Source: Kutzneria buriramensis (lineage in GTDB: Bacteria > Actinomycetota > Actinomycetes > Mycobacteriales > Pseudonocardiaceae). From it: 64,000 nt of DNA. Within the stretch, counting starts at the first letter, position 1. Every line of letters starts with the position of its first letter. The translations under genes and the position numbers were made by a program. Below, piece by piece: positions 1 through 64,000 of this stretch. The notes beneath the pieces were generated by a model. The model did not search any database. It saw only the letters and a program-made list of their open reading frames with translations, and was not told the DNA's origin. The stretch lies in contig NZ_QUNO01000005.1 in NCBI RefSeq assembly GCF_003387475.1, positions 248,001-312,000 of the forward strand. Reading direction: 5' to 3'.

Positions 1-412
1 GCCGGTGCTCCGACAGCCGCTTGACCGCCTCCACGAACCCCAGCGCGCCGACCAGGTGCGTCAGCTCCACGAAGGTGCCGTACGCCTTCGGGCCGGGCAC
101 CGCGTGCCACAGCGAGGCCAGCAGGTGCGTCTTGCCGACGCCGAAGCCACCGTCCAGGTACAGCCCGCGCTTACCGGCCGGCTCCTTGCCCGCGAACAGC
201 GACTTCACCCACGACTTCGACTTCGCGGCGGCCGCGATCTTGTCGGCGAAGGTGCGGCCGGAGATCACGGCGGCGGCCTGGCTCGGCTCGTGCGGATTGG
301 GCAGGTAGCTGTCGAAGCTGACGTCGCCGAAGCGCGGCGGCGGGACCATGGCCGCGACGATCTCGTCCCCGCTGATCGTGGGATGACGGTCGATCAGGCG
401 CGGGGTGGTCAT
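1..412 (-). CDS. zapE: Cell division protein ZapE / AFG1-like ATPase (partial, C-terminus beyond window)
   Basis: Only the first 137 codons are inside the window; the gene continues past base 1. The reading starts at the ATG at 412 (MTTPRLIDRHP) and contains a P-loop GGFGVGKTHLLASL near residues 88-101, preceded by the family-typical LYLDG strand. AFG1/ZapE proteins are AAA-like ATPases; bacterial ZapE acts at the division septum, but the actinobacterial role is little studied. The gene is divergent from the RibD-like reductase, with only 39 bases between the two starts. Family assignment rests on the P-loop context and downstream WHAVPGPK and FVELTHLVGALG segments. Confidence 0.85.
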   Translation of the reverse strand, partial: MTTPRLIDRHPTISGDEIVAAMVPPPRFGDVSFDSYLPNPHEPSQAAAVISGRTFADKIAAAAKSKSWVKSLFAGKEPAGKRGLYLDGGFGVGKTHLLASLWHAVPGPKAYGTFVELTHLVGALGFVEAVKRLSEHR

Positions 413-451
413 GCCCGAATCGTAGTGTCGTGCTGGGATGGAGCCGTGCGG

Positions 452-1192
452 ATGCTCCTGCCTCACGACGGTGAGATCGACGACACCGAGCTGGAACGGC
501 TCTACGACTACCCGCCCGAGCTGGACCGGCCCTGGGTGCAGGTGAACTTCGTCTCCAGCCCGGACGGCGCGGTCACCGTCGGCGGCAAGTCGCAGGGCCT
601 GTCCGGTCCCGCCGACAAGAAGGTGTTCATGCTCGGCCGGACCCTGGCCGACGTGGTGCTGGTCGGCGCGGGCACCGCCGCCATCGAGGGCTACGAGGGC
701 GTCAAGGCCGGCGAGGTGCGGGCCGCCGCCCGCGCGCGGCTCGGCCTCAGCCCGGTGCCGCCGATCGCCGTGGTCACCCGACGGGCCACCATCGACCCGG
801 AAGCGCCGCTGATCACCGACGCCGCCGTGCCGACGATCGTGCTGACGTGTCTGGCCGCCTCCGAGGAGCGCCGAACCGCGCTGGCCGACGCCGGCGCGGA
901 CGTCGTCGTCACCGGGGACGCCGATGTGGATCTGCCGGTGGCGCTGGCCGAGCTGGACAAGCGCGGGCTGCGGCGGGTCAGTTGCGAGGGCGGGCCGCAT
1001 CTGTTCGGCGGGCTGATCGAGGCCGGGCTGGTCGACCAGCTGTGCCTGACCGTGTCGCCGGTGCTCGCCGGCGGCGACGCCAGCCGCATCGCCGTCGGGC
1101 CACCGCCCGTCGCACCGCGGGAGTTGGAGCTCGCCTCCGTGCTCACCGACGACGGCTTCCTCATGCTCCGGTACCGCTCACGGCGGTCGTGA
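452..1192 (+). CDS. RibD C-terminal/dihydrofolate reductase-like pyrimidine reductase
   Basis: A 246-residue protein of the RibD_C fold. Visible features are the substrate strand VNFVSSPDGAVTVGGKS near residues 28-44, the turn LVGAGTAAIEGY, and the C-terminal GGPHLFGGLIEAGLVDQLCLTVSPVL, typical of NADPH-dependent pyrimidine reductases in riboflavin synthesis and their stand-alone actinobacterial relatives. No deaminase domain is present. ATG 452 has a GGAG about 8 bases upstream; an in-frame GTG at 446 is too close to that site. Its substrate cannot be read from the sequence, since many stand-alone copies lie outside riboflavin operons, as here. Confidence 0.8.
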   Translation: MLLPHDGEIDDTELERLYDYPPELDRPWVQVNFVSSPDGAVTVGGKSQGLSGPADKKVFMLGRTLADVVLVGAGTAAIEGYEGVKAGEVRAAARARLGLSPVPPIAVVTRRATIDPEAPLITDAAVPTIVLTCLAASEERRTALADAGADVVVTGDADVDLPVALAELDKRGLRRVSCEGGPHLFGGLIEAGLVDQLCLTVSPVLAGGDASRIAVGPPPVAPRELELASVLTDDGFLMLRYRSRRS

Positions 1193-1339
1193 CGGGTTCT
1201 CTTGCACCAGCGGGTTCGTCCGTTCGCGGGCTGACCCCGGTGCCGGTTCCTGCCGATACGATCTGGTTGGGCGTCTGAACTCGTCGACGTGATCTAATGA
1301 TCTTGTTGTCGGCTGAAGCAGTTCGGTCGGGGGTGAGCA

Positions 1340-1870
1340 TTGCCGCGTCACGTCCAGCCGCGGGCCGGGTCCAGGGCCCGTACCGAGGCCTGTCTCGTGG
1401 ACTGTCTGGTCGCGCTCGCCTGGCTGCTGCTGCTCGGCGGCGTCGCGATCGGACTGCGTCGATTAGGCCTCGAACCGCACTGGTCCGCCACCAGCGAGCT
1501 GTCCGCCGACCTGGCCGCCCTCGCGCTCGGGCTGCTGCCCGTCGGCATCTACCTCGTGCTGTCCGAGAACGGCCGGCTCCAGGGCAGCCTCGGCAAACGC
1601 CGCGTCGGCCTGCGCGTGGTCCGTGCCGACGGCACCCGCGCCAACGCCTGGCAGCTCGCCATGCGCACCGCCATCAAGCTGTTCCCGTGGTTCCTCGCGC
1701 ACCTCGGCCTCAGCCGGGTGTGGATGCACCTGGGCACCCAGCAGACCGCCTGCCTCTGCCTCGCCTGCGTCTACGTCATCGTGCCCATCAGCATCGGCCT
1801 GGCCCTCGTCCACCCCCAGCGCCGCGCCCTCCACGACTGGCTGACCGGCACCCGCGTGATAGCCGACTGA
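1340..1870 (+). CDS. RDD family membrane protein
   Basis: A 176-residue membrane protein. The segment KRRVGLRVVRADGTRANAWQLAMRTAIK matches the RDD family core between transmembrane helices, and the C-terminal HDWLTGTRVI is the usual RDD ending. Hydrophobic stretches lie near residues 19-40, 57-75, 112-125 and 135-155. The start is TTG 1340; no strong ribosome site is seen, so it is uncertain. The function of RDD proteins is mostly unknown; some have been linked to ion transport. It stands alone between the reductase gene and the repeat-protein gene. A copy of the dispersed repeat described elsewhere begins 3 bases after its stop. Confidence 0.75.
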   Translation: MPRHVQPRAGSRARTEACLVDCLVALAWLLLLGGVAIGLRRLGLEPHWSATSELSADLAALALGLLPVGIYLVLSENGRLQGSLGKRRVGLRVVRADGTRANAWQLAMRTAIKLFPWFLAHLGLSRVWMHLGTQQTACLCLACVYVIVPISIGLALVHPQRRALHDWLTGTRVIAD

Positions 1871-1873
1871 CCC

Positions 1874-1933
1874 ACCCCCGCGAGTTCGCCCAGAAATCAA
1901 GCACAGCGGGACAGAGCGAATGTGGGTTTCAGG
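1874..1933 (-). repeat. Dispersed 3'-end repeat, copy A (diverged)
   Basis: Read on the minus strand this stretch begins CCTGAAACCCACATTCG and ends ACTCGCGGGGGT, with a diverged middle. The same two blocks occur at 2480-2526 and 18546-18591. As in those copies, the ACCCCCGCGAGT end touches the stop codon of the neighbouring gene (here the RDD gene). Confidence 0.55.
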
Positions 1934-1979
1934 CAGAAGATCAAGTGGTGGGCGGGCATGCACCCGCCCCACACTCCGA

Positions 1980-2366
1980 TCAGTACTCGGTCGCCGAGGC
2001 TTCCGGTTGCACGAGCCCGTACTCGATCGCCGTCGCATCCGGCTGCACCACGCCATACTCGATCGCCGTGGCGTCCGGCTGCACCAGCCCGTACTCGATC
2101 GCCGTCGCATCCGGTTGCACCAGGCCATACTCGACCGCCGTGGCGTCCGGCTGCACCAGCCCGTACTCGATCGCCGTCGCATCCGGTTGCACCAGGCCAT
2201 ACTCGACCGCCGTGGCGTCCGGCTGCACCAGCCCGTACTCGATCGCCGTCGCATCCGGTTGCACCACGCCGTACTCGACCGCCGTGGCCGCCAACGCCGT
2301 CCCACCACCCGTCACCATCGCGGCGAGCACCGCGAGCCCCGCCACGATCCGTCCCGCTGCACGCAT
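1980..2366 (-). CDS. Secreted protein made of 12-residue tandem repeats
   Basis: A 128-residue protein of unknown function. Residues 1-26 are a signal peptide ending in ALA. The whole mature part (102 residues) is eight consecutive 12-residue units of consensus AT[AV/I]EYG[L/V]VQPD plus a final half unit ASATEY. In DNA this is a 36-base repeat with a 72-base higher-order pattern (V and I units alternating over most of the array). There are no cysteines and no membrane helix after the signal. The ATG at 2366 is chosen because an AAGGGGAG ribosome site lies just before it; the longer GTG start at 2384 would place that site inside the gene. I do not recognise a family. Confidence 0.65.
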   Translation of the reverse strand: MRAAGRIVAGLAVLAAMVTGGGTALAATAVEYGVVQPDATAIEYGLVQPDATAVEYGLVQPDATAIEYGLVQPDATAVEYGLVQPDATAIEYGLVQPDATAIEYGVVQPDATAIEYGLVQPEASATEY

Positions 2367-2459
2367 CGGTCTCCCCTTCCCCACAGGTGAATGAGACCAA
2401 CGCTAGGCCCGCTTCCCCGGCCCCGCGCGCACTTTCGCGCAACTCCGAAAACCTTGCGG

Positions 2460-2501
2460 CACACCGAATGCAGGCCCTGCCCGAAACCTACATTCGGTGT
2501 G
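2460..2501. terminator. Hairpin between the repeat-protein gene and uvrB
   Basis: CACACCGAATG (2460-2470) pairs perfectly with CATTCGGTGTG (2491-2501) around a 20-base loop. It lies 3' of uvrB and could act as a terminator or RNA-stabilising structure. Its right arm is part of dispersed repeat copy B. Confidence 0.5.
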
Positions 2502-2525
2502 CCCGAGAGCGCGACTCGCGGGGGT

Positions 2526-2526
<1 letters not shown>
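2480..2526 (+). repeat. Dispersed 3'-end repeat, copy B
   Basis: This 47-base stretch matches 18546-18591 with only a few substitutions (blocks GAAACCTACAT, GAGCGCGACTCGCGGGGGTT). It abuts the uvrB stop codon exactly as the other copy abuts the polA stop codon. Confidence 0.65.
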
Positions 2527-4673
<2,147 letters not shown>

Positions 4674-4679
4674 GTCCCC

Positions 4680-4685
4680 AGAGTA
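4680..4685 (-). promoter_or_regulatory. -10 box of uvrB (leaderless)
   Basis: TACTCT on the minus strand lies 6 bases before the GTG start of uvrB, a spacing that would put the transcription start at or next to the start codon. No ribosome site is present. Confidence 0.45.
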
Positions 4686-4866
4686 GGACGCACCCCTGAC
4701 AGTTTTCGCACGACGCCGCCAACCATGATCAAGGTTCAGCCGCTGTGAACCAAATCACACACCCCCAACCAAAGGGGCCCACAAACATCCTCTATGCATA
4801 CGAACCACCACGGCAGGGCGATATTCAAGAACAATTCCGCCGCGCCGTATTTCACTGGAGGCACCC

Positions 4867-5544
4867 ATGCGTTCCACCATTGCTGTTGGGCTGGTCTGCG
4901 CCGCCGGGGCGATCGTGCTGAGCGCCTGTGGAGGCGCCCACATCGACGCCACCGTCACCCCCATCACCAACGGCAACGCCACGACCAGCGCGTCCGCGCC
5001 GACGTCGGCGACGCAGTCCGCCAACGCCGGCGGCGGCTCGAACCAGTCCGGCGGCGGCCAAACCGGTGGGCAAACGGGCAACAATGGCGCGCAGCCGGTG
5101 GTGTCCGCCAATCCGTCGAACTGCAAGTCGAGCGAGCTGAAACTGTCGTTCGGCCACGACGCCGACCACGCGATGCAGAAGACGTACACCTCGCTCCAGT
5201 TCACCAATACCGGCCAGCGCACCTGCACGCTCCAGGGCTTCCCGGGCGTCTCCTTCGTGACCGGCGACAACGGCCAGCAGGTCGGCGAGGCGGCCAACCG
5301 CAGCGGCAACCAGGGCCCGACCATCACGCTGCGTCCCGGCTACAGCACCAACGCCGGTCTGATCATGGTCAACCCGGACCCGTTCGACCCGGCCCAGTGC
5401 AAGCAGGTCGACGTGCGCGGCCTGCGGGTCTACCCGCCGAACGAGACCGCCGCGATGTTCCTGCCGAGCACCGGCGCGACCTGCTCGGGCAACGTCGGCC
5501 CGCTGCTCACGGTGAGCAGCGTCGGCACCTCCATCACGGGTTGA
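4867..5544 (+). CDS. DUF4232 lipoprotein
   Basis: A 225-residue exported lipoprotein. The N-terminus MRSTIAVGLVCAAGAIVLSACGG has a lipobox LSAC, giving a lipid-anchored cysteine at residue 19. A Ser/Thr/Gly/Gln-rich linker (about 40-80) follows. The C-terminal half is a DUF4232 domain: LQFTNTGQRTCTLQGFPGVSF near 118 and conserved cysteines in pairs (NCKSSEL, TCTLQG, QCKQVD, TCSG). The domain's function is unknown; it is common in actinobacterial cell envelopes. It is preceded by an ACTGGAGG ribosome site. It stands alone between uvrB and the DUF402 pair. Confidence 0.85.
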   Translation: MRSTIAVGLVCAAGAIVLSACGGAHIDATVTPITNGNATTSASAPTSATQSANAGGGSNQSGGGQTGGQTGNNGAQPVVSANPSNCKSSELKLSFGHDADHAMQKTYTSLQFTNTGQRTCTLQGFPGVSFVTGDNGQQVGEAANRSGNQGPTITLRPGYSTNAGLIMVNPDPFDPAQCKQVDVRGLRVYPPNETAAMFLPSTGATCSGNVGPLLTVSSVGTSITG

Positions 5545-5628
5545 CCGAACGCAGGCGTCCGACAGCGGTCGGAATATGACCCTGCCGGAGGATGGCACCG
5601 GCGGCCCCGCAGGTCAGACGATGTCGGC

Positions 5629-6180
5629 ATGACCTTCCGACTGCCCACCCAGGTCCGGGGCGAGACCCACGTCCATCCGCCGAAGGTCGAGGACTTCGAC
5701 CTCGTCGCGATGACGAACACGGACCCCAAGGGACAGGTGCGGGAGGTCGCCGAGTACCGCCGCGCCGAGCACGGCCTGTACATGTCGCGGCCCGTGGTGG
5801 GACACCCGAAGCTCAGGCACTTCGAGTCGTGGCTGCTGCCGGCGTACGGGCTGCGGGTCACCCGGCAGAGCTGGTGGCCGGGACACGAGCGGGACTTCGA
5901 CTTCTACGTGGACGTGGTCCACGTGCAGCCCGGCGAGCACGCGTGGCGGACCGTCGACCTCTACCTCGACCTGCTGGTGCGGACCGGCCGCGACGTCGAG
6001 GTGCTGGACACCGACGAGCTGATGGCGGCGGTCCGCCTGGGGCACCTGACCGCCCAGGACGCCCAGCTGGCCCTGGAGGGCACCTACCGAGCGGTGGCCG
6101 GGATCGCGGCGCACGGTTACGACATCCAGCGGTGGCTGGCCGCGGACGGTGTCCACCTCACCTGGTCGGATAGCCGATGA
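5629..6180 (+). CDS. DUF402 family protein
   Basis: A 183-residue soluble protein of the DUF402 (FomD-like) fold. The core FESWLLPAYGLRVTRQ, the acidic-aromatic strand DFDFYVDVVHV, WRTVDLYLDLLV and the TDELMAAVRLGHL helix are typical. Characterised relatives hydrolyse phosphoester or phosphonate nucleotides in a metal-dependent way, but the substrate here cannot be inferred. Its stop overlaps an upstream start of the next DUF402-like gene, although that gene probably starts later. Confidence 0.75.
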   Translation: MTFRLPTQVRGETHVHPPKVEDFDLVAMTNTDPKGQVREVAEYRRAEHGLYMSRPVVGHPKLRHFESWLLPAYGLRVTRQSWWPGHERDFDFYVDVVHVQPGEHAWRTVDLYLDLLVRTGRDVEVLDTDELMAAVRLGHLTAQDAQLALEGTYRAVAGIAAHGYDIQRWLAADGVHLTWSDSR

Positions 6181-6303
6181 CGGCGGACACGGTCAAGGGC
6201 CGTTCGACTGACGGGGACGCCCGCAACCCATTCGGTATCCAAACGGGCACAATGCGTGATGTAACGAATCGACCCGGACGGTCACCGGGCGAACACCTAG
6301 GGC

Positions 6304-6309
6304 TACTCT
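6304..6309 (+). promoter_or_regulatory. -10 box of the second DUF402-like gene
   Basis: TACTCT lies 8 bases before the GTG at 6318 with no ribosome site, matching the leaderless pattern seen at uvrB and polA. It supports 6318 rather than 6177 as the true start. Confidence 0.4.
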
Positions 6310-6317
6310 CGGGTCGC

Positions 6318-6836
6318 GTGGGAACGGTCATCACGCCGCAGCTCGTCGACACCGTCGACACCTTCACCGGGGTCCGCACCTATTCGTCCGGTGGCACCCG
6401 ACACCTCACGACGTGCCAGGTGGAGCGGTGGGGACTTCGGATGGAATGTCCGACACCCGAGGATCCGTTCGCGGACTGCGAGGTCACCTGGCTGCTGCCC
6501 GACCTGGGCCTGCGCCTGACCCACCAGCGGCCGCGCTCGCGGCACGGCCGGTCGGCGCCGAGCACGCTGACCGCGGTGCGGGTGCAGCGCGACAGCCGGT
6601 CGTGGCGGACCACCGATCTGCTGCTCGGCCTGGCCGTCCCCGGCGGCACCACGGCCCGCATCGTGCGCTCCGAGGAGTTCGCCGCCGCCGTCGCCGGCCG
6701 CGTGCTGCGCCCCGGCGACGCCGACCTGGCGCTGCGCACCGTGCACCGCACGCTCGAGGAGATGAGCCACTTCCGCCACGACCTCAACGCGTGGCTGAGC
6801 CACCTGGACATCCTCGACGTCTGGCCGCCCCTGTAA
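6318..6836 (+). CDS. DUF402-like protein, second copy
   Basis: A 172-residue relative of the upstream gene: WLLPDLGLRLTHQ, WRTTDLLLGLAVP, VRSEEFAAAVAGRVL and DADLALRTVHRTLEEM align in order with that protein, so this looks like a tandem duplication. The acidic strand of copy 1 (DFDFYVD) is replaced by STLTAVRVQRDSR, so metal-binding acids seem lost and this copy may be inactive or re-purposed. The open frame reaches back to 6177, but 6181-6317 reads like intergenic DNA and carries a -10 box. Confidence 0.6.
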   Translation: MGTVITPQLVDTVDTFTGVRTYSSGGTRHLTTCQVERWGLRMECPTPEDPFADCEVTWLLPDLGLRLTHQRPRSRHGRSAPSTLTAVRVQRDSRSWRTTDLLLGLAVPGGTTARIVRSEEFAAAVAGRVLRPGDADLALRTVHRTLEEMSHFRHDLNAWLSHLDILDVWPPL

Positions 6837-6930
6837 GGACTTGCTCGCCCGGTAGCGCGTCCCGGGCGAAGTCGCAGTGGTCGTTCCCCGCCCGGCCACA
6901 CCTGCGGCACCGTTAGGCGGGGACCAACTT

Positions 6931-8136
6931 TCAGCGGGTCGGCGGCTGCCACCCCGCTGCCGCCGCCCAGGCCTCGGCCCGCGAGTCGGCCTGGGCGAAC
7001 CAGGGATCCTTGGCGACGCCGTAGGACGGGATGTCGGCGAAACGCGGGGCGGCCTCACGTTTGACCGCCTCGTACTCGGCGCGGGCGTCGGCGTCGGCGC
7101 GCAGCCAGGCCGGGAACAGCAGCGCGTAGCGCCACCCCGGCGAGCCGGCGGCGCGGATGTGCAGATTGGCCCAGCGGCCCGGATCCGCGCTGGCGTGCGT
7201 GCGCTTGCGCCAGTGCTCGGGGTCCGGGTCCGTCGCCTTGGGAGTGTCCCGGGTGAACGCCGGCAGCGCCGGAAAGCCCACGCCGGCAAGGGTTTCCGCC
7301 AGCGCGTCGGCGTCGTCCAGGCTCTGCACCGTCAGCTGGAGGTCGATCACGTCCTTGGCCGCCAGGCCGGGCACAGCCGTCGATCCCACGTGGTCGACGC
7401 GGAGCGCCTTGTCGCCGGCGGCCAGCTTCAGGCGGGCGATCAGCTGGCGAGCGTCGCGGGGCCACTCGGGGTCGTAATCGACGATCTCGGGGCCGCCGCG
7501 GTCCGGGTAGGTCCCCTCGCGGACGTGCCGTTCGAACGGCAGCAGCCGGTGGTGCCACAGGTCGGTCACCGCGGCCCGGACGTCGGCCTCGCTGCCCCCG
7601 TTGTCCAGCCACACGTCGGCTGCCTCGCGGCGCTGCTCCTCCGACGCCTGCGCGGCGATTCGCGCCCGTACGTCCTTTTCGTCCATGCCGCGGCTGGTGG
7701 TCAGGCGGTGCACCCGCAGCTCCACGTCCGCGTCGACCACCACGACCAGGTGAAAAGCCGGCGCCATGCCGTTCTCCACCAGCAGCGGGATGTCCTGCAC
7801 GACGATGCCGTCAGCTGGGGCTTTGCTCGTCAGCTCCACCGCCCGGTCGCGCACCCGGGGGTGCACGATCGAGTTGAGCCTGGCCCGGTTCTCGTCGTTG
7901 CCGAACACCTTGGCCGCGAGCGCCGGGCGGTTGAGGCTGCCGTCCTCGGCCAGCACCTCGTCGCCGAACGCGGCGACGACCTCGCGCAGGCCGTCCGTGC
8001 CCGGCTCGACCACCTCGCGGGCGATCCGGTCGGAGTCGACCACCGTCGCCCCCAGCTCGTGCAACCGCCGGGCCACGGTCGACTTGCCGGCCCCGATCCC
8101 ACCCGTCAACCCCACCTGCAACATGCCGCCATCCAA
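6931..8136 (-). CDS. coaE: Dephospho-CoA kinase fused to a UPF0157/GrpB domain
   Basis: CoaE phosphorylates dephospho-CoA, the last step of coenzyme A synthesis. Residues 1 to about 195 are the kinase: P-loop GLTGGIGAGKSTVARRL, VVDSDRIAREVV, and LLVENGMAPAF. Residues about 205-395 are a UPF0157/GrpB nucleotidyltransferase-like domain (IVDYDPEWPRDARQLIARL, VDHVGSTAVPGLAAKDVIDLQLTV). The fusion is the usual actinobacterial form, as in mycobacteria, where the extra domain has been linked to folding or regulation of the kinase. Total length is 401 residues. Confidence 0.95.
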   Translation of the reverse strand: MDGGMLQVGLTGGIGAGKSTVARRLHELGATVVDSDRIAREVVEPGTDGLREVVAAFGDEVLAEDGSLNRPALAAKVFGNDENRARLNSIVHPRVRDRAVELTSKAPADGIVVQDIPLLVENGMAPAFHLVVVVDADVELRVHRLTTSRGMDEKDVRARIAAQASEEQRREAADVWLDNGGSEADVRAAVTDLWHHRLLPFERHVREGTYPDRGGPEIVDYDPEWPRDARQLIARLKLAAGDKALRVDHVGSTAVPGLAAKDVIDLQLTVQSLDDADALAETLAGVGFPALPAFTRDTPKATDPDPEHWRKRTHASADPGRWANLHIRAAGSPGWRYALLFPAWLRADADARAEYEAVKREAAPRFADIPSYGVAKDPWFAQADSRAEAWAAAAGWQPPTR

Positions 8137-8173
8137 CCACCGGGCGGCGCGGGCACCCCGCCTGCGTCGCCGT

Positions 8174-9553
8174 TCAGGTGGCCGGCGCCACGTTGTGGTT
8201 GATCCGGAACATGTTGGTCGGGTCGTAGGTCCTCTTGACGGCCGCGAGCCGCGCGTGGCGCTCCGGGCCGTAGACCGCGGCTGCGTCGGCCGCTTCTTCC
8301 GGGGCGAGGTTGTTCACCAGCCGCCGGTCACCCGCCCAGGGCTTCATGCCGTCCAGCAGCGCGGCGACCGACTCCTTGAGCCGTTGCTCCTGCGACAGCG
8401 GACCGACCTCGACGCCCAGCAGGCTGTACGGCAGGCCCCTGGTCGCCACGGCGTTGCCCGCCGCCGGCTCCCGATCCCACGCTCCGCCCAGAGCCCGCAG
8501 TTCGGCGATCCACATGGTGGTGTCGGACTCGGGGCCGACGAGCTCGATCAGCCTGTCCTGCGCCTGTGCGGGGAATTCCCGCAGCATGACACCCCGTTCG
8601 TAATAGGGCAATGGCTCGGTCGGCTCGTCGTGGATCGACGCGACCTCGCTGTACGGCATGTCCCGCACGGTGTCCAGAATTGCCGGACCCACCGCCCGCA
8701 GCGGCGCTATCATTCGCTCACCATCCACGGCCGTGCCGTTGTAGGCAAACCGCAAAGACACCGAGAACACACCGCGAAGCGGTTCGGGGAGTGCGGGCAG
8801 CGGCGGCAGCCGCAACACGGCGAACGACGAAATCATCGTCTCCGGGGTGCCCGGATGCCAGGCGGTCCAGGCGCGCAGCACGTCGGCCATTCGCTCACCG
8901 GGAAAATAGATGCCGCCCCCGTAAAGGCGGGCCACCGGGAACACATCGAATTCCAGTGCGGTCACCACCCCGAAGTTGCCCTTGCCGCCCAGCATCGCCC
9001 AGAACAGTTCGGGTTCGGAGTGGGCGTCGACCTGCCGCAGTTCGCCGTCCGCGGTCACCACCTCGAGCGAGCGCACATGGTCGGCGGCGTAGCCGTGGGA
9101 GCGGCCCAGCGTCGGGCTGAGGCCGCCGCCCAGGGTGTAGCCGCAGACCCCCACCGTGGGGTTCGACCCGTTCAGCGGGGCCAGTCCGTCCTTGGCCGCG
9201 GCCGCGACGACCTCGCCCCAGACCGCGCCGGCGCCGACCCGGGCCGTGCGGCCGACCGCGTCGATGGTCACGTCGTTCATCCGACGGGTCGCGATCATGA
9301 CGGCGTCGTCCGCCGTGCCGACCATCTGGTGACCGGTGGCCTTCACCAGGACCGGCCGGCGCCGGGCCGCCGCGAAAGCGATCGCGGCCTGGACATCGGC
9401 CGCATTCTCCACCACCACGATGACTGCGGGCATCAGCTCATGATTCAGGTTGAAGACGGCGCGTTCGTCGTCGTATCCCGAGTCCCCCGGCAGCAGAACC
9501 GAACCCGTCACGACAGCGGCCAGGGACGCGGCGTCCTCAGACGACACCAACAT
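8174..9553 (-). CDS. FAD-binding oxidoreductase (BBE/berberine bridge enzyme-like)
   Basis: A flavoprotein of about 459 residues. The FAD-binding PCMH part has VLVKATGHQMVG (the His region often used for covalent flavin), VGAGAVWGEVV and GYTLGGGLSPTLGRSHG; the C-terminal BBE motif is YDPTNMFRINHNV. Such enzymes oxidise alcohols, sugars or secondary metabolites. The start is uncertain: ATG 9553 gives a normal N-terminus, while ATG 9631 adds 26 residues and lies in the loop of a perfect hairpin. The gene is not in an operon, and rpsA is upstream in the same direction with a strong terminator between. Confidence 0.85.
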   Translation of the reverse strand: MLVSSEDAASLAAVVTGSVLLPGDSGYDDERAVFNLNHELMPAVIVVVENAADVQAAIAFAAARRRPVLVKATGHQMVGTADDAVMIATRRMNDVTIDAVGRTARVGAGAVWGEVVAAAAKDGLAPLNGSNPTVGVCGYTLGGGLSPTLGRSHGYAADHVRSLEVVTADGELRQVDAHSEPELFWAMLGGKGNFGVVTALEFDVFPVARLYGGGIYFPGERMADVLRAWTAWHPGTPETMISSFAVLRLPPLPALPEPLRGVFSVSLRFAYNGTAVDGERMIAPLRAVGPAILDTVRDMPYSEVASIHDEPTEPLPYYERGVMLREFPAQAQDRLIELVGPESDTTMWIAELRALGGAWDREPAAGNAVATRGLPYSLLGVEVGPLSQEQRLKESVAALLDGMKPWAGDRRLVNNLAPEEAADAAAVYGPERHARLAAVKRTYDPTNMFRINHNVAPAT

Positions 9554-9617
9554 CGGAAACGAATCGTTGCATGTCACGTCACATGTCCTGTTACGAGTGC
9601 GAATAATGACACAGAGA

Positions 9618-9644
9618 CCGACGAAGTTCATATCTCTTCGTCGG
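9618..9644 (-). promoter_or_regulatory. Perfect hairpin or operator around an alternative start codon
   Basis: On the minus strand CCGACGAAG and CTTCGTCGG flank a 9-base loop that contains the ATG at 9631. It could be a translational hairpin or a dyad operator of the oxidoreductase gene. Confidence 0.35.
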
Positions 9645-9824
9645 GCTGCGACATTCACGCTATACACGCGGCGAACGTCGAGGCAAGGTCGACGATAGAT
9701 TGGGCAGCATTCACGGCGCCGACCGCCCACAGATATCAGCGAAAACAAGTACGTCAAGGCCGGATCTGGACGTCGAGCCCACGTCATAGGACATGCCGCG
9801 CTTCTGCACGGAGCGATCGGGAAA

Positions 9825-9864
9825 CGACCGAGCCCCCGCTCCGGAGGGAGCGGGGGCTCGGTCG
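9825..9864 (-). terminator. rpsA terminator
   Basis: An 18-bp perfect stem (9825-9842 with 9847-9864) with a GGAG-type tetraloop, followed on the minus strand by TTTCCC. It lies 20 bases after the rpsA stop. Confidence 0.85.
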
Positions 9865-9884
9865 ATCAGCTGGCTACCGGGGGC

Positions 9885-11354
9885 TCACTGGCCGCCGGAG
9901 AGCTTCTCGCGCAGGGCGGCGAGCTGCTCGTCGCTGGCGAGGGAGCCGCCACCCTGGGACGGCGCCTCGGTGGAGCCGGAGGAGTAGTTGGTCTCCCCCT
10001 GCGCCTCGGCGTCGGCCTCGGCGGCCTTGGCGATCTGCTTCATGTGGGCCTCGTAGCGGGTGTGGGCCTCGGCGTACTGCCGCTCCCACTCCTCGCGCTG
10101 CTTGTCGAAGCCTTCCTGCCAGTCCTGGGTCTCCGGGTCGAAGCCCTCGGGGTAGATGTAGTTCCCCTCGGCGTCGTACTCGGCGGCCATGCCGTACTGG
10201 GTCGGGTCGAACTCGGTCTCCGTGGTGAAGCCCTCGTTCGCCTGCTTCAGCGACAGCGAGATCCGGCGACGGTCCAGGTCGATGTCGATGACCTTGACCA
10301 TGACGTCGTCGTTGACCTGGACGACCTGCTCCGGGATCTCGACGTGGCGCTCGGCCAGCTCGGAGATGTGGACCAGGCCCTCGATGCCCTCGTCGACGCG
10401 GACGAACGCGCCGAACGGCACCAGCTTGGTGACCTTGCCCGGCACGATCTGGCCGATCGCGTGGGTCCGGGCGAACTGGCGCCACGGGTCTTCCTGGGTC
10501 GCCTTCAGCGACAGGGAGACGCGCTCGCGCTCCATGTCGACGTCCAGCACCTCGACGGTGACCTCCTGGCCGACCTCGACGACCTCGGACGGGTGGTCGA
10601 TGTGCTTCCAGGACAGCTCGGAGACGTGCACGAGGCCGTCCACTCCGCCCAGGTCGACGAACGCGCCGAAGTTGACGATCGAGGAGACGACGCCCTTGCG
10701 GACCTGCCCCTTCTGGAGCTGGTTGAGGAACTCGCTGCGGACCTCGGACTGGGTCTGCTCCAGCCACGCGCGGCGGGACAGGACCACGTTGTTGCGGTTC
10801 TTGTCCAGCTCGATGATCTTGGCCTCGAGCTCGCGGCCGACATACGGCAGCAGGTCGCGCACCCGGCGCATCTCGACCAGCGACGCGGGCAGGAAGCCGC
10901 GCAGGCCGATGTCCAGGATGAGGCCGCCCTTGACCACCTCGATGACCGTGCCCTTGACCGGCTCGTCCTTCTCCTTGAGGGCCTCGATGGTGCCCCAGGC
11001 GCGCTCGTACTGGGCGCGCTTCTTGGAGAGGATCAGGCGCCCTTCCTTGTCCTCCTTCTGGAGGACGAGGGCCTCGACCTCGTCGCCGACCTTGACGACG
11101 TCGTTGGGGTCGACGTCGTGCTTGATCGACAGTTCGCGGGAGGGGATGACACCTTCGGTCTTGTAGCCGATGTCGAGCAGGACCTCGTCCCGGTCGACCT
11201 TGACGATGGTGCCCTCGACGATGTCGCCGTCGTTGAAGTACTTGATCGTCTTGTCGATAGCGGCGAGGAAGTCCTCCTCCGTGCCGATATCGTTGACGGC
11301 GATCTGCTGCTTCGGGGTCGTCGAAGCCGGGACGATGGTGGTGTCGGTGGACAT
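9885..11354 (-). CDS. rpsA: 30S ribosomal protein S1
   Basis: RpsA (489 residues) binds mRNA on the small ribosomal subunit. Four S1 domains are visible: the first begins at GDIVEGTIVKVDRDEVLLDIGYKTEGV near residue 42, the second at PVKGTVIEVVKGGLILDIG, the third at KGQVRKGVVSSIVNFGAFVDLGG, the fourth at GQIVPGKVTKLVPFGAFVRVDEG. Four domains plus a short acidic/glutamine-rich tail is the actinobacterial form. ATG 11354 opens the conserved MSTDTT start; the frame stays open far upstream but that part is a shadow of the methyltransferase and acetyltransferase genes. Confidence 0.97.
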   Translation of the reverse strand: MSTDTTIVPASTTPKQQIAVNDIGTEEDFLAAIDKTIKYFNDGDIVEGTIVKVDRDEVLLDIGYKTEGVIPSRELSIKHDVDPNDVVKVGDEVEALVLQKEDKEGRLILSKKRAQYERAWGTIEALKEKDEPVKGTVIEVVKGGLILDIGLRGFLPASLVEMRRVRDLLPYVGRELEAKIIELDKNRNNVVLSRRAWLEQTQSEVRSEFLNQLQKGQVRKGVVSSIVNFGAFVDLGGVDGLVHVSELSWKHIDHPSEVVEVGQEVTVEVLDVDMERERVSLSLKATQEDPWRQFARTHAIGQIVPGKVTKLVPFGAFVRVDEGIEGLVHISELAERHVEIPEQVVQVNDDVMVKVIDIDLDRRRISLSLKQANEGFTTETEFDPTQYGMAAEYDAEGNYIYPEGFDPETQDWQEGFDKQREEWERQYAEAHTRYEAHMKQIAKAAEADAEAQGETNYSSGSTEAPSQGGGSLASDEQLAALREKLSGGQ

Positions 11355-11545
11355 TAGGTGGGTTGCTCCGGTACGGATTGGGTTAGTGGGCCTGAAGTTG
11401 TCGAGCTGCGTGCGCCACCGAAACTCCAGGCCATGGTCAAGAAGCTCTGAGTCCAAAGTTCTGGGCAGCGCAGAACCTACTACGCGGCCCATATCGTACG
11501 CGCGCCCGTGACGGCCGGGCAAACCCGGTCCCCAGAAGGAGCAGT

Positions 11546-12385
11546 GTGAGCACGCAGGAACGCTACGCCGGCGCCGAGGACCTGCTCGGCACGACGGGCT
11601 CGGCCAAGCGCGAGGTGGGCGGATCGGAGTCGCGCCGGGCGAGTATCGCCTGGTGGGACGCCGACGCGGACGACTACCAGGCCGAGCACGGGGCCTTCCT
11701 CGGCGACGCCGACTTCGTGTGGTGCCCGGAGGGCGTGCGCGAGTCGGAGGCCGGCTACCTCGGGGACGTGACCGGCCGGTCGGTGCTCGAGATCGGCTGC
11801 GGCGCGGCGCCGTGCAGCCGCTGGCTGACCGCGGCCGGCGCGCACGCCGTCGGGCTGGACATCTCGGCGGGCATGCTCCGCCACGCGGTGGCCGGCAACG
11901 AGGCCACGGGCCTGCGCCCGGCGCTGTTGCGGGCCAGCGCCGACCAGCTGCCCTTCGCCGACGCCAGCTTCGACGCCGCCTGCTCGGCGTTCGGCGGCGT
12001 GCCGTTCGTGGCCGACGTCGGCGCGGTCTTCCGGGAGGTCGCGCGGGTGCTGCGGCCGGGCGCCCCGTGGGTGTTCTCGGTGACGCACCCGATGCGCTGG
12101 ATCTTCCCCGACGACCCGGGCCCGATGGGCCTGACGGTCGTCCAGTCGTACTTCGACCGCACCCCCTATCTGGAGGTGGACGGGGACGGCAACGCCACCT
12201 ACGTGGAGCACCACCGCACGCTCGGCGACTACGTGCGCCAGCTCGCGGCCGCCGGCCTGGCGCTGGAGGACCTGGTCGAGCCGGAGTGGCCGGGCGCCGA
12301 GCACCCGGAGTGGGGCCAGTGGAGCCCGCTGCGCGGACGGCTGTTCCCCGGCACCGCGATCTTCCGCTGCCGACGGCCGGCATGA
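11546..12385 (+). CDS. Class I SAM-dependent methyltransferase
   Basis: A 279-residue Rossmann methyltransferase. SAM motif I is SVLEIGCGAAPCSRWL near residue 84, motif II VGLDISAGMLRHA, post-motif DQLPFADASFDAACS and motif III LRPGAPWVFSV. The substrate is unknown. The GTG start at 11546 follows an AGAAGGAG ribosome site by 5 bases. The gene is divergent from rpsA and its stop overlaps the start of the following acetyltransferase gene by 4 bases (ATGA), so the two are co-translated. Confidence 0.88.
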   Translation: MSTQERYAGAEDLLGTTGSAKREVGGSESRRASIAWWDADADDYQAEHGAFLGDADFVWCPEGVRESEAGYLGDVTGRSVLEIGCGAAPCSRWLTAAGAHAVGLDISAGMLRHAVAGNEATGLRPALLRASADQLPFADASFDAACSAFGGVPFVADVGAVFREVARVLRPGAPWVFSVTHPMRWIFPDDPGPMGLTVVQSYFDRTPYLEVDGDGNATYVEHHRTLGDYVRQLAAAGLALEDLVEPEWPGAEHPEWGQWSPLRGRLFPGTAIFRCRRPA

Positions 12386-13308
12386 CCGTCACCGACCCCC
12401 TGCTCGCCGCGCAGGAGGAACGGTTCGCACGGCTGGACCGGGTGCTGCCGACCGCGCCGCCGCCGGAGCCCGGCGAGATGATCAGCGCCGCGCTGCCGGA
12501 CGGCTCGCGGGTGGCCGGGGTGGTCACACGCTGGGTCGCGGGCCCGGGCATGCCGCCGTGGCTGTGGTCGGCGGCGACGACGTACGAGCTCCAGCCGGTG
12601 ATCGGCCATACCGGCGCGGCCGGCATGGACGCGATGCTGCGGGCCTTCCGTCAGTGGCTGGACCGGGTCGGCGACCGCGGCCCGGACACGGCGGCGTCGG
12701 TGGTCTGGCCCAGCCGTGACGTCGACTGCGTCCGAGTGTTCCTCGATCACGGCTTGCAGCCGCTGACGGTGACGGCCGTGCGGCGGCCGAGCCCGCTGCG
12801 GGTGCCCTCGCTGACGGTCACCATCCGGCCGGCGCTGGCGTCGGACGAGGACGCGGTCGTGGAGCTGGCGATGGCCGAGATCCGGTACTCGGCCAAGGTC
12901 GGCACGGCGATCGAGCGTCCCGAGGCGGAGCCGATGCGGCGCGCGGCGGTGGCCGGCCGGCTCGGCGTGGGCGACGAGGTGTGGGTGGCCGAGCGGGACG
13001 GCATGGTGGTCGGCCTCGCCGAGACCGGGTTGATCGCCAACACGCCCGGCACCAAGACCAGCCGGCAGCTGCCGATGGGGCTGTGGGGCTATGTGAACTG
13101 TCTTTCGGTGCTCCCGGGGGCAAGGGGCGCCGGAATCGGCCAGCAGCTGATGGCGGTCGTGCACAATCACTTCGCCGGCCACCGGACCGTCGGCACCTTC
13201 CTGCACTACAACCCACCTAACCCGCTGTCGTCGGTGTTCTGGCCACGGCAGGGTTACCGGCCACTGTGGACACAGTGGGAGGTTCGCCCGGCCGGCGCAG
13301 TCCGGTGA
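12382..13308 (+). CDS. GNAT family N-acetyltransferase
   Basis: A 308-residue acetyltransferase. The C-terminal GNAT domain (from about residue 140) shows VTIRPALASDEDAVVELA, the acetyl-CoA loop VLPGARGAGIGQQLM (R-x-x-G-x-G/A) near residue 252, and HYNPPNPLSSVFWPRQGY as the final motif. The N-terminal 130 residues resemble a degenerate second GNAT-like half (VVWPSRDVDCVRVFLDHGLQ), suggesting a two-domain protein. Coupled by ATGA overlap to the upstream methyltransferase. The substrate is not evident. Confidence 0.82.
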   Translation: MTVTDPLLAAQEERFARLDRVLPTAPPPEPGEMISAALPDGSRVAGVVTRWVAGPGMPPWLWSAATTYELQPVIGHTGAAGMDAMLRAFRQWLDRVGDRGPDTAASVVWPSRDVDCVRVFLDHGLQPLTVTAVRRPSPLRVPSLTVTIRPALASDEDAVVELAMAEIRYSAKVGTAIERPEAEPMRRAAVAGRLGVGDEVWVAERDGMVVGLAETGLIANTPGTKTSRQLPMGLWGYVNCLSVLPGARGAGIGQQLMAVVHNHFAGHRTVGTFLHYNPPNPLSSVFWPRQGYRPLWTQWEVRPAGAVR

Positions 13309-13385
13309 GCGCCGTGAGGTAGGCGACCCTAGGGTCGAGATCACGTCGACCCGGCTTGCGACGCGGCACCGGGTTACCCCACTAT

Positions 13386-13407
13386 TTGAACTGACCAGTC
13401 AGTTCAA
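13386..13407. promoter_or_regulatory. Palindromic operator before the YhgE export operon
   Basis: TTGAACTGAC-CA-GTCAGTTCAA is a 22-bp dyad, perfect except for the two central bases, directly next to the AAGGAGG ribosome site of the first gene. Size and symmetry suit a TetR regulator, and a TetR gene is the last gene of this operon. Confidence 0.65.
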
Positions 13408-13416
13408 GGAGGCTCG

Positions 13417-14079
13417 GTGGAGATCCACGTCCAGAGCGTCGGCATCGACGGGGCGCACGGCCCCCTGTTGGAGCCGACCTCGCTGCGCGTGCGGACGGGC
13501 GAACTCGCCCTCGTCGCCGGGGAGCCCGGCACCGGACACACCGCGTTCGCGCTGGCCATGGGCGGTCGAATGAAGCCGAGCGTCGGCGAGGTGCTGCTCG
13601 ACGGCAAGGCCGACGACGAGGGTCTGCGCCGGCTGGTCGCGATCGTGGACGCGCCGGACGTGTCGGCCCCCGAGGAGGCGCTGACCCTCGGCACGGTGAT
13701 CGGCGAGGAGTTGGCGTTCGCCAAGCAGCCCGCCAGCCGCAAGGCCGTCGCCGACTGGCTGCTCAAGCACGAGTCCCACGACCACGCCGCCACCCGCTTC
13801 GAGTCGGTGCCGGCCGAGGTGCGCACCCGGCTGATGATGGAAGCCGCGAGCCAGCGCCCGGGCATCGAGGCACTGGTGCTCGTGCTGCCCGACCGGCACG
13901 GCGCCGGCCCGCAGACGTGGTGGACCACCGCCTCCAAGGCGGCCGAGCACGGCCTGGCCGTGGTGGTGCTGTGCAGCGAGACGTCCGCCCGGCTGCTCGA
14001 CCTGCCCGCGGGCCACCTCGGCGACCGCGAGCTCCCCGACACGCTTGCCTTCATGCAGGTTCAGGAGGACGACCAGTGA
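13417..14079 (+). CDS. Degenerate ABC transporter ATP-binding-like protein
   Basis: A 220-residue protein shaped like an ABC ATPase but lacking key residues. The Walker A is GEPGTGHTAFALAM, with histidine where the catalytic lysine should be; no LSGGQ signature is found (the corresponding region reads VPAEVRTRLMMEAAS), and the Walker B is hydrophobic without a clear DE pair (ALVLVLPDRHG). It is probably a structural or regulatory partner of the downstream YhgE/Pip membrane protein, with which it overlaps by 4 bases (GTGA). The GTG start at 13417 follows AAGGAGG. ATP hydrolysis by this protein is doubtful. Confidence 0.65.
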   Translation: MEIHVQSVGIDGAHGPLLEPTSLRVRTGELALVAGEPGTGHTAFALAMGGRMKPSVGEVLLDGKADDEGLRRLVAIVDAPDVSAPEEALTLGTVIGEELAFAKQPASRKAVADWLLKHESHDHAATRFESVPAEVRTRLMMEAASQRPGIEALVLVLPDRHGAGPQTWWTTASKAAEHGLAVVVLCSETSARLLDLPAGHLGDRELPDTLAFMQVQEDDQ

Positions 14080-16004
14080 GCCCCATTCGGTTGGCGGCCA
14101 ACGAGTTGCGCCGCATCACCGCGGGCAAGCTGCCCAAGATCGCCGTCGTGGCGCTGGTGCTCGTGCCGCTGCTGTACGGCGCGATGTACCTGTACGCGAA
14201 CTGGGATCCGTACAACAACCTCAAGTCGCTGCCGGTCGCGCTCGTCGTGGACGACCAGGGTGCCACCGTGAACGGCAAGCAGATCAACGCCGGCAACGAG
14301 GTCGCCGACGAGCTGGTGCAGAGCGGGCAGTTCGACTGGCACCGGGTCAGCGACGCCGAGGCCGAGGCCGGCGTGCGGGACAACAAGTACACCTTCGCGC
14401 TGACGCTGCCGAAGGACTTCTCGCAGGCGCTCACCTCGCCGGCGCAGAACCAGCCGCGGCAGGGCGTCATCCGGCTGACCACCAACGACTCCAACAACTA
14501 CCTGGCCCGCACGATCGCGGACAAGGTGGTGGACGCCGTGCGCGCGGCGGTGGCCAAGAAGGTCGGCACGACCGCCGCCGACCAGCTGCTCACCGGCTAC
14601 GCGACGATCCGCAGCAGCACGCTGCAGGCGGCGAGCGGGGCGTCCAAGCTGGCCGACGGCGCGGCGCAGGCCAACACCGGCGCGCAGCAGCTGGCCAGCG
14701 GCAGCTCCGACCTGGCGGCGGGTCAGCACAAGCTGCTGGACGGCGCGAACCAGCTGGTCACCGGCCTCGACCTGCTCAAGAGCAACACCGCCAGCCTGCC
14801 CAGCCAGACCCAGCAGCTGGCCAACGGCGCCAGGCAGGTCGCCGACGGCAACGCGCAGGTCGCGGCCGGCGGCTCGGCGGTCGCCACGGCCGCGCAGACG
14901 TTCAACAACAACCTGGACGGCCTCCGTTCCGACATCCAGGCCCGCCTGCAGGCCCAGGGCCTGACCCAGGATCAGATCAACCAGGTGCTGTCCGTGTTGG
15001 ACAACGCCCGCAAGCCGATCAACGACGCCGACAGCCAGATCCAGACCGTGAACGGCAAGCTCCAGCAGCTGGCGACCGGTTCCCGTCAGGTCGCGGACGG
15101 CGCGTCGCAGCTCGCGGCGGCCTCCCCGCAGCTGGCCAACGGCATCGCGCAGGCCGACTCCGGCGCCACGCAGCTCCGTGACGGCCTGAAGACCGCCACC
15201 GACGGCGCCGACAAGCTCTCCGCCGGGGCGACGCAGCTCGCGTCCGGCACCAAGCAGCTCGCCGACGGCAGCGCCCAGCTGCGGGACGGCCTGAACGAGG
15301 GCGCCGGCAAGATCCCGGACCCGAACGACCCGACCAAGACCGCCGACACCATCGGCGACCCGGTCACCGTGCAGGCCATCGGCCAGGCCACCGCGGGCAC
15401 CTACGGCGCCGGTCTCGCCCCGTTCTTCCTCGGCCTGGCCACCTGGATCGGCGCGTTCGTGCTGTTCCTGCTGCTGCGGCCGCTGTCCCGGCGCGCGTTG
15501 GCGGCGCGGCAGCGTCCCGGCATCGTGGCGCTGGGCGGCTGGCTGCCGGCGGCGTTCCTGAGCTTCCTGCAGGTGGTGCTGCTGTTCGCCGTCGTCACCA
15601 CGCTGGTCGGCGTGCACCCGTCGAATCCGTTGGGCACCTTGGGTTTCCTGGTGCTGACCGGCTTCGCGTTCACCGCCATGCTGCACGGGTTGAACGCGCT
15701 GCTCGGGGCCGTCGGCAAGTTCCTCGGCCTGGTGCTGCTCGTGTTGCAGCTGACCACCGCCGGCGGCACGTTCCCGTGGCAGACCATCCCGGCGCCGCTG
15801 CAACCGCTGCACATCGCGCTGCCGCTGGGGTATGTCGTGGACGGCCTGCGGCACCTGCTCTACGGCGGCACGCTATCCAGCCTCGGGGTGGATCTTGCGG
15901 TGATCGGGGGCTATCTCGTGGTGGGGCTGGCGCTGTCCGTGCTGGCCGCGTACAAGCAGAGGGTGTGGACGCCCTCCCGCCTCAAGCCGGAACTGGTGCT
16001 GTGA
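14076..16004 (+). CDS. YhgE/Pip domain membrane export protein
   Basis: A 642-residue membrane protein. An N-terminal helix (KIAVVALVLVPLLYGAMYLYAN) is followed by the YhgE-type NLKSLPVALVVDD, a long extracellular region with repeated QLASGSSDLAAG and QLADGSAQLRDG heptads (about residues 180-410, coiled-coil-like), then five or six helices at the C-terminus. Relatives are ABC-2/MMPL-like exporters tied to phage infection protein (Pip) and to ESX-type envelopes. It overlaps both neighbours by 4 bases (GTGA), forming a three-gene operon under the 13386 operator. Confidence 0.85.
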   Translation: MSPIRLAANELRRITAGKLPKIAVVALVLVPLLYGAMYLYANWDPYNNLKSLPVALVVDDQGATVNGKQINAGNEVADELVQSGQFDWHRVSDAEAEAGVRDNKYTFALTLPKDFSQALTSPAQNQPRQGVIRLTTNDSNNYLARTIADKVVDAVRAAVAKKVGTTAADQLLTGYATIRSSTLQAASGASKLADGAAQANTGAQQLASGSSDLAAGQHKLLDGANQLVTGLDLLKSNTASLPSQTQQLANGARQVADGNAQVAAGGSAVATAAQTFNNNLDGLRSDIQARLQAQGLTQDQINQVLSVLDNARKPINDADSQIQTVNGKLQQLATGSRQVADGASQLAAASPQLANGIAQADSGATQLRDGLKTATDGADKLSAGATQLASGTKQLADGSAQLRDGLNEGAGKIPDPNDPTKTADTIGDPVTVQAIGQATAGTYGAGLAPFFLGLATWIGAFVLFLLLRPLSRRALAARQRPGIVALGGWLPAAFLSFLQVVLLFAVVTTLVGVHPSNPLGTLGFLVLTGFAFTAMLHGLNALLGAVGKFLGLVLLVLQLTTAGGTFPWQTIPAPLQPLHIALPLGYVVDGLRHLLYGGTLSSLGVDLAVIGGYLVVGLALSVLAAYKQRVWTPSRLKPELVL

Positions 16005-16594
16005 ACCCGCGGCCCGCCCGTACCTCGGCGACGAAGCAGAAGCTGTTCGACGCCGCGCTGCGCCTCGTCGGCGAGCGCGGGGCGGCCGGCGTGACCGTGG
16101 ACGAGATCGCCGCCGAGGCGGGCGTGGCCAAGGGGACCGTGTACTACAACTTCGGCAGCAAGGACGGTCTCGTCGACGCCCTGCTCCGGCACGGCGTCGA
16201 GCTGCTGGCCGCGCGGCTGCGGGTCGCCGAGGACGTCGACGACACCGGCTCCGCTTTGGAGGCTCTGGTCGACGGCGCCCTGGGTTTCTTCGCCGAGTAC
16301 CCCGCGTTCGCGCAGCTGCTGGTCAGCGAGATGTGGCGGACGCCCGGGCAGTGGCACGGCACGCTGAGCCTGCTGCGCGACGACATCGTGGCCATCGTGC
16401 GGCAGGTCGTGCAGCGGCGGGCCGATGCCGGCGCGCTGCCGCCGGACGTGCAGGTCGGGACCGCGTCGGCGGCGCTGTTCGGGACGCTGCTCGTGGTGGC
16501 CCTGGACTGGCAGGTGTTCCAGCCTCAGCGCAGCCAGCACGAGGTCCGGGAGTCCGTGATCATGCTCGTACGAGGGGTGTCCGAGCGGGGTTGA
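16001..16594 (+). CDS. TetR family regulator of the YhgE operon
   Basis: A 197-residue TetR protein. The N-terminal DNA-binding helix-turn-helix runs KQKLFDAALRLVGERGAAGVTVDEIAAEAGVAKGTVYYNFGSKDGL, residues about 10-56; the ligand-binding half is diverse. It starts at GTG 16001, overlapping the stop of the membrane protein gene by 4 bases. It probably binds the palindrome at 13386 and represses its own operon. Its 3' end overlaps the convergent DJ-1-like gene by 35 bases. Confidence 0.9.
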   Translation: MNPRPARTSATKQKLFDAALRLVGERGAAGVTVDEIAAEAGVAKGTVYYNFGSKDGLVDALLRHGVELLAARLRVAEDVDDTGSALEALVDGALGFFAEYPAFAQLLVSEMWRTPGQWHGTLSLLRDDIVAIVRQVVQRRADAGALPPDVQVGTASAALFGTLLVVALDWQVFQPQRSQHEVRESVIMLVRGVSERG

Positions 16595-17177
16595 CGTTGC
16601 GCAGGGCCCGTTCGATGTACTCCTCCTGCTCCCCCACCGGTGCGACGTAGCGCAGCGCCTCGACCGCGGCCGGCTCGCCGGCGAGGCGGGTGATGAGCCA
16701 GGTCGCCAGGTAGTGCGAGGCGAGGCAGCCGCCGGCGGTGGCGACGTTTCCGTTGGCGTAGAAGGGCTGGTTGACGACGTCGACCCCGGCGGCGACGACC
16801 CATGGCTTGCTGGTGAGGTCGGTGCAGGCGGGCACGCCGTCGAGCAGCCCGAGCTTGGCCAGCACCAGCGTGCCGGAGCACTGCGCGGCGAGGAGTTGCC
16901 GAGACGGGTCGAGGCCGCGCAGCACCGACATGATCGCCGGATCCTCGACGACCTCTCGGGTCTTCCTGCCGCTGCCGACGATCACGGCGTCGGCGGCGCA
17001 GGCGTCGTGCAGCGTGGCCATGGACTCGATGACCACGCCGTTCATCGACGTCATCCTCGGCGCGGGGCCGGCGATCGACACCCGCCAGTCGTGCCGGTCG
17101 ACCCGGTTGAGAATGCCCAGGGCGATGAGCGAGTCGAGCTCGTTGTACCCGTCGAAGGTCAGGATCGCGATGTGCAT
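16560..17177 (-). CDS. DJ-1/PfpI family protein
   Basis: A 205-residue glutamine-amidotransferase-like fold: ILTFDGYNELDSLIALGIL at the N-terminus carries the family acid, and AAQCSGTLVLAKLGLLDG near residue 110 carries the nucleophile-elbow cysteine. Such proteins include isonitrile hydratase-like enzymes and the sensing domain of AraC regulators; no DNA-binding domain is attached here. ATG 17177 is used because the longer frame overlaps the divergent MocR promoter. Its regulator is probably the adjacent MocR protein. Confidence 0.82.
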   Translation of the reverse strand: MHIAILTFDGYNELDSLIALGILNRVDRHDWRVSIAGPAPRMTSMNGVVIESMATLHDACAADAVIVGSGRKTREVVEDPAIMSVLRGLDPSRQLLAAQCSGTLVLAKLGLLDGVPACTDLTSKPWVVAAGVDVVNQPFYANGNVATAGGCLASHYLATWLITRLAGEPAAVEALRYVAPVGEQEEYIERALRNVNPARTPLVRA

Positions 17178-17201
17178 GGGGCTCACGCTAGGAGCTCGAT
17201 G

Positions 17202-17227
17202 GCATGACAGTCGAAGAATTGTCATGC
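17202..17227. promoter_or_regulatory. Operator between the DJ-1 gene and mocR-type regulator
   Basis: GCATGACA and TGTCATGC form an inverted repeat with a 10-base spacer. It overlaps the promoter zone of both divergent genes. A TACAAT -10 box follows at 17229-17234, 5 bases before the GTG at 17240. Confidence 0.55.
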
Positions 17228-17239
17228 ATACAATCGGTC

Positions 17240-18541
17240 GTGCGGATCCCCCGGTACAAGCAGGTGGTGGACACTCTCGCGGCGGAGCTCCGCGCCGGCC
17301 GATGGCCGGTCGGGACACGGCTGCCCACCCACCGCGAGCTCGCCGCGCGTGAGGGCATCGCGCTGGTCACCGCGACCCGGGTGTACGCCGAGCTGGAGGC
17401 AATGGGCCTGGTGACCGGCGAGCAGGGGCGCGGCACGTTCGTGCGCGAACTGCCGGAGCTGTCGGGGATCGACCAGCAGCTGATGGCGGCCGACGTCGTG
17501 GACCTGCGGTTCAACTACCCCGCCATCCCGGGGCAGGCCGACCTGTTGCGCAACGCCCTGCGGGAGCTGGCCGGGTCCGGCGAGGTGGAGGCGTTCCTGC
17601 ACTACCAGCCGCATGCCGGACGCCTCGACGATCGGGCCGCCGTCGCTCGTCACCTGGGCCGGCGGGGGCTGGCCGTGGACGCGGCGCAGGTGCTGATCGT
17701 CAGCGGGGCCCAGCACGGGCTCGCGTCGACGGTCATGGCCACCCTGCGGCGTGGTGACGTCGTCGCCGCGGACGCGGTGACGTATCCGGGTTTCAAGGCG
17801 ATCGCTCACGCCCTCGGGCTGGAGTTGGCGGTGTACTCCGACCTCGACGAGCTCTGCCGGCGGCGGCCGGTTCGCGCCGTCTACACCATGCCGACGCTGC
17901 ACAACCCGCTCGGCACGGTGCTGACCTTGGCCGCCCGCAAGCGGTTGGTGGCGACCGCTCGCCGGCACGGGCTGCTGATCATCGAGGACGCCGCCTACGC
18001 GTACCTCGCGCCGGACGCCCCGCCGCCGGTCTTCGCCCTCGCGCCGGAGATCACCGTCTACGTCTCCAGCCTGTCCAAGAGCGTCGCCACCGGGCTTCGC
18101 GTCGGCTACGTCGCCGCTGCTCCGCCCGTGGTGCCGGCGATCGAGCGAGTCGTCCGCGCCACCACCTGGCACACCCCCGGCCTCAACGTCGCCATCGCCC
18201 GGCGGTGGCTCGACGACGGCACCGTCGACCGGCTCGAGGCCCACAAGCGCACCGACGCCCACATGCGGCAGTCCATCGCCCGGGACGTCTTCGCCGGCCT
18301 GCCGGTCGTCGGCCACCCGTCGTCGTACTTCCTGTGGCTGCCGCTGGGCGAGTCGGCCCGGGCCGACCGCATCGCCGCTTCCCTTGCGCGGCAACGGATC
18401 TCCGTGTCCACCGCCGAGGAGTTCGCCGTTTCCCAGGCGCCGCAGGCACTTCGCCTGGCGCTGGGGTCGATCCCCGTCCCCGACTTGCGCCGAGTGCTCA
18501 GCGCCGTGCGATCAGCCGTGGACGACGAAGCCCACCGATGA
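17240..18541 (+). CDS. MocR/PdxR-type regulator (GntR HTH plus aminotransferase domain)
   Basis: A 433-residue regulator. The GntR winged helix is at residues 1-70 (RIPRYKQVVDTLAAELRAGRWPVGTRLPTHRELA), followed by a class I aminotransferase-like domain with TMPTLHNPLGTVLTLAARKRL, IIEDAAYAYLAPDA and the PLP lysine in VYVSSLSKSVATGLRVGY. MocR proteins use PLP adducts as signals, often for vitamin B6 or GABA genes. GTG 17240 is preferred over ATG 17204, which lies inside the operator. Divergent from the DJ-1-like gene, which it probably controls together with itself. Confidence 0.88.
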   Translation: MRIPRYKQVVDTLAAELRAGRWPVGTRLPTHRELAAREGIALVTATRVYAELEAMGLVTGEQGRGTFVRELPELSGIDQQLMAADVVDLRFNYPAIPGQADLLRNALRELAGSGEVEAFLHYQPHAGRLDDRAAVARHLGRRGLAVDAAQVLIVSGAQHGLASTVMATLRRGDVVAADAVTYPGFKAIAHALGLELAVYSDLDELCRRRPVRAVYTMPTLHNPLGTVLTLAARKRLVATARRHGLLIIEDAAYAYLAPDAPPPVFALAPEITVYVSSLSKSVATGLRVGYVAAAPPVVPAIERVVRATTWHTPGLNVAIARRWLDDGTVDRLEAHKRTDAHMRQSIARDVFAGLPVVGHPSSYFLWLPLGESARADRIAASLARQRISVSTAEEFAVSQAPQALRLALGSIPVPDLRRVLSAVRSAVDDEAHR

Positions 18542-18545
18542 TCTA

Positions 18546-18591
18546 CCTGAAACCTACATCCGGTGTGTCTGTGAGCGCGACTCGCGGGGGT
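18546..18591 (+). repeat. Dispersed 3'-end repeat, copy C
   Basis: It matches copy B (2480-2526) nearly base for base and ends at the stop codon of polA. It fills almost all of the space between the convergent mocR-type gene and polA. Confidence 0.65.
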
Positions 18592-21308
18592 TAATGGGCC
18601 GCGTCGTCCCAGGTTCGGCCGTAGCCGACGGAGACCTCCAGGGGGACGGCGAGCTGGTATGCGCTGCCCATGTGCTGGCGGACGAGGGCCTCCACCTGCT
18701 CGTGCTCGCCCTCGGCCAGCTCCAGCACGAGTTCGTCGTGCACCTGGAGCAGCACCCGGCTGCGCAGCTCCGCCTCGCGCAACGCCTTGTGCACGCCGAG
18801 CATGGCCACCTTGATGATGTCGGCGGCGCTGCCCTGGATGGGGGCGTTGAGCGCCATGCGCTCGGCCGCGTCGCGGCGCTGGCGGTTGTCGCTGTTGAGG
18901 TCGGGCAGGTAGCGCCGGCGGCCGAAAATGGTCTCGGTGTAGCCGTCGGCCCGGGCCTTGACCACCACGGCCTGTAGGTAGTCGCGGACGGCGCCGAAGC
19001 GGGTGAAGTACGCGTCCATCTGCTCGCGGGCCTCCTCGGTGGAGATCCGCAGCTGCGAGGCCAGTCCGAACGCCGACAGCCCGTAGGCCAGGCCATAGGT
19101 CATGGCCTTGACTCGCCGCCGCAGCTCGCCGGTGACCTCCTCGACCGGCAGCGAGAACGCCTGCGACGCCACGTAGGTGTGCAGGTCCTCGCCGGTGTTG
19201 AAGGCCTCGATCAGGCTGGCGTCGCCGGACAGGTGCGCCATGATGCGCATCTCGATCTGGCTGTAGTCCGCGGTCATCAGCTCGGCGTAGCCGGCGCCGA
19301 CCACGAACGAGTGGCGGATCCGCCGGCCCTCCTCGGTGCGCACCGGGATGTTCTGGAGGTTCGGGTCGGTCGACGACAGCCGGCCGGTGGCGGCGATCAT
19401 CTGGTTGAACGTGCTGTGGATCCGCCCGTCGTCGGCCACCGACTTGAGCAGACCGTCCACAGTGGTCTTGAGCCGGGTCGCGTCCCGGTGCTCCAGCAGG
19501 TGCGCCAGGAACGGGTGCTCGGTGGTCTCGTACAGCGTCTGGAGCGCCTCGGCGTCGGTGGTGTAGCCGGTCTTGGTGCGCTTGGTCTTCGGCATGTTGA
19601 GGTCCTCGAACAGCACCACCTGCAACTGCTTGGGGCTGCCGAGGTTGATCTCCTTGCCGATCACCGAGTAGGCGTCCTGCGCGGCCTGCTTCACCCGCGC
19701 CGCGAAGTGCGCCTCGAGCTCGGTGAGGTGCTCGACGTCCACGCAGATGCCGGCCTCCTCCAGGTCGGCCAGCACCCCCAGCAACGGCAGCTCCAGCTCG
19801 TCGAGCAGCCGCCGGCTGCCGATCTCCTCCAGCGCCGTGTCCAGCGCGTCGGCGAGTTCGGCGACGGCCTTCGCCTTGACGATCTGCGCCTTCGCAGCGG
19901 CCTGCGCGTCGGCGGCCTCGTCGGCCAGCAGCGACAGCTGGCCGTCGTCGGCGCCCTCCTCGGCGCGCAGCTCCCGCTTCAGGTAGCGCAGCACCAAGTC
20001 GTCCAGCTCGAACGAGCGCTGCCCGGGCCGCACCAGGTACGCCGCGAGCGCCGTGTCGCTGGTCCAGCCGCGCGGGTCCCAGCCGCGGGCGCGCAGCGCG
20101 TGCTCGGGGCCCTTGAAGTCGTGCCCGGCCTTGGCCACCTTCTCGTCGGCCAGCCACGCCGCCAGCGCCTGCTCGTCGGCCTCGGTCAGGGCGGTCGTGT
20201 TGATGTAGCCGCCCTCGCCGGACGACGTGGCCAGCGCGATGCCCTCGATGTCGCCGGTACCGCGCGCCCACGTGCCCTTGAACGCCAGGCCGACGCGCTC
20301 GCCGGTGCGGGCGTGCCGGTCCAGCCACGCCGCCAGCTCGCCGGCCACGATCGCGCCGCCGCTGACGTCGAAGCCCTCCTCGGCCTCCGGCTCCGCGCTG
20401 GTCAGGGTGGCGAACAGCCGGTCCCGCAGGACGCGGAACTCCAGGTCGTCGAACAGCCGGTGCACCTGGTCGCGGTCCCACGGCTGCACAGCCAGGTCGT
20501 CCGGGCCGACGCCGATCTCGACGTCCTTGACGAGCTCGGTGAGCTGCCGGTTGAGCAGCACGTTGGACAGGTTCGCGCGCAGCGCGTCTCCGGTCTTGCC
20601 CTTGACCTCGTCGACCCGGTCCACCAACTCGCCGAGCGAGCCGAACTCGCGGATCCACTTGGCCGCGGTCTTCTCGCCCACGCCGGGGATGCCGGGCAGG
20701 TTGTCCGACGGATCGCCGCGCAGCGCCGCGAAGTCCGGGTACTGCTGCGGGGTGAGCTGGTACTTCTCCTGCACCGCGTCCGGCGTGAACCGGGTCAGGT
20801 CCGAGACGCCCTTGCGCGGGTAGAGCACCGTCACCTTGTCGGTGACCAGCTGGAGCGCGTCGCGGTCGCCGGTGCAGATCAGCACCTGGTAGCCCGCGCC
20901 GGCGGCCTGCGTGGTCAGCGTGGCGATGATGTCGTCGGCCTCGAAGTTGTCCTTGGCCAGCACCGGGATGCCCAGCGCGCCCAGCACGTCCTGCACGATG
21001 CTGACCTGGCCGCGGAACTCGTCCGGGGTGGCCGAGCGGTTCGCCTTGTACTCCTTGTACGCCTCGGTGCGGAAGGTCTTGCGGGAGACGTCGAAGGCCA
21101 CCGCGACGTGCGTGGGCTTCTCGTCGCGCAGCAGGTTGATCAGCATCGAGGTGAAGCCGTAGACCGCGTTGGTGGTCTGCCCGGTGGTCGTCTTGAAGTT
21201 CTCCGCGGGCAGCGCGAAGAACGCCCGGTAGGCCAGCGAGTGGCCGTCGAGCAGCAGAAGACGGTTGGCCGAGGTGATCGACGCTGCGTGGGCTGCGACC
21301 TGGTTCAC
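18591..21308 (-). CDS. polA: DNA polymerase I
   Basis: PolA (905 residues) fills repair gaps and removes RNA primers. Residues 1-300 are the 5' nuclease (LLLLDGHSLAYRAFFAL, SIVQDVLGALGIP, GDPSDNLPGIPGVGEKTA). Residues about 310-510 fold like the 3'-5' exonuclease but the region (LAFKGTWARGTGDIEGI) lacks the acidic DxE residues, so proofreading is likely absent, as in mycobacterial enzymes. The polymerase part shows TADYSQIEMRIMAHLSGD, RRVKAMTYGLAYGLSAFG and VHDELVLEL. GTG 21308 is chosen because TAGACT (21316-21321) stands 7 bases before it, a leaderless promoter; a TTG at 21338 lies upstream. Confidence 0.96.
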   Translation of the reverse strand: MNQVAAHAASITSANRLLLLDGHSLAYRAFFALPAENFKTTTGQTTNAVYGFTSMLINLLRDEKPTHVAVAFDVSRKTFRTEAYKEYKANRSATPDEFRGQVSIVQDVLGALGIPVLAKDNFEADDIIATLTTQAAGAGYQVLICTGDRDALQLVTDKVTVLYPRKGVSDLTRFTPDAVQEKYQLTPQQYPDFAALRGDPSDNLPGIPGVGEKTAAKWIREFGSLGELVDRVDEVKGKTGDALRANLSNVLLNRQLTELVKDVEIGVGPDDLAVQPWDRDQVHRLFDDLEFRVLRDRLFATLTSAEPEAEEGFDVSGGAIVAGELAAWLDRHARTGERVGLAFKGTWARGTGDIEGIALATSSGEGGYINTTALTEADEQALAAWLADEKVAKAGHDFKGPEHALRARGWDPRGWTSDTALAAYLVRPGQRSFELDDLVLRYLKRELRAEEGADDGQLSLLADEAADAQAAAKAQIVKAKAVAELADALDTALEEIGSRRLLDELELPLLGVLADLEEAGICVDVEHLTELEAHFAARVKQAAQDAYSVIGKEINLGSPKQLQVVLFEDLNMPKTKRTKTGYTTDAEALQTLYETTEHPFLAHLLEHRDATRLKTTVDGLLKSVADDGRIHSTFNQMIAATGRLSSTDPNLQNIPVRTEEGRRIRHSFVVGAGYAELMTADYSQIEMRIMAHLSGDASLIEAFNTGEDLHTYVASQAFSLPVEEVTGELRRRVKAMTYGLAYGLSAFGLASQLRISTEEAREQMDAYFTRFGAVRDYLQAVVVKARADGYTETIFGRRRYLPDLNSDNRQRRDAAERMALNAPIQGSAADIIKVAMLGVHKALREAELRSRVLLQVHDELVLELAEGEHEQVEALVRQHMGSAYQLAVPLEVSVGYGRTWDDAAH

Positions 21309-21315
21309 GGGGGCG

Positions 21316-21321
21316 AGTCTA
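21316..21321 (-). promoter_or_regulatory. -10 box of polA (leaderless)
   Basis: TAGACT on the minus strand is 7 bases before the GTG start, with no ribosome site between. Confidence 0.45.
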
Positions 21322-21355
21322 GGGTGAGGGTCTGACAAGACCGTGGGAGGTGTCG

Positions 21356-21787
21356 GTGACCGAGACCCGACAGGACCAGGCGGCCCAGCTCGCCGAGCTC
21401 AAGGAGCAGCTGCCGGCGAAGATGGGCATCGAGGTCGTCGAATGGGACCGCGACCGGCTGGTCGGCACCATGCCGGTGGCCGGCAACCGCCAGCCGTACG
21501 GGCTGCTGCACGGCGGCGCCAGCGCCGTGCTCGCGGAGACGCTGGGCTCGATCGCCGCCGCCATGCACGCCGCCGACCACGGGCGCATCGCCATGGGCGT
21601 GGAGCTGTCGTGCACCCATCACCGGGGCGTGGTGGCCGGCGTCGTCACGGGCGTGGCCACGCCGCTGCACGTGGGGCGGACGCTGTCGTCGTTCGAGGTC
21701 GTGGTCACCGACGAGGCGGGCAAGCGCGTCTGCACCGCCCGCCTGACCTGCGCCATCCGCGAGACCACCGGCGCAAAGACCACCTGA
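21356..21787 (+). CDS. Hotdog-fold acyl-CoA thioesterase (PaaI/MenI-like)
   Basis: A 143-residue hotdog protein: GIEVVEWDRDRLVGTMPVAGNRQPYG, the HGGASAVLAETLGS helix with the catalytic acid, and VTGVATPLHVGRTLSSFEVVV. Such enzymes hydrolyse aryl or acyl CoA esters; relatives include the 1,4-dihydroxy-2-naphthoyl-CoA thioesterase of menaquinone synthesis. GTG 21356 has GGGAGG 5 bases upstream; a GTG at 21350 would overlap that site. Divergent from polA, and followed by a strong bidirectional terminator. Confidence 0.85.
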   Translation: MTETRQDQAAQLAELKEQLPAKMGIEVVEWDRDRLVGTMPVAGNRQPYGLLHGGASAVLAETLGSIAAAMHAADHGRIAMGVELSCTHHRGVVAGVVTGVATPLHVGRTLSSFEVVVTDEAGKRVCTARLTCAIRETTGAKTT

Positions 21788-21806
21788 TCGAGTTACCCCG
21801 GATGCA

Positions 21807-21853
21807 GGTAAGGCGTCCTTCCCTGCGTTGAGCGCAGGGAAGGACGCCTTACC
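21807..21853. terminator. Bidirectional terminator between thioesterase gene and livF
   Basis: A perfect 21-bp stem (21807-21827 with 21833-21853) with a TTGAG loop. It sits between two convergent genes, 20 bases after the thioesterase stop and 11 bases after the livF stop. Confidence 0.85.
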
Positions 21854-21863
21854 CTCCTCGGAC

Positions 21864-22618
<755 letters not shown>

Positions 22619-22622
<4 letters not shown>

Positions 22623-23428
22623 GACTGCTCACCCTCCTGCACGGCCTGGAGCTCGGCCTCGACTTCCTCCGGCGGCTTGCCCAGGTACGCCTCGACCACG
22701 CGCGGGTCCCCCCGCACCTCGTCCGGGGTGCCCTCGACCAGCAGCTCGCCCTGCACCAGCACGGAAACGCGGTCGCACAACGTGAAGATGAACTTCGTGT
22801 CGTGCTCGATGACCACCACCGACACGCCGGTGTCGCGGATCCGGAAGATCAGCTGCCGGGCCGCCTCGGTCTCCTGCGGGTTCATGCCGGCGGTCGGCTC
22901 GTCCAGCAGCAGCACCGCCGGGTCGGTGGCCAGCGCGCGGGCGATCTCCAGCCGCCGCTGGTCGCCGTAGGGCAGGTTGCGGGACAGCTCGTCCTCGACC
23001 TTGCCCAGGCCGACGAACGCCAGCAGCTCGCGGGCCCGGTCCCGGGCGGCGGCCTCGCCGCGGCGGAACGCCGGCCCGTGGAACAGCGACGACAGCGGCC
23101 CCTGCTTCATCCGCACGTGCCGGCCCAGCAGCACGTTCTCGAGCACGGTCATGCTGGGGAACAGCCGGATGTTCTGGAACGTGCGGGCGACGCCCGCGTC
23201 GGTCACCGCGGCCGGGTCGCCGGGCAGGGGGTCGCCCTTGAGCAGCACCTGCCCGGTGGTCGGCGTGTAGAGACCCGTCAGGCAGTTGAAGAACGTCGTC
23301 TTGCCCGCGCCGTTCGGCCCGATCAAACCGACGATCTTGCCCTCGTCCAGGTCCAGCGACACGTTCTTCAGCGCGGCGAGGCCGCCGAAGACCATCGACA
23401 CGTCCCGCGCCTGCAACACCGGGGTCAT
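22619..23428 (-). CDS. livG: Branched-chain amino acid ABC transporter ATPase LivG
   Basis: A 269-residue LivG-type ATPase: Walker A GPNGAGKTTFFNCLTGLY, LSRNLPYGDQRRLEIARAL signature region, Walker B VLLLDEPTAGMNPQET, and the LivG-specific FQNIRLFPSMTVLENVLLG. The C-terminal YLGKPPEEVEAELQ tail is the usual ending with a short addition. Overlaps livM and livF by 4 bases each. Confidence 0.93.
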
Positions 23429-25137
23429 GCGCCGGCCTCCTTGGCTGCGACGGCGACCGGCTCCTTGATCGCCGTGTCGTCCAGTGACTCGCCGGTCGTG
23501 TCCTCGTCGGCCAACTCCGCCCGGCGGTGCCGGTCGGCGATCAGGCCCTGCGGCCGGAACCGCATGATCACGACCAGCGCCAGGCCGAAGAACAGCAGCC
23601 GGTAGTCCTTGAACTGCCGAAGCTCCTCCGGCAGCACGAACAGCAGCGCGGCGCCGAGCACCGCGCCCGGGATCGTGCCCATGCCGCCCAGGATGACCGC
23701 GGCCAGCAGGGTCACCGACTGGTTGAACTGGAAGCTGTCGTACGAGGCGGTGGCCAGCTTGTGCGCGAACACCGCGCCGGCCAGGCCGGCCAGCGTGGCG
23801 CCGGTCATGAAGGCCAGGATCTTCAGCTTGCCGGTCTTCACGCCCATCGCCCGCGCGACGTCCTCGTCCTCCCGGATCGCGATCCAGGCCCGGCCGATGC
23901 GGCTGTTCTTCAGGTTGCCGAAGACGAACATCACCAGCGCGACCAGCAGCACGATCAGGAAGTAGTACAGGACACCACCGGGCAGCTGCAGGCCGCCGAT
24001 GGTCGGCGCGTCGTTGAACTGGGCCCCGAACAGGCTCAGGTCCGGGATGTTCGGGATCGCGTTGGAACCGCCGGTCAGGCCGCCGATGTTGTTCTGCGAG
24101 ACCCGGACGAAGATCTCACCGAAGGCCAGCGTGACGATGGCCAGGTAGTCGCCGCGCACCCGCAGCGTCGGCGAGCCGACGACGGCGCCGAACACGCCGG
24201 CCACGATGCCGGAGGCGATCGCGGCCACGATGAACGGCAGCTGGATGTGGAACTCGGCGGCGACCGCGCCGGACAGGTTCGCCGCGACGAACGCGCCGAT
24301 GCCCATGAACGCCACGTACCCGAGGTCGAGCAGGCCGGCCAGGCCGACCACGATGTTCAGGCCGATGGCGGTCGCCGCGTACACGCCGATGTTCGCGGTG
24401 ATCGTCATCCAGTAGTCGTTGCCGACCGAGGTGAACGGCACCGCGACCGCGCACAGCACCAGCACGACGATGCTGAAGACGCGGTGGCGCTCGGACATGT
24501 CCGAGATCCACTCGGTGACGCCGAACGCGTGCAGCACGCCCAGCAGGGCGCCGACCGCGCTGAGGTAGGACAGGAACAGCGGGCCGATGTACGGATCGGA
24601 GACGCCGCTGTGGCCGCCGGCCGTCAGCGTCTCGGTGATCAGGAACAGCAGCGCGACGAAGGCGGCCAGCAGGATCAGCCACTCCGCCCACCACGGCAGC
24701 TTCGAGTCGATCACCGTCAGCGGCTCCGGCGGCAGCTGGTACGCGCCGAACAGGAGGACGGCCGAGCCGACCACGGCCACGATGCTGCCGAACGCCGGCA
24801 CGCCGTCGGCCGCCGTGATGGCGCCGAGGCCGCCGCCGTCGCCGGCGATGAACAGCAGGTTGACCACGGAGATGCCCGCGGCGCCCCAGCCGATCGACTT
24901 GAGCACCCGGATCTTGTCCCGCACCGGCACGAAGGTGAACACGATGCCGGCCAGGCCGAGGATCTCCAGGTACAGCCGGAAGGAGCTCAGCCCGAACGGG
25001 GCGTCGAAGAACTCCAGGGTGGCCTTGTCGGGATAGGGGCCGTCGTTGAGCACGAAGGTGGCCCACGGCAGCAGGGCGCCGATGATCAGCACCACCGAGC
25101 CGATCGCGGACAGGGGACGAGCCATCGCGGTTTTCAT
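23425..25137 (-). CDS. livM: Branched-chain amino acid ABC transporter permease LivM
   Basis: A 570-residue permease. The LivM core lies in the C-terminal part: GLNIVVGLAGLLDLGYVAFMGIGAF near residue 258, the EAA-like GRAWIAIREDEDVARAMGV cytoplasmic loop and GGMGTIPGAVLGAALL. The first 230 residues add several further membrane helices, making the protein longer than Escherichia coli LivM (about 425 residues). The ATG at 25137 overlaps livH by 4 bases. The longer frame to 25215 is a shadow of livH. Confidence 0.92.
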   Translation of the reverse strand: MKTAMARPLSAIGSVVLIIGALLPWATFVLNDGPYPDKATLEFFDAPFGLSSFRLYLEILGLAGIVFTFVPVRDKIRVLKSIGWGAAGISVVNLLFIAGDGGGLGAITAADGVPAFGSIVAVVGSAVLLFGAYQLPPEPLTVIDSKLPWWAEWLILLAAFVALLFLITETLTAGGHSGVSDPYIGPLFLSYLSAVGALLGVLHAFGVTEWISDMSERHRVFSIVVLVLCAVAVPFTSVGNDYWMTITANIGVYAATAIGLNIVVGLAGLLDLGYVAFMGIGAFVAANLSGAVAAEFHIQLPFIVAAIASGIVAGVFGAVVGSPTLRVRGDYLAIVTLAFGEIFVRVSQNNIGGLTGGSNAIPNIPDLSLFGAQFNDAPTIGGLQLPGGVLYYFLIVLLVALVMFVFGNLKNSRIGRAWIAIREDEDVARAMGVKTGKLKILAFMTGATLAGLAGAVFAHKLATASYDSFQFNQSVTLLAAVILGGMGTIPGAVLGAALLFVLPEELRQFKDYRLLFFGLALVVIMRFRPQGLIADRHRRAELADEDTTGESLDDTAIKEPVAVAAKEAGA

Positions 25138-26063
25138 GCGCGCACCCTTTCCACCTCGCCGAACAGGCCCTGCGGCCGGAACACGAGCACCGCGATGAGC
25201 AGGATGAAGATCCACACGTAGTCGTACGCGGTGCCGCCGGGCAGGTAGATGTCGGCGATGTTCTTGATCAGGCCGATGACGAACGCGCCGATCACCGCGC
25301 CGCGGATGCTGCCGATGCCGCCCAGCACGGCCGCGGCGAACGCGAACAGGCCGTTCTGGAAGCCGATGTACGGGTCGACGTTGTTGATGTACGTGCCGTA
25401 GAGCACGCCGCCGATGCCGGCCAGCACCGCGCCGATGCCGAAGGTCAGCACGATCACGCGGTCCGGGTTGATGCCCATCAGCCGCGAGGTGTCCGGGTCC
25501 TGCGCGGTGGCCCGCATCGCACGGCCCATCCGGGACCGGTTGACGTAGGTCTGCAGCACCACCGAGAGCACCACCGACACGACCAGCATCAGCAGGCCGC
25601 TGGACGGGATGGTGATCGAGCCGATGTGCACCGGCGCCGCGGAGAACACGTTGGGGAACGGCACCGCCGAGTTGGCGCCGGGATACACGATCCGGGTCAG
25701 TTCCTGGAGGAACACCGACACACCGAGTGCGGTGATCAGCGGCGCCAGCCGCGGCGCGTTGCGCAGCGGCCGGTAGGCCAGGCGTTCCATCAGCAGCGCG
25801 ACCACCAGGGAGACGATCGCGCCGCCGACCATCATCGCCGGCAGCGCCACGTACCAGATCTTCTGGGCCTCGGCCGGCAGCAGCCAGGTGTAGACCGCGA
25901 GGCCGCCGAAGGCGCCGGTCATGAAGATCTCGCCGTGCGCGAAGTTGATCAGCTGGATGATCCCGTAGACCATCGTGTAGCCCAGAGCCACCATGGCGAT
26001 CAGGCCGCCGAAGATGAGCCCGTTGACTATCTGTTGCAACAGGGTTGCCACTGCTACCTCCAT
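25134..26063 (-). CDS. livH: Branched-chain amino acid ABC transporter permease LivH
   Basis: A 309-residue permease with about eight membrane helices. Seen: LIFGGLIAMVALGYTMVYGIIQLINFAHGEIFM at the start, the loop NRSRMGRAMRATAQDPDTSRLMGI that contacts the ATPases, and AAVLGGIGSIRGAVIGAFVIG. Starts at ATG 26063; an in-frame GTG at 26051 would also serve. Confidence 0.93.
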   Translation of the reverse strand: MEVAVATLLQQIVNGLIFGGLIAMVALGYTMVYGIIQLINFAHGEIFMTGAFGGLAVYTWLLPAEAQKIWYVALPAMMVGGAIVSLVVALLMERLAYRPLRNAPRLAPLITALGVSVFLQELTRIVYPGANSAVPFPNVFSAAPVHIGSITIPSSGLLMLVVSVVLSVVLQTYVNRSRMGRAMRATAQDPDTSRLMGINPDRVIVLTFGIGAVLAGIGGVLYGTYINNVDPYIGFQNGLFAFAAAVLGGIGSIRGAVIGAFVIGLIKNIADIYLPGGTAYDYVWIFILLIAVLVFRPQGLFGEVERVRA

Positions 26064-26066
26064 GAA

Positions 26067-26106
26067 CGGCGGGGGTGACGCCCTTGTGAGGCGCTCACCC
26101 CCGCCG
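26067..26106 (-). terminator. Attenuator-like hairpin between livK and livH
   Basis: A 12-bp perfect stem (26067-26078 with 26095-26106), extended by an inner CGCC/GGCG pairing, lies just after livK. It has no T-run. It could lower readthrough into livH so that the binding protein is made in excess. Confidence 0.6.
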
Positions 26107-26133
26107 CTGTCACACGCGTTTGAGTAGTTGTGG

Positions 26134-27360
26134 TCAGCCCTCGAAGGCGCCGGTCTGGACGGGCTTCCATTCCTTGCCCGTGACCTGGTACACGGTCAGG
26201 ACCTTGTTCGTGCTGTCGCCGTACTGGTCGAACGCGACCGCGCCGGTCGCGCCCTGGCCCTTGTACGAGCCGACGTTGCTGATCAGCTTGTCGCGCAGCG
26301 AGTCGCTCCAGGTGCCGCTGTCGCCGAGCGTGGTGGCCAGGCTGGAGATGATCGCGTTGGCGGCGTCGTAGGAGAAGGCGCCGTAGGCCGCGTAGGGGTC
26401 CTTGTAACCCTTGGCCTGGTAGGCCTTCACGAAGTCCTTGGCGGAGTCCAGGGACTCGACCGGGGCGCCGACGGAGGTGGCCAGGTCACCCTCCTTGCCG
26501 CCGAGGTCGATGTACTTCGGGTCGAAGATGCCGTCGCCGCCCATCACCGGGATGTTCAGGCCGAGCGCGGCCGCCTGCTTGGACAGCGGGCCGGCCACCG
26601 GGTACTCGCCGCCGTAGTAGATGGCGTCGGGGCTGGCCGCCTTGACCTTGGTCAGCACGCCGGAGAAGTCGGTGTCCTTCTCGCCGACCTGCTCCTTGTC
26701 GACGATCGTGGCGCCGTCGGTGGTGGCCCGGTCGGAGAACGCCGCGGCGAGGCCCGCGCCGTAGGTCTTGCCGTCCTGGATGACCGCGATCTTCTTCTTG
26801 CCGGACTTCTTCACCAGGTAGTCGGCCGCGTCCGGGCCCTGGTAGTTGTCCGTGGTGCAGACCCGGAAGTACGTCGGGAACTGACGCTTCGGGTTGGTCA
26901 GGTCCGTGCCCTTGGTGAGCGACGGGTTGGTGTTGGCCGGCGAGATCTGGACGACCTTCTTGCCGGCCAGGATCGGCTGCACCGTCTGCGCGACCGAGGA
27001 GTTCAGCGTGCCGACGACGCCGACCACGGTGTTGTCCGAGGACAGCTTCGTGGCGGCCTGCGCGCCGACCTGCGGCGTGGCGGTGTCGTCCTCCGCGTCC
27101 AGGTTGAGCTTGTAGCCCTTGACCGTGCACTTGTCGTTGGCCTCGGCCACGGCGAGCTCGGCGGAGTGCTGGATGCCCAGGCCCAGGGCGGCGAGGCTGC
27201 CCGTGAGCGGCGCGATGACGCCGATGGTCAGCGTGCCTTTGCTGGTGTCGCAGCTGGCGGAGCCGCCTCCGCCGCTCTCGGTCTTGTTCGTGCCGCAGGC
27301 TGCCAGCGCGAGTGCGCCGGCCATCACCACCACTGCGGCCTTCACCGTCCGGTTAAGCAC
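26134..27360 (-). CDS. livK: Branched-chain amino acid ABC transporter binding lipoprotein
   Basis: A 408-residue periplasmic-type binding protein fixed to the membrane: MLNRTVKAAVVVMAGALALAACG has a lipobox LAAC, then a Gly/Ser linker. The type I binding fold shows TLTIGVIAPLTGSLAALGLG, VVGVVGTLNSSVAQTVQPILAGKKVVQISPANTNP and IAVIQDGKTYGAGLA. First gene of the livKHMGF operon. The exact ligand cannot be decided; Leu/Ile/Val is the family norm. Confidence 0.92.
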   Translation of the reverse strand: MLNRTVKAAVVVMAGALALAACGTNKTESGGGGSASCDTSKGTLTIGVIAPLTGSLAALGLGIQHSAELAVAEANDKCTVKGYKLNLDAEDDTATPQVGAQAATKLSSDNTVVGVVGTLNSSVAQTVQPILAGKKVVQISPANTNPSLTKGTDLTNPKRQFPTYFRVCTTDNYQGPDAADYLVKKSGKKKIAVIQDGKTYGAGLAAAFSDRATTDGATIVDKEQVGEKDTDFSGVLTKVKAASPDAIYYGGEYPVAGPLSKQAAALGLNIPVMGGDGIFDPKYIDLGGKEGDLATSVGAPVESLDSAKDFVKAYQAKGYKDPYAAYGAFSYDAANAIISSLATTLGDSGTWSDSLRDKLISNVGSYKGQGATGAVAFDQYGDSTNKVLTVYQVTGKEWKPVQTGAFEG

Positions 27361-27624
27361 GTGACGTCCCTTCTCGCAAGCTGCGCGGTCGGCGTGATAC
27401 GCGCGGACCGTACGACCCCGTCTGATTTGGGGGTTGCGCGGAAGTTAGGCGATGGAGCGCTTCACAGTCATCGCGGTGGCCGTTTCCGTGACCAGACCGC
27501 AACGTTGAGAACCCTCCGTTGCCAAACCGACGCACAACGCCACAACCTTTTTACGTAACACATCCAGCGGAAATGCCGATTTCAAGTCGGCAACGGGCCC
27601 TATCTCGACCCCGTTGTGCCGCCC
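27361..27624. other. Intergenic region upstream of livK and the FN3 gene
   Basis: About 260 bases between two divergent genes. It is less GC-rich than its surroundings and must hold the liv promoter, but I see no convincing operator or riboswitch. Confidence 0.4.
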
Positions 27625-27630
27625 TACCAT
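27625..27630 (+). promoter_or_regulatory. -10 box of the FN3 protein gene
   Basis: TACCAT lies 6 bases before the ATG at 27637 with no ribosome site, as in the other leaderless-looking genes here. Confidence 0.35.
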
Positions 27631-27636
27631 GCCCGA

Positions 27637-29421
27637 ATGGTCCCGACGAAACGCTGGCTGGTACCGCTGGGAGCCATCCTTCTGCTGGTCAGCGCGGGTG
27701 TGGCGCTACGCGCCGCTCAACCCGACCAAAAGACACCACCCGCCCCGAATTCGACGATCAGGCGGGTGGACCGATTCACCAACCGTAACGTTGACGTACC
27801 GCAACCAAACGGCCGACCAGCCATGCCGTCCGACCTGCGGTTGACTTCCGAAGTCGGCGCGTTGCGCGCCGACTGGACCGATGCCGGCGCATCGGGGTAC
27901 GAGGTGACCTGGCGCCACGCGGGCGAACTGGACCACACAATGCTGACCATACAGCCCGAAGTGCGACTCGGCGGACTTCGGGCTGGCGTGTCCTACTCGA
28001 TCGAAGTGCGCGCCGTTGATGCTTACGGCCAACGGTCCAACCCGGCCGACGCCAGCGGGACCCCCGCGGCTACTACCGACACGTCGTGGACAAAGCCGCT
28101 GACCGGGTTGCACGACGACTTCTCGCAGGTGGGCACCCTGACCCGGCGATGGCACCTGTCCGGCTATCAGGGCTGCGTGGACGCGGGCGGCGGTGGAGGA
28201 GGCCTCACGATCGGGTTGGAATGCGGATCCGATCAGGCCGTGCTGCGTGCCCGATCGCGCATCGAACTCGCGTCGAAAGGGGAAATGGGCCGGATCGCGG
28301 TCGTCACCGACGCCGCCGGGCCCGGCGGCCAGTTGACTGTGGATCTTTGTCCCGGTCCCGTCGACCGGGTCGGGTCCGCGCTGCCGGCGGGCACCGTCCA
28401 GGTCGTCGTCGACGACAAGGGCGCCCGGGTGCTCGCCGCCGACGACGTGCCGCGCGTACCCGTGACCGGCTCACATTCCTCGGCCGCGCCAGCCCGCGGC
28501 GTCGGTGTGCCGCACCGGTTCGAGGTCGTGCTCACCTCTTCGGGTGTTTCCGTGCTCCAGGACGGTCAGGAGATCGGCTTCGGCGGCATCGTGCCGTCGT
28601 GGACGTCCGCGTACGTGCTGTACGGCTTCCAGGGGCCGGCCGGGCTCAAGTCGCGGGTGTTCGTCGGCGGGGCCGGGTTCTCCGGGGCGGCCGAGCCCGT
28701 GCCGCCGATCAGCGAGGCGTCGCTGGTGCCCGCCACACTCCGGGCGTTGGCGCCCGGCGAGGACGCCCCCGGCATCGGCATCTCCCGCGGGTCCATGGTC
28801 GGCGCCGCGTCCGTCCGCTACGTCGCCACCGTGCAGGCCGGGGCCGGGCTCGACCCGTCCGGGCTGGCCGTGGAGCTGGGATCCGGGACGTATCCCCTGG
28901 TGCAGGCCGTGCCCGGGCCAGTGCCCGAGGGGTCCGTCACCACCGTGTCCGCCGACCTACCCGCGGCCCTGTTCGTCGCCGGCGACCCGTTGAGCCCGTA
29001 CGTCGTGCGGTCCGCGCGGGGGGCCGCCACCATCGTCGAGAGCTACCTGGAGATCCACCACACCAGTCCCCCGCCGCCGGTCGCCTACGGCCCGCTGCCC
29101 GCCGCGCCGCCCGTAGAGCAGTTCCCCCTCGTCAAGGTCGACTCGCTCGTGGACACCGGCCGCACCGTGCTCCAGGTGCTGCTGGACGGCCGCTACTCGT
29201 CGGAGGTCTCCGGCGTCGCCGGATTCGAGGTGTGGCTCGACGGGTCCCGCGTCGCCGCGCAACCCACCGCCATGGACGGCCCCGGCCTCGGCGGCCGCTA
29301 CACCGTGACGTTCAGCGCCGGTTCCCTCAGCCCCGGGCACCACACGTTCGACGTGCGGGCGTATTCCGTCGACGGGTCGAAGCCTCCGGTGTCGGCGCTG
29401 AAGGACGTCACCGTCACTTGA
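27637..29421 (+). CDS. Secreted fibronectin type III domain protein
   Basis: A 594-residue exported or membrane-anchored protein of unknown role. The N-terminus RWLVPLGAILLLVSAGVALRA is a signal or anchor. A fibronectin type III domain follows at about residues 65-150 (GALRADWTDAGASGYEVTWRH, YSIEVRAVDAYGQRSNPADAS). Residues about 165-350 resemble a concanavalin-like beta-sandwich (DDFSQVGTLTRRWHLSGYQG, RFEVVLTSSGVSVLQDGQEI). The rest is beta-rich, ending HHTFDVRAYSVDGSKPPVS, perhaps another Ig-like domain. No catalytic motif was found. Convergent with pdtaR, overlapping it by 8 bases. Confidence 0.75.
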   Translation: MVPTKRWLVPLGAILLLVSAGVALRAAQPDQKTPPAPNSTIRRVDRFTNRNVDVPQPNGRPAMPSDLRLTSEVGALRADWTDAGASGYEVTWRHAGELDHTMLTIQPEVRLGGLRAGVSYSIEVRAVDAYGQRSNPADASGTPAATTDTSWTKPLTGLHDDFSQVGTLTRRWHLSGYQGCVDAGGGGGGLTIGLECGSDQAVLRARSRIELASKGEMGRIAVVTDAAGPGGQLTVDLCPGPVDRVGSALPAGTVQVVVDDKGARVLAADDVPRVPVTGSHSSAAPARGVGVPHRFEVVLTSSGVSVLQDGQEIGFGGIVPSWTSAYVLYGFQGPAGLKSRVFVGGAGFSGAAEPVPPISEASLVPATLRALAPGEDAPGIGISRGSMVGAASVRYVATVQAGAGLDPSGLAVELGSGTYPLVQAVPGPVPEGSVTTVSADLPAALFVAGDPLSPYVVRSARGAATIVESYLEIHHTSPPPPVAYGPLPAAPPVEQFPLVKVDSLVDTGRTVLQVLLDGRYSSEVSGVAGFEVWLDGSRVAAQPTAMDGPGLGGRYTVTFSAGSLSPGHHTFDVRAYSVDGSKPPVSALKDVTVT

Positions 29422-30025
29422 TGCTGTCGACGACCGCCTCCGCGACCGCCTTCATCGTGGTGCGGCGGTCCATCGCCGTGCGCTGGATCCAGCGGAACGC
29501 CTCCGGCTCCGTCAGGCCCTGGCTGCTCATCAGCAGGCCCTTCGCGCGCTCGATGACCTTGCGCGTCTCCAGGCGGTCCGTGAGGCTCGCGACCTCGTGC
29601 TCCAGCGCCTGGAGCTCCGAGAAGCGGCTCATCGCCAGCTCCACCGCCGGCACCAGGTCCCGCTTCGCGAACGGCTTCACCAGGTAGGCCATGGCGCCCG
29701 CGTCCCTCGCCCGCTCGACCAGGTCGCGCTGGCTGAAGGCCGTCAGGATCACCACTGGGGCGATGCGCTCCTTGGCGATCACCGACGCCGCCTCGATGCC
29801 GTCCATCTTCGGCATCTTCACGTCAAGGATCACCAGGTCAGGCCGCAGTTCACCGGCCAGCTTGACGGCCTCCTCGCCGTCCCCCGCCTCCCCGACCACC
29901 TGGTAGCCCTCCTCGCGGAGCATTTCCACCAGATCGAGCCGGATCAGCGCCTCGTCCTCCGCCACGAGCACCCGACGCTGCGGGGCAGCAGCCTGCGTCT
30001 GGGCCTCGGCAGCCGGCTGGGTCAC
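29414..30025 (-). CDS. pdtaR: ANTAR-domain response regulator PdtaR
   Basis: A 203-residue two-component regulator acting by transcription antitermination. The receiver domain shows VLVAEDEALIRLDLVEML (acid pocket), LVILDVKMPKMDG with the phosphorylated Asp, and YLVKPFAKRDL. The ANTAR RNA-binding domain follows at about 140-200 (VIERAKGLLMSSQGLTEPEAFRWIQRTAMD). The mycobacterial orthologue Rv1626 pairs with the histidine kinase PdtaS. The kinase is not next to it here. Confidence 0.93.
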   Translation of the reverse strand: MTQPAAEAQTQAAAPQRRVLVAEDEALIRLDLVEMLREEGYQVVGEAGDGEEAVKLAGELRPDLVILDVKMPKMDGIEAASVIAKERIAPVVILTAFSQRDLVERARDAGAMAYLVKPFAKRDLVPAVELAMSRFSELQALEHEVASLTDRLETRKVIERAKGLLMSSQGLTEPEAFRWIQRTAMDRRTTMKAVAEAVVDSIK

Positions 30026-30082
30026 CGCGGTCCTCCTGTGCGATCGAGGAATCCACCCTGACGAGTGGACCGAACCCGCAGT

Positions 30083-32191
30083 TTACTCAGTGTGCCCGCA
30101 CCCCACCCGCAGCCACGGCGTGATCAGCCCTACACCCCGGGGGTGCCCGCAACCCCATCGCCCCGATCGCGTAGAGTCAACACCCTGCACCAGGCCCCCG
30201 TAGCCCAACGGCAGAGGCAACGGATTCAAAACCCGTCCAGTGTGCGTTCGAATCGCACCGGGGGCACAAACAGCATCCACACAAGCCGCGCCTGCCCTCT
30301 GAGCAGGCGTTTCTTGTGTTTCGGGCATGATGTTGGTGATCCTTTCTGCCACGCGGGCGATGTCGGGTAGTTGGTCGGTGGGCAGCTTGATGGTGATGGT
30401 CACGTGGTCGCTGTCGTCGTGCAACCGGACGGCGAGCTGGGTGATCTCGAACAGCTGGCGCAACGGCTGCTCAGGCACTCCGGCCAGGTTGAGCGCCAGG
30501 TAGGGCAGCGAGTCCAACAAGGCGATGTCCGCTGTGCTGGGGCGGAGGCCGGGTTCTGTCTGGTCGGCGGCGTCGAGTTGGGCGATGGCGGCCAGCGTGG
30601 CGGTCTTCTCGGCGTCCAGGTCGTTGAAGGTGCCACGAGGGGCCTTGGTGAACGGGTCGTCAGGGTCGCTGTCTTGGGCTTGCCGCAGGATCGAGTTCTG
30701 CCGCCGCGCCATGTCGGCGACGGCCCGTTGTAGGCGTTCCCGCTCAGTCTGTCGCTCGCGGGTGGCCCGATCGTCAATGCCGGCGAGATCGGCCGCGAGG
30801 ATCTCCCTGCGGTGCGGGCCGAACACCCGGTCGGCGAAGAACCGGGACACCGCGTCCAGGATGGTGTCCTCCCGGATGTAGACGGCCTTGGGATGGCCCT
30901 CGTACTTGTCGGCCCTGCCACGGTTGTTGTTGCGCGGCCAGCACATGTAGTACGCCCTGTCGTGCCGGTGGTTGCCGAACATTCGCCGTCCGCACCCGCA
31001 GAACACCATCCCCCGCAGCACGTAGGTCCGCCGAGTCTCTGGGTGGACGTTCTTGTCGTTCTCTTGCCGCGACCCGCGCCGGGCTCCGCTTCGGGCACGG
31101 AGCTCGTCGTACATCCACTTCGGGATCAACGGCTCGTGCGCCGGCTCCGTCGACCAGACCCACTTCACAGGATCGTTGACCTTGCCGCGCCGGGAGCGCG
31201 AGGCGCGTCGGTTGAACACCTGGTACCCGGTGTACTTGGGATTCTTGAGCAGTTCGAAGACGCTGGACTTGCCCCAGGCCCCACGCGCTCGTTCCTTGCC
31301 GGGCGGCTCCGGAGGCGGATACTTGGTCGGGTCGGCGTTGAGCCGCTCGGCGATCGTGTCGTACCCAAGCCCTTCGTGGTAGCGCCACAACGCGACCTGC
31401 GTGACCGTCTCACCACGAACACCATCAGGTTCCAGCCGCGTCTTGGTCTGCCCTTTCGCCGCCTTGACGGGGTTGGGATGACGGTATGTCTTCGCCTTGT
31501 AGCCGTACGGGGGTTTGCCGATGTTCCAACCTTCCCGTACGTGGGTGCACAGCCCGCCCCAGGACTGTTCGAGAGTGTTGAGGACTTCGTACTCGGCCAC
31601 GGATTGGTTGATGCGCCGTTGCAGGATCCGCTGTGCCCGGCTACCAGTCAGGGTGATCGGCTCGTTGGCCGCGAACAGCGGCACCTCGGCACGTTCCAAC
31701 TCCCGCTCGATCGACAGGCCCTCGTAGGCACGGCGGGCAACGCGCGAGATGGACTCGCAGATCACCACGTCGAACCGCCGACCTGGATGTGCAGCCTCGT
31801 CCAGCAGATCAGCGATCCCGCCGTCGCGGGCGATGGGGATGTCGAATCGCCCGTAGTTCTCACCGTGGCCACGCTGGTCGAGTTCCATGCGGCCGGACTC
31901 GACGTCGTAGAAGTGCGCCACGACCACCCACGACTCCGGGATGGCAGTCTTGGCGTTGCCGAGTTGCCGCATCAAAGATTGACGTGGGTCCTGCTGGTCC
32001 TCTGTGGAGGTTCGCCCGAGGAACGCCACCCGCACCTCGTCCCGCAGCAAGGCCACCGGCACGCCCAACGGCGAAACGGCATAGTCGGACAACCCCGACG
32101 GCCCGGAGACCGGCACGGTCGCCGACAGCGATGCTGCCCGTCGTGTCAACGCTGGCGCCGGCGGGTTGACCGGCAGGTCGTCGGGCGTCAT
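30083..32191 (-). CDS. Large serine recombinase (integrase) of an integrated element
   Basis: A 702-residue site-specific recombinase. The catalytic serine is Ser62 in FLGRTSTEDQQDP; the resolvase core continues to about residue 210, the Recombinase domain has GKPPYGYKAKTY and SSVFELLKNPKYTGYQVF, and a zinc ribbon has VFCGCGRRMFG and YYMCW. The C-terminal coiled-coil part is at about 480-550. The frame runs through the tRNA gene on the other strand (residues about 642-666), so the last 60 or so residues come from host DNA after integration. The native C-terminus in the circular element is therefore likely different. Overlaps the small upstream ORF by 4 bases. Confidence 0.93.
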   Translation of the reverse strand: MTPDDLPVNPPAPALTRRAASLSATVPVSGPSGLSDYAVSPLGVPVALLRDEVRVAFLGRTSTEDQQDPRQSLMRQLGNAKTAIPESWVVVAHFYDVESGRMELDQRGHGENYGRFDIPIARDGGIADLLDEAAHPGRRFDVVICESISRVARRAYEGLSIERELERAEVPLFAANEPITLTGSRAQRILQRRINQSVAEYEVLNTLEQSWGGLCTHVREGWNIGKPPYGYKAKTYRHPNPVKAAKGQTKTRLEPDGVRGETVTQVALWRYHEGLGYDTIAERLNADPTKYPPPEPPGKERARGAWGKSSVFELLKNPKYTGYQVFNRRASRSRRGKVNDPVKWVWSTEPAHEPLIPKWMYDELRARSGARRGSRQENDKNVHPETRRTYVLRGMVFCGCGRRMFGNHRHDRAYYMCWPRNNNRGRADKYEGHPKAVYIREDTILDAVSRFFADRVFGPHRREILAADLAGIDDRATRERQTERERLQRAVADMARRQNSILRQAQDSDPDDPFTKAPRGTFNDLDAEKTATLAAIAQLDAADQTEPGLRPSTADIALLDSLPYLALNLAGVPEQPLRQLFEITQLAVRLHDDSDHVTITIKLPTDQLPDIARVAERITNIMPETQETPAQRAGAACVDAVCAPGAIRTHTGRVLNPLPLPLGYGGLVQGVDSTRSGRWGCGHPRGVGLITPWLRVGCGHTE
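30190..30310. other. Left attachment site (attL) region of the integrated element
   Basis: Host-type DNA (pdtaR side) passes into element DNA within or just after the tRNA, and the integrase frame crosses it. The crossover core of serine integrases is only a few bases and cannot be placed by eye, and no second tRNA fragment was recognised in the window. Confidence 0.55.
30194..30266 (+). tRNA. tRNA with CAA anticodon (Leu by code), short variable loop
   Basis: A 73-base cloverleaf: acceptor GCCCCCG/CGGGGGC with discriminator A, T arm GTGCG-TTCGAAT-CGCAC, anticodon loop TTCAAAA with CAA at 30227-30229, closed by ACGGA/CCCGT with one A-C mismatch. The variable loop is only 5 bases, unlike ordinary leucine tRNAs. 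CCA is not encoded. The serine integrase is inserted next to and across this gene, which is left whole. Confidence 0.85.
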
Positions 32192-32502
32192 GCGGCTTCA
32201 CCATCCTCAGTGGATTGATCACCGGATTGTTGCTGCGCGGCCCAGTCCAGAAGCTCCTGGATCACCTTGGCCAGTTCGCCGCGCACCCGTTCGGCTTCCG
32301 CGCCATGAACGTGGTTGACGTGACCAGAATACGTGCGGTCACCGCCGCGTTTCTGCTTCTGATCATACCACCAAACCGGCTGGTCAGAGCCAGTTTCGGG
32401 CAGGCTCTCGATGTAATCGTCGAGTGCTTTCCGCGGTAGTGGAACGACCACGGCGTCCTGGTCATCGCCGGGGGTGTCTGGGGTGTTGTCGTGGGTGTGC
32501 AT
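32188..32502 (-). CDS. Small hypothetical protein overlapping the integrase
   Basis: A 104-residue acidic protein; its C-terminal half AERVRGELAKVIQELLDWAAQQQ is helical, and WWYDQKQKRGGDRTYSGHVNHVHG is a polar middle. No family recognised. The 4-base overlap (start of int at 32191) implies coupled translation, so it may serve integration or excision, for instance as a directionality factor. That is inference from position only. Confidence 0.55.
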   Translation of the reverse strand: MHTHDNTPDTPGDDQDAVVVPLPRKALDDYIESLPETGSDQPVWWYDQKQKRGGDRTYSGHVNHVHGAEAERVRGELAKVIQELLDWAAQQQSGDQSTEDGEAA

Positions 32503-33073
32503 GGGGCACCTCCAGCCCGCGAGCCGCTCATGGCGGGAAGTCGCGGGCGCTGGTCAGCGGTCAGAGACAACCGTCGACGCAGCTGGCCCAGCCAGCCCTC
32601 GCTCACCGACACCCCGTAATCATCCACAGTGGATGGTTCGTGATAGAGGCGTTGGCCGCGCCATGACGCGCGATTCACGAGCTGGCGGGCGTCCTCGCTG
32701 CAGCAACCACGTGGCGCTTCGACTCCCCGACTGCCGTAGCACCCATCGGGGCCAGCGATCACCGGTTGACTGAACCCTCTCTACTGTCCACCCGAGACTT
32801 CCTCCGAGACCGGCGAGACGGATGGCGAGACGTCGGGTCTCGCTGGTCTCGTCGTGGTCTCGGTTTCTCGTCTGGTCGTCTCGGTGTGGTCTCGCCGGAG
32901 CGAGACCACCATGGACAGCTCGACGCATGGTGGGTCCAGATTTCCTGTGCCGCGCAAGGCGGCAGGCCCAGGCCAACAGCCTGGTGACCATCGTCGGTGT
33001 GATTGTCGTCGTTCACCTCATCGCCGTTCACCTCCCGCCACACGACGCAGAAGCCCTTGCCGAGACGGGGACG
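32503..33073. other. Non-coding region with hexamer array
   Basis: About 570 bases between the small ORF and the replication-relaxation gene. No convincing gene on either strand. It contains the CGAGAC/GTCTCG array and is a candidate origin, transfer site or operator region of the element. Confidence 0.5.
32793..32906. repeat. Array of CGAGAC / GTCTCG hexamers
   Basis: Ten exact hexamers in 114 bases: CGAGAC at 32793, 32805, 32814, 32826 and 32901, and its complement GTCTCG at 32837, 32846, 32857, 32878 and 32889, spaced mostly 9-12 bases. The first four point one way, the next five the other, then one back. Such grouping suggests multiple binding sites for one protein (iterons, transfer origin or regulator). 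Confidence 0.75.
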
Positions 33074-34435
33074 TCAGGCCGCCCAGCGCCGTGGCCGCTG
33101 AGCGGCTGGCCGAGCCGTGTCTGCCGGCACGCGATACACATCGTCGTCGCTGTCGTCGTAGAGCATCACGTCGCCGTCCAGGTCCTCATCGTCGTCTGGA
33201 TAGCTTGTCGCGTCCGCCGGCTCGGGTTGCCAGGCGCTGATTCGGCCCAGGATCTCCCGGTCATTCGGGTCGAACGCCGCCTCATTCAACGGCTGGTCGG
33301 TGCTGGGCGCGCTGTGTTCGACATGGGGGCCGCGAGCGGGCAGCTCGGCCAATCGGTACCGGCGGGCCACGGTGTCGCCGCTACGCGGTGTCCACAGGCC
33401 CCAGATCGGCCCTGCTGGGCCATCAGGGTGGTTGTGGTCGCGTGCCGCTGTGGCGATCACAAAGCTGGGCGGCGAGCCAGCGAGGTCGCGGTGCAGCGCC
33501 GCTCGCAGGGCGATCTCCCGTCGGGCGGAGTGCACCGAGAACAGCAGGACGCCGAAAGCGTTGGTGGGGAAATCGCCGTAGTCGACGATCTTGCCCGTGA
33601 CCCTGGCGAGGGGCTCAGTGCCGGTGTCGTGTTCGAGGAAGAACCGCACAACGCGGCCGTGCTCCTCCCAGCAACCGTATCCGTCCGGGCGTGGTCGAAC
33701 AGTGCGCGAGTCCACGTTTGTCCAGAAGAACTCCGTGCACTGCTTCTCCAACCACCACTGCGTCAACCTCGCCGCCGCGCCATCGCGTCGGCGGGCCGGG
33801 TTGCGATGTGCGGACAGGGAGCAGAAGAACTCGTTCACGCCGAGCTGGTGGTCCAGCTTCGGCCACATCCCGAGCCGTTCCAGGCTCTCGGCGTACGCCT
33901 TCTGCGCGGGCGGCTTCTGCGCGCGCTGCGCGGCGATCAATCGCGCGCCGAGGTAGCCCAGCGCGAACCGTGCCTGGCTGGTTCCGCCCATCGGGTAGGT
34001 CTCGCGGAACGTGAACACCACGCCCAGCTCGCGTAGTCGCCGCAGCCGGTCCTGCGCGCGGCGTAGGGACGCGAACTCGATCGCAGCGATCTGGTTGGTG
34101 GTCAGGACCTTGTGCTCGGCCAGTAGCGCCAGCAGTCGCCGGTCCCGGTCGACCAGGCGGAACCACAACGCCGCGTCCGGTTCCCCCGCCCGGCGGCCGG
34201 CAGTCCCGCCGCGCGGGTGACGATGTGTGGATTGGTGAGGATTGCCCCTCAGTCGGCCTTCCGTCCGCTCCCGCCGATACCACCTCTGACCAGCGGTGTT
34301 AGCCGGAATCGCCTCGGCGTTTGGGGCAGCGGATTCAGAACGCCGAGGCTGCGCCGAGCCACACGCTGCGCCAGACGCCAGCCCATCCGCAGCTGCTACG
34401 CCACGGTCATCGGCACGGCTGTCGCGGTCCACCAT
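33074..34435 (-). CDS. Replication-relaxation family protein
   Basis: A 453-residue protein of the Replic_Relax family found on actinobacterial plasmids and integrative elements. The N-terminal winged-helix-like part DRRLLALLAEHKVLTTNQIAAIEF (near residue 95) and RAQDRLRRLRELGVVFTF are typical, followed by LDHQLGVNEFFCSL and FFLEHDTGTEPLARVTGKI, which recall the acid residues of nuclease-like folds. The family is thought to act in plasmid replication or DNA relaxation. The C-terminus is acidic (DDDEDLDGDVMLYDDSDDDV). The ATG at 34435 is the likely start. Confidence 0.75.
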   Translation of the reverse strand: MVDRDSRADDRGVAAADGLASGAACGSAQPRRSESAAPNAEAIPANTAGQRWYRRERTEGRLRGNPHQSTHRHPRGGTAGRRAGEPDAALWFRLVDRDRRLLALLAEHKVLTTNQIAAIEFASLRRAQDRLRRLRELGVVFTFRETYPMGGTSQARFALGYLGARLIAAQRAQKPPAQKAYAESLERLGMWPKLDHQLGVNEFFCSLSAHRNPARRRDGAAARLTQWWLEKQCTEFFWTNVDSRTVRPRPDGYGCWEEHGRVVRFFLEHDTGTEPLARVTGKIVDYGDFPTNAFGVLLFSVHSARREIALRAALHRDLAGSPPSFVIATAARDHNHPDGPAGPIWGLWTPRSGDTVARRYRLAELPARGPHVEHSAPSTDQPLNEAAFDPNDREILGRISAWQPEPADATSYPDDDEDLDGDVMLYDDSDDDVYRVPADTARPAAQRPRRWAA

Positions 34436-34795
34436 GGTCACCACCGCCTCCCATCCGGGGTAGCCGAGAGGTGCTCGGCATAGAAGAACTCCGAATTTCG
34501 GCCCCAAAATCGCCACGGGTAACCAAATCGTGACCGAATTCCCAGGTTGTCTGGGCTCGCGGACCCGCGTGCCTGCCGAACCCCTCGCCGACGAGCGAGA
34601 GCCATGAGCGGCGCCTCCATCCATCCTGCCGGAGATCCATGCACTCCTTAACTCCGGTTTTCGGGCCAATCGGGGACATCGACCCTGCCGGCCGTGACCA
34701 GGCTGTGACCTGGGGCGCGGTGGACATGATCAGCCACGGCTGCCGCGCTCTTCGACGATGGCAGGGGAACGGACGCACTTGCGTCGTCGGCGCTG
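34436..34795. other. Intergenic region between divergent element genes
   Basis: About 360 bases between the replication-relaxation gene and the HAD gene. I see no gene, tRNA or strong hairpin. It should contain the promoters of both. Confidence 0.4.
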
Positions 34796-35455
34796 ATGAC
34801 ATATGAGCAGAGGGTGATCCGCGCTGTGGTGTTCGACGTCGGCGAGACCCTGCTGGACGACACCCGAGAGTGGGGTGCCTGGGCCGACTGGATCGGCGTG
34901 CCTCGCAACACCTTCTCGGCAGTGATGGGCGCGGTCACCGCGGCCGGTCGGAACAACGCCGAGACCTTCCAGTACTTTCGCCCCGGCTTCGACCTTCACC
35001 GCGAACGGCAGCTGCGGGAGGAAGCCGGCAAAGGCGAACGTATCGAGGAGTCCGACCTCTACCCCGACGTCCGCCGCGCCCTGCAACGGCTGCGCGACCA
35101 GGGTCTGTGGCTCGGTGTCGCCGGGAACCAGACTGCTCGCGCCGCCGAGCTGCTGCGCGAGCTGCGGCTCCCCGTCGAGGCGATCGCCACGTCCGGAGAG
35201 TGGGGCGTCGCCAAGCCCGACACCGCATTCTTCGAGCGCGTCGCCCAGATGGCACCAGGCGAACCGGACCAGATCGTGTACGTGGGCGACCACCGGGACA
35301 ATGACATACTGCCAGCGAAGGCGGCCGGTCTGCGCACGGCGCTCGTCCGGCGCGGCCCATGGGGCTATTTGTGGGCAGATGACCCGCGGGTGGTAGGAGC
35401 AGCCGACTGGCGGGTAGATTCACTGGATGAGCTTCCGGAATTGCTGACCGCGTGA
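34796..35455 (+). CDS. HAD family hydrolase
   Basis: A 219-residue haloacid dehalogenase-fold phosphatase. Motif I is AVVFDVGETLLDD (first Asp nucleophile; the second position is Gly-Glu rather than Asp, which occurs in some HADs), motif III region KPDTAFFERVAQMA, motif IV YVGDHRDNDILPAKAAG. Small-molecule phosphatase of unknown substrate. It lies 16 bases before the XRE regulator gene and is probably co-transcribed with it. Confidence 0.85.
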   Translation: MTYEQRVIRAVVFDVGETLLDDTREWGAWADWIGVPRNTFSAVMGAVTAAGRNNAETFQYFRPGFDLHRERQLREEAGKGERIEESDLYPDVRRALQRLRDQGLWLGVAGNQTARAAELLRELRLPVEAIATSGEWGVAKPDTAFFERVAQMAPGEPDQIVYVGDHRDNDILPAKAAGLRTALVRRGPWGYLWADDPRVVGAADWRVDSLDELPELLTA

Positions 35456-35471
35456 TTTCTGGAGGGACGCG

Positions 35472-36644
35472 ATGACACCAAGCGGGCAGATTGACGCCGG
35501 CTGGCGAATCGCTGCTGCCCGTGGCCGCCAAGGTCTCACGCAACAGGACCTTGCGCAGTTGGCGGGCGTGTCCCTCAGTCTGCTGAAGAAGATCGAGCAG
35601 AACTCACGACCCGCAACGGCCGACGTCCGAAAGGCGATCGCTCGCAGCCTCGGCATGGACGAGGACGAGTTGTTCGCGGGCATCGCCGGAACACCAAGCA
35701 AAGTGCATACAGCAATTCCCGTCCTCCGGCGGATCATCGGCTCGCTCGACCACCCCGAGGACGGCCCCGTGCGGCCCCTGCCGCAGCTGGTCGGGGCGAC
35801 GGCGGCGCTTGTCGACTATCGGGTGGCGTCGCGGTACCGCCGACTCAGCGATGAGCTTCCCGACGTGCTCTCCGAGCTGGCACGAGCACACTCCCAAGCG
35901 GGCGCAGACAACGAGCGGGCCGCGGAACTGCTGGTCCAGGGCCTACGCGCCGCGGACGGCATCGCCTACAAATTCGGGTATCTCGACCTTTCTGCCTGGA
36001 TCATCGAACGGATGCGCCGCACATCCGAGCAGCTCCAGAACGAACTGGTCGGGGCGGCCACCGCGTACGTGCACACGGAGACCTTCTTCGCGACCGGCGA
36101 CCTCGCGGCCGCCGGATACGCGCTTGACCAGGCCGCGAGCCGCGTCTCGCCGACAAAGTCGATGGCGGCCGCCGCGACCTACGGCAGCCTGCATATGCGG
36201 GCCGCCGTCGTCGCAGCCCGAGCCCGCAAGGCATCCTCGGCCATCGAGCACCTGGCGGAGGCCCACCAGTCCGCCGCTCGTGTTCGCGAGGGTGTCTACT
36301 TCGGGACGGCGTTCGGTCCGTCCTCGGTCCGTGTGCACGAGGTCGCCGTTGCCGTGGAGCTGGGCGACGCTACGGGCGCATTGCGCGCGGCGAAGGACTG
36401 GGCACCACCGGCCGAACTCCCCGCCGAACGCCGATCTCATTTCTACATCGACCTCGCGAGTGCCCAGTTGTGGGCCGGTCGCCGAGATCGATCCCTGGCC
36501 TCTCTTCAGTCGGCACGCCAGATCGCACCCCAACACGTGCGGGAACACCCGCGAGTAAAGGAAACCACGCAGACCTTGTTGCGGCTGTCCCGGCGGCCGG
36601 ACGCGGCGCTCGTGGGATTTGCGAGCTGGTTGTCGTTGATCTAG
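35472..36644 (+). CDS. XRE-family regulator with helical repeat domain
   Basis: A 390-residue regulator. An XRE helix-turn-helix at residues 8-65 (RQGLTQQDLAQLAGVSLSLLKKIE) is followed by an all-helical region (about 90-380) resembling TPR-like sensor domains of actinobacterial regulators (FFATGDLAAAGYALDQAASR, IEHLAEAHQSAARVREGVY, SLASLQSARQIAPQHVREH). Such pairs are common in Streptomyces and relatives. Its target may be the HAD operon or the genes after it. Confidence 0.85.
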   Translation: MTPSGQIDAGWRIAAARGRQGLTQQDLAQLAGVSLSLLKKIEQNSRPATADVRKAIARSLGMDEDELFAGIAGTPSKVHTAIPVLRRIIGSLDHPEDGPVRPLPQLVGATAALVDYRVASRYRRLSDELPDVLSELARAHSQAGADNERAAELLVQGLRAADGIAYKFGYLDLSAWIIERMRRTSEQLQNELVGAATAYVHTETFFATGDLAAAGYALDQAASRVSPTKSMAAAATYGSLHMRAAVVAARARKASSAIEHLAEAHQSAARVREGVYFGTAFGPSSVRVHEVAVAVELGDATGALRAAKDWAPPAELPAERRSHFYIDLASAQLWAGRRDRSLASLQSARQIAPQHVREHPRVKETTQTLLRLSRRPDAALVGFASWLSLI

Positions 36645-36739
36645 TCAGGTGACGCGAGGGACACAATTTTGTGCCCCTCGTCGACCTGCGGTCTGGCCAC
36701 GATGGTTCCGCTGATGTAGACGGGACTTCGGAGAAGGCC

Positions 36740-37306
36740 GTGACCATTTCAGACGCAGAACCAACTGCGACACAACGCAAGCATCGACACAGCCAGAAGC
36801 CTTCGGCACGCCGTGAGCGGATGCTGAAGGAAATGCTGGCAACTATCCGCCGGCTCGACGATCCCAACGCGGCAGTACCGTCACCGGCAGCAGTCGACCA
36901 CCAGGATTTCCTGCTCCGGCTCGCCTGCTTCGCCTTCGAGATCCTGCGTCAGCACTCCGTCGACGACCACGGCCGCTGCCGCCGATGCCGACCGAGCAGG
37001 TCAGGCTGCCGACGCTGGCTTCGCTGGCCAACGCGCAAAGCCCCATGCCTGATCCTGAGCGTCGCCTCGTTCTACTCGACGGTCCCGACCGAACACGTCT
37101 GGTTCCAAATCCTGCCGCACCTCGGCATCCACCGCGAGCTCCAAGACATCCGCGACCAACTCGCGCGCCTGGCGGCAACCTCCGAGCACGAGCCGGTCTG
37201 GCCGACGGACGACGAACTGACCCAGCCCGGCGTGACGTCACCGGTGCCCACGATCCCGATGCCGAGCGTCGAAGCGCCCAGCGGTCGTCACGCCCTGTCT
37301 GCCTGA
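36740..37306 (+). CDS. Hypothetical actinobacterial protein with Cys-rich motif
   Basis: A 188-residue protein without a recognised domain. Features: a basic N-terminus, FLLRLACFAFEILRQHSVD, then a cysteine group CRRCRPSRSGCRRW that may bind zinc, and a C-terminal acidic/proline tail. GTG 36740 follows GGAGAAGG; an earlier in-frame start at 36671 lacks a ribosome site. Located between the XRE regulator and the methyltransferase, in the same direction. Such proteins often sit beside XRE/methyltransferase pairs in actinomycetes, but no role is known. Confidence 0.6.
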   Translation: MTISDAEPTATQRKHRHSQKPSARRERMLKEMLATIRRLDDPNAAVPSPAAVDHQDFLLRLACFAFEILRQHSVDDHGRCRRCRPSRSGCRRWLRWPTRKAPCLILSVASFYSTVPTEHVWFQILPHLGIHRELQDIRDQLARLAATSEHEPVWPTDDELTQPGVTSPVPTIPMPSVEAPSGRHALSA

Positions 37307-37338
37307 CCACAGATCCGTTTCCGACAAGGAGTTCCACC

Positions 37339-38181
37339 GTGGGCATCGCCGACGGCCACGACAACGACGACTGGACGCGCAACTCCGACTGGCGTCCCTC
37401 CGAAGTGGACACGGAGCGGGCCAGTGCCGCCCGGATGTACGACTACTACCTCGGTGGCTCGTACAACTTCGAGGTCGACCGGGACAAGGCCAAGGAAGTC
37501 CTCGCCGTCCTGCCCGAGGCCCGCACCTTCGCCCGCAACAACCGCGCCTTCCTCCGCCGAGTCATCCAGTACGGCGTCGAGCACGGCATCCGACAGTTCC
37601 TCGACCTCGGCTCCGGCCTTCCCACGGTGGGCAACGTGCACGAGATCGCCCAAGCCCTCGTCCCCGACGCTCACGTCGTCTACGTCGACAACGAGCCCGT
37701 CGCCGTCGCTCACAGCCTCGACATCCTCACCGGCAACCCGTACGCGACCTGCATCCAGGAGGACATCACCCACCCCGACCGTGTGCTGCACCACCACGAA
37801 ACACTGCGGCTGCTCGACTTCTCCCAACCGATCATGGTCCTGATGTGCGCCGTGCTGCACTTCGTGCCCGACGACCAGCAGCCCGCCCGCATCGTGCAGG
37901 CCTACTCCGGTGCCCTGGCCTCCGGCAGCTACCTCGCGCTGTCCCACGCCACCGCCAGCGACTACCCCGACCGGCTGGCCGACGTCGTCGAAATCTACCG
38001 GCACACCCAGAACCAGGCCCACCTGCGCTCGCGGGCGGAGATCACCACGATGCTCGCCAGCTTCGAGCACCTGGTCTGGCCCGGCGTGGTCTACACCCCG
38101 GAGTGGCGGCCCGAGCACTGGGCCGACGTCGGCGATCCCGCGCAGTCACTCGCCTTCGCCGCCCTCGCTCGCCATCCCTGA
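37339..38181 (+). CDS. SAM-dependent methyltransferase of the DUF574 (Methyltransf_19) family
   Basis: A 280-residue protein. The family opening ASAARMYDYYLGGSYNFEVDR, the SAM motif FLDLGSGLPTVGNVHEIA near residue 95, VVYVDNEPVAVAHS, and LMCAVLHFVPDD are all present. Members are very common in Streptomyces and Pseudonocardiaceae; a proven substrate is lacking. GTG 37339 has AAGGAG 7 bases upstream. Confidence 0.88.
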   Translation: MGIADGHDNDDWTRNSDWRPSEVDTERASAARMYDYYLGGSYNFEVDRDKAKEVLAVLPEARTFARNNRAFLRRVIQYGVEHGIRQFLDLGSGLPTVGNVHEIAQALVPDAHVVYVDNEPVAVAHSLDILTGNPYATCIQEDITHPDRVLHHHETLRLLDFSQPIMVLMCAVLHFVPDDQQPARIVQAYSGALASGSYLALSHATASDYPDRLADVVEIYRHTQNQAHLRSRAEITTMLASFEHLVWPGVVYTPEWRPEHWADVGDPAQSLAFAALARHP

Positions 38182-38202
38182 TCACGCTGGGAGCACGACG
38201 CC

Positions 38203-39273
38203 ATGCCCCACCGTCTTTCGCTGGTCCGCCGCGCCGCCAACCTGCGCCGCAGCTACACCGGCGAAACCGACTCGACCCTGTTGCCGATCATCACGCAGGG
38301 ACTCGGGAGGCTCTCCGCGGACGAGCGGGGAACCCTTGCCGGGGTGCTCGATCACGGCTACGAGACCAGGCTGCTCGGCGAGAATCCCTTTCCCACAGTG
38401 GATCAGCGGTTGCGTGACGTGCTGTTGGCCGACGCCACCGACGCCGCCCAGCAGCAGTTGGAGGCCGGGATCCTGTTCGCGCTGGGCCAGATCGCGCCCT
38501 ACCACTGGCCAGAGACGCAGGTGGTCGCGCCGATGCCGGTCTGTCGGATCGTGCGCCCCATCCGGGATACCGGGGAGACGATTCTGCACCTGAACGCGGG
38601 GATCCTGGCGCCGATGATGGCCGTCCTGGCTCCTCACGTCGTGAACGGCCAGGTGCAGGGGCTCGCGGGCCTGCGCGCGACGGTGCATCGTCGCCACGTC
38701 CAACTCCACCTCGCCGACGGTGGCTCGACCTCGACGGTGGCGCTGTCGGGCAAGAGCTTTCGCCAATGGGCGGCCACGCTTGCTTTCGCCGAGCAGGTGA
38801 TCGGTCCCGAGCGGTTGCCCGTCCTCGACGGCGGTCTGACCGTGGCCGAGCGAGACGTGATCCGCGCCGGCCGGATTCCCGGCCCCGTAGCGCTGGCGAG
38901 CGCGCTGTTGCGCCGCCTGCGCATACTGGGTGACACGTTCTGGCTGACCGTCCGCACCGATGGTCCCGACGGCATGCGCGTGGACTGGGCCGGTGGGCGT
39001 TCCGCCGCGCAGGTCGCCGCCGCACTCGTGCATCCCTTGACCGGCCTTGCCGGAGAGCGGTTCTACGTCACCCGGGTCGTCGACGGCTCCGTCACCATCA
39101 TCGCCACCGGAATCTCCGGCGAGCCGACAGCGAAGCTCGCTCTGCATCAGGCACCGCTGACCGCGACGCCACCGTTCACCCGCGTCGACGTGACCGCCGC
39201 ATGGGCCGAGTTCAAGCGCGTCATGACAGCACCCAACCCCAGCTTCCCGCGCGTAGAGGTCGCGGCGCGATGA
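38203..39273 (+). CDS. Hypothetical protein
   Basis: A 356-residue soluble protein that I do not recognise. It is rich in Ala/Leu helices at the N-terminus and beta strands in the second half (FWLTVRTDGPDGMRVDW, FYVTRVVDGSVTIIATG). Neither a signal peptide nor membrane helices are seen. It begins 21 bases after the methyltransferase gene and overlaps the next gene by 4 bases (ATGA), so the three are one transcription unit. Confidence 0.6.
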   Translation: MPHRLSLVRRAANLRRSYTGETDSTLLPIITQGLGRLSADERGTLAGVLDHGYETRLLGENPFPTVDQRLRDVLLADATDAAQQQLEAGILFALGQIAPYHWPETQVVAPMPVCRIVRPIRDTGETILHLNAGILAPMMAVLAPHVVNGQVQGLAGLRATVHRRHVQLHLADGGSTSTVALSGKSFRQWAATLAFAEQVIGPERLPVLDGGLTVAERDVIRAGRIPGPVALASALLRRLRILGDTFWLTVRTDGPDGMRVDWAGGRSAAQVAAALVHPLTGLAGERFYVTRVVDGSVTIIATGISGEPTAKLALHQAPLTATPPFTRVDVTAAWAEFKRVMTAPNPSFPRVEVAAR

Positions 39274-39719
39274 CACCCAAACGAGTGCTCCGTCACGCGG
39301 TGCCTGGAGCACTGATGGACGGCACCGCTGGCGTCACGATCGTGACGCTCGATGCGGATCACCATCGCGTGCTGGTCCAACTGACAGCCGACGCACGGTT
39401 CACCCTCAGCCTGGGTGCAGTCGATCTACGTGTGCTGCTCAACGCCCTGGGCAAGGGTGAGATTTGCTACGTATCTGGCTTGCACGCTTCCCACAGCTGG
39501 CGACTGCTGGGCGCACATCCGCACCACGAGGGTGGCGTCGCGCCGTTCGAGGTACCGGTCGGCGATGGGGCGATGCTGCTGTACCTGGAACTGCCCGGCG
39601 AGCCAAAATGCCAGGCGGTTGTGCATGTCTGTCAGATCGTGCACGATCGCGAGCAGGTGGCCGAGTTGACCAACCACCTCCACAGCGCACTCGCGCTGCT
39701 CGAGACTCCCCTCATCTGA
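39270..39719 (+). CDS. Hypothetical protein coupled to the upstream gene
   Basis: A 149-residue protein without a recognised family. It has a beta-rich look (VTIVTLDADHHRVLVQL, FTLSLGAVDLRVLL) and three cysteines. The ATG at 39270 overlaps the stop of the preceding gene. It ends 88 bases before the EspG-like gene; a separate promoter probably lies between. Confidence 0.5.
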   Translation: MTPKRVLRHAVPGALMDGTAGVTIVTLDADHHRVLVQLTADARFTLSLGAVDLRVLLNALGKGEICYVSGLHASHSWRLLGAHPHHEGGVAPFEVPVGDGAMLLYLELPGEPKCQAVVHVCQIVHDREQVAELTNHLHSALALLETPLI

Positions 39720-39750
39720 CGAATCTGCCTGCACGCAGTGACTCATCGGC

Positions 39751-39756
39751 TACTCT
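39751..39756 (+). promoter_or_regulatory. Likely -10 box of the ESX module
   Basis: TACTCT lies about 50 bases before the EspG-like start, in a non-coding gap, and the intervening leader has a GGGGAGA ribosome site. Confidence 0.35.
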
Positions 39757-39807
39757 CAGCTAGTTGGTCGCCCGCGGGAGCGGCGGGCCTGGGGAGACGG
39801 GGGTCTC

Positions 39808-40596
39808 GTGCCGGTCATCGAGCTCGACTACGCCGAGCTGGGGATCGCCTGGCAGCGCTCAGAGCTGCCCAGGTTGTCGCCAGTCTTCACCTGGCGCAGC
39901 CACGCGAGCGCGCCCGATGACCCACAGCAGGCATTGCGTGATGCCGAGGATCGGCTGCGCGCGCGGGGTCTGATCGAGCGTCGAGGCGGACTGGACGACG
40001 ATCTCTACGGCGTGCTCGCGCTGTTCGCCCTTGCTCCGATCGAGTTGGACCTGCGGTTCGCACCAGCGCCAGCCCGTGAGATCCGAGCGTGTGTAGCCGC
40101 GCGAGACGGTTACGCCGCTCGGGTGGTCCTGGACGGCGACCGGGTACGGATCGATACCGTTCCGGACTACTCGGCGATCGCTTCTCTGGTCGGCGTACTT
40201 CCCGACCTGTCACCGTGTCCAGGCGCCACGGTGAGCGTGCCGACCAGCGATCTGGATGCGGCGGTGACCGACGCCGGCCGGCAGGGCGGATCTGATGCCG
40301 CAGTGGAGGCAGCGTTGCGTGCCCGAGGTGTGCGTTCAGACGCCGCGCGGGGCCTGACCGCCCTGGTCGCAATCGAGCGGACCGGGTACGGCACGTTCGG
40401 CGCCGCGGCACGCGACTCCAGTGGCCGGCGCTATCGCGACCCCCGTGTGGTCAAGGTGCTGGATACCGTACGCGGCCGGGTGGCGATGTTCACACGTTCC
40501 GGCTACACCACCGCCGCACCTGCCGACACGGCGCTGCTCGTCCGGGTTGCGGGTGAGCTGCTGGAGGGAACCAGGCGGCGGGCTATGACCGTCTGA
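39808..40596 (+). CDS. ESX secretion-associated EspG-like chaperone
   Basis: A 262-residue protein of the EspG family, cytosolic chaperones that bind PE/PPE-type substrates of type VII secretion. Family features: N-terminal IELDYAELGIAWQRSELP, AEDRLRARGLIERRGGLDDDL, a central strand region ALAPIELDLRF, IERTGYGTFGAAAR and the C-terminal GYTTAAPADTALLVRVAGELL. It heads a co-directional group of secreted-looking proteins (41-44 kb). No ESX core (EccC etc.) is present in the window, so the secretion machine must be elsewhere in the genome. Confidence 0.78.
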   Translation: MPVIELDYAELGIAWQRSELPRLSPVFTWRSHASAPDDPQQALRDAEDRLRARGLIERRGGLDDDLYGVLALFALAPIELDLRFAPAPAREIRACVAARDGYAARVVLDGDRVRIDTVPDYSAIASLVGVLPDLSPCPGATVSVPTSDLDAAVTDAGRQGGSDAAVEAALRARGVRSDAARGLTALVAIERTGYGTFGAAARDSSGRRYRDPRVVKVLDTVRGRVAMFTRSGYTTAAPADTALLVRVAGELLEGTRRRAMTV

Positions 40597-40653
40597 TTCG
40601 TGCCACCATCATTGCCGCGTGCGTGAACCATCATCCCGGGGAGGACATCGACG

Positions 40654-41061
40654 ATGGCCAACGGATTCACCGACGGTGCCGCAGGAGCCGTCGGTCGGGA
40701 AATGGCGACGCTCGCGGTCTGGGCCAATGATGGGAAAGGCGGGTTCACTCAAGGCCAGCTCAAGGTCGACCCGGAGCAGCTGCCCACGGTGAAGGCGACC
40801 TTCGTGCAGGCGCGGGAGAAGTTCAAGGCCATGGTCATCTCCTCCCAGAAGTTGCAGAACATCGCCCCTCCCGGCGATGACGAGGTGAGCAAGAAGGCGG
40901 TCCAGGATCTCGGCAAGTTCGCTGGTGACGGCGACGGCTGTCTCGGCAAGACACTCAACGACTGCATCGCCCGCTGCGACGACATCATCGGCAACGTCGA
41001 GAAGTCCATGCAGCTGTACAAGGTCGCGGACACCAGCGCCTCGATCAAACTCAAGCCCTGA
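40654..41061 (+). CDS. Small helical ESX-type secreted protein with YxxxD signal
   Basis: A 135-residue protein without a signal peptide, mainly helical, ending in MQLYKVADTSASIKLKP. The YKVAD matches the YxxxD/E export motif of type VII substrates after a helix. Position between EspG and a PPE-like gene suggests it is the partner (PE-like) of the downstream PPE-like protein. No classical WXG was found in this gene. Confidence 0.6.
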   Translation: MANGFTDGAAGAVGREMATLAVWANDGKGGFTQGQLKVDPEQLPTVKATFVQAREKFKAMVISSQKLQNIAPPGDDEVSKKAVQDLGKFAGDGDGCLGKTLNDCIARCDDIIGNVEKSMQLYKVADTSASIKLKP

Positions 41062-41078
41062 CACTTTCGAACCAGGAC

Positions 41079-41663
41079 GTGATCGTGAACCGAGTCCTTC
41101 CTCGGACCGCACTCGCCATGGCATGCACCCTGGCCACCTTGACGGCTGCCGCATGCACGTCGACGGGCACAGGCAGCCCACAGCCGGCGACCAGTACGAC
41201 CACCAGCGCCGCCAGCGAAGTCCCCAAGGTCGTCAATTCCAAGACCATGAAGGGGATCGATGCCTGCCAGCTGCTCACGGCCCAGCAGTTGCAGACCTTG
41301 GGCGCTACCGGTGCGCCAAAGAAGGGCTCCTCACCGTGGGGGGATGCGGACTGCACCTGGAGCGGTGACGACGTCACGATCAACCTCGCACCTGACACCA
41401 CCACAGGTGCCGGGCTCGCCCAGACCTACAAGAAGAAGAGCAGTTTCAACGGCTTCCAGCCGACCACGGTCAGCTCCTACCCAGCCGTCCAGGTCAACAA
41501 GCAGTCCCTGTCGTGCGGTCTGTTCCTGGGGGTCTCCGATACTCAGGAGTTGTCGATGACCGTGTTCGTCGAGGGACAGAGCAACCCGGACTACCACAAT
41601 CCGTGCGCGTTCGCGCCCAAGGTCGCCGCCGCTGTATTGGTCAATCTGCCCGCTGCGCGGTAA
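41079..41663 (+). CDS. DUF3558 lipoprotein
   Basis: A 194-residue lipoprotein: ALAMACTLATLTAAACTSTG has a lipobox TAAC. The DUF3558 domain carries IDACQLLTAQQLQTLG, DADCTWSGDDVTINL and the C-terminal NPCAFAPKVAAAVLVNL with paired cysteines. Function unknown; such proteins are widespread in mycobacteria and Pseudonocardiaceae and often sit next to ESX genes. The GTG at 41079 is used; a GTG at 41085 is also possible. Confidence 0.85.
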   Translation: MIVNRVLPRTALAMACTLATLTAAACTSTGTGSPQPATSTTTSAASEVPKVVNSKTMKGIDACQLLTAQQLQTLGATGAPKKGSSPWGDADCTWSGDDVTINLAPDTTTGAGLAQTYKKKSSFNGFQPTTVSSYPAVQVNKQSLSCGLFLGVSDTQELSMTVFVEGQSNPDYHNPCAFAPKVAAAVLVNLPAAR

Positions 41664-41676
41664 AGGGGAGGGAAGC

Positions 41677-42927
41677 ATGTGGCCTTTCAGTACTGAAGTT
41701 GCAGGCGAGGCGCACGCCGCCTTCGACCACAAGACGGTCTACGACCAGATCCACAGCGGCAGCGGCCCCACCAACCTGTCCACTGCGGTCGGTGGCTGGC
41801 ACAACGACATCGGCGGCCAGTTCGACGAGATCCACGGATTGATCACCACCGGGCTCAAGCAGGCCAGCGCATCGTGGGAAGGCGCAGCTGCCGACGCGTT
41901 CCACAGCGACACCGCGCCGATGGCGCAGTTCGTGTTGGACGCCAAAGACGTCTCCACCACCGTGGCGAACGCGCACGAGCAGCAGGTCAGCCACTTCACC
42001 GATGTGCGGGACAAGATGCCGCCCCCGGTACAGGTCACCGCGAGCGACAACTGGCTCTCCCGTGGTTGGGCACACGTCACCGGGGACAAGACTGACAAGG
42101 AAGTCCAAGAGCAGCAAGCGATCGATGCCTCCGACCACGCCGCAGCGATCTACGCCGACTACCGCAACAGCACGACTTCGACCACCACGTCCCCCGCAAG
42201 CTACCCGGTGGTGCCGAGCAGCAACGGCGTCGATGCCGCACCGCAGCAGCAGCCCGGTGGACCGGTGCCCTACAAGGGAAGTAGCTATCAGCCAGGTCCA
42301 GGCGGTGGCGGCTACTCGCCGCACGTGGTGTCCCCACCCGGCCCGGTCAGCCACGCGCCAATCCCGCCGTCGGGACCGCCCGGCGGGCAGCAGCCCCCGT
42401 ACACTCCGCCGCCCACGGAACTGCAGCACGCCCCAGTCAGCGGCCCGCCAACGGTCGGTCCGCCCGGCGGCTTCCCGCCAGTTGGCGAGCCGACTCCACC
42501 ACCCGGCGGAAACTCGCCCATCGGCCCGATCGGGTTCTACGGTCCGTCTGGGTCCGGTGACGTTGGTGGCGACAGCGGTGCCGGTGGTCGCGGTGCTGGC
42601 ACTCGAGGTGGTGTGTCGACAGGTTTCGGTTCCCGTGGCGGTGCCGCTGGCGCGGGCGGCAATGCAGCGGGGCGTGGTGCCAGTGCCGGGGCGGGCGCGC
42701 TGGAGGAAGGCGGTCCAGGTGCACGCGCAGCGGCTGGTGCCGCAGGCAGGCCCTGTGCCGCCGGCAGCCTAGGAATGAGCGGGGCCGCAGGGCGCGGCAA
42801 GGGCAAGGGTGACGAAGACCAGGAGCACCTGAACAAGTTCATGGAGCCCACAGACGAACACTGGGGCACCGGGGAGAAAACGGTGCCACCCGTAATCGGG
42901 GACCCCGACTACCACAGTGGCCTGTAG
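41677..42927 (+). CDS. PPE/WXG-like protein with Pro-Gly-rich tail
   Basis: A 416-residue protein. Residues 1-180 are helical with the WXG-type turn SASWEGAAADAFHSDTAP, typical of ESX substrates; residues 185-370 are low-complexity Pro/Gly/Ala/Ser (many PPG and GAG steps); the end is polar (DEDQEHLNKFMEPTDEHW). There is no Sec signal. It follows the lipoprotein gene by 13 bases with AGGGGAGGGAAGC as ribosome site. It may carry or stabilise the downstream toxin during export. Confidence 0.7.
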   Translation: MWPFSTEVAGEAHAAFDHKTVYDQIHSGSGPTNLSTAVGGWHNDIGGQFDEIHGLITTGLKQASASWEGAAADAFHSDTAPMAQFVLDAKDVSTTVANAHEQQVSHFTDVRDKMPPPVQVTASDNWLSRGWAHVTGDKTDKEVQEQQAIDASDHAAAIYADYRNSTTSTTTSPASYPVVPSSNGVDAAPQQQPGGPVPYKGSSYQPGPGGGGYSPHVVSPPGPVSHAPIPPSGPPGGQQPPYTPPPTELQHAPVSGPPTVGPPGGFPPVGEPTPPPGGNSPIGPIGFYGPSGSGDVGGDSGAGGRGAGTRGGVSTGFGSRGGAAGAGGNAAGRGASAGAGALEEGGPGARAAAGAAGRPCAAGSLGMSGAAGRGKGKGDEDQEHLNKFMEPTDEHWGTGEKTVPPVIGDPDYHSGL

Positions 42928-43038
42928 ACCACGAGTACGAAAGGCCGACGTGGCCGCGAATGAGTGGGACCCCTGCACGAGGCAGATGGATCGTTGGACT
43001 GCGATCTACGCCTCGTCTCGTGAGGCAGGACAACTCCC

Positions 43039-44073
43039 ATGAGCAAGATCAACGCGCATCCTGACCACCTACGTAAGTCCGGCGGAAAGCTCAGCGCCTT
43101 CGGCGGGAAGCTCGCCGAAGGCGGTCAGAAGCTGGAGAACACCGGTCAGAACCTGGTCTCGCACGCCAGCAACGACAAGTCCGGCGTCGGAGCCGTGGTG
43201 GCCAAGGCCATGGGCAAGGGCGTGCAGATCACGGGCAAGGTCTTCAACGAGGGCGGCCGAGTGGCCGAAGGCGCCGGCAAGCGCCTGGGAACCACTGCTG
43301 ATCTCTACGAAGAGGCTGACGGCAAGGGCGCCGGGTTGCTCAAGAGACTGCATCCCGACTCCAAGGACGTTGACTCGAAGGGCAGACACGGGTCCTCAAG
43401 CGCGTCTCGTGGGCGTGGAACGCATACCGGCAAGGGCCACGGCACCACGACCGAGAGCCATGCAACGCCAAGACACTCCGCTGGGGCCGCCGACAGCCGT
43501 GCTGAGGAGCAGCGGCGGCTACGTGAGCAGTACGGGGAACCCAAGCCCGACAGCGACTGGCTCGCCGACGCCGACGACGTCAAGCATCGCCGCCACCCTG
43601 GCCTGATGCCTGGGAACGAAAAGTTCGATGCCGTCACCAGGGGCCACAAACCTCCGACAGGCATCGAACTCGACCAGTTCAACTCAAAATGGTCAGAGGG
43701 ACGCGATCCCAACAGCGGGTTCGAGAAGTACCGGTATCCCACCGAGGAGTACGGGCACCCCAACGGCTTCGACACGCCGCAGGACAAGCGTGCCGAGTGG
43801 GTGCCGCCGGGAACCAAACTGGACCGGTTCGGAAGTGAGTATGGCTCGTTCCTGGCGACCGAGGGTGCTCCCTGGTCCGAGCGCGCGTTGCCACCGTACA
43901 CTCTCAGCTCGCCGTACCACACCTATGAGGTGACGCGGCCGTTCCCTTCGTGGGTCGGACCCGCGGCAGGCTGGTTCGACCAACCCGGCGGCGCGACGCA
44001 GTATTTCCTTGGAGAGTACGACGTCGACCGCCTACTCAAGGCCGGCTATCTACGCGAGACGACCGGCGAGTGA
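43039..44073 (+). CDS. ESX-type toxin with C-terminal TNT (NAD+ glycohydrolase) domain
   Basis: A 344-residue polymorphic toxin. Residues 1-100 resemble an ESX helical hairpin with repeated GG-containing turns (KLSAFGGKLAEGGQKLENTG). A charged, Ser/Gly/His-rich linker follows at 110-165. The C-terminal domain (about 230-340) has TNT hallmarks: WVPPGTKLDRFGSEYGSFL, SERALPPYTLSSPYHTYEV, WFDQPGGATQYFL. TNT of the Mycobacterium CpnT toxin hydrolyses NAD+. The next gene is only 13 bases away and is the likely immunity factor. Confidence 0.82.
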   Translation: MSKINAHPDHLRKSGGKLSAFGGKLAEGGQKLENTGQNLVSHASNDKSGVGAVVAKAMGKGVQITGKVFNEGGRVAEGAGKRLGTTADLYEEADGKGAGLLKRLHPDSKDVDSKGRHGSSSASRGRGTHTGKGHGTTTESHATPRHSAGAADSRAEEQRRLREQYGEPKPDSDWLADADDVKHRRHPGLMPGNEKFDAVTRGHKPPTGIELDQFNSKWSEGRDPNSGFEKYRYPTEEYGHPNGFDTPQDKRAEWVPPGTKLDRFGSEYGSFLATEGAPWSERALPPYTLSSPYHTYEVTRPFPSWVGPAAGWFDQPGGATQYFLGEYDVDRLLKAGYLRETTGE

Positions 44074-44086
44074 TCGAGGAGATTTG

Positions 44087-44341
44087 ATGAACACCCGCAA
44101 CCTGGCAACCAACCTGCAGTACATCGGACTTCCCGCAACCACCGTGGTCGTCGGCGGACTGGCCGACGACCACCACTGCATCATGCGCACCGAGGACGAC
44201 CAGTGGGAGGTCTTCTTCTACGAACGCGGTGAAAAGCGCCACCGGGTCGTCGTTGCAACCGAAGACGTCGCGTGCACCTACATTTTCGGTCTGCTGGCTC
44301 ACTCGCAGGTATTGTCAGAGAGGCTGGTCCTCGCAGACTGA
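44087..44341 (+). CDS. Probable immunity protein for the TNT toxin
   Basis: An 84-residue protein starting at ATG 44087 after a GAGGAG site. It is small and acidic, with the EDDQWEVFFYERGEKR strand pair. No family was recognised with confidence. Role inferred from position immediately 3' of the toxin gene, from size and from the CpnT/IFT parallel. Confidence 0.6.
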   Translation: MNTRNLATNLQYIGLPATTVVVGGLADDHHCIMRTEDDQWEVFFYERGEKRHRVVVATEDVACTYIFGLLAHSQVLSERLVLAD

Positions 44342-44473
44342 ACGGCGCCACCCGTCGTCGTGGCGGCCAGACTGACAAGCCCTCGTTGCGCTACCGTCCA
44401 AGCCACCGCCGTGCGGACCAAGCAGATCGCCCACGGCTATTCCCTTCGCTGATGATCGAGGGTGGCGGCGGCG

Positions 44474-46612
44474 TCACGGGCGGGTCACGACCACGAGCTC
44501 GTCCCGAGCGCGGGTGGCCGCCACGTAGCGCAGCGACTGGGTCCGCAACTCGGCATCGGCCCGCTCAGCGGGATCCAGTCTTTCCAAGCGCGCCAGCTCC
44601 GCCGGCGACGGACGACCGGCCGCGAGCACGACCTTGGAGAACTCGGTGCCTTTGGCACGGTGCATGGTCATGACTGGCACCCGGCCCGCAGGAGGCCGGT
44701 CGCGATCGACCGCCCGAGCGTCGATGCCATGCTCGTTCAGCGCCGTCACTACCCGGTCGCGGTGAAAGCGATCCTGAACCAGGACCGCCACAGTCTCGGG
44801 AGCATCCCCCGCGTCCAGCCAGCTTCGGACGTGGTCAGCGACGGCCTGCAACTCGTCACTGAGTGAGTCGACGGATTTGATGGTCGGGGCCGGGCCAGTC
44901 CGGGCGGACCGGTAGCCGGTGGCCTCGGGCTGATCTTCCAAATCGACATACTGTCCGCTGTCGATGAGGCTCAACGCGTAGTGCAGGTTTTGAGCCGTGG
45001 TTCGGTAGTTGAGGGTGAGCCGTTGTGAGCGGCCGACGATGGCTATGCCGTAACGACCGAGGACGACACGGCTACCGTAGATGCGCTGATGAGCATCCTC
45101 GGCGATGAAAAGGTCGTCTGGATGCTCTCCGACGAGGGCGCGCAGCAGCTGCCAGTGACTGGGCGAGAGGTCTTGACCTTCGTCTACAAGCACATGGTCG
45201 GCAGGCTTGTCAATCTGCCGAGCCAACTGTGCGGCGGCAACGGCGGCGGCCTCGGTGAAATCGAGGCTGCCGTCGATGCGGCTCTGTGCCCGGTACGCCG
45301 CGATGATCGCCCACAAGGCGGATCGTTTGGCTCGGTCGAGGGCTACGCCCCGGCCGGGACGACGCACCCGAAGGTAACCGGCCTCATCGTGCACTTTGTT
45401 GGGAAGCACGATGTGGGCGTATTCGGTCGATAGGAATGCTTCGTTCGCCAACTCTGGTGACAGCGACGTGTCGACTGACTCGATGGCCTCGCGCCATCGG
45501 GTGCCGACGGTGCGAGCGATCGGTGCGGAACGTTCCTCACCGAGGACCTCGCGCATGGCAAAGGACAGGCTGCTGCCGGCGCCGCGCAGCACGGCGGAGG
45601 CCAGAGCATCCACCCCCGTGACGTGCACGCCCGGCTGGCCGAGGGCCTTGGTCTGCGGCACGCGCGGATCAAGTTGAGTCAAGCTGTCGCTGAGCGCCTC
45701 GGCGAGGTTGGTGGTGAACGTGGTCAGCACGATTCGGACCTGCGGGTCGCGACAGGCCAGCGCGCGGGCCCGGTGGACCAACACGACGGTTTTGCCGGTG
45801 CCCGCGCCTCCGGACAGGCGGAACGGACCGCTGTAACTGCGTTCGACGTAACGGCGCTGTTCGGGGTGCAGGAAGACTCGCCAAGCGCCGAAGTCACCGT
45901 GTTCGATGACGCGGCGCAGTTCTTCCTGGTCGCCGATGAACGCGTACTGGAGAGCCGCTGCGGGCCGCATGAGTGAGTGCAGGACATCGGCGTCGTCATC
46001 GCCGGACGGAGCGGCCTTTTCCAGTTGCATGCGCGCGACGATCGCCTCGACGGTGTCGCCGGCGGCGAGGTCGACCAGGATGGTGCCGATCCAGCCGTCG
46101 TAGCGCTGGGCGAGGTCGAGCACAGCGTCCTCGTCCGCGGCGGCGAGCGCCTGATCGGCGACGTCGTTGGGCAGGCCGAGGGTGTCGATCAGGGCCCCGT
46201 GGTCGTGGCCAAGACGGGCGAGCAGCGGCTGACCGTCCGGCAGGGCCGTGTTGGGCGGGACGGGCGCGCTCGGCGCCGCCGGCAATGCTATCTCCTCGAT
46301 CTGCGGCAAACCGTTGATCGGGTTGACACTCAGCCGTACGCGTTGTGCCACGGCGATCGCATCGTCGTGCGGCCAGATCCCGTGAATCACGTAGTGGCGC
46401 TCGTCGTTGCTGTCGAGGCGGAACATGACGGCCCGCCAGGAGTCGTTGACCCGGCCGGTGCGAACCCGCGGGTCCACAGCGTTCTGGATTGGTTCGACGT
46501 GCAAACCGGGAGTGGTGTCGTCAACGCTGAGCTTCTGCAGGAACGCCATGGCCTTGCCATGGATCGAACCGTCGAGCTTGCTGGCAAGCTTGCCCATGAT
46601 GATGGTCGGCAT
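44474..46612 (-). CDS. UvrD-type helicase with N-terminal RelE-like domain
   Basis: A 712-residue protein. Residues 1-90 look like a RelE/ParE fold (KLASKLDGSIHGKAMAFLQKL, DSWRAVMFRL, HYVIHGIWPHDDAI). The helicase has Walker A SGGAGTGKTVVLVHRA near residue 270, Walker B VLVDEGQDLSPSHWQLL near 477, TMHRAKGTEFSKVVL near 652 and LRYVAATRARDELVVV at the end. UvrD helicases unwind DNA 3'-5'. Its ATG at 46612 shares a base with the preceding gene's TGA (TGATG), so it is the last gene of the defence operon. Confidence 0.85.
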   Translation of the reverse strand: MPTIIMGKLASKLDGSIHGKAMAFLQKLSVDDTTPGLHVEPIQNAVDPRVRTGRVNDSWRAVMFRLDSNDERHYVIHGIWPHDDAIAVAQRVRLSVNPINGLPQIEEIALPAAPSAPVPPNTALPDGQPLLARLGHDHGALIDTLGLPNDVADQALAAADEDAVLDLAQRYDGWIGTILVDLAAGDTVEAIVARMQLEKAAPSGDDDADVLHSLMRPAAALQYAFIGDQEELRRVIEHGDFGAWRVFLHPEQRRYVERSYSGPFRLSGGAGTGKTVVLVHRARALACRDPQVRIVLTTFTTNLAEALSDSLTQLDPRVPQTKALGQPGVHVTGVDALASAVLRGAGSSLSFAMREVLGEERSAPIARTVGTRWREAIESVDTSLSPELANEAFLSTEYAHIVLPNKVHDEAGYLRVRRPGRGVALDRAKRSALWAIIAAYRAQSRIDGSLDFTEAAAVAAAQLARQIDKPADHVLVDEGQDLSPSHWQLLRALVGEHPDDLFIAEDAHQRIYGSRVVLGRYGIAIVGRSQRLTLNYRTTAQNLHYALSLIDSGQYVDLEDQPEATGYRSARTGPAPTIKSVDSLSDELQAVADHVRSWLDAGDAPETVAVLVQDRFHRDRVVTALNEHGIDARAVDRDRPPAGRVPVMTMHRAKGTEFSKVVLAAGRPSPAELARLERLDPAERADAELRTQSLRYVAATRARDELVVVTRP

Positions 46613-49600
46613 CAACGCTCCCCGGATCGATGCGAAGTGGCACCGGCGACGGCGACGGCGACCAGCTCGGGTGAGGGTTCCACCACCAGCCAGCCTGCTG
46701 CGGTCAAATCTGCGCGATCCTCCGGTGGCATGTGCGAAAAGGCGACAGCGATTCGGAGGTTGGGCCAGGACACGTCGAGCGCGATGCCGTCGGGGCCTTC
46801 CTTGCCGATTGCAGGCGGAGTGGCGAGCCCTTGGGCGGCGAGGGCCGCGACAAGCTCACGTTCCGCCCCAGGTGCCGCTCTGTCGTAGACGTCTGCCCAT
46901 GCTCCTACGGGTCGGTTGTCCTGCCGTTCTGTCTCGTGGTCAGCGCTACTTGACGGGGCGACAAGGCTGGTCGTGGTCACCACAGTGGGCCAGTCGCGTA
47001 CCGCGAGAGCATTGGACAGGCGCAGCCACCCTCGCCACGCGGCCGCGTGGGCGTCGTCGAGAACCTCGTTACGATCGTCGAGGACGACGGCCACGCGCAC
47101 CATCGTTGTGGGCAACATCTCGATGACCGCGGCAAGTGCGCCCACACGGTACAGCTGGACCCGGCGGTCTCCCGTAGGGAGATGTTCGTCGAGCAGGACG
47201 GCGCGGGCCACCTCCTCGAGGCTGACATCATCGGGGACCTGCATTGGCTGCGCGCCTCGGGACAGGAACATCGGCACAGCCCGGGCAACGGTCTGGACCG
47301 CGCCCGGATTGGGGGCAGTCACCCAGTCGACGAGCCAGTCCACCGGGCCACGACCGAGCGCCCTGTACGCCTCTGGTGGCGCCTGAAGCTGCGGCACGTT
47401 CATCAGGCTGCCGGCGAGGTCGGGGCTGTACCACTCCGGTCGACGGTCGGCGTCCTCCGTGGACAGATCATGGAGGTTGACACCAAGGACGATCAGGCCT
47501 GCGTCACGCAGGTTCGCTCGCTTGGTCGCGTCGTCGGCGAGCCGGTTGCAGGCAGCTGTGGCGTGATAGGCCCGCCCGTCCGTGAAGATCGCCACGGCCG
47601 GCACGTTCATGTCGGTGGTCTGCAGCAGGAAGTCCGGGCGGGAGTCGGCGATGTTCGCCTGCGGAGTGAGTGTCCACTGCCGGTGCGCACCGGGCAAGGT
47701 GAAGCGGACCAGATTGCCGGTCGGGCCCGGTGTCTCGGTGACGGCGGCACCGTTACGGCGTAGCTGGCCGACCAGCAGCCGGTGGAAAGCGCGTTCCAGA
47801 TGCGACTCCGGCTCCTCGTGGGGTGCCACCTCGGTCACGGTCCAGGCCGTCCCTTCAGCGGTCAGGGCATCGGGGCCCAACGCGAGCAGAGTGCGCAGGT
47901 GCCGCTCGGCCGAGGCGCGGGAGACGCGCCGGACCGCACCAGGAGCGGTGAACGGCAGCAGGCACCGATGACAGGCAAGCCGTTCCTCGTGCCGGCACTC
48001 GCAGTCGCGGACCCGGTTCCAGGCCAGCACGAGCAGTTCACGCAGGCGGTCGGGGTCGGCGTTCTCGGCGAGGTAGCCGGTGCCACCGGGGACCGCGTCG
48101 TGCAGCAGAATCGCCTCGTGGTTGTCCGTGCCGTCGGACAGGGTCGGATCCACGACGTGCTCGACGCGGATGTGATCCGGATGGCCACCCATCTGTTCAC
48201 GTAGGCCGAGCAGCAGCGCCGCAGCGAGGCTGGGCACGGCGAAGTCGTCGCCGATGGTCACCGAGCGAGGCAGCCGGATCACCAGCCCTTGGGTACGCAG
48301 TGTCCGCGACAGGGCAACCGTGCTCGTCACCTCGACGGCAGATGTCCGGTGTGGACACCAGGGACGGTGCTCGTGCGGCCGGTTCCGCCCGGATTCGGTG
48401 TCCTTCTTCCCACAGCCGGAACAGACCCGGAACAGCATGCCCTGCCGTTCGTGACCACCGACGGTTCGGGTGACTCCATGGCTCGGTGTCCCCAGATTGA
48501 TCCACCGTAGGTCGACCGAACGCAGATAGGTACAGCCGAGCCCGGTGTCCTCGACGAACCAGCGGCGCACCGCGTTGGCGGGGTCGATGTCGGCAGCAGT
48601 GACGATCTGGAACGCGGCGTGACCGCGCTCGTCGCGACGGTCGGAAATCGCCACCTCGTCCCGACGAACCTCGGCCGACACGCGGGTCAGCTCGACCACG
48701 TCGATGCGCTGGCCAGTGTCCTGGATACCGCGGCTGCCGCACCGGGGACACGGTGGTACGGGGAGTTCTCGACCGGATTCGGCGACGTCTGCCGCATAGC
48801 CGCAGGCAGGGCAGAACGCCCAGGTACGGATCGACGCGCCGTCAAGCCCTAGGTCGACCGCATCGATCGTGATCTCCCATCCACGGGCATAGAACGTGGC
48901 CCCTGGGGCGAATTCACGCAATGCGTGCGCCGAGCCACGTTGGAACTGCGCGGCGCCGTATTCGTACACACCAGTGTCCGGATCGGTCCAGGACAGGCCC
49001 ACATCGAGCGTGACCGAATCGTCGAGCAGGGTGTAGTTGGGCAGCAGCCCGTACTCCTCCAGGACGCTGATCCAGTACGTGCTGCGCAGATGAGAGAGCT
49101 GGCTGGCGGTCAACTTCCCGGTGGCCTTGGCCGAGCGCAGCGCCTGCCGGTCGTCGTCCGTCACGGCCGGCGACGCCACGCGCGCCTCCAGATCAGGCAG
49201 GAGCTTGACAATTTCGGCTTGCCGTTGCTGCAGTGTCTGCACAGTCTCCTGCCACCGCTGGCTGGCGGCGTGCACATGGTCGGCAAAGCCGCTGGTACGC
49301 GGCCCGTTTGCGGGGCGCAGCCACTCACGCAGGCCAGTCACCACCTCGTCCGGCAAGCCGTCGAAGGTGGCGACGAACCGCGGCAGGTACTCGTCAACGC
49401 CTTGCTCGGCGTGCAGGACAAGGTCGCCAAGGAACGTACCCGGCTTGCACGATCCGATCGCCCCGGCTGCCCTGCGCGGGTGAGGCCGTCGGACGTCGCG
49501 GGCGAACGCGTCCGCCAGATATGCGGTGTACTGCCGGCGCAGAATCTCCTCGGCCGCCAGGTAGGTCGCCGGTGGCCGTACCTCACCGTCCACAACGGAC

Positions 49601-52600
49601 AGTGGGTCGCCGAGCTTGGGCAGCTGCTCACCACGGCCGGTGACAAAGGCGAGGTCGAGAGCGTTGCCGGTGAGCCGCCCCGCCCGGCCCACGCGCTGCA
49701 GGTAGGAGGCGACGGTGGGCGGCAAGGAAGCCAGGAACACTGCCGAGAGGTCGCCGATGTCGATGCCCATCTCCAGTGTGGGCGTGGCCACCAGCACGTT
49801 CGGCGCCTGTGGGCTACCGCCCGAGTTGCGGAACCCGTCTTCGTAAGCCAGGCGAGTCTCGTCGTCGAGCAGGCTGGTGTGTTCCCGGGCCACGACCCGG
49901 CGCATGTCCGGGGAGGCGTACAGGCGGCGATAGAAGTTGTCCGGCAATGCCTCGGCGGTCAGACGGCCACGACACTGCACGTTCAGGCACGGTGCTCCGG
50001 CGAGCTGCTCGACTGAGGCCACGGAACCCGGAGTCGTGGCACGACACATGTTGCAGACCAGCAGGTGCCGACCGAGGGACAGGTCTGCCAGCTTGGTGGG
50101 CGCGACGACGACGCCGGACGCGGGGATGGCGTACACGGTGGCACCGGAGTCGCTGGTGGTGGTCGTGAGCACGCCGTCACGGGCCAGCCGGTCCAGCAGC
50201 ATCCGGGCCAGCCGCCCACCGTCGGGCGGGGAAACGTCGAGTACCCGGGCGGTCCAGCGGGCGTACCAGGACTGGGCGGACGTGACGGCGTCCAACCCGC
50301 GAGTCGATCCGCCTTGCCCACCGACCTTCGGATACGCCGGGGCGGGCCGGTCCCGGGGGAACGCTGGCATACCTTCACCGCGCGGGCGTCCGCCCCAGAT
50401 CGACCAGTCCCGTCCGTCGTCGGCGCGGTACCGATCGAACCACGGATGGTCGATCGCGCCCTGGGCGCGCATCCGGTCCAGCACGCCGCGTACCCACTGC
50501 ACCAGTGTCGAATCACTGCGGGTCTCGGCGTCGAGCTGGTTTTGCCAGGAGGTGCCCTGTAGGGCGGCGCGAGCGACGCCGGCCATGCGCGGGGGCAGGC
50601 CCGCCTCGACCTCGACGGCTACCGAGCCGGTCAGTTCCAGGGTACGGCCGGTGCGTGAGTTGAGGCCGAATTCCAGCGCGGCGTCGAGCGCGAGCCGCTT
50701 GCGGACCCGGGAGCGCACCGAGGCGCGTGCCCCGCGCAGCGTCTTCGCCTGCCAGAAGTCGGTGAAGGACTCCCGATCGGCGCAGTCGGGAGCGAGGATG
50801 CGGTAGCGCGCGAACGGGTCGTTGCCGGCCTGCCGGATCACTTCGTCGACCAGCGCGTCGAGGGCGAGCGCACCCTCGCTCACGGCATCGTGGAATACCG
50901 ACCGCAGGGTGAGTGTGTGCGAACGGGCCTGCACGAACCCGGCGCGGTGCGCGGCATCCTGCACCGAGTCGGTGAAGACGAGTGCCTTCTTCTCCCGTGC
51001 GTCGAGGGTGGGCGAGCCGAACAACGTGGACAGCGACACCGACAGCAGTGTGGCGATCGCGCTACCGAGGAACCGGATGCCGTCCTCCTGCTCGCAGGAT
51101 GGGCACGTGTCCTTGCGGCTCTGGTCGTCGGCGTCGGAACCGACGTTGGTGAGCACCGGCAGGATCCAGCCGTCGCGCAGATCGGGATCGTCCTCGGCCA
51201 CGCTGGTGAGCAGTTCCCGGTGGCGCACGGAGAACCACATCAGGCCGTCGACCGGCCGCTCGTCGTCGAGGCCGACGGCCGCCTCGGCGGGCGCGTACAG
51301 CAGCGGACGGAACCGGCCTTCCCTGGCCGCGTGGTTGCGGCGGATGTCGTCGTCGTCCACCGCGAAGCTGGTTCCCACGGGCGCCAGACCGATGCCCCAC
51401 CCCGACCGGCCGCAGTGGCGGCAGAAGATCGCCGGGAAAGACGGGCGGGCCTCCTCCGCGTCGCCGTCGGCGACCGGCGGTCCGTCATCACCCCACCGGA
51501 ACCGTGCCGAAGCCGCCGCGGCCCGGTCGATGCGTGTCAGCTCACGCACCCACAGGTGCACGTCGACCGACAGCGCGTCCCGGCCCACAACCGCGCGCAC
51601 ATGGCCGAGCGCCGCCAACACGTAGGACAGCAAGATCGTCACCCGGTCGGCGTCCCCGTCGCCCCGGCCGAACACACGAGCGGCCAAAGCGTCGAGGGGC
51701 ACCGCATGCTCGGCCTGCCGAGCCAACTCCTGGACGAGCGGATGCGCCCGGCACACCGCCAACAAGAACTCGGCCGAGCTGTCGTCAAACCGATCCGCGT
51801 CGACTCCATAGAGGACGCCCAAAATCGTGTGAGCGATCTGTGCGCCAGTGGCGTCGTTGCCGTGCACCGACACCGTATCGGCCGCTCCCGCTACGTCGAG
51901 GTCCTCGGTCCCGACCGGGGTGAGTCCGGCCGCTGCGACGGTTTCGACCGCGTCAGCGGTCCACTCGTTGAGACTCAGCCGGGTCTCGGTCACGATGGCG
52001 TCGGCGTCGAACCGCTCCCCGAAGACAGCGCGCGCGAAATCGAGCATCACCGTAGGGTCGCCCTTGTCGCCCAGGGTCGCCGAGGTGGCGACCGGAGTAG
52101 CAAGGCCGAGCGGTCGAGCGCGTGTCGCATCGTCGATGCTCGGGTCTTCGTCGAGCCAGTGGCTCTTGAGCGCCAGTCCGAGCCGGCGCAGCAGCATCGC
52201 GACATCGGTGCCCTGCGCGCCGTCGTACGTGTGGAACTCGTCGAGTACCAGGTAGCGCAGGCTGGTCGACGACTGCCGCCACAGGTCCTGGTCCTCGTGG
52301 CGCAGCAGCAGTTGGTCGAGCATCTTGTAGTTGGTCAGCAGGATGTCCGGCGCGCTGTCCCGGATGATCGCCCGATCGGTGATCAGCCCGTCCGAGGTAA
52401 CCGTGGTGCGGGTTGACCCTTTCTGTCCGATATAGAGCGCAGCGGTCACGTCGGCGAGAGCGGGATGCGTGGTGAGCAGTTTCGTCAGCCGGGCCGCCTG
52501 GTCGTTCGCGAGCGCGTTCATCGGATAGAGGATGAGCGCTTTCGTACCCGTCACGCCCTCCCGGCGAGCGCGCAGCACGTGGTCGAGGATCGGGTAGAGG

Positions 52601-52950
52601 AACGCCTCGGTCTTACCTGAGCCGGTGCCGGTGGTGACCAGCGTCGGCAATGGACGACGTGGCCTCCCGTCCGCGGCGGACGCCAGCCGAGCGAACGCCG
52701 CCGCCTGGTGCCCGTACGGCGGGAAGCCCTCGTACCAGCCGAGGGTGTCCCGCCAACCGGCATCGGCTGGTCGGAACGGCAACCGCAGCCGGACGTATGG
52801 GCCCTTGAACATGCCCGTGTCGGGATCGGACAGGAACCGGTCCAATCCATCGCGGGCGTCTCCGTCTGTGAGCCCGAAGGTCGTCGTCAGGTAGTCGACG
52901 AGGCTCGTCCGGATGCGAGCCGCCTGCAGGGTGGGCAGCAGCTCACTCAC
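46612..52950 (-). CDS. Giant DEAD-type helicase with DUF1998 (DruE/MrfA-like) and nuclease-like tail
   Basis: A 2,112-residue protein. Walker A is VTTGTGSGKTEAFLYPILD near residue 107, DEFH box YLVLDEFHTYDGAQG near 237, motif III VATSATLGDKG near 290, and the second helicase lobe ATPTLEMGIDIGD and YLQRVGRAGRLTG near 1088. Several zinc-binding cysteine pairs follow (FCPACGYAADV, PPCPRCGSRG, VCSGCGKKD). A DUF1998-type segment LLHDAVPGGTGYLAE near 1622 has CECRHEERLACHRCL. Residues about 1770-1820 (SRPDFLLQT, AIFTDGRAYHA) resemble PD-(D/E)XK nucleases. GTG 52950 overlaps the methylase stop (GTGA); 52951-53109 is shadow. Related to the Druantia giant helicase DruE. Confidence 0.85.
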   Translation of the reverse strand: MSELLPTLQAARIRTSLVDYLTTTFGLTDGDARDGLDRFLSDPDTGMFKGPYVRLRLPFRPADAGWRDTLGWYEGFPPYGHQAAAFARLASAADGRPRRPLPTLVTTGTGSGKTEAFLYPILDHVLRARREGVTGTKALILYPMNALANDQAARLTKLLTTHPALADVTAALYIGQKGSTRTTVTSDGLITDRAIIRDSAPDILLTNYKMLDQLLLRHEDQDLWRQSSTSLRYLVLDEFHTYDGAQGTDVAMLLRRLGLALKSHWLDEDPSIDDATRARPLGLATPVATSATLGDKGDPTVMLDFARAVFGERFDADAIVTETRLSLNEWTADAVETVAAAGLTPVGTEDLDVAGAADTVSVHGNDATGAQIAHTILGVLYGVDADRFDDSSAEFLLAVCRAHPLVQELARQAEHAVPLDALAARVFGRGDGDADRVTILLSYVLAALGHVRAVVGRDALSVDVHLWVRELTRIDRAAAASARFRWGDDGPPVADGDAEEARPSFPAIFCRHCGRSGWGIGLAPVGTSFAVDDDDIRRNHAAREGRFRPLLYAPAEAAVGLDDERPVDGLMWFSVRHRELLTSVAEDDPDLRDGWILPVLTNVGSDADDQSRKDTCPSCEQEDGIRFLGSAIATLLSVSLSTLFGSPTLDAREKKALVFTDSVQDAAHRAGFVQARSHTLTLRSVFHDAVSEGALALDALVDEVIRQAGNDPFARYRILAPDCADRESFTDFWQAKTLRGARASVRSRVRKRLALDAALEFGLNSRTGRTLELTGSVAVEVEAGLPPRMAGVARAALQGTSWQNQLDAETRSDSTLVQWVRGVLDRMRAQGAIDHPWFDRYRADDGRDWSIWGGRPRGEGMPAFPRDRPAPAYPKVGGQGGSTRGLDAVTSAQSWYARWTARVLDVSPPDGGRLARMLLDRLARDGVLTTTTSDSGATVYAIPASGVVVAPTKLADLSLGRHLLVCNMCRATTPGSVASVEQLAGAPCLNVQCRGRLTAEALPDNFYRRLYASPDMRRVVAREHTSLLDDETRLAYEDGFRNSGGSPQAPNVLVATPTLEMGIDIGDLSAVFLASLPPTVASYLQRVGRAGRLTGNALDLAFVTGRGEQLPKLGDPLSVVDGEVRPPATYLAAEEILRRQYTAYLADAFARDVRRPHPRRAAGAIGSCKPGTFLGDLVLHAEQGVDEYLPRFVATFDGLPDEVVTGLREWLRPANGPRTSGFADHVHAASQRWQETVQTLQQRQAEIVKLLPDLEARVASPAVTDDDRQALRSAKATGKLTASQLSHLRSTYWISVLEEYGLLPNYTLLDDSVTLDVGLSWTDPDTGVYEYGAAQFQRGSAHALREFAPGATFYARGWEITIDAVDLGLDGASIRTWAFCPACGYAADVAESGRELPVPPCPRCGSRGIQDTGQRIDVVELTRVSAEVRRDEVAISDRRDERGHAAFQIVTAADIDPANAVRRWFVEDTGLGCTYLRSVDLRWINLGTPSHGVTRTVGGHERQGMLFRVCSGCGKKDTESGRNRPHEHRPWCPHRTSAVEVTSTVALSRTLRTQGLVIRLPRSVTIGDDFAVPSLAAALLLGLREQMGGHPDHIRVEHVVDPTLSDGTDNHEAILLHDAVPGGTGYLAENADPDRLRELLVLAWNRVRDCECRHEERLACHRCLLPFTAPGAVRRVSRASAERHLRTLLALGPDALTAEGTAWTVTEVAPHEEPESHLERAFHRLLVGQLRRNGAAVTETPGPTGNLVRFTLPGAHRQWTLTPQANIADSRPDFLLQTTDMNVPAVAIFTDGRAYHATAACNRLADDATKRANLRDAGLIVLGVNLHDLSTEDADRRPEWYSPDLAGSLMNVPQLQAPPEAYRALGRGPVDWLVDWVTAPNPGAVQTVARAVPMFLSRGAQPMQVPDDVSLEEVARAVLLDEHLPTGDRRVQLYRVGALAAVIEMLPTTMVRVAVVLDDRNEVLDDAHAAAWRGWLRLSNALAVRDWPTVVTTTSLVAPSSSADHETERQDNRPVGAWADVYDRAAPGAERELVAALAAQGLATPPAIGKEGPDGIALDVSWPNLRIAVAFSHMPPEDRADLTAAGWLVVEPSPELVAVAVAGATSHRSGER

Positions 52951-55900
52951 GAACGCTCCTCTAGCAGGCGCTCGAAATGGGCATAAGCCTGCCGCATGTC
53001 CGCCTCCCGGTCCAGCGTCACGAACGGCAGCTCGTAGGTATAGGCGTTGCCCGCCTGATTGGTCGCGGTCCGCTCCTCCTCGGTGATCCGGTCGCCCTTC
53101 TTCCGCCATACGGTGAGCACCGAGTTGGGCACGAGCCGTCCATTGGCGTCGTAGTAATACACATTCCGGTCATAGCCGTAGAGCACCGCGAACTCGGTGC
53201 GGTAGATCGTGCACAGCTCGTCGGCGGCCAGCCCAAGCGCCAGCGCCACCAGCGCGTCAATCTCGACGAGGGCTTGCCGCCGATCAGCCGCGATCCGTAG
53301 CGGTGTGTCGACATCCCAAACAGGCCTGACGGCCCCGAGCGGCTGCCGTCTCGCGTGCGTAAGACCTCCGGCCCATGCGTCTTCGCGGAATGATCGGCGG
53401 TAACAGCGATACCAGAGGTCTCCATACGCATCCGCAATGCAGTTGAGCCTTAGGGTGCGCAAAACAAGTTCCGACAGGAAGGCGTCATTCGCATACGGAA
53501 GGCGCCGAACAGTCGCTGCCGTGATCGCCGACTTAGGCGCGGCACGAACGAAGAAGTCAGCCAACAGCGACGATAGAACTGCCAACATTGCAACCAAGGA
53601 CTCCGGTTCAGAACTAACCGAACTTACCGATGAAACCGTATGAACATGAGTACTACCTGGCGGAATGAGCGCTGGAATTAAGGTTCGCTCGTTCTTATTG
53701 GCCGCCATTGCACGCCATGCAACGCGATAGAAATTGCGGGCGGGATGGGCGTTCTGGTCGCCCCAGTGGGTGTAGTCGCGGGCGTAGCGACTCCGGTCGC
53801 CTCGAGGTTTGTACGCAGTGACCGGGATTGCGTCGGCTGACAGTGCCTCAAAGTCCGTCGCCGACCAATCCTGGTTGTGCAGCATGGTCTTGTTCGGCGC
53901 CTTGTACATCGGCGTGGCCACGAACAGGTGCGGGCCTTGCAGGATCACGTCGTCCCAGGACGCCGGCTTGCCCCATTCTGATTCGAAGTACCCACTCTTG
54001 CGATCCCGACTCTCGTGCCAGCCTTCCGAGAAGTGGAGCTCCAATTCGCCGATCCGTCGCGCGTGCGAAAGCTTGTCAAGGACCGAGACCGTGGAGCGGT
54101 TGACCGCGTATACCATCCGAGTCTGCCGAACTGGCGTTTCAGGGGATTCGAGGATCGCGTGCCACATGCCAAGGGTTTCGTCGGTGACGGTGGTAATGCG
54201 GCTGCGATGCGGGCGCACATCCCAGTTACCATCCGGATCCTTAATACCAGGTTCAGGCCCAGAGCCATCGTGGTCGAGCGAGCGAATGACCGTGTCGGGA
54301 TGGTAAAGCGACGTGGCCATACGGAAGTCAGGCACCGGTTGCACTGCGCCGTAGACGTGCACGCCATAACTTACTTGATCGTGAATTTCGAACAGTTTCA
54401 GCTCGTTGACGAACTGCCAGTGACGCCTAAGCCGTCGATACGCGTCACAACGAAGAGCTGCAGCCTTTTCGTCGGTGAAATGCGACTCGGGATGAATAAG
54501 GCCGACGACTCCCACAGGTGAGGCGTTGCGCCAGGCCTGAACCATGAAGCAGCGGTAGAAATCCGGCGTCAACCGCTCCAGTTGGGGGAAGTTCGCCACG
54601 GAGCCGGCGAATGCGATGGCCGCCGCAGTGGTCGCAACCCCTTCCGCAGCGGTATCAACGCATCTACGGTCCGTCCACGCCTCGGCACGTTTGCGCTCCT
54701 TGGCAGTGACGGATGGCCGTTCGGCGAGCTTCCACCAAGGATCACGCTCCGCAAGCAGCGCCTCAAAATCGGTTCGCGGCCTTACCCACGGCGGATTACC
54801 GACTTGCAGGTTGAATCCACCCTTGACGAAGACAGGCGCAAAATCCAGCGCCCAATGAAAGAAGCCTTCACGATCGGCAACGGCTTCACATACTCGCAAC
54901 CATGGATGCGCACGTAGCGTCGCGTCAACGGTCAAACAGCCGGCAAGGCCCAAGTCCAGCTCTTCGTATACATTCAAGTCTTCCCAACTCACTGCGGTGC
55001 CAAAGGTGAGCTGCCCCTCAGGTGCCCGCCGCTTACCAGCATGGACGCCGACGAGCATGCGCATGCCCTCGATCCACTGGTCGAGGTTGGGAGGCGTCAC
55101 TGCATCGCCAGCCTGGCCCGTCACTTCCTCGACGAAAGCTTCAGAGACTGGCCAATACCAGAGGGCGCACCATGCATCCATGACGCGACGCAGACGTCGA
55201 TAGGCACCGGAGGGGTCGGCAAGGGCCGCCTCGATCTCGGCCCTCTGAACCTTTCCGCCCGAAGGTATGTCTTGACCACGCCACACCGGGACTGACCGAC
55301 GGATCTCTGATTCTGCAACCCCGAGCCGGTTCGTCGCGATCTGCCACAGCTTCTCCACCCGCCGCGCGAGGTCGCAGAGGGCTTCGATCTGCCTCTGTGT
55401 CGGCTTGCTAGTCACATTCTTGCGCCAAGTTTTGAGACGGGCCCGAGACTCGGGATAGAGATCCCTGGCCTCCTTGGCCTCGTTGACCTCCGCAGAGGAA
55501 CCCCACCCGATTGACGGCAGTAGGAAGTGGTGGATACCGCCGCCGGCGACCCGTCCCGCCTCGATGTCCTCCACGAGCGACGCCAGAGGAACGTCTCGCG
55601 GTACTTCGTTCAGCCAGGACTTGTCGCTGACCTGCCTGCGCTGGTACACCGCCCTGCGGGCGCCAACGAGGGAGTTGCCGCGCCGCAGATGCAGCCCGAA
55701 CCACGGCGCCGACAGCCCCTCGACCATGGTGTCTAGCCACAGGGAGATCTCGGCCAGCTCGACAGCTGTGGCGTTGAGGTCCACGCCGTACACGTTGTGC
55801 AGCGCCAGGTAGGCCTTGACCTCCTGCAGCCGGCGCGGGTACTCGTCCGGGTCGATGCGCACGCCCAGCTCGTTCTGGCGGCGCTTGAGGTACTGCTCGG

Positions 55901-57686
55901 CGAGTTGCCGCACCGCTTCGATGGCGAACGCCCCTGAGCCCAGGGCGGGCTCGCAGACGGTCATCTGCAGGATCTCCGCCGCGGCCGTAGTGCGGCCGTC
56001 CTGGTCGAGCAGTTCTTCGAGGGCTTGGCCGACGGTGAAGCGGGTGAGTACCTCGGGCGTGTAGTAGGACGCGGACTGTTGGCGCTCCCGCCCGGCCAGG
56101 CGGAACACGAACGAGCCCTTCTGGTGCAGCACCGGCCGCAGCTCACCCGTGTGCGGGTCGACGGTCTTCACGAAGTCGGCCGGCGCGATTCCGTCGGCTC
56201 GCTCGACGGGAACGACCCATGACCCCTTGGAGCCGTCACCGTTCTTGGCCACCTCGTAGAGGTCCGTCTCGGCGAAAAAGCCGGTGTAGGACATCAGGCC
56301 CTCGTAGACCGCGCCGAGCTGGTTGATGCCCAACTCCGCGTACGAGATGAAGCCGCGGTCCTTGCCGCGAGACTCCTTGCTCAGCAGCAGATGGGTGAGC
56401 ACCTGCTGCAGCGCGGCGTTGCCCAGCCCAACGGCATCGATGTGCGCGGTCGCTTCCGGCCGGAACAGGTCGGCTCGCAGCGCGTTGAACGGCAGTCCCT
56501 CGGCGAACGCCGAATCATGTTCGTCCTCGCTGCTGCCGCCTACCGCCATCGGGGCGTGTCCGGTGTCGACCAGCCCGAACAACACGCCCATTGAGTCGTA
56601 CAGGTGGGTGCCGTTGCGGGACCGTGGGCTGGCCAACTCGACCTGGACCAGCTCGCGCAGCCGGTCCAGGCTGTAGCCCTGGTCGTACTCGCGGGCGCCG
56701 ACCGGGAGCACGCCCAGTTCGGGCGATGCCTCGGCGTAGAGCAGGAACAGGACGCGGTAGAGGAACCGCAACGCCTGCTTGGCCAGCGGCTGGGCCTCGC
56801 TGGCCGGCAGTGGATCGAGTCCTTTGTCTCGCCGGCGGGTGACCACCTCGTTGGCGATGATTTCGATGGACAGGCGGACTCCGTCGCGCAGGTCCTTGGA
56901 GACGCCGACGGTGTGTTTGATGGAGGCTTCGAGAACGTCGTGCCACCACAGCTTGCCGTCGGCGTCCGGTGCGATGGACTGGGCAGAAAGGCAGGTGAGC
57001 GCGCGATCGATCTCCCCGCCCTTCTTCCCCTCGTTGCGTTCGCAGACCAGTTGCACGTCAACGGCGAGGTAGCGGCCCTCGGCCCAGCGCTCCCGCTCGG
57101 CGAGCAGCACCCAACGGCCGGCGAGCACGAGGACGAGGTCTGGGGCGTCGTCCGCGACGAACAGCGCCGAGGTCAGCCGCGCGGCCGACTTCACCTCCTC
57201 GGCGTCCTCGCTGAGTTGCACGGGCTCGCGCAGGGTGACGGCGTCGCGGGCGAGCAGGTCCTCGACCACGGCGACCGGTCGAGCGGTCATGACGACCAGG
57301 GGTGCGTGCTCGGTGACACCCGGAGACGACACCCGGAGCAGCGGGCCCTGCCGGTCGAGGACGAGGCCATGACCGGTCAGTTCGAGCACGTCAAGTAGCC
57401 GTTCGTGGACTGCGGCCGCGGCATTGTCGGCACTGCGTCCGTCGCGTGCGTCGGCCTCGGCGGCCGGGTCGAGAAGTTCGGCCAAGGCCGCTAGGTCGGT
57501 CTCCAGGCCCTGCCGGGCATCGACGAACCGTGATCGGGGTGTTTTCCTCCCCTCCTTGGCCTCCGCGTCCCAGAATGCCCGCCGCTCCAGCACCTTGGCG
57601 TGGAAAGACTCACTCTTGGCTTCGGTGGTGAAGTAGTGCTCCGAGATCCAGCCCTCACCGACGAGGATCGCGTCCGACCCGTTCAT
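52947..57686 (-). CDS. Eco57I-type N6-adenine DNA methylase (DrmMI-like)
   Basis: A 1,579-residue DNA methyltransferase. SAM motif I is VCEPALGSGAFAIEAVRQL near residue 580 and the catalytic motif IV NPPWV is near 963, so it is an adenine (amino) methylase. The long N-terminus (1-560) and C-terminus are typical of class 1 DISARM DrmMI and of PglX-like proteins. The ATG at 57686 overlaps the drmD stop by 4 bases (ATGA). The C-terminal target-recognition part (coding bases about 53,420-54,520) is visibly less GC-rich than the rest, suggesting exchange of specificity. The reading to 58106 is shadow. Confidence 0.85.
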   Translation of the reverse strand: MNGSDAILVGEGWISEHYFTTEAKSESFHAKVLERRAFWDAEAKEGRKTPRSRFVDARQGLETDLAALAELLDPAAEADARDGRSADNAAAAVHERLLDVLELTGHGLVLDRQGPLLRVSSPGVTEHAPLVVMTARPVAVVEDLLARDAVTLREPVQLSEDAEEVKSAARLTSALFVADDAPDLVLVLAGRWVLLAERERWAEGRYLAVDVQLVCERNEGKKGGEIDRALTCLSAQSIAPDADGKLWWHDVLEASIKHTVGVSKDLRDGVRLSIEIIANEVVTRRRDKGLDPLPASEAQPLAKQALRFLYRVLFLLYAEASPELGVLPVGAREYDQGYSLDRLRELVQVELASPRSRNGTHLYDSMGVLFGLVDTGHAPMAVGGSSEDEHDSAFAEGLPFNALRADLFRPEATAHIDAVGLGNAALQQVLTHLLLSKESRGKDRGFISYAELGINQLGAVYEGLMSYTGFFAETDLYEVAKNGDGSKGSWVVPVERADGIAPADFVKTVDPHTGELRPVLHQKGSFVFRLAGRERQQSASYYTPEVLTRFTVGQALEELLDQDGRTTAAAEILQMTVCEPALGSGAFAIEAVRQLAEQYLKRRQNELGVRIDPDEYPRRLQEVKAYLALHNVYGVDLNATAVELAEISLWLDTMVEGLSAPWFGLHLRRGNSLVGARRAVYQRRQVSDKSWLNEVPRDVPLASLVEDIEAGRVAGGGIHHFLLPSIGWGSSAEVNEAKEARDLYPESRARLKTWRKNVTSKPTQRQIEALCDLARRVEKLWQIATNRLGVAESEIRRSVPVWRGQDIPSGGKVQRAEIEAALADPSGAYRRLRRVMDAWCALWYWPVSEAFVEEVTGQAGDAVTPPNLDQWIEGMRMLVGVHAGKRRAPEGQLTFGTAVSWEDLNVYEELDLGLAGCLTVDATLRAHPWLRVCEAVADREGFFHWALDFAPVFVKGGFNLQVGNPPWVRPRTDFEALLAERDPWWKLAERPSVTAKERKRAEAWTDRRCVDTAAEGVATTAAAIAFAGSVANFPQLERLTPDFYRCFMVQAWRNASPVGVVGLIHPESHFTDEKAAALRCDAYRRLRRHWQFVNELKLFEIHDQVSYGVHVYGAVQPVPDFRMATSLYHPDTVIRSLDHDGSGPEPGIKDPDGNWDVRPHRSRITTVTDETLGMWHAILESPETPVRQTRMVYAVNRSTVSVLDKLSHARRIGELELHFSEGWHESRDRKSGYFESEWGKPASWDDVILQGPHLFVATPMYKAPNKTMLHNQDWSATDFEALSADAIPVTAYKPRGDRSRYARDYTHWGDQNAHPARNFYRVAWRAMAANKNERTLIPALIPPGSTHVHTVSSVSSVSSEPESLVAMLAVLSSLLADFFVRAAPKSAITAATVRRLPYANDAFLSELVLRTLRLNCIADAYGDLWYRCYRRSFREDAWAGGLTHARRQPLGAVRPVWDVDTPLRIAADRRQALVEIDALVALALGLAADELCTIYRTEFAVLYGYDRNVYYYDANGRLVPNSVLTVWRKKGDRITEEERTATNQAGNAYTYELPFVTLDREADMRQAYAHFERLLEERS

Positions 57687-60592
57687 CGCGTCACACCTTC
57701 CACGTCCGGGACGACGACCAGTAGCGGCCGTGCGAGTTGTCGGTCCGGTGCCATGGCCTGCACCATGGCCCGTTCCTGTTCCACGCTCGCTCGCCGGTGT
57801 TTGATCTCGCTGCGTTGGATGAGCGCTTCGGCATCGTTGTCCCAGCGCTTCAGTCGGGTGGACCACTGGTCCACTCGGCTTGCCACGTCGTTGGCGGCTG
57901 CTTCGAAGAGGGTGAGCAGGTGCTTTTCGGCCTGGTCGACCGCCGGGGCCACGAGCCTCTGGAAAGCCTCCACGTCGTCGATCGGCCCCGGGTTGACGCG
58001 CGGCCGGTCCCAGCCCAGCGAGGCCAGCGCCTCCCGGGCCGAGCTGTGCGGGGCGATCAGTGCGAAAGACGGATCGTCCTGCGCTGGGAACTGCGCGGTC
58101 AGCCAAGCGACCGACACGACCTGGCCGCGCCTGTTGGTCAGCGTGCCCACGAGTAGGACGGTTGGGGCGTTCACGCCGCCGCGTACCGCGAAGACCTCGT
58201 TGCGGCCCAGCACGGCCAGGGCCCGGTCTGCGGCCCAGTCGAGGACGGGGTGCAGCGGAGCGAGATAGTGTGCGTCCGGCCAGCTCAGTTTCTTGCTGTC
58301 GCGCAGCGCCGCGGCGAGCCGGTCCTTGCCGCGCGCCGGGGTGGTCGCGAGCACCAGCTTGTCGGTGACGTCACGTTCGGCGAGGTACTTCTGCGGCAGC
58401 ACGTCCAGGCGCTGCACGAGGTCGGGTGGTGGGTTCAGCTCGACAGTGCCGAAGGCGGCGTCTCGGCGCCACCCGACTCCACCGCGTGCCGGTGGCGCCG
58501 TCGGGTCGATGAAGGCTTCCCGTAGTGCATCCTCCAGATACGACACCTCGTCGTCGTACAGCATCGAGCCGAGGTCTGTCCCGGCGGTGGTCTCCGACTG
58601 GTGCGTCGCCGACGGCTCGGGCATGGGTGCGGGTGGCGCGTCGAAGAGCTGGGCGAACAGCGCGCCGAGGTCGTTACCGGCCGTGACGGCGGCGACCGGG
58701 CGGACCACGTCGTCGAACTCCTTGCTGCCGGCCAGCACGGCGCGAATGTCGTCCTCCTCGCTCTTGACGTCGTAACGCCCCATCAGGGAAGCCACGTCAC
58801 CGAGCGCGGTGTGTGCCTCGTTCTCCTTCTCCACCAGCTTGGCGAGGATCCGGATGTCTCCGGCGAACCGTTCGCTGGCTGGGTCGAGCAGCAGTGCCGT
58901 GATGCGCGGGGCGTGTTTCTGCCCGTATCGGTCGATGCGACCGTTGCGCTGTTCGATGCGGATGAGGCTCCAGGGAATGTCGTAGTGAATCAGGTCGTGA
59001 CACTGGGCGTGCAGGTTCACTCCCTCGGAGGCCACGTCACCGGTCACCAAGACCCGCACCGGCGCCTGCTCCTGCTTGAACGCCTCCACGATGTTCTGCT
59101 GTTCGTCGTCAGCCAGCCCGCCATGCATGAGCGCGACAGCGTCGGCAGGCAGGCCAAGGTCACTGGGAAGACTGCGGTGCAGCCAACGCAGAGTCTCCAG
59201 GCGCTCGGCGAACACCACCGCCCGGACCGGTGAGCCGCGGCCCACCCCGATCTGTTTCAGGTGCTCGACGAGCCGTTGGTACTTGGCTGGCGGCCGCCGC
59301 AACGTCTTGTCGTTGAGCTCAGCCAGCCGGTGCAATGCCTGTCGTTCCACCCCGGCCCGGTCGTCGTGCCCGAGGCGCCCCAACCGCCCGTCGATGGTTT
59401 CTTTCAGCGCGGCCGGCGAGGACAGGAACGCCTTGGCCAGCGTCCACGGAAACAGCGATGCGTTCTGCCCGGAGTACGGGCTGCCGCCACGACCCGGCCA
59501 CAACCAGGTCTCTTCCAGTTCGCGGGCCACGGCGTTCTCTTCGTCCGTCGCCGGCACGAGGACGTTGTCCGGCTCGCGCCGTTCGGCCCAGTCGCCGCCG
59601 ACGACCTGGGCGACCTCGGGGCTGTGCCGGTGCCGCCGGATGACCAGCCGTCGTATTTCGTCTGGGTCGAGCCGGTCATCGGCCGGCACGGACGAGGGGT
59701 CCAGCAACCGCAGCAGCTCGGCGAACGAGTCGGCACGGCCATTGTGCGGGGTTGCCGAGGCGAGGATCAGCGCCTCGGCGTTGCGGGCCAACAGCCGCGC
59801 CAGCCGGTTGTTGAGCGTCGCCGCGTTGGACAGATTGTGCGACTCGTCGATGACCACGGCATCCCAGCGCTGCTTGCGCAGGCTCGTCACGTACCGATCG
59901 GACTTGAGGGTGTCGATCGAGATGATCACCCGCTTGTAGTAGGTGAAGGGGTTTCGCGTTGCCGGCAGCTTCTGGCGCACGCGCTGAATGCCGGCGGAGT
60001 CCAGCCGGACGAACGGCAGCGCGAACCGGCACCACAGCTCGTGCTGCATCTGCTCCAGCACATGCCGCGGGGTCACGACGAGGATCCGTTCACCACGGCC
60101 ACGCCGCACCAGTTCCGAAAGGATCATGCCGATTTCGAGGGTCTTACCGAGGCCGACGGCGTCAGCAAGCAGAATCCTCGGCCGCAGGTTCACCGGATCG
60201 AGTGCCTTGCGCACCGCCGACTGCTGGTAGCTCAGCGCGTCAGCCAGTCCTTGGACGGCCACTGACAGCGAGCGCTCCCCGAGTGGCACGGGGATCTTAC
60301 GAATGGTCGACTCCAGCCATAGCCGAGCAGTGCGGTAGCGCGGGCTGTCGTCGGCCACTACCTGCGCGCGGGCCGGCTCCAATGGAACGACCTCGTCGAG
60401 GCTCGTGTAGAACGAGGCGCTGGTGTCGCGGACCAGTTCGCCGAGGCCCTGCACGTGGACGAGGGTGCCGTCGGCGGTCTCCTCGACCGCTCGGACCAGC
60501 CACTCTTCGTCGCGGATCACGACGATCGATCCTGGCGCGAGTGCCACGCGGTCCTCGGACTTCGTTGCCGTCACAGATACGTTCTCCGTCAT
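57683..60592 (-). CDS. drmD: SNF2-family helicase DrmD-like
   Basis: A 969-residue SNF2-type ATPase. Walker A is LLADAVGLGKTLEIGMIL near residue 147, DESH box VVIDESHNLSNAAT near 250, ASATPHNGRADSFAELLRLL near 280 and the second lobe VTGDVASEGVNLHAQCHDL and RNGRIDRYGQKHA near 553. It matches the DISARM class 1 DrmD helicase in order and size. The ATG at 60592 is used (GTG 60616 gives 8 more residues). It heads the coupled run drmD-drmMI-giant helicase-UvrD and is divergent from the vsr gene. Confidence 0.83.
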   Translation of the reverse strand: MTENVSVTATKSEDRVALAPGSIVVIRDEEWLVRAVEETADGTLVHVQGLGELVRDTSASFYTSLDEVVPLEPARAQVVADDSPRYRTARLWLESTIRKIPVPLGERSLSVAVQGLADALSYQQSAVRKALDPVNLRPRILLADAVGLGKTLEIGMILSELVRRGRGERILVVTPRHVLEQMQHELWCRFALPFVRLDSAGIQRVRQKLPATRNPFTYYKRVIISIDTLKSDRYVTSLRKQRWDAVVIDESHNLSNAATLNNRLARLLARNAEALILASATPHNGRADSFAELLRLLDPSSVPADDRLDPDEIRRLVIRRHRHSPEVAQVVGGDWAERREPDNVLVPATDEENAVARELEETWLWPGRGGSPYSGQNASLFPWTLAKAFLSSPAALKETIDGRLGRLGHDDRAGVERQALHRLAELNDKTLRRPPAKYQRLVEHLKQIGVGRGSPVRAVVFAERLETLRWLHRSLPSDLGLPADAVALMHGGLADDEQQNIVEAFKQEQAPVRVLVTGDVASEGVNLHAQCHDLIHYDIPWSLIRIEQRNGRIDRYGQKHAPRITALLLDPASERFAGDIRILAKLVEKENEAHTALGDVASLMGRYDVKSEEDDIRAVLAGSKEFDDVVRPVAAVTAGNDLGALFAQLFDAPPAPMPEPSATHQSETTAGTDLGSMLYDDEVSYLEDALREAFIDPTAPPARGGVGWRRDAAFGTVELNPPPDLVQRLDVLPQKYLAERDVTDKLVLATTPARGKDRLAAALRDSKKLSWPDAHYLAPLHPVLDWAADRALAVLGRNEVFAVRGGVNAPTVLLVGTLTNRRGQVVSVAWLTAQFPAQDDPSFALIAPHSSAREALASLGWDRPRVNPGPIDDVEAFQRLVAPAVDQAEKHLLTLFEAAANDVASRVDQWSTRLKRWDNDAEALIQRSEIKHRRASVEQERAMVQAMAPDRQLARPLLVVVPDVEGVTR

Positions 60593-60694
60593 CGAGTGCA
60601 AGAGAGGTTCATCCACAGCGCATGGTCATTTTTGCGGCCCGCAGCGTAACTCGCAGTGAGAGCTGTCGTGGTCTCCTTGGCTAAGGTCGAGGAC

Positions 60695-61129
60695 ATGGAC
60701 CACTCGGTGGCTCGGCCAGCACCGCTCGACGCTGCGACGTCAGCTCGGCTGCGGCGCCAACCACGCTCCGCCACCAAACCGGAGGTCGCGCTACGTCGCG
60801 AACTACACCGCCGCGGCCTGCGGTTCCGTGTGAACCACCCAGGGCTTCCCGGTCGCCCAGACCTTGCATTCACCCGAGCGAAAGTCGCGGTCTTCGTCGA
60901 CGGATGCTTCTGGCACTGCTGCCCCGACCACGGCACGTTGCCTCGCAACAACCGGGATTGGTGGCGTGCCAAGCTCGACCGCAACGTTGCCCGCGACCGA
61001 GCCAAGGACGCCGCGCTCACCGGCCTGGGGTGGAGCGTCCTGCACGTGTGGGAACACGAGGCGCCTGGTACGGCCGCCGATCGGGTCGAGGCCGAATGGC
61101 GGCAACGGCTTCCCTCCGTCACGAGCTGA
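60695..61129 (+). CDS. vsr: Vsr-like very short patch repair endonuclease
   Basis: A 144-residue nuclease. Vsr signature TKPEVALRRELHRRGLRFR, PGLPGRPDLAFTRAKVAVFVDGCFWHCC, NNRDWWRAKLDRNVARD and GWSVLHVWEHEAP are intact, including the catalytic Asp (RPDL) and the zinc cysteines. Vsr nicks T:G mismatches left by deamination of 5-methylcytosine. It is divergent from drmD and convergent with drmB (11-base overlap). TAAGGT (60682-60687) 7 bases before the ATG fits a leaderless promoter. No cytosine methylase is seen in the window. Confidence 0.85.
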   Translation: MDHSVARPAPLDAATSARLRRQPRSATKPEVALRRELHRRGLRFRVNHPGLPGRPDLAFTRAKVAVFVDGCFWHCCPDHGTLPRNNRDWWRAKLDRNVARDRAKDAALTGLGWSVLHVWEHEAPGTAADRVEAEWRQRLPSVTS

Positions 61130-62861
61130 CCGCCATACGCAGATAACCGTCGGCGCCGAACAGCGTCTTCCGGTTCAGGAAGCGGTTGAAGAACCGGCAC
61201 GACGGCTCTCCGAGGTGCACGCAGGCAGTGCACGCCCCGCTGCCCCGGCTGCACCCCGGATCCAGGGGACAGCGATGCTCGGCGTCGACGAACGCAGCCA
61301 ACAGATCGTCGAGATTGGACTCGAAAACCGCCTGCATGCCACCCAGGACGAAGTCGCCGCGGGCGGCGGCATAGACGAAGAACGCCAAGTGGCCAGGAAG
61401 AAGGTATTCGCTCAAAGCGTCGCGTTCGATGCCGGAGAAGACCGCGGTTTGGCGGATGAACCGGTGCGCGTAGGTGTGGACCAGCCTGAGCACGTCGGCG
61501 CCGGGTGTGTCCATCGACTGGTCTTCGCGTTTGTCGGGGATCACTGCCGACTGCAGGACCGCAACGCGCGCCGCAACTGGATCACTGTCACCGATCGACC
61601 AGCCGGTCAGCCGGTGGCCACGACCCGACAGCCAGCTTGCCACCCGTACCGGGTCCAGACGTACCAGAAAAGCCTCCGTCTCGGCGAGGTTGCCGTAGAG
61701 GCGGTAGACGCCGCGCTTGCGTCGGAACGGCACTAGCCGGCACTTGGCTGGGTCATCCTCGCCTCTGGTGTAGCCGTACATAGCGCTCAGCACCGGGAAC
61801 CGATCGACCAGGTCCAAGCCGTCCATGCCCGCTCGGGTGAGCGCCGCCGGGTAGCGGTCCCGGTAGCGCAGGTCGAGCGAGTCCCCAGGCGTCGTGCTAC
61901 GCAACGCGGTCGTCGGCGTGCGGCTCTCGGCGAGTGCCATGGCGATGTCGACGGCTTCACGCTCGGCCTCTTCTCGCCGCGTACCCGGCAGTGAGTCGAC
62001 CGGGTGGTCGCCGGGTTTGGCGAGCTGTCCGCCTTGCTCGGCCATGTCCGCCATCGTCTGGGCGAATGCCGGGTCTATGCCGTCGGCAATCAACTTCGCG
62101 AGGAAGTCCTCTTTGGTCTGCTTCGCGGTGACGTCCGCGGGGCGCTCGGCGGTCAGGCCCTCCACCACCCACACGAGAGCCTTTCGGGCACCGCCGGCGA
62201 GCTTGAGGCCTTCGCGGTGCTCCGGGCGCGGAGGGTTGATCAGCACCATGCCGCGCGGCGTGTAGACCGTGCGGGCCTTGTGGACGTTCCACCGCAGTGT
62301 GCCATTGCCGCACGGGCAGGTCCGGTTGAACCCGAGCCCCTGCATCGTCTGGGTGTGGCAGGTCGGGCACTTGAACGTGATGTCGGCAGCCTTGGCGCTT
62401 TTCGGGATGACCACCATCACGTCGTCGTGCTCTTTGCACCGCCGGATCCATGGCACCTCGATCGCGCCACAGTCGTGGATCCCGACGAAATGCAGCTGGC
62501 CCCACTTGCGCTGCCCGCATTTGCAGGGCCGCTCAACGGATCGGCCAATGCGCTTGCAGGCCCGGCACAGCCACACCTCTGGGTATCGCTCGACCGTGAC
62601 GCCGCGCCGCTCATCGAGCTCCACGACTTCGATCTGGGCACCCCGCAACAGTTCGTCGCCTACGCCACCGTCGGTGTCGTGGACGAGCCACGCTCCGATC
62701 TCACGTAGCAGGTTCCAGCGGACGAGGTCCGTGTCGACCTGGATCGGGCTCGGTGCCGACCACTCGGAGACACGGTAGATGTCCCCTCGCAGGTCGACCG
62801 TTTGGTCAGGCAGGAAGGTCCGCAGGATCTGGCTGCCACTTCGACTTCCCAAGATCGTCAT
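61119..62861 (-). CDS. drmB: DUF1998 protein DrmB
   Basis: A 580-residue zinc-rich protein of the DISARM DrmB type. Cysteine sets LCRACKRIGRSVERPCKCG, HDCGAIEV, FKCPTCHTQT and TCPCGNGTL lie in the first 200 residues, and a C-terminal one CPLDPGCSRGSGACTAC near 550 is the DUF1998-type cluster. DrmB acts with DrmA in sensing and processing phage DNA. It starts 13 bases after the drmA stop. Confidence 0.83.
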   Translation of the reverse strand: MTILGSRSGSQILRTFLPDQTVDLRGDIYRVSEWSAPSPIQVDTDLVRWNLLREIGAWLVHDTDGGVGDELLRGAQIEVVELDERRGVTVERYPEVWLCRACKRIGRSVERPCKCGQRKWGQLHFVGIHDCGAIEVPWIRRCKEHDDVMVVIPKSAKAADITFKCPTCHTQTMQGLGFNRTCPCGNGTLRWNVHKARTVYTPRGMVLINPPRPEHREGLKLAGGARKALVWVVEGLTAERPADVTAKQTKEDFLAKLIADGIDPAFAQTMADMAEQGGQLAKPGDHPVDSLPGTRREEAEREAVDIAMALAESRTPTTALRSTTPGDSLDLRYRDRYPAALTRAGMDGLDLVDRFPVLSAMYGYTRGEDDPAKCRLVPFRRKRGVYRLYGNLAETEAFLVRLDPVRVASWLSGRGHRLTGWSIGDSDPVAARVAVLQSAVIPDKREDQSMDTPGADVLRLVHTYAHRFIRQTAVFSGIERDALSEYLLPGHLAFFVYAAARGDFVLGGMQAVFESNLDDLLAAFVDAEHRCPLDPGCSRGSGACTACVHLGEPSCRFFNRFLNRKTLFGADGYLRMAVSS

Positions 62862-62874
62862 GTCGTCCGCCCAG

Positions 62875-64000
62875 TCAGTCGTGGATGGGAGCGGTGGCTT
62901 CGACGTCCCGCAAGCTCCTCATCGGAGGATTCGGGCCTAGTTCACTGATGAATCGCGCCTTGGTGGTCGGGTCCTCCAGATCGGCGAACCATGCCTTCAG
63001 CCAGTCGAGGATCTGCTGCTTGTGCAAGGTGTCCTCGGCTCCGTCCAATCCAAGAACCTCCGCCACGGTCGCGGCTTCCTGCGCGGGGATCAGGCCGGCA
63101 TTGCGGGCGTAGTCGCGCAGTCTCGACGGGGTGCTCAGCCGCTGCCGGCTCGCCGGTTCGAGGAGCATCAGTATTCGGGCTGCCACGACGCCCGCGATCG
63201 TGAGATCCAGGACACGGCGGCTGCGGCGGGTGATCGGGATCGCGTCAACGAACCGGTCGCCCTGACGTACGTACGGTCCGAAGTGGCGGAACGTCTGGGC
63301 GTCGCGCTCCCGGCCGATCTTGTGTAGGACGTACACCAGACCGGGGTGCCGTCGCCCTACCCGTGCGGTCGTCTGGATGAACTCCGCCGTGGTCAGCGGT
63401 AGGCCCAGCATCACCATCGTGTTGAGCCGTTCGACGTCCACACCGTGGGAGAGCATCGAGCTTGCTGCGACGACGTGGACGCGTTCGTCGAAGTCGTCTT
63501 CAGGGTGCTCCAGTCGTTCGAGGATGCCGCGGACTTCGTCGAAGTCCGTCTGACCGGTGAGCTGCTCGACGTTGATGCCATCGACGGTGTTGTTGCTGCC
63601 CAGGCTGCGCCCGGCGGCCTCCACGTCGTAGAGGGTCGTGCCATAGACGACATTGGTACCGTACTGACTGATCAACATGTCGGCGTGCCGCGGGTCGACG
63701 CCTGCCTCCGCGCAGACCATTGTTGGGTCCTTCAGCAGGTCCCGTATGCAGTGCTGCAACGTGTCCAGGGTGCGGTCGCTCACGTGCTCCAGCGTCACCC
63801 CGCGCGGGGCAACGGCTACGAACCGGCGCAGAGGCTGCTTGGCTGGCACTGTCCAGAACGACTCGCCCGGTCGCGGGCCCGGTTGCGGGAACACCCTGCC
63901 CTGGCGCCGGTAGAGCACATCGACCTGGCGATCGTAGCCGGTCAGGGTCGCGCTGCTCGCTACGATCTTCGTCTGGCTGCCGCAAAGCTCGCTCTGTAGG
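62875..64000 (-). CDS. drmA: DISARM helicase DrmA (partial, N-terminus beyond window)
   Basis: The C-terminal 374 residues only; the frame continues past base 64,000. It begins in LQSELCGSQTKIVASSATLTG (SAT motif III), then shows the helicase C-terminal lobe: AASSMLSHGVDVERLNTMVM and TTAEFIQTTARVGRRHPGLV (motif VI). It ends 13 bases before drmB. Together with DrmB it forms the DISARM core pair that binds single-stranded DNA. Confidence 0.8.
   Translation of the reverse strand, partial: LQSELCGSQTKIVASSATLTGYDRQVDVLYRRQGRVFPQPGPRPGESFWTVPAKQPLRRFVAVAPRGVTLEHVSDRTLDTLQHCIRDLLKDPTMVCAEAGVDPRHADMLISQYGTNVVYGTTLYDVEAAGRSLGSNNTVDGINVEQLTGQTDFDEVRGILERLEHPEDDFDERVHVVAASSMLSHGVDVERLNTMVMLGLPLTTAEFIQTTARVGRRHPGLVYVLHKIGRERDAQTFRHFGPYVRQGDRFVDAIPITRRSRRVLDLTIAGVVAARILMLLEPASRQRLSTPSRLRDYARNAGLIPAQEAATVAEVLGLDGAEDTLHKQQILDWLKAWFADLEDPTTKARFISELGPNPPMRSLRDVEATAPIHD

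Follow-up and report, generated by a model that had tools for sequence, protein, structure and literature searches.

A sigma-bearing DISARM-like module beside an ARMADA type II gene set: a putative composite anti-phage cassette in Kutzneria buriramensis

Which anti-phage system is encoded by the helicase and methyltransferase genes that close this stretch of Kutzneria buriramensis DNA (64,000 nucleotides, hereafter called the window)? A preliminary description had read them as class 1 DISARM enlarged by a Druantia-type giant helicase and a RelE-UvrD gene. We instead found a cassette of nine genes in two modules, the one comprising a sigma factor, DrmA, DrmB, a C5-cytosine methyltransferase, and Vsr, and the other ArmA, ArmB, ArmC, and ArmD. 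The cassette is most likely a new DISARM variant, and a regulatory role is proposed for its sigma factor. At a probability of roughly 0.55, we favor a composite anti-phage cassette in which a sigma-bearing DISARM variant, with DrmAB as sensor and motor, is joined to an ARMADA type II effector and the sigma factor provides private control.

The four genes downstream of drmB

All six genes of the preliminary description were located on the minus strand in the order given there: drmA and drmB, then a DrmD-like gene, a methyltransferase gene, and the genes for a 2,112-aa helicase and a UvrD protein. The last four are here called armA to armD. The armA gene (57683..60616, minus strand) encodes a 977-aa BrxHII/RapA/DrmD-like SNF2 helicase (Pfam SNF2-rel_dom), and armB (52947..57689, minus strand) encodes a 1,580-aa PglX-like DNA adenine-type methyltransferase (Pfam Eco57I). 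The giant helicase, of the YprA family and with a C-terminal extension, is the product of armC (46612..52950, minus strand; Pfam DEAD, Helicase_C, and MZB, i.e., DUF1998), while armD (44474..46612, minus strand) encodes a 712-aa UvrD/GajB-type SF1 helicase (Pfam UvrD-helicase, E 2.5e-20; PADLOC NERD+UvrD and GajB). As previously stated, the junctions overlap: we read ATGA at armA/armB, GTGA at armB/armC, and TGATG at armC/armD in the sequence.

According to the main text of the preprint describing ARMADA (Bell et al. 2025, PMC12458937), type II has the strict order BrxHII-like helicase, PglX-like methylase, YprA helicase, and RelE-UvrD (a GajB-like helicase). PADLOC, Pfam, and gene order place ArmA-ArmB-ArmC-ArmD of the window in exactly this order. 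In order and families, the genes at 44474-60616 match the ARMADA type II set. Catalytic motifs were present near the positions reported there for E. coli ArmA-D: the Walker motif GLGKT at 155 in ArmA; NPPW at 965 and GSG (the GxG motif) at 584 in ArmB; GSGKT at 110-114 and DEFH at 237-240 in ArmC; and the Walker A motif GAGTGKT at 269-275 in ArmD. The MZB/DUF1998 domain expected in the YprA homolog was found in ArmC (Pfam MZB, E 2.2e-11). The same main text assigns a Vsr-type nuclease to the ArmC C-terminus and a RelE-like fold to the N-terminal 110 aa of ArmD. The ArmC extension has conserved columns (PDF...A-I-FTDG...H) in six sequences, and ArmD begins with a conserved 110-aa domain in ten; against PDB sequences, a profile of the former had no match and a profile of the latter no RelE match.

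The resemblance to class 1 DISARM has a basis, in that ArmA, ArmB, and ArmC are indeed hit by DrmD, DrmMI, and DruE profiles, and DruM is among the matches of the C5 methylase. ArmA scored 306 bits with DrmD, 216 with DrmA, 180 with BrxH, and 175 with HmaA in PADLOC. However, ArmB matched REase_MTase_IIG over its full length at 1496 bits versus 171 bits for DrmMI, and thus fits the type IIG profile far better than the DrmMI one. ArmC matched DruE profiles only piecewise (best 281 bits) and is the YprA helicase of ARMADA type II rather than a Druantia-type helicase, and the C5 methyltransferase scored highest as DrmMII. Moreover, ArmA and ArmB, the counterparts of the supposed DrmD and DrmMI, also occur without a DrmAB operon: the ArmA tree comprises 49 loci, and in 32 of them the upstream stretch that was covered lacked DrmAB (contigs of two, L016 and L126, end shortly upstream). 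Such relatives, the fit of the four genes to ARMADA type II as a set, and its description in the main text of PMC12458937 contradict class 1 DISARM plus Druantia, which we reject as extremely improbable.

Because the four genes correspond to ARMADA type II, the DrmAB module is an addition to ARMADA, and the giant helicase and UvrD are not additions to DISARM. Nor did these two genes vary independently of the supposed drmD and drmMI, a check put forward in the preliminary description: both accompanied ArmB in 16 of 17 relatives having usable downstream DNA (neither was found in G172), and DrmAB is what varies. The earlier proposal of a new or little-described DISARM-like subtype therefore survives for the sigma-drmA-drmB part and falls for the "class 1 core", whose supposed DrmD and DrmMI turn out to be ArmA and ArmB.

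The DISARM-like genes and their sigma factor

The content of the DrmAB module had mostly been missed because the module runs past the end of the window. The drmB-like gene (61119..62861, minus strand) encodes a 580-aa DUF1998 canopy protein (PADLOC DrmB, 98 bits). The window end (64000) cuts the adjacent drmA-like helicase gene (62875..65934, minus strand; 1,019 aa; PADLOC DrmA, 340 bits). Extending the sequence, as had been recommended, located the end of drmA at 65934 and revealed other genes upstream, namely a sigma-70 gene (65934..67472, minus strand; sigma regions 2, 3, and 4 by profile) and a divergent C5-cytosine methyltransferase gene (67725..68852, plus strand; PF00145, E 1.4e-54), both beyond the window. 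The best PADLOC match of the methyltransferase was DrmMII (336 bits), followed by a type II methylase (MTase_II, 302 bits) and DruM (247 bits); this top score suggests an affinity with class 2 DISARM.

PADLOC and solved structures agree on a DISARM core of DrmA and DrmB. A profile of six DrmA relatives matched the solved DISARM DrmA (7s9v_A, E 4.2e-77), with the first 275 residues lacking a match to this Serratia protein, and a profile of five DrmB relatives matched the solved DrmB (7s9v_B, E 1.1e-9). As noted previously, no drmC was found, either among the PADLOC matches listed for the cassette genes or in eight flanking genes; DrmC, a PLD nuclease, is often absent from and non-essential in DISARM (PMC9142583). 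L096, the closest of the other DISARM systems sampled from the class (50%), has DrmC and no sigma match. Phage records contained no DrmA match.

The drmB-armA junction is a gap of 0.2-0.5 kb with no translational overlap, and an antisense gene lies inside it in 12 of 17 actinomycete loci. At this locus it is vsr (60668..61129, plus strand), a very-short-patch-repair endonuclease gene (PF03852, E 1.1e-18; PADLOC Vsr) that had been overlooked although it lies within the window. Its product is 74-85% identical in 11 relatives.

A sigma factor normally tells RNA polymerase where to start. In this cassette the sigma TAG and the drmA GTG have one base in common (TAGTG), and in actinomycetes, Roseomonas, and viral contigs alike a sigma gene immediately precedes drmA. 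DrmA-linked sigmas are set apart from RpoD/HrdB in the sigma tree (94/89), where L131, L133, and L035, among others, sit on long branches. They retain most core-contact and -35-contact positions. Position 440 is E or D in all 16 actinomycete copies versus T in 10/10 HrdB sequences (10 of the 20 primary-type rows of the tree), and T is retained in three of four proteobacterial or viral copies. The sigma factor was the least conserved product compared, at 43% for its N-terminal part and 65% for its sigma part versus 79% for DrmA. A profile of the N-terminal part aligned in register with region 1.1 of E. coli RpoD, but with an E of 0.08. We also considered MzaA, and rejected it on score: its model (NCBIfam NF041931) gave the sigma of the window's locus 260 bits versus a curated cut-off of 800. 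Across 197 genomes the model proved useless as a marker, with sigma-domain matches in 187 but not a single one above the cut-off.

Upstream of the sigma gene, a PafBC-type motif (TTGTCR-N11-TANNNT) occurred in 9 of 17 actinomycete promoter regions (8 exact). A LexA box (GAACN4GTTC) occurred in eight, all among those nine, and at a distance of 24-25 bp from the PafBC-type motif in every case. Neither motif was found near sigma in the window's locus or its four nearest relatives, nor in L060, L061, or G363. The gap alignments that gave the LexA and PafBC-type motifs yielded no defensible motif common to the sigma and armA promoters, and no promoter used by the sigma factor was found.

Occurrence of the two modules together and apart

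DrmA relatives were sought in genome_contigs with two peptide patterns, so the scan finds close relatives. Of the 17 actinomycete loci, 16 have sigma next to drmA and all have drmB; ArmA and ArmB were present in 15, and the C5 methyltransferase and Vsr in 12 each (L049 and G143 denote a single locus, and so do L052 and G106; each was counted once). ArmC and ArmD were present in all six loci with covered downstream DNA; counts for L109-L127 rest on upstream DNA only. The gene order recurs in most of the 17, which is more than chance. The sigma-DrmAB loci form one group in the DrmA tree (SH-aLRT 97), their ARMADA halves form one group in the ArmA tree (SH-aLRT 99), and divergences of the two halves agree (Mantel r 0.88, p 2e-4, n = 14). 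Support values of both trees are of the "quick" kind, with long-branch warnings for L096, L098, L099, and L105 (DrmA) and L019 and L025 (ArmA); the ArmA tree omits L050, in which armA is broken, and includes L016 and L126. Flanking genes of four loci had no BLAST match to each other.

The first module also recurs across phyla and without the second. A Roseomonas plasmid carries five genes, vsr/sigma-DrmA-DrmB-C5 methyltransferase, with no ARMADA match and identities of 53% (DrmA), 46% (DrmB), 51% (methyltransferase), 53% (Vsr), and 40% (sigma). In contigs L133 and L134, the module stands beside phage tail genes with no ARMADA match, L133 having only part of a methyltransferase at its contig edge; further scans of viral_contigs returned the same contigs. 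One such phage-like contig has the related sigma-DrmA-DrmB-methyltransferase-Vsr set together with a NERD helicase. Two Salinispora loci (L055 and L056) keep sigma-DrmAB but lack both ARMADA and the methyltransferase, and L059 has methyltransferase-DrmAB-ArmAB and the start of ArmC with no sigma. Hence, the remaining genes can persist without sigma or without ARMADA. A second pairing, of ARMADA type II with a distant DrmAB, was found in G303, G488, and, less closely, G317, so distant DrmAB lineages seem to have entered such a pairing on two or more occasions.

That each half occurs alone, module 1 in the Roseomonas, L133, L134, and Salinispora loci and ArmA in the 32 loci above, could also mean that a self-sufficient sigma-bearing DISARM and a self-sufficient ARMADA type II sit side by side in a mobile defense island, traveling but not working together. 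The gap at the drmB-armA junction, with its frequent antisense gene, fits that reading. However, the link has lasted through spread over at least three families with matching divergence, the four compared flanks differ, the pairing seemingly arose more than once, and DrmB has no DrmC beside it among the PADLOC matches listed. We regard two independent systems as a possible explanation, distinctly less probable than a composite cassette. It is unlikely, though conceivable, that the sigma-like protein is a working subunit rather than a regulator, which would recognize promoter-like melted DNA or sense phage takeover of RNA polymerase and load the YprA-type helicase. This would agree with its place directly before drmA, its retention with DrmAB in the Salinispora loci, and its low conservation. 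It would also agree with an open frame in M. lupini that joins sigma and a helicase-nuclease, and with a DruE-like YprA helicase whose gene is followed immediately by a sigma gene in each of the six genomes found carrying it, the query's own included. Against it, L059 keeps the system without sigma, the contact residues resemble those of a working sigma, and the M. lupini fusion, a single example, contains an internal start and a linker whose coding nature is doubtful. A similarly speculative extension is an immune-system class that pairs a YprA-family helicase (DrmA here, DruE-like in six other genomes) with a dedicated, fast-changing sigma-like machine part. In such transcription-guided restriction, sigma would aim a helicase-nuclease at the invader's melted promoter-like DNA or sense phage capture of RNA polymerase.

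Proposed division of labor and comparison with known systems

Under the composite cassette that we favor, module 1 would be a DISARM-like lineage with its own sigma. The C5 methyltransferase would mark self DNA, Vsr would repair the T:G mismatches arising from 5-methylcytosine deamination, and DrmA-DrmB would be a helicase loading on unmodified DNA with single-stranded ends. The dedicated sigma-70-family protein, presumably made in step with DrmA, would most likely provide a private RNA polymerase holoenzyme whose -10 preference is altered, allowing the defense genes to be transcribed once the host sigma has been shut off or while the cell is being attacked. The ARMADA type II module may add a second methyltransferase, the ArmC helicase with its reported nuclease, and RelE-UvrD, replacing DrmC as effector. 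A LexA box and a PafBC-type promoter precede the sigma-drmAB operon in roughly half of the loci, and through them phage-made single-stranded DNA would arm the operon; any such control in the window itself would be hypothetical, both motifs being absent there. If working, the paired motifs would link a lineage of DISARM with both of the DNA-damage pathways of actinomycetes. No phage assay of the cassette is known to us.

DISARM is described as a methylase, a helicase, a DUF1998 protein, and a nuclease, and its class 2 side has DrmE beside DrmMII, DrmA, DrmB, and DrmC. The cassette shares with that side homologous DrmA and DrmB and a C5 methylase scoring highest with DrmMII; it adds sigma and Vsr, whereas DrmC and DrmE are absent among the matches listed. 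The literature searched (open-license papers and the main text of PMC12458937) yielded no DISARM described as having a sigma factor. Druantia shares a YprA-family helicase, DruE, which ArmC matches partially, and DruM, which the C5 methylase matches below DrmMII; DruA-D, DruF, DruG, and DruH are absent from the cassette among the matches listed.

ARMADA type II, as described in the main text of PMC12458937, has the same ArmA-ArmB-ArmC-ArmD order, four families, and catalytic motifs. It is described as those four genes, and the text consulted mentions no DrmA/DrmB pair, C5 methylase, vsr gene, or sigma factor beside them. In that main text, "sigma" occurs only in a supplier's name, and DrmMII and cytosine are absent. 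Its anti-phage activity is described as needing all four genes. The repeated joining of DrmAB and ARMADA type II is a natural experiment in how multi-helicase defenses combine and what replaces DrmC.

The nearest precedent for a sigma in the cassette is MZA (MzaABCDE), which also has a sigma-70-family component, MzaA, according to its model and the part of its description consulted (NF041931; PMC9523054). The sigma and helicase pair recurs in unrelated bacteria, and sigma directly precedes drmA from an alphaproteobacterial plasmid to actinomycetes. Some restriction-like systems may therefore supply transcription control of their own or recognize targets by means of the sigma fold, and since the Roseomonas set has five genes, either role is testable with few genes.

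Gene content of the window locus

The window covers 64 kb of a contig of 637 kb, within a genome of 12 Mb. This genome shares a family group with G143 and G106, which makes Pseudonocardiaceae its most likely family. All six genes named in the preliminary description are present as open reading frames, joined by ATGA, GTGA and TGATG junctions as it had claimed. They are armD (44474..46612), armC (46612..52950), armB (52947..57689), armA (57683..60616), drmB (61119..62861) and drmA (62875 to 65934), all on the minus strand. The drmA boundary at 65934 falls outside the window and was read from the adjoining stretch, L003. Extension past 64000, proposed earlier for finding further genes, revealed two of them upstream: a sigma-70-family gene of 512 aa that shares one base (TAGTG) with drmA, and a C5-cytosine methyltransferase (MTase) gene (67725-68852) in the opposite direction to sigma-drmA. 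A Vsr endonuclease gene (60668-61129), antisense between drmB and armA inside the window, was noticed because the drmB-armA gap is conserved in relatives.

The preliminary description took the set for a class 1 DISARM core with a Druantia helicase, but the four-gene block fits ARMADA type II by order, families and motifs. In the consulted parts of a preprint by Bell et al. (2025, PMC12458937), ARMADA type II has the strict order BrxHII-like ArmA, PglX-like ArmB, YprA-like ArmC and RelE-UvrD ArmD, with anti-phage activity in E. coli that requires all four genes. The window block agrees with this in gene order and families, and its catalytic motifs are no more than about 25 residues away from where they were reported in E. 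coli. Because these features agree, we file the block as a predicted ARMADA type II system, and this portion is already known. The putative RelE domain of ArmD and the putative nuclease of ArmC follow the consulted parts of the preprint. Here, ArmD showed a conserved N-terminal domain of 110 aa in 10 sequences, with no match to RelE, and ArmC showed conserved columns in 6 sequences, with no match among PDB sequences.

Lineage profiles of DrmA and DrmB matched the Serratia DISARM structure 7s9v, chains A (E 4.2e-77) and B (E 1.1e-9), which identifies both as homologues of these solved proteins. The match to Serratia DrmA begins at about residue 276, leaving the N-terminal part of the Serratia protein, including its trigger loop, unmatched here. 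The C5 MTase scored highest in PADLOC as DrmMII (336 bits), followed by MTase_II (302) and DruM (247). Class 2 DISARM has DrmE in addition. Typical DISARM parts are DrmMI and/or DrmMII, DrmA, DrmB and the frequently absent, non-essential DrmC; DrmAB favours 5'-overhang DNA and is dampened by methylation (Bravo et al., PMC9142583, consulted in part).

Two neighbouring regions were also observed. Downstream of armD, at 41677-44341 (+), there are genes for a PPE-like protein and for one that ends in a TNT (Tuberculosis necrotizing toxin) domain, and the small gene that follows may encode an immunity product. Past the C5 methylase, a serine-recombinase-like gene matching part of the Pfam Recombinase domain, together with two small genes, suggests a mobile element adjoining the cassette (L003:7358-9875, or 69357-71874 in window numbering).

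Recurrence and separability of the modules

This DrmA occurs in 17 distinct actinomycete loci, comprising the window, G085, G363, G294 and 13 genome-scan loci that include those of Saccharothrix yanglingensis (G143) and Prauserella flavalba (G106). All 17 have drmB, and sigma adjoins drmA in every locus except L059. ArmA and ArmB are found together in 15 loci (not in L055 or L056; ArmA is broken in L050), C5 MTase in 12 (the L053 contig stops too soon to judge), Vsr in 12, and ArmC with ArmD in 6/6 loci with downstream DNA fetched. The complete nine-gene set is found in the window, G106, G085 and G294; G363 also has nine genes, with drmB apparently frame-shifted near its end. Named hosts belong to the Pseudonocardiaceae, Micromonosporaceae and Actinopolymorphaceae. 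Among 394 genomes in one class-wide sample, strong matches to the sigma N-part occurred in three, the window's own included, and no other gene of the set was seen within ~3 kb of two weaker matches. DrmA at ≥ 75% was likewise found in 3/394. The cassette is rare and patchy.

The 17 loci form one group in the DrmA tree (28 rows, SH-aLRT 97), as do the 14 usable loci in the ArmA tree (49 rows, support 99), and pairwise identities of the two proteins agree (Mantel r 0.88, p 2e-4, n=14). Genes on the cassette flanks were compared between four of the loci (the window, G085, G106 and G143), and BLAST found no match among them at E 1e-5. Two Salinispora loci, L056 and L059, share an upstream flank at 95-96% DNA identity over several kb, but their remnants differ: L056 has sigma-DrmAB only, whereas L059 has MTase-DrmAB-ArmAB and the start of ArmC without sigma. 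Salinispora L055 also has only sigma-DrmAB.

DrmAB was absent from the examined DNA in 32 of the 49 ArmA loci. Therefore, ARMADA has no need of DrmAB, which counts against a tight bond between them. A second pairing occurs in G303 (L105, L128) and G488 (L112), where ArmA and ArmB are preceded by a sacsin/TmtA-like ATPase-helicase, a UvrD helicase and distant DrmAB; G303 has ArmC, ArmD, C5 MTase and Vsr as well. In G317 (L111), DrmAB of a distant lineage lies ~10 kb from ArmA, with other genes between DrmB and ArmA. We read the second pairing as probably independent because well-supported branches separate its DrmA from that of the window, although the tree contains long branches.

Beyond actinomycetes, the sigma-DrmA pair was found across phyla. 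A Roseomonas plasmid carries vsr and sigma-DrmA-DrmB-C5 MTase at 40-53% identity to the window proteins, with no ARMADA match within the 31 kb read, and on a Burkholderia plasmid the set is interrupted and has a sigma gene nearby. Phage-like IMG/VR contigs carry sigma-DrmA-DrmB with a NERD-UvrD helicase, Vsr and MTase (L134) or with a partial MTase at the contig edge (L133). A near-identical copy of L134 (L132) ends before the sigma position, and L135 is a DrmA remnant. Since phage tail or terminase genes (PHROGs) stand beside the module in L133-L135, it may be carried by (pro)phages. No sigma match was found in up to 20 kb examined around the more distant DrmA of L096 and L098-L105. In the DISARM locus L096 (G312), a single frame encodes both C5 MTase and Vsr. 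This locus also has DrmA (50% to that of the window), DrmB, DrmC and a 769-aa protein for which neither PADLOC nor Pfam gave a family match at the thresholds applied.

Promoter motifs and the sigma factor

We compared promoter regions upstream of the sigma-drmAB operon, or of drmA in L059. Exact GAACN4GTTC occurred in 8/17 loci and was recovered in 0 to 0.8% of 500 shuffles each. It fits the LexA box of S. venezuelae, tCGAAC-N4-GNNCGa (PMC9380542), and those of M. tuberculosis (PMC8607333), as given in the consulted parts of both papers. TTGTCR-N11-TANNNT was present in 9/17 loci, eight exactly and one with one mismatch. The chance expectation in the window is 0.08 exact matches per 64 kb. We take this motif to fit the RecA-NDp/PafBC promoter; the literature consulted in part names the RecA-NDp motif and ties it to PafBC. 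Both motifs occurred together in eight loci, 24-25 bp apart in 8/8, and both stand upstream of drmA in L059. Neither was found in full in the window, its close relatives G085, G143, G106 and L054, or L060, L061 and G363. Hence, the motif search gives no support for DNA-damage control of the window's own cassette.

The DrmA-linked sigmas fall apart from RpoD and HrdB (support 94/89), with proteobacterial and viral rows on long branches. Most core-binding residues and the -35-contact residues are retained. At E. coli position 440, which contacts promoter position -12, all 16 actinomycete copies have E or D, whereas 10/10 HrdB have T; of the four copies from proteobacteria and viral contigs, three have T and one has R.

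Proposed mechanism and known systems

Most likely, the cassette combines self methylation, a DrmAB sensor and motor, an ARMADA II effector and private transcription control by sigma. Methylation would mark self DNA, DrmAB would act on the ends of foreign DNA, ARMADA II would replace DrmC as effector, and DNA damage would arm sigma control in part of the family. Either NERD-UvrD, ARMADA II or neither accompanies the same sigma-DrmAB-MTase-Vsr core, which suggests that effectors are exchangeable around it. Loss of sigma in L059, with both motifs before drmA, fits a bypassable regulator.

A bolder reading that we keep alive makes sigma a working part of the defence machine. Sigma is retained in L055 and L056, where DrmAB is all that accompanies it, and it changes fast: of the products compared, it is the least conserved. 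Averaged across 11 loci, identity to the window was 43% for the sigma N-part, 65% for the sigma part, 70% for ArmB, 79% for DrmA and DrmB, and 80% for ArmA (MTase 74%, 8 loci). In Micromonospora lupini (L060:3570-10001), sigma shares one open frame of 2,144 aa with an Hhe-like helicase and MTES_1575 nuclease; a true fusion is possible, although there is an internal start and the linker composition is ambiguous. A second YprA-sigma pairing involves a DruE-like helicase of 1,568 aa (L137-L142; L035:115-6096) in 6/200 genomes from three genera, the query genome included, with a sigma-70-family gene immediately downstream in all six. Identity to the L035 copy is 38-45% for the other five of these sigmas, and 63-68% for the helicases.

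None of the open-licence papers returned by literature searches describes a sigma factor in association with either DISARM or ARMADA. The consulted parts of Bell et al. (PMC12458937) mention many uncharacterised DISARM-like classes, so the present proteins may be among the entries of their tables. MzaA is a known sigma factor in the MZA system (NCBIfam; PMC9523054, consulted in part). Therefore, a sigma factor within a defence operon has precedent.
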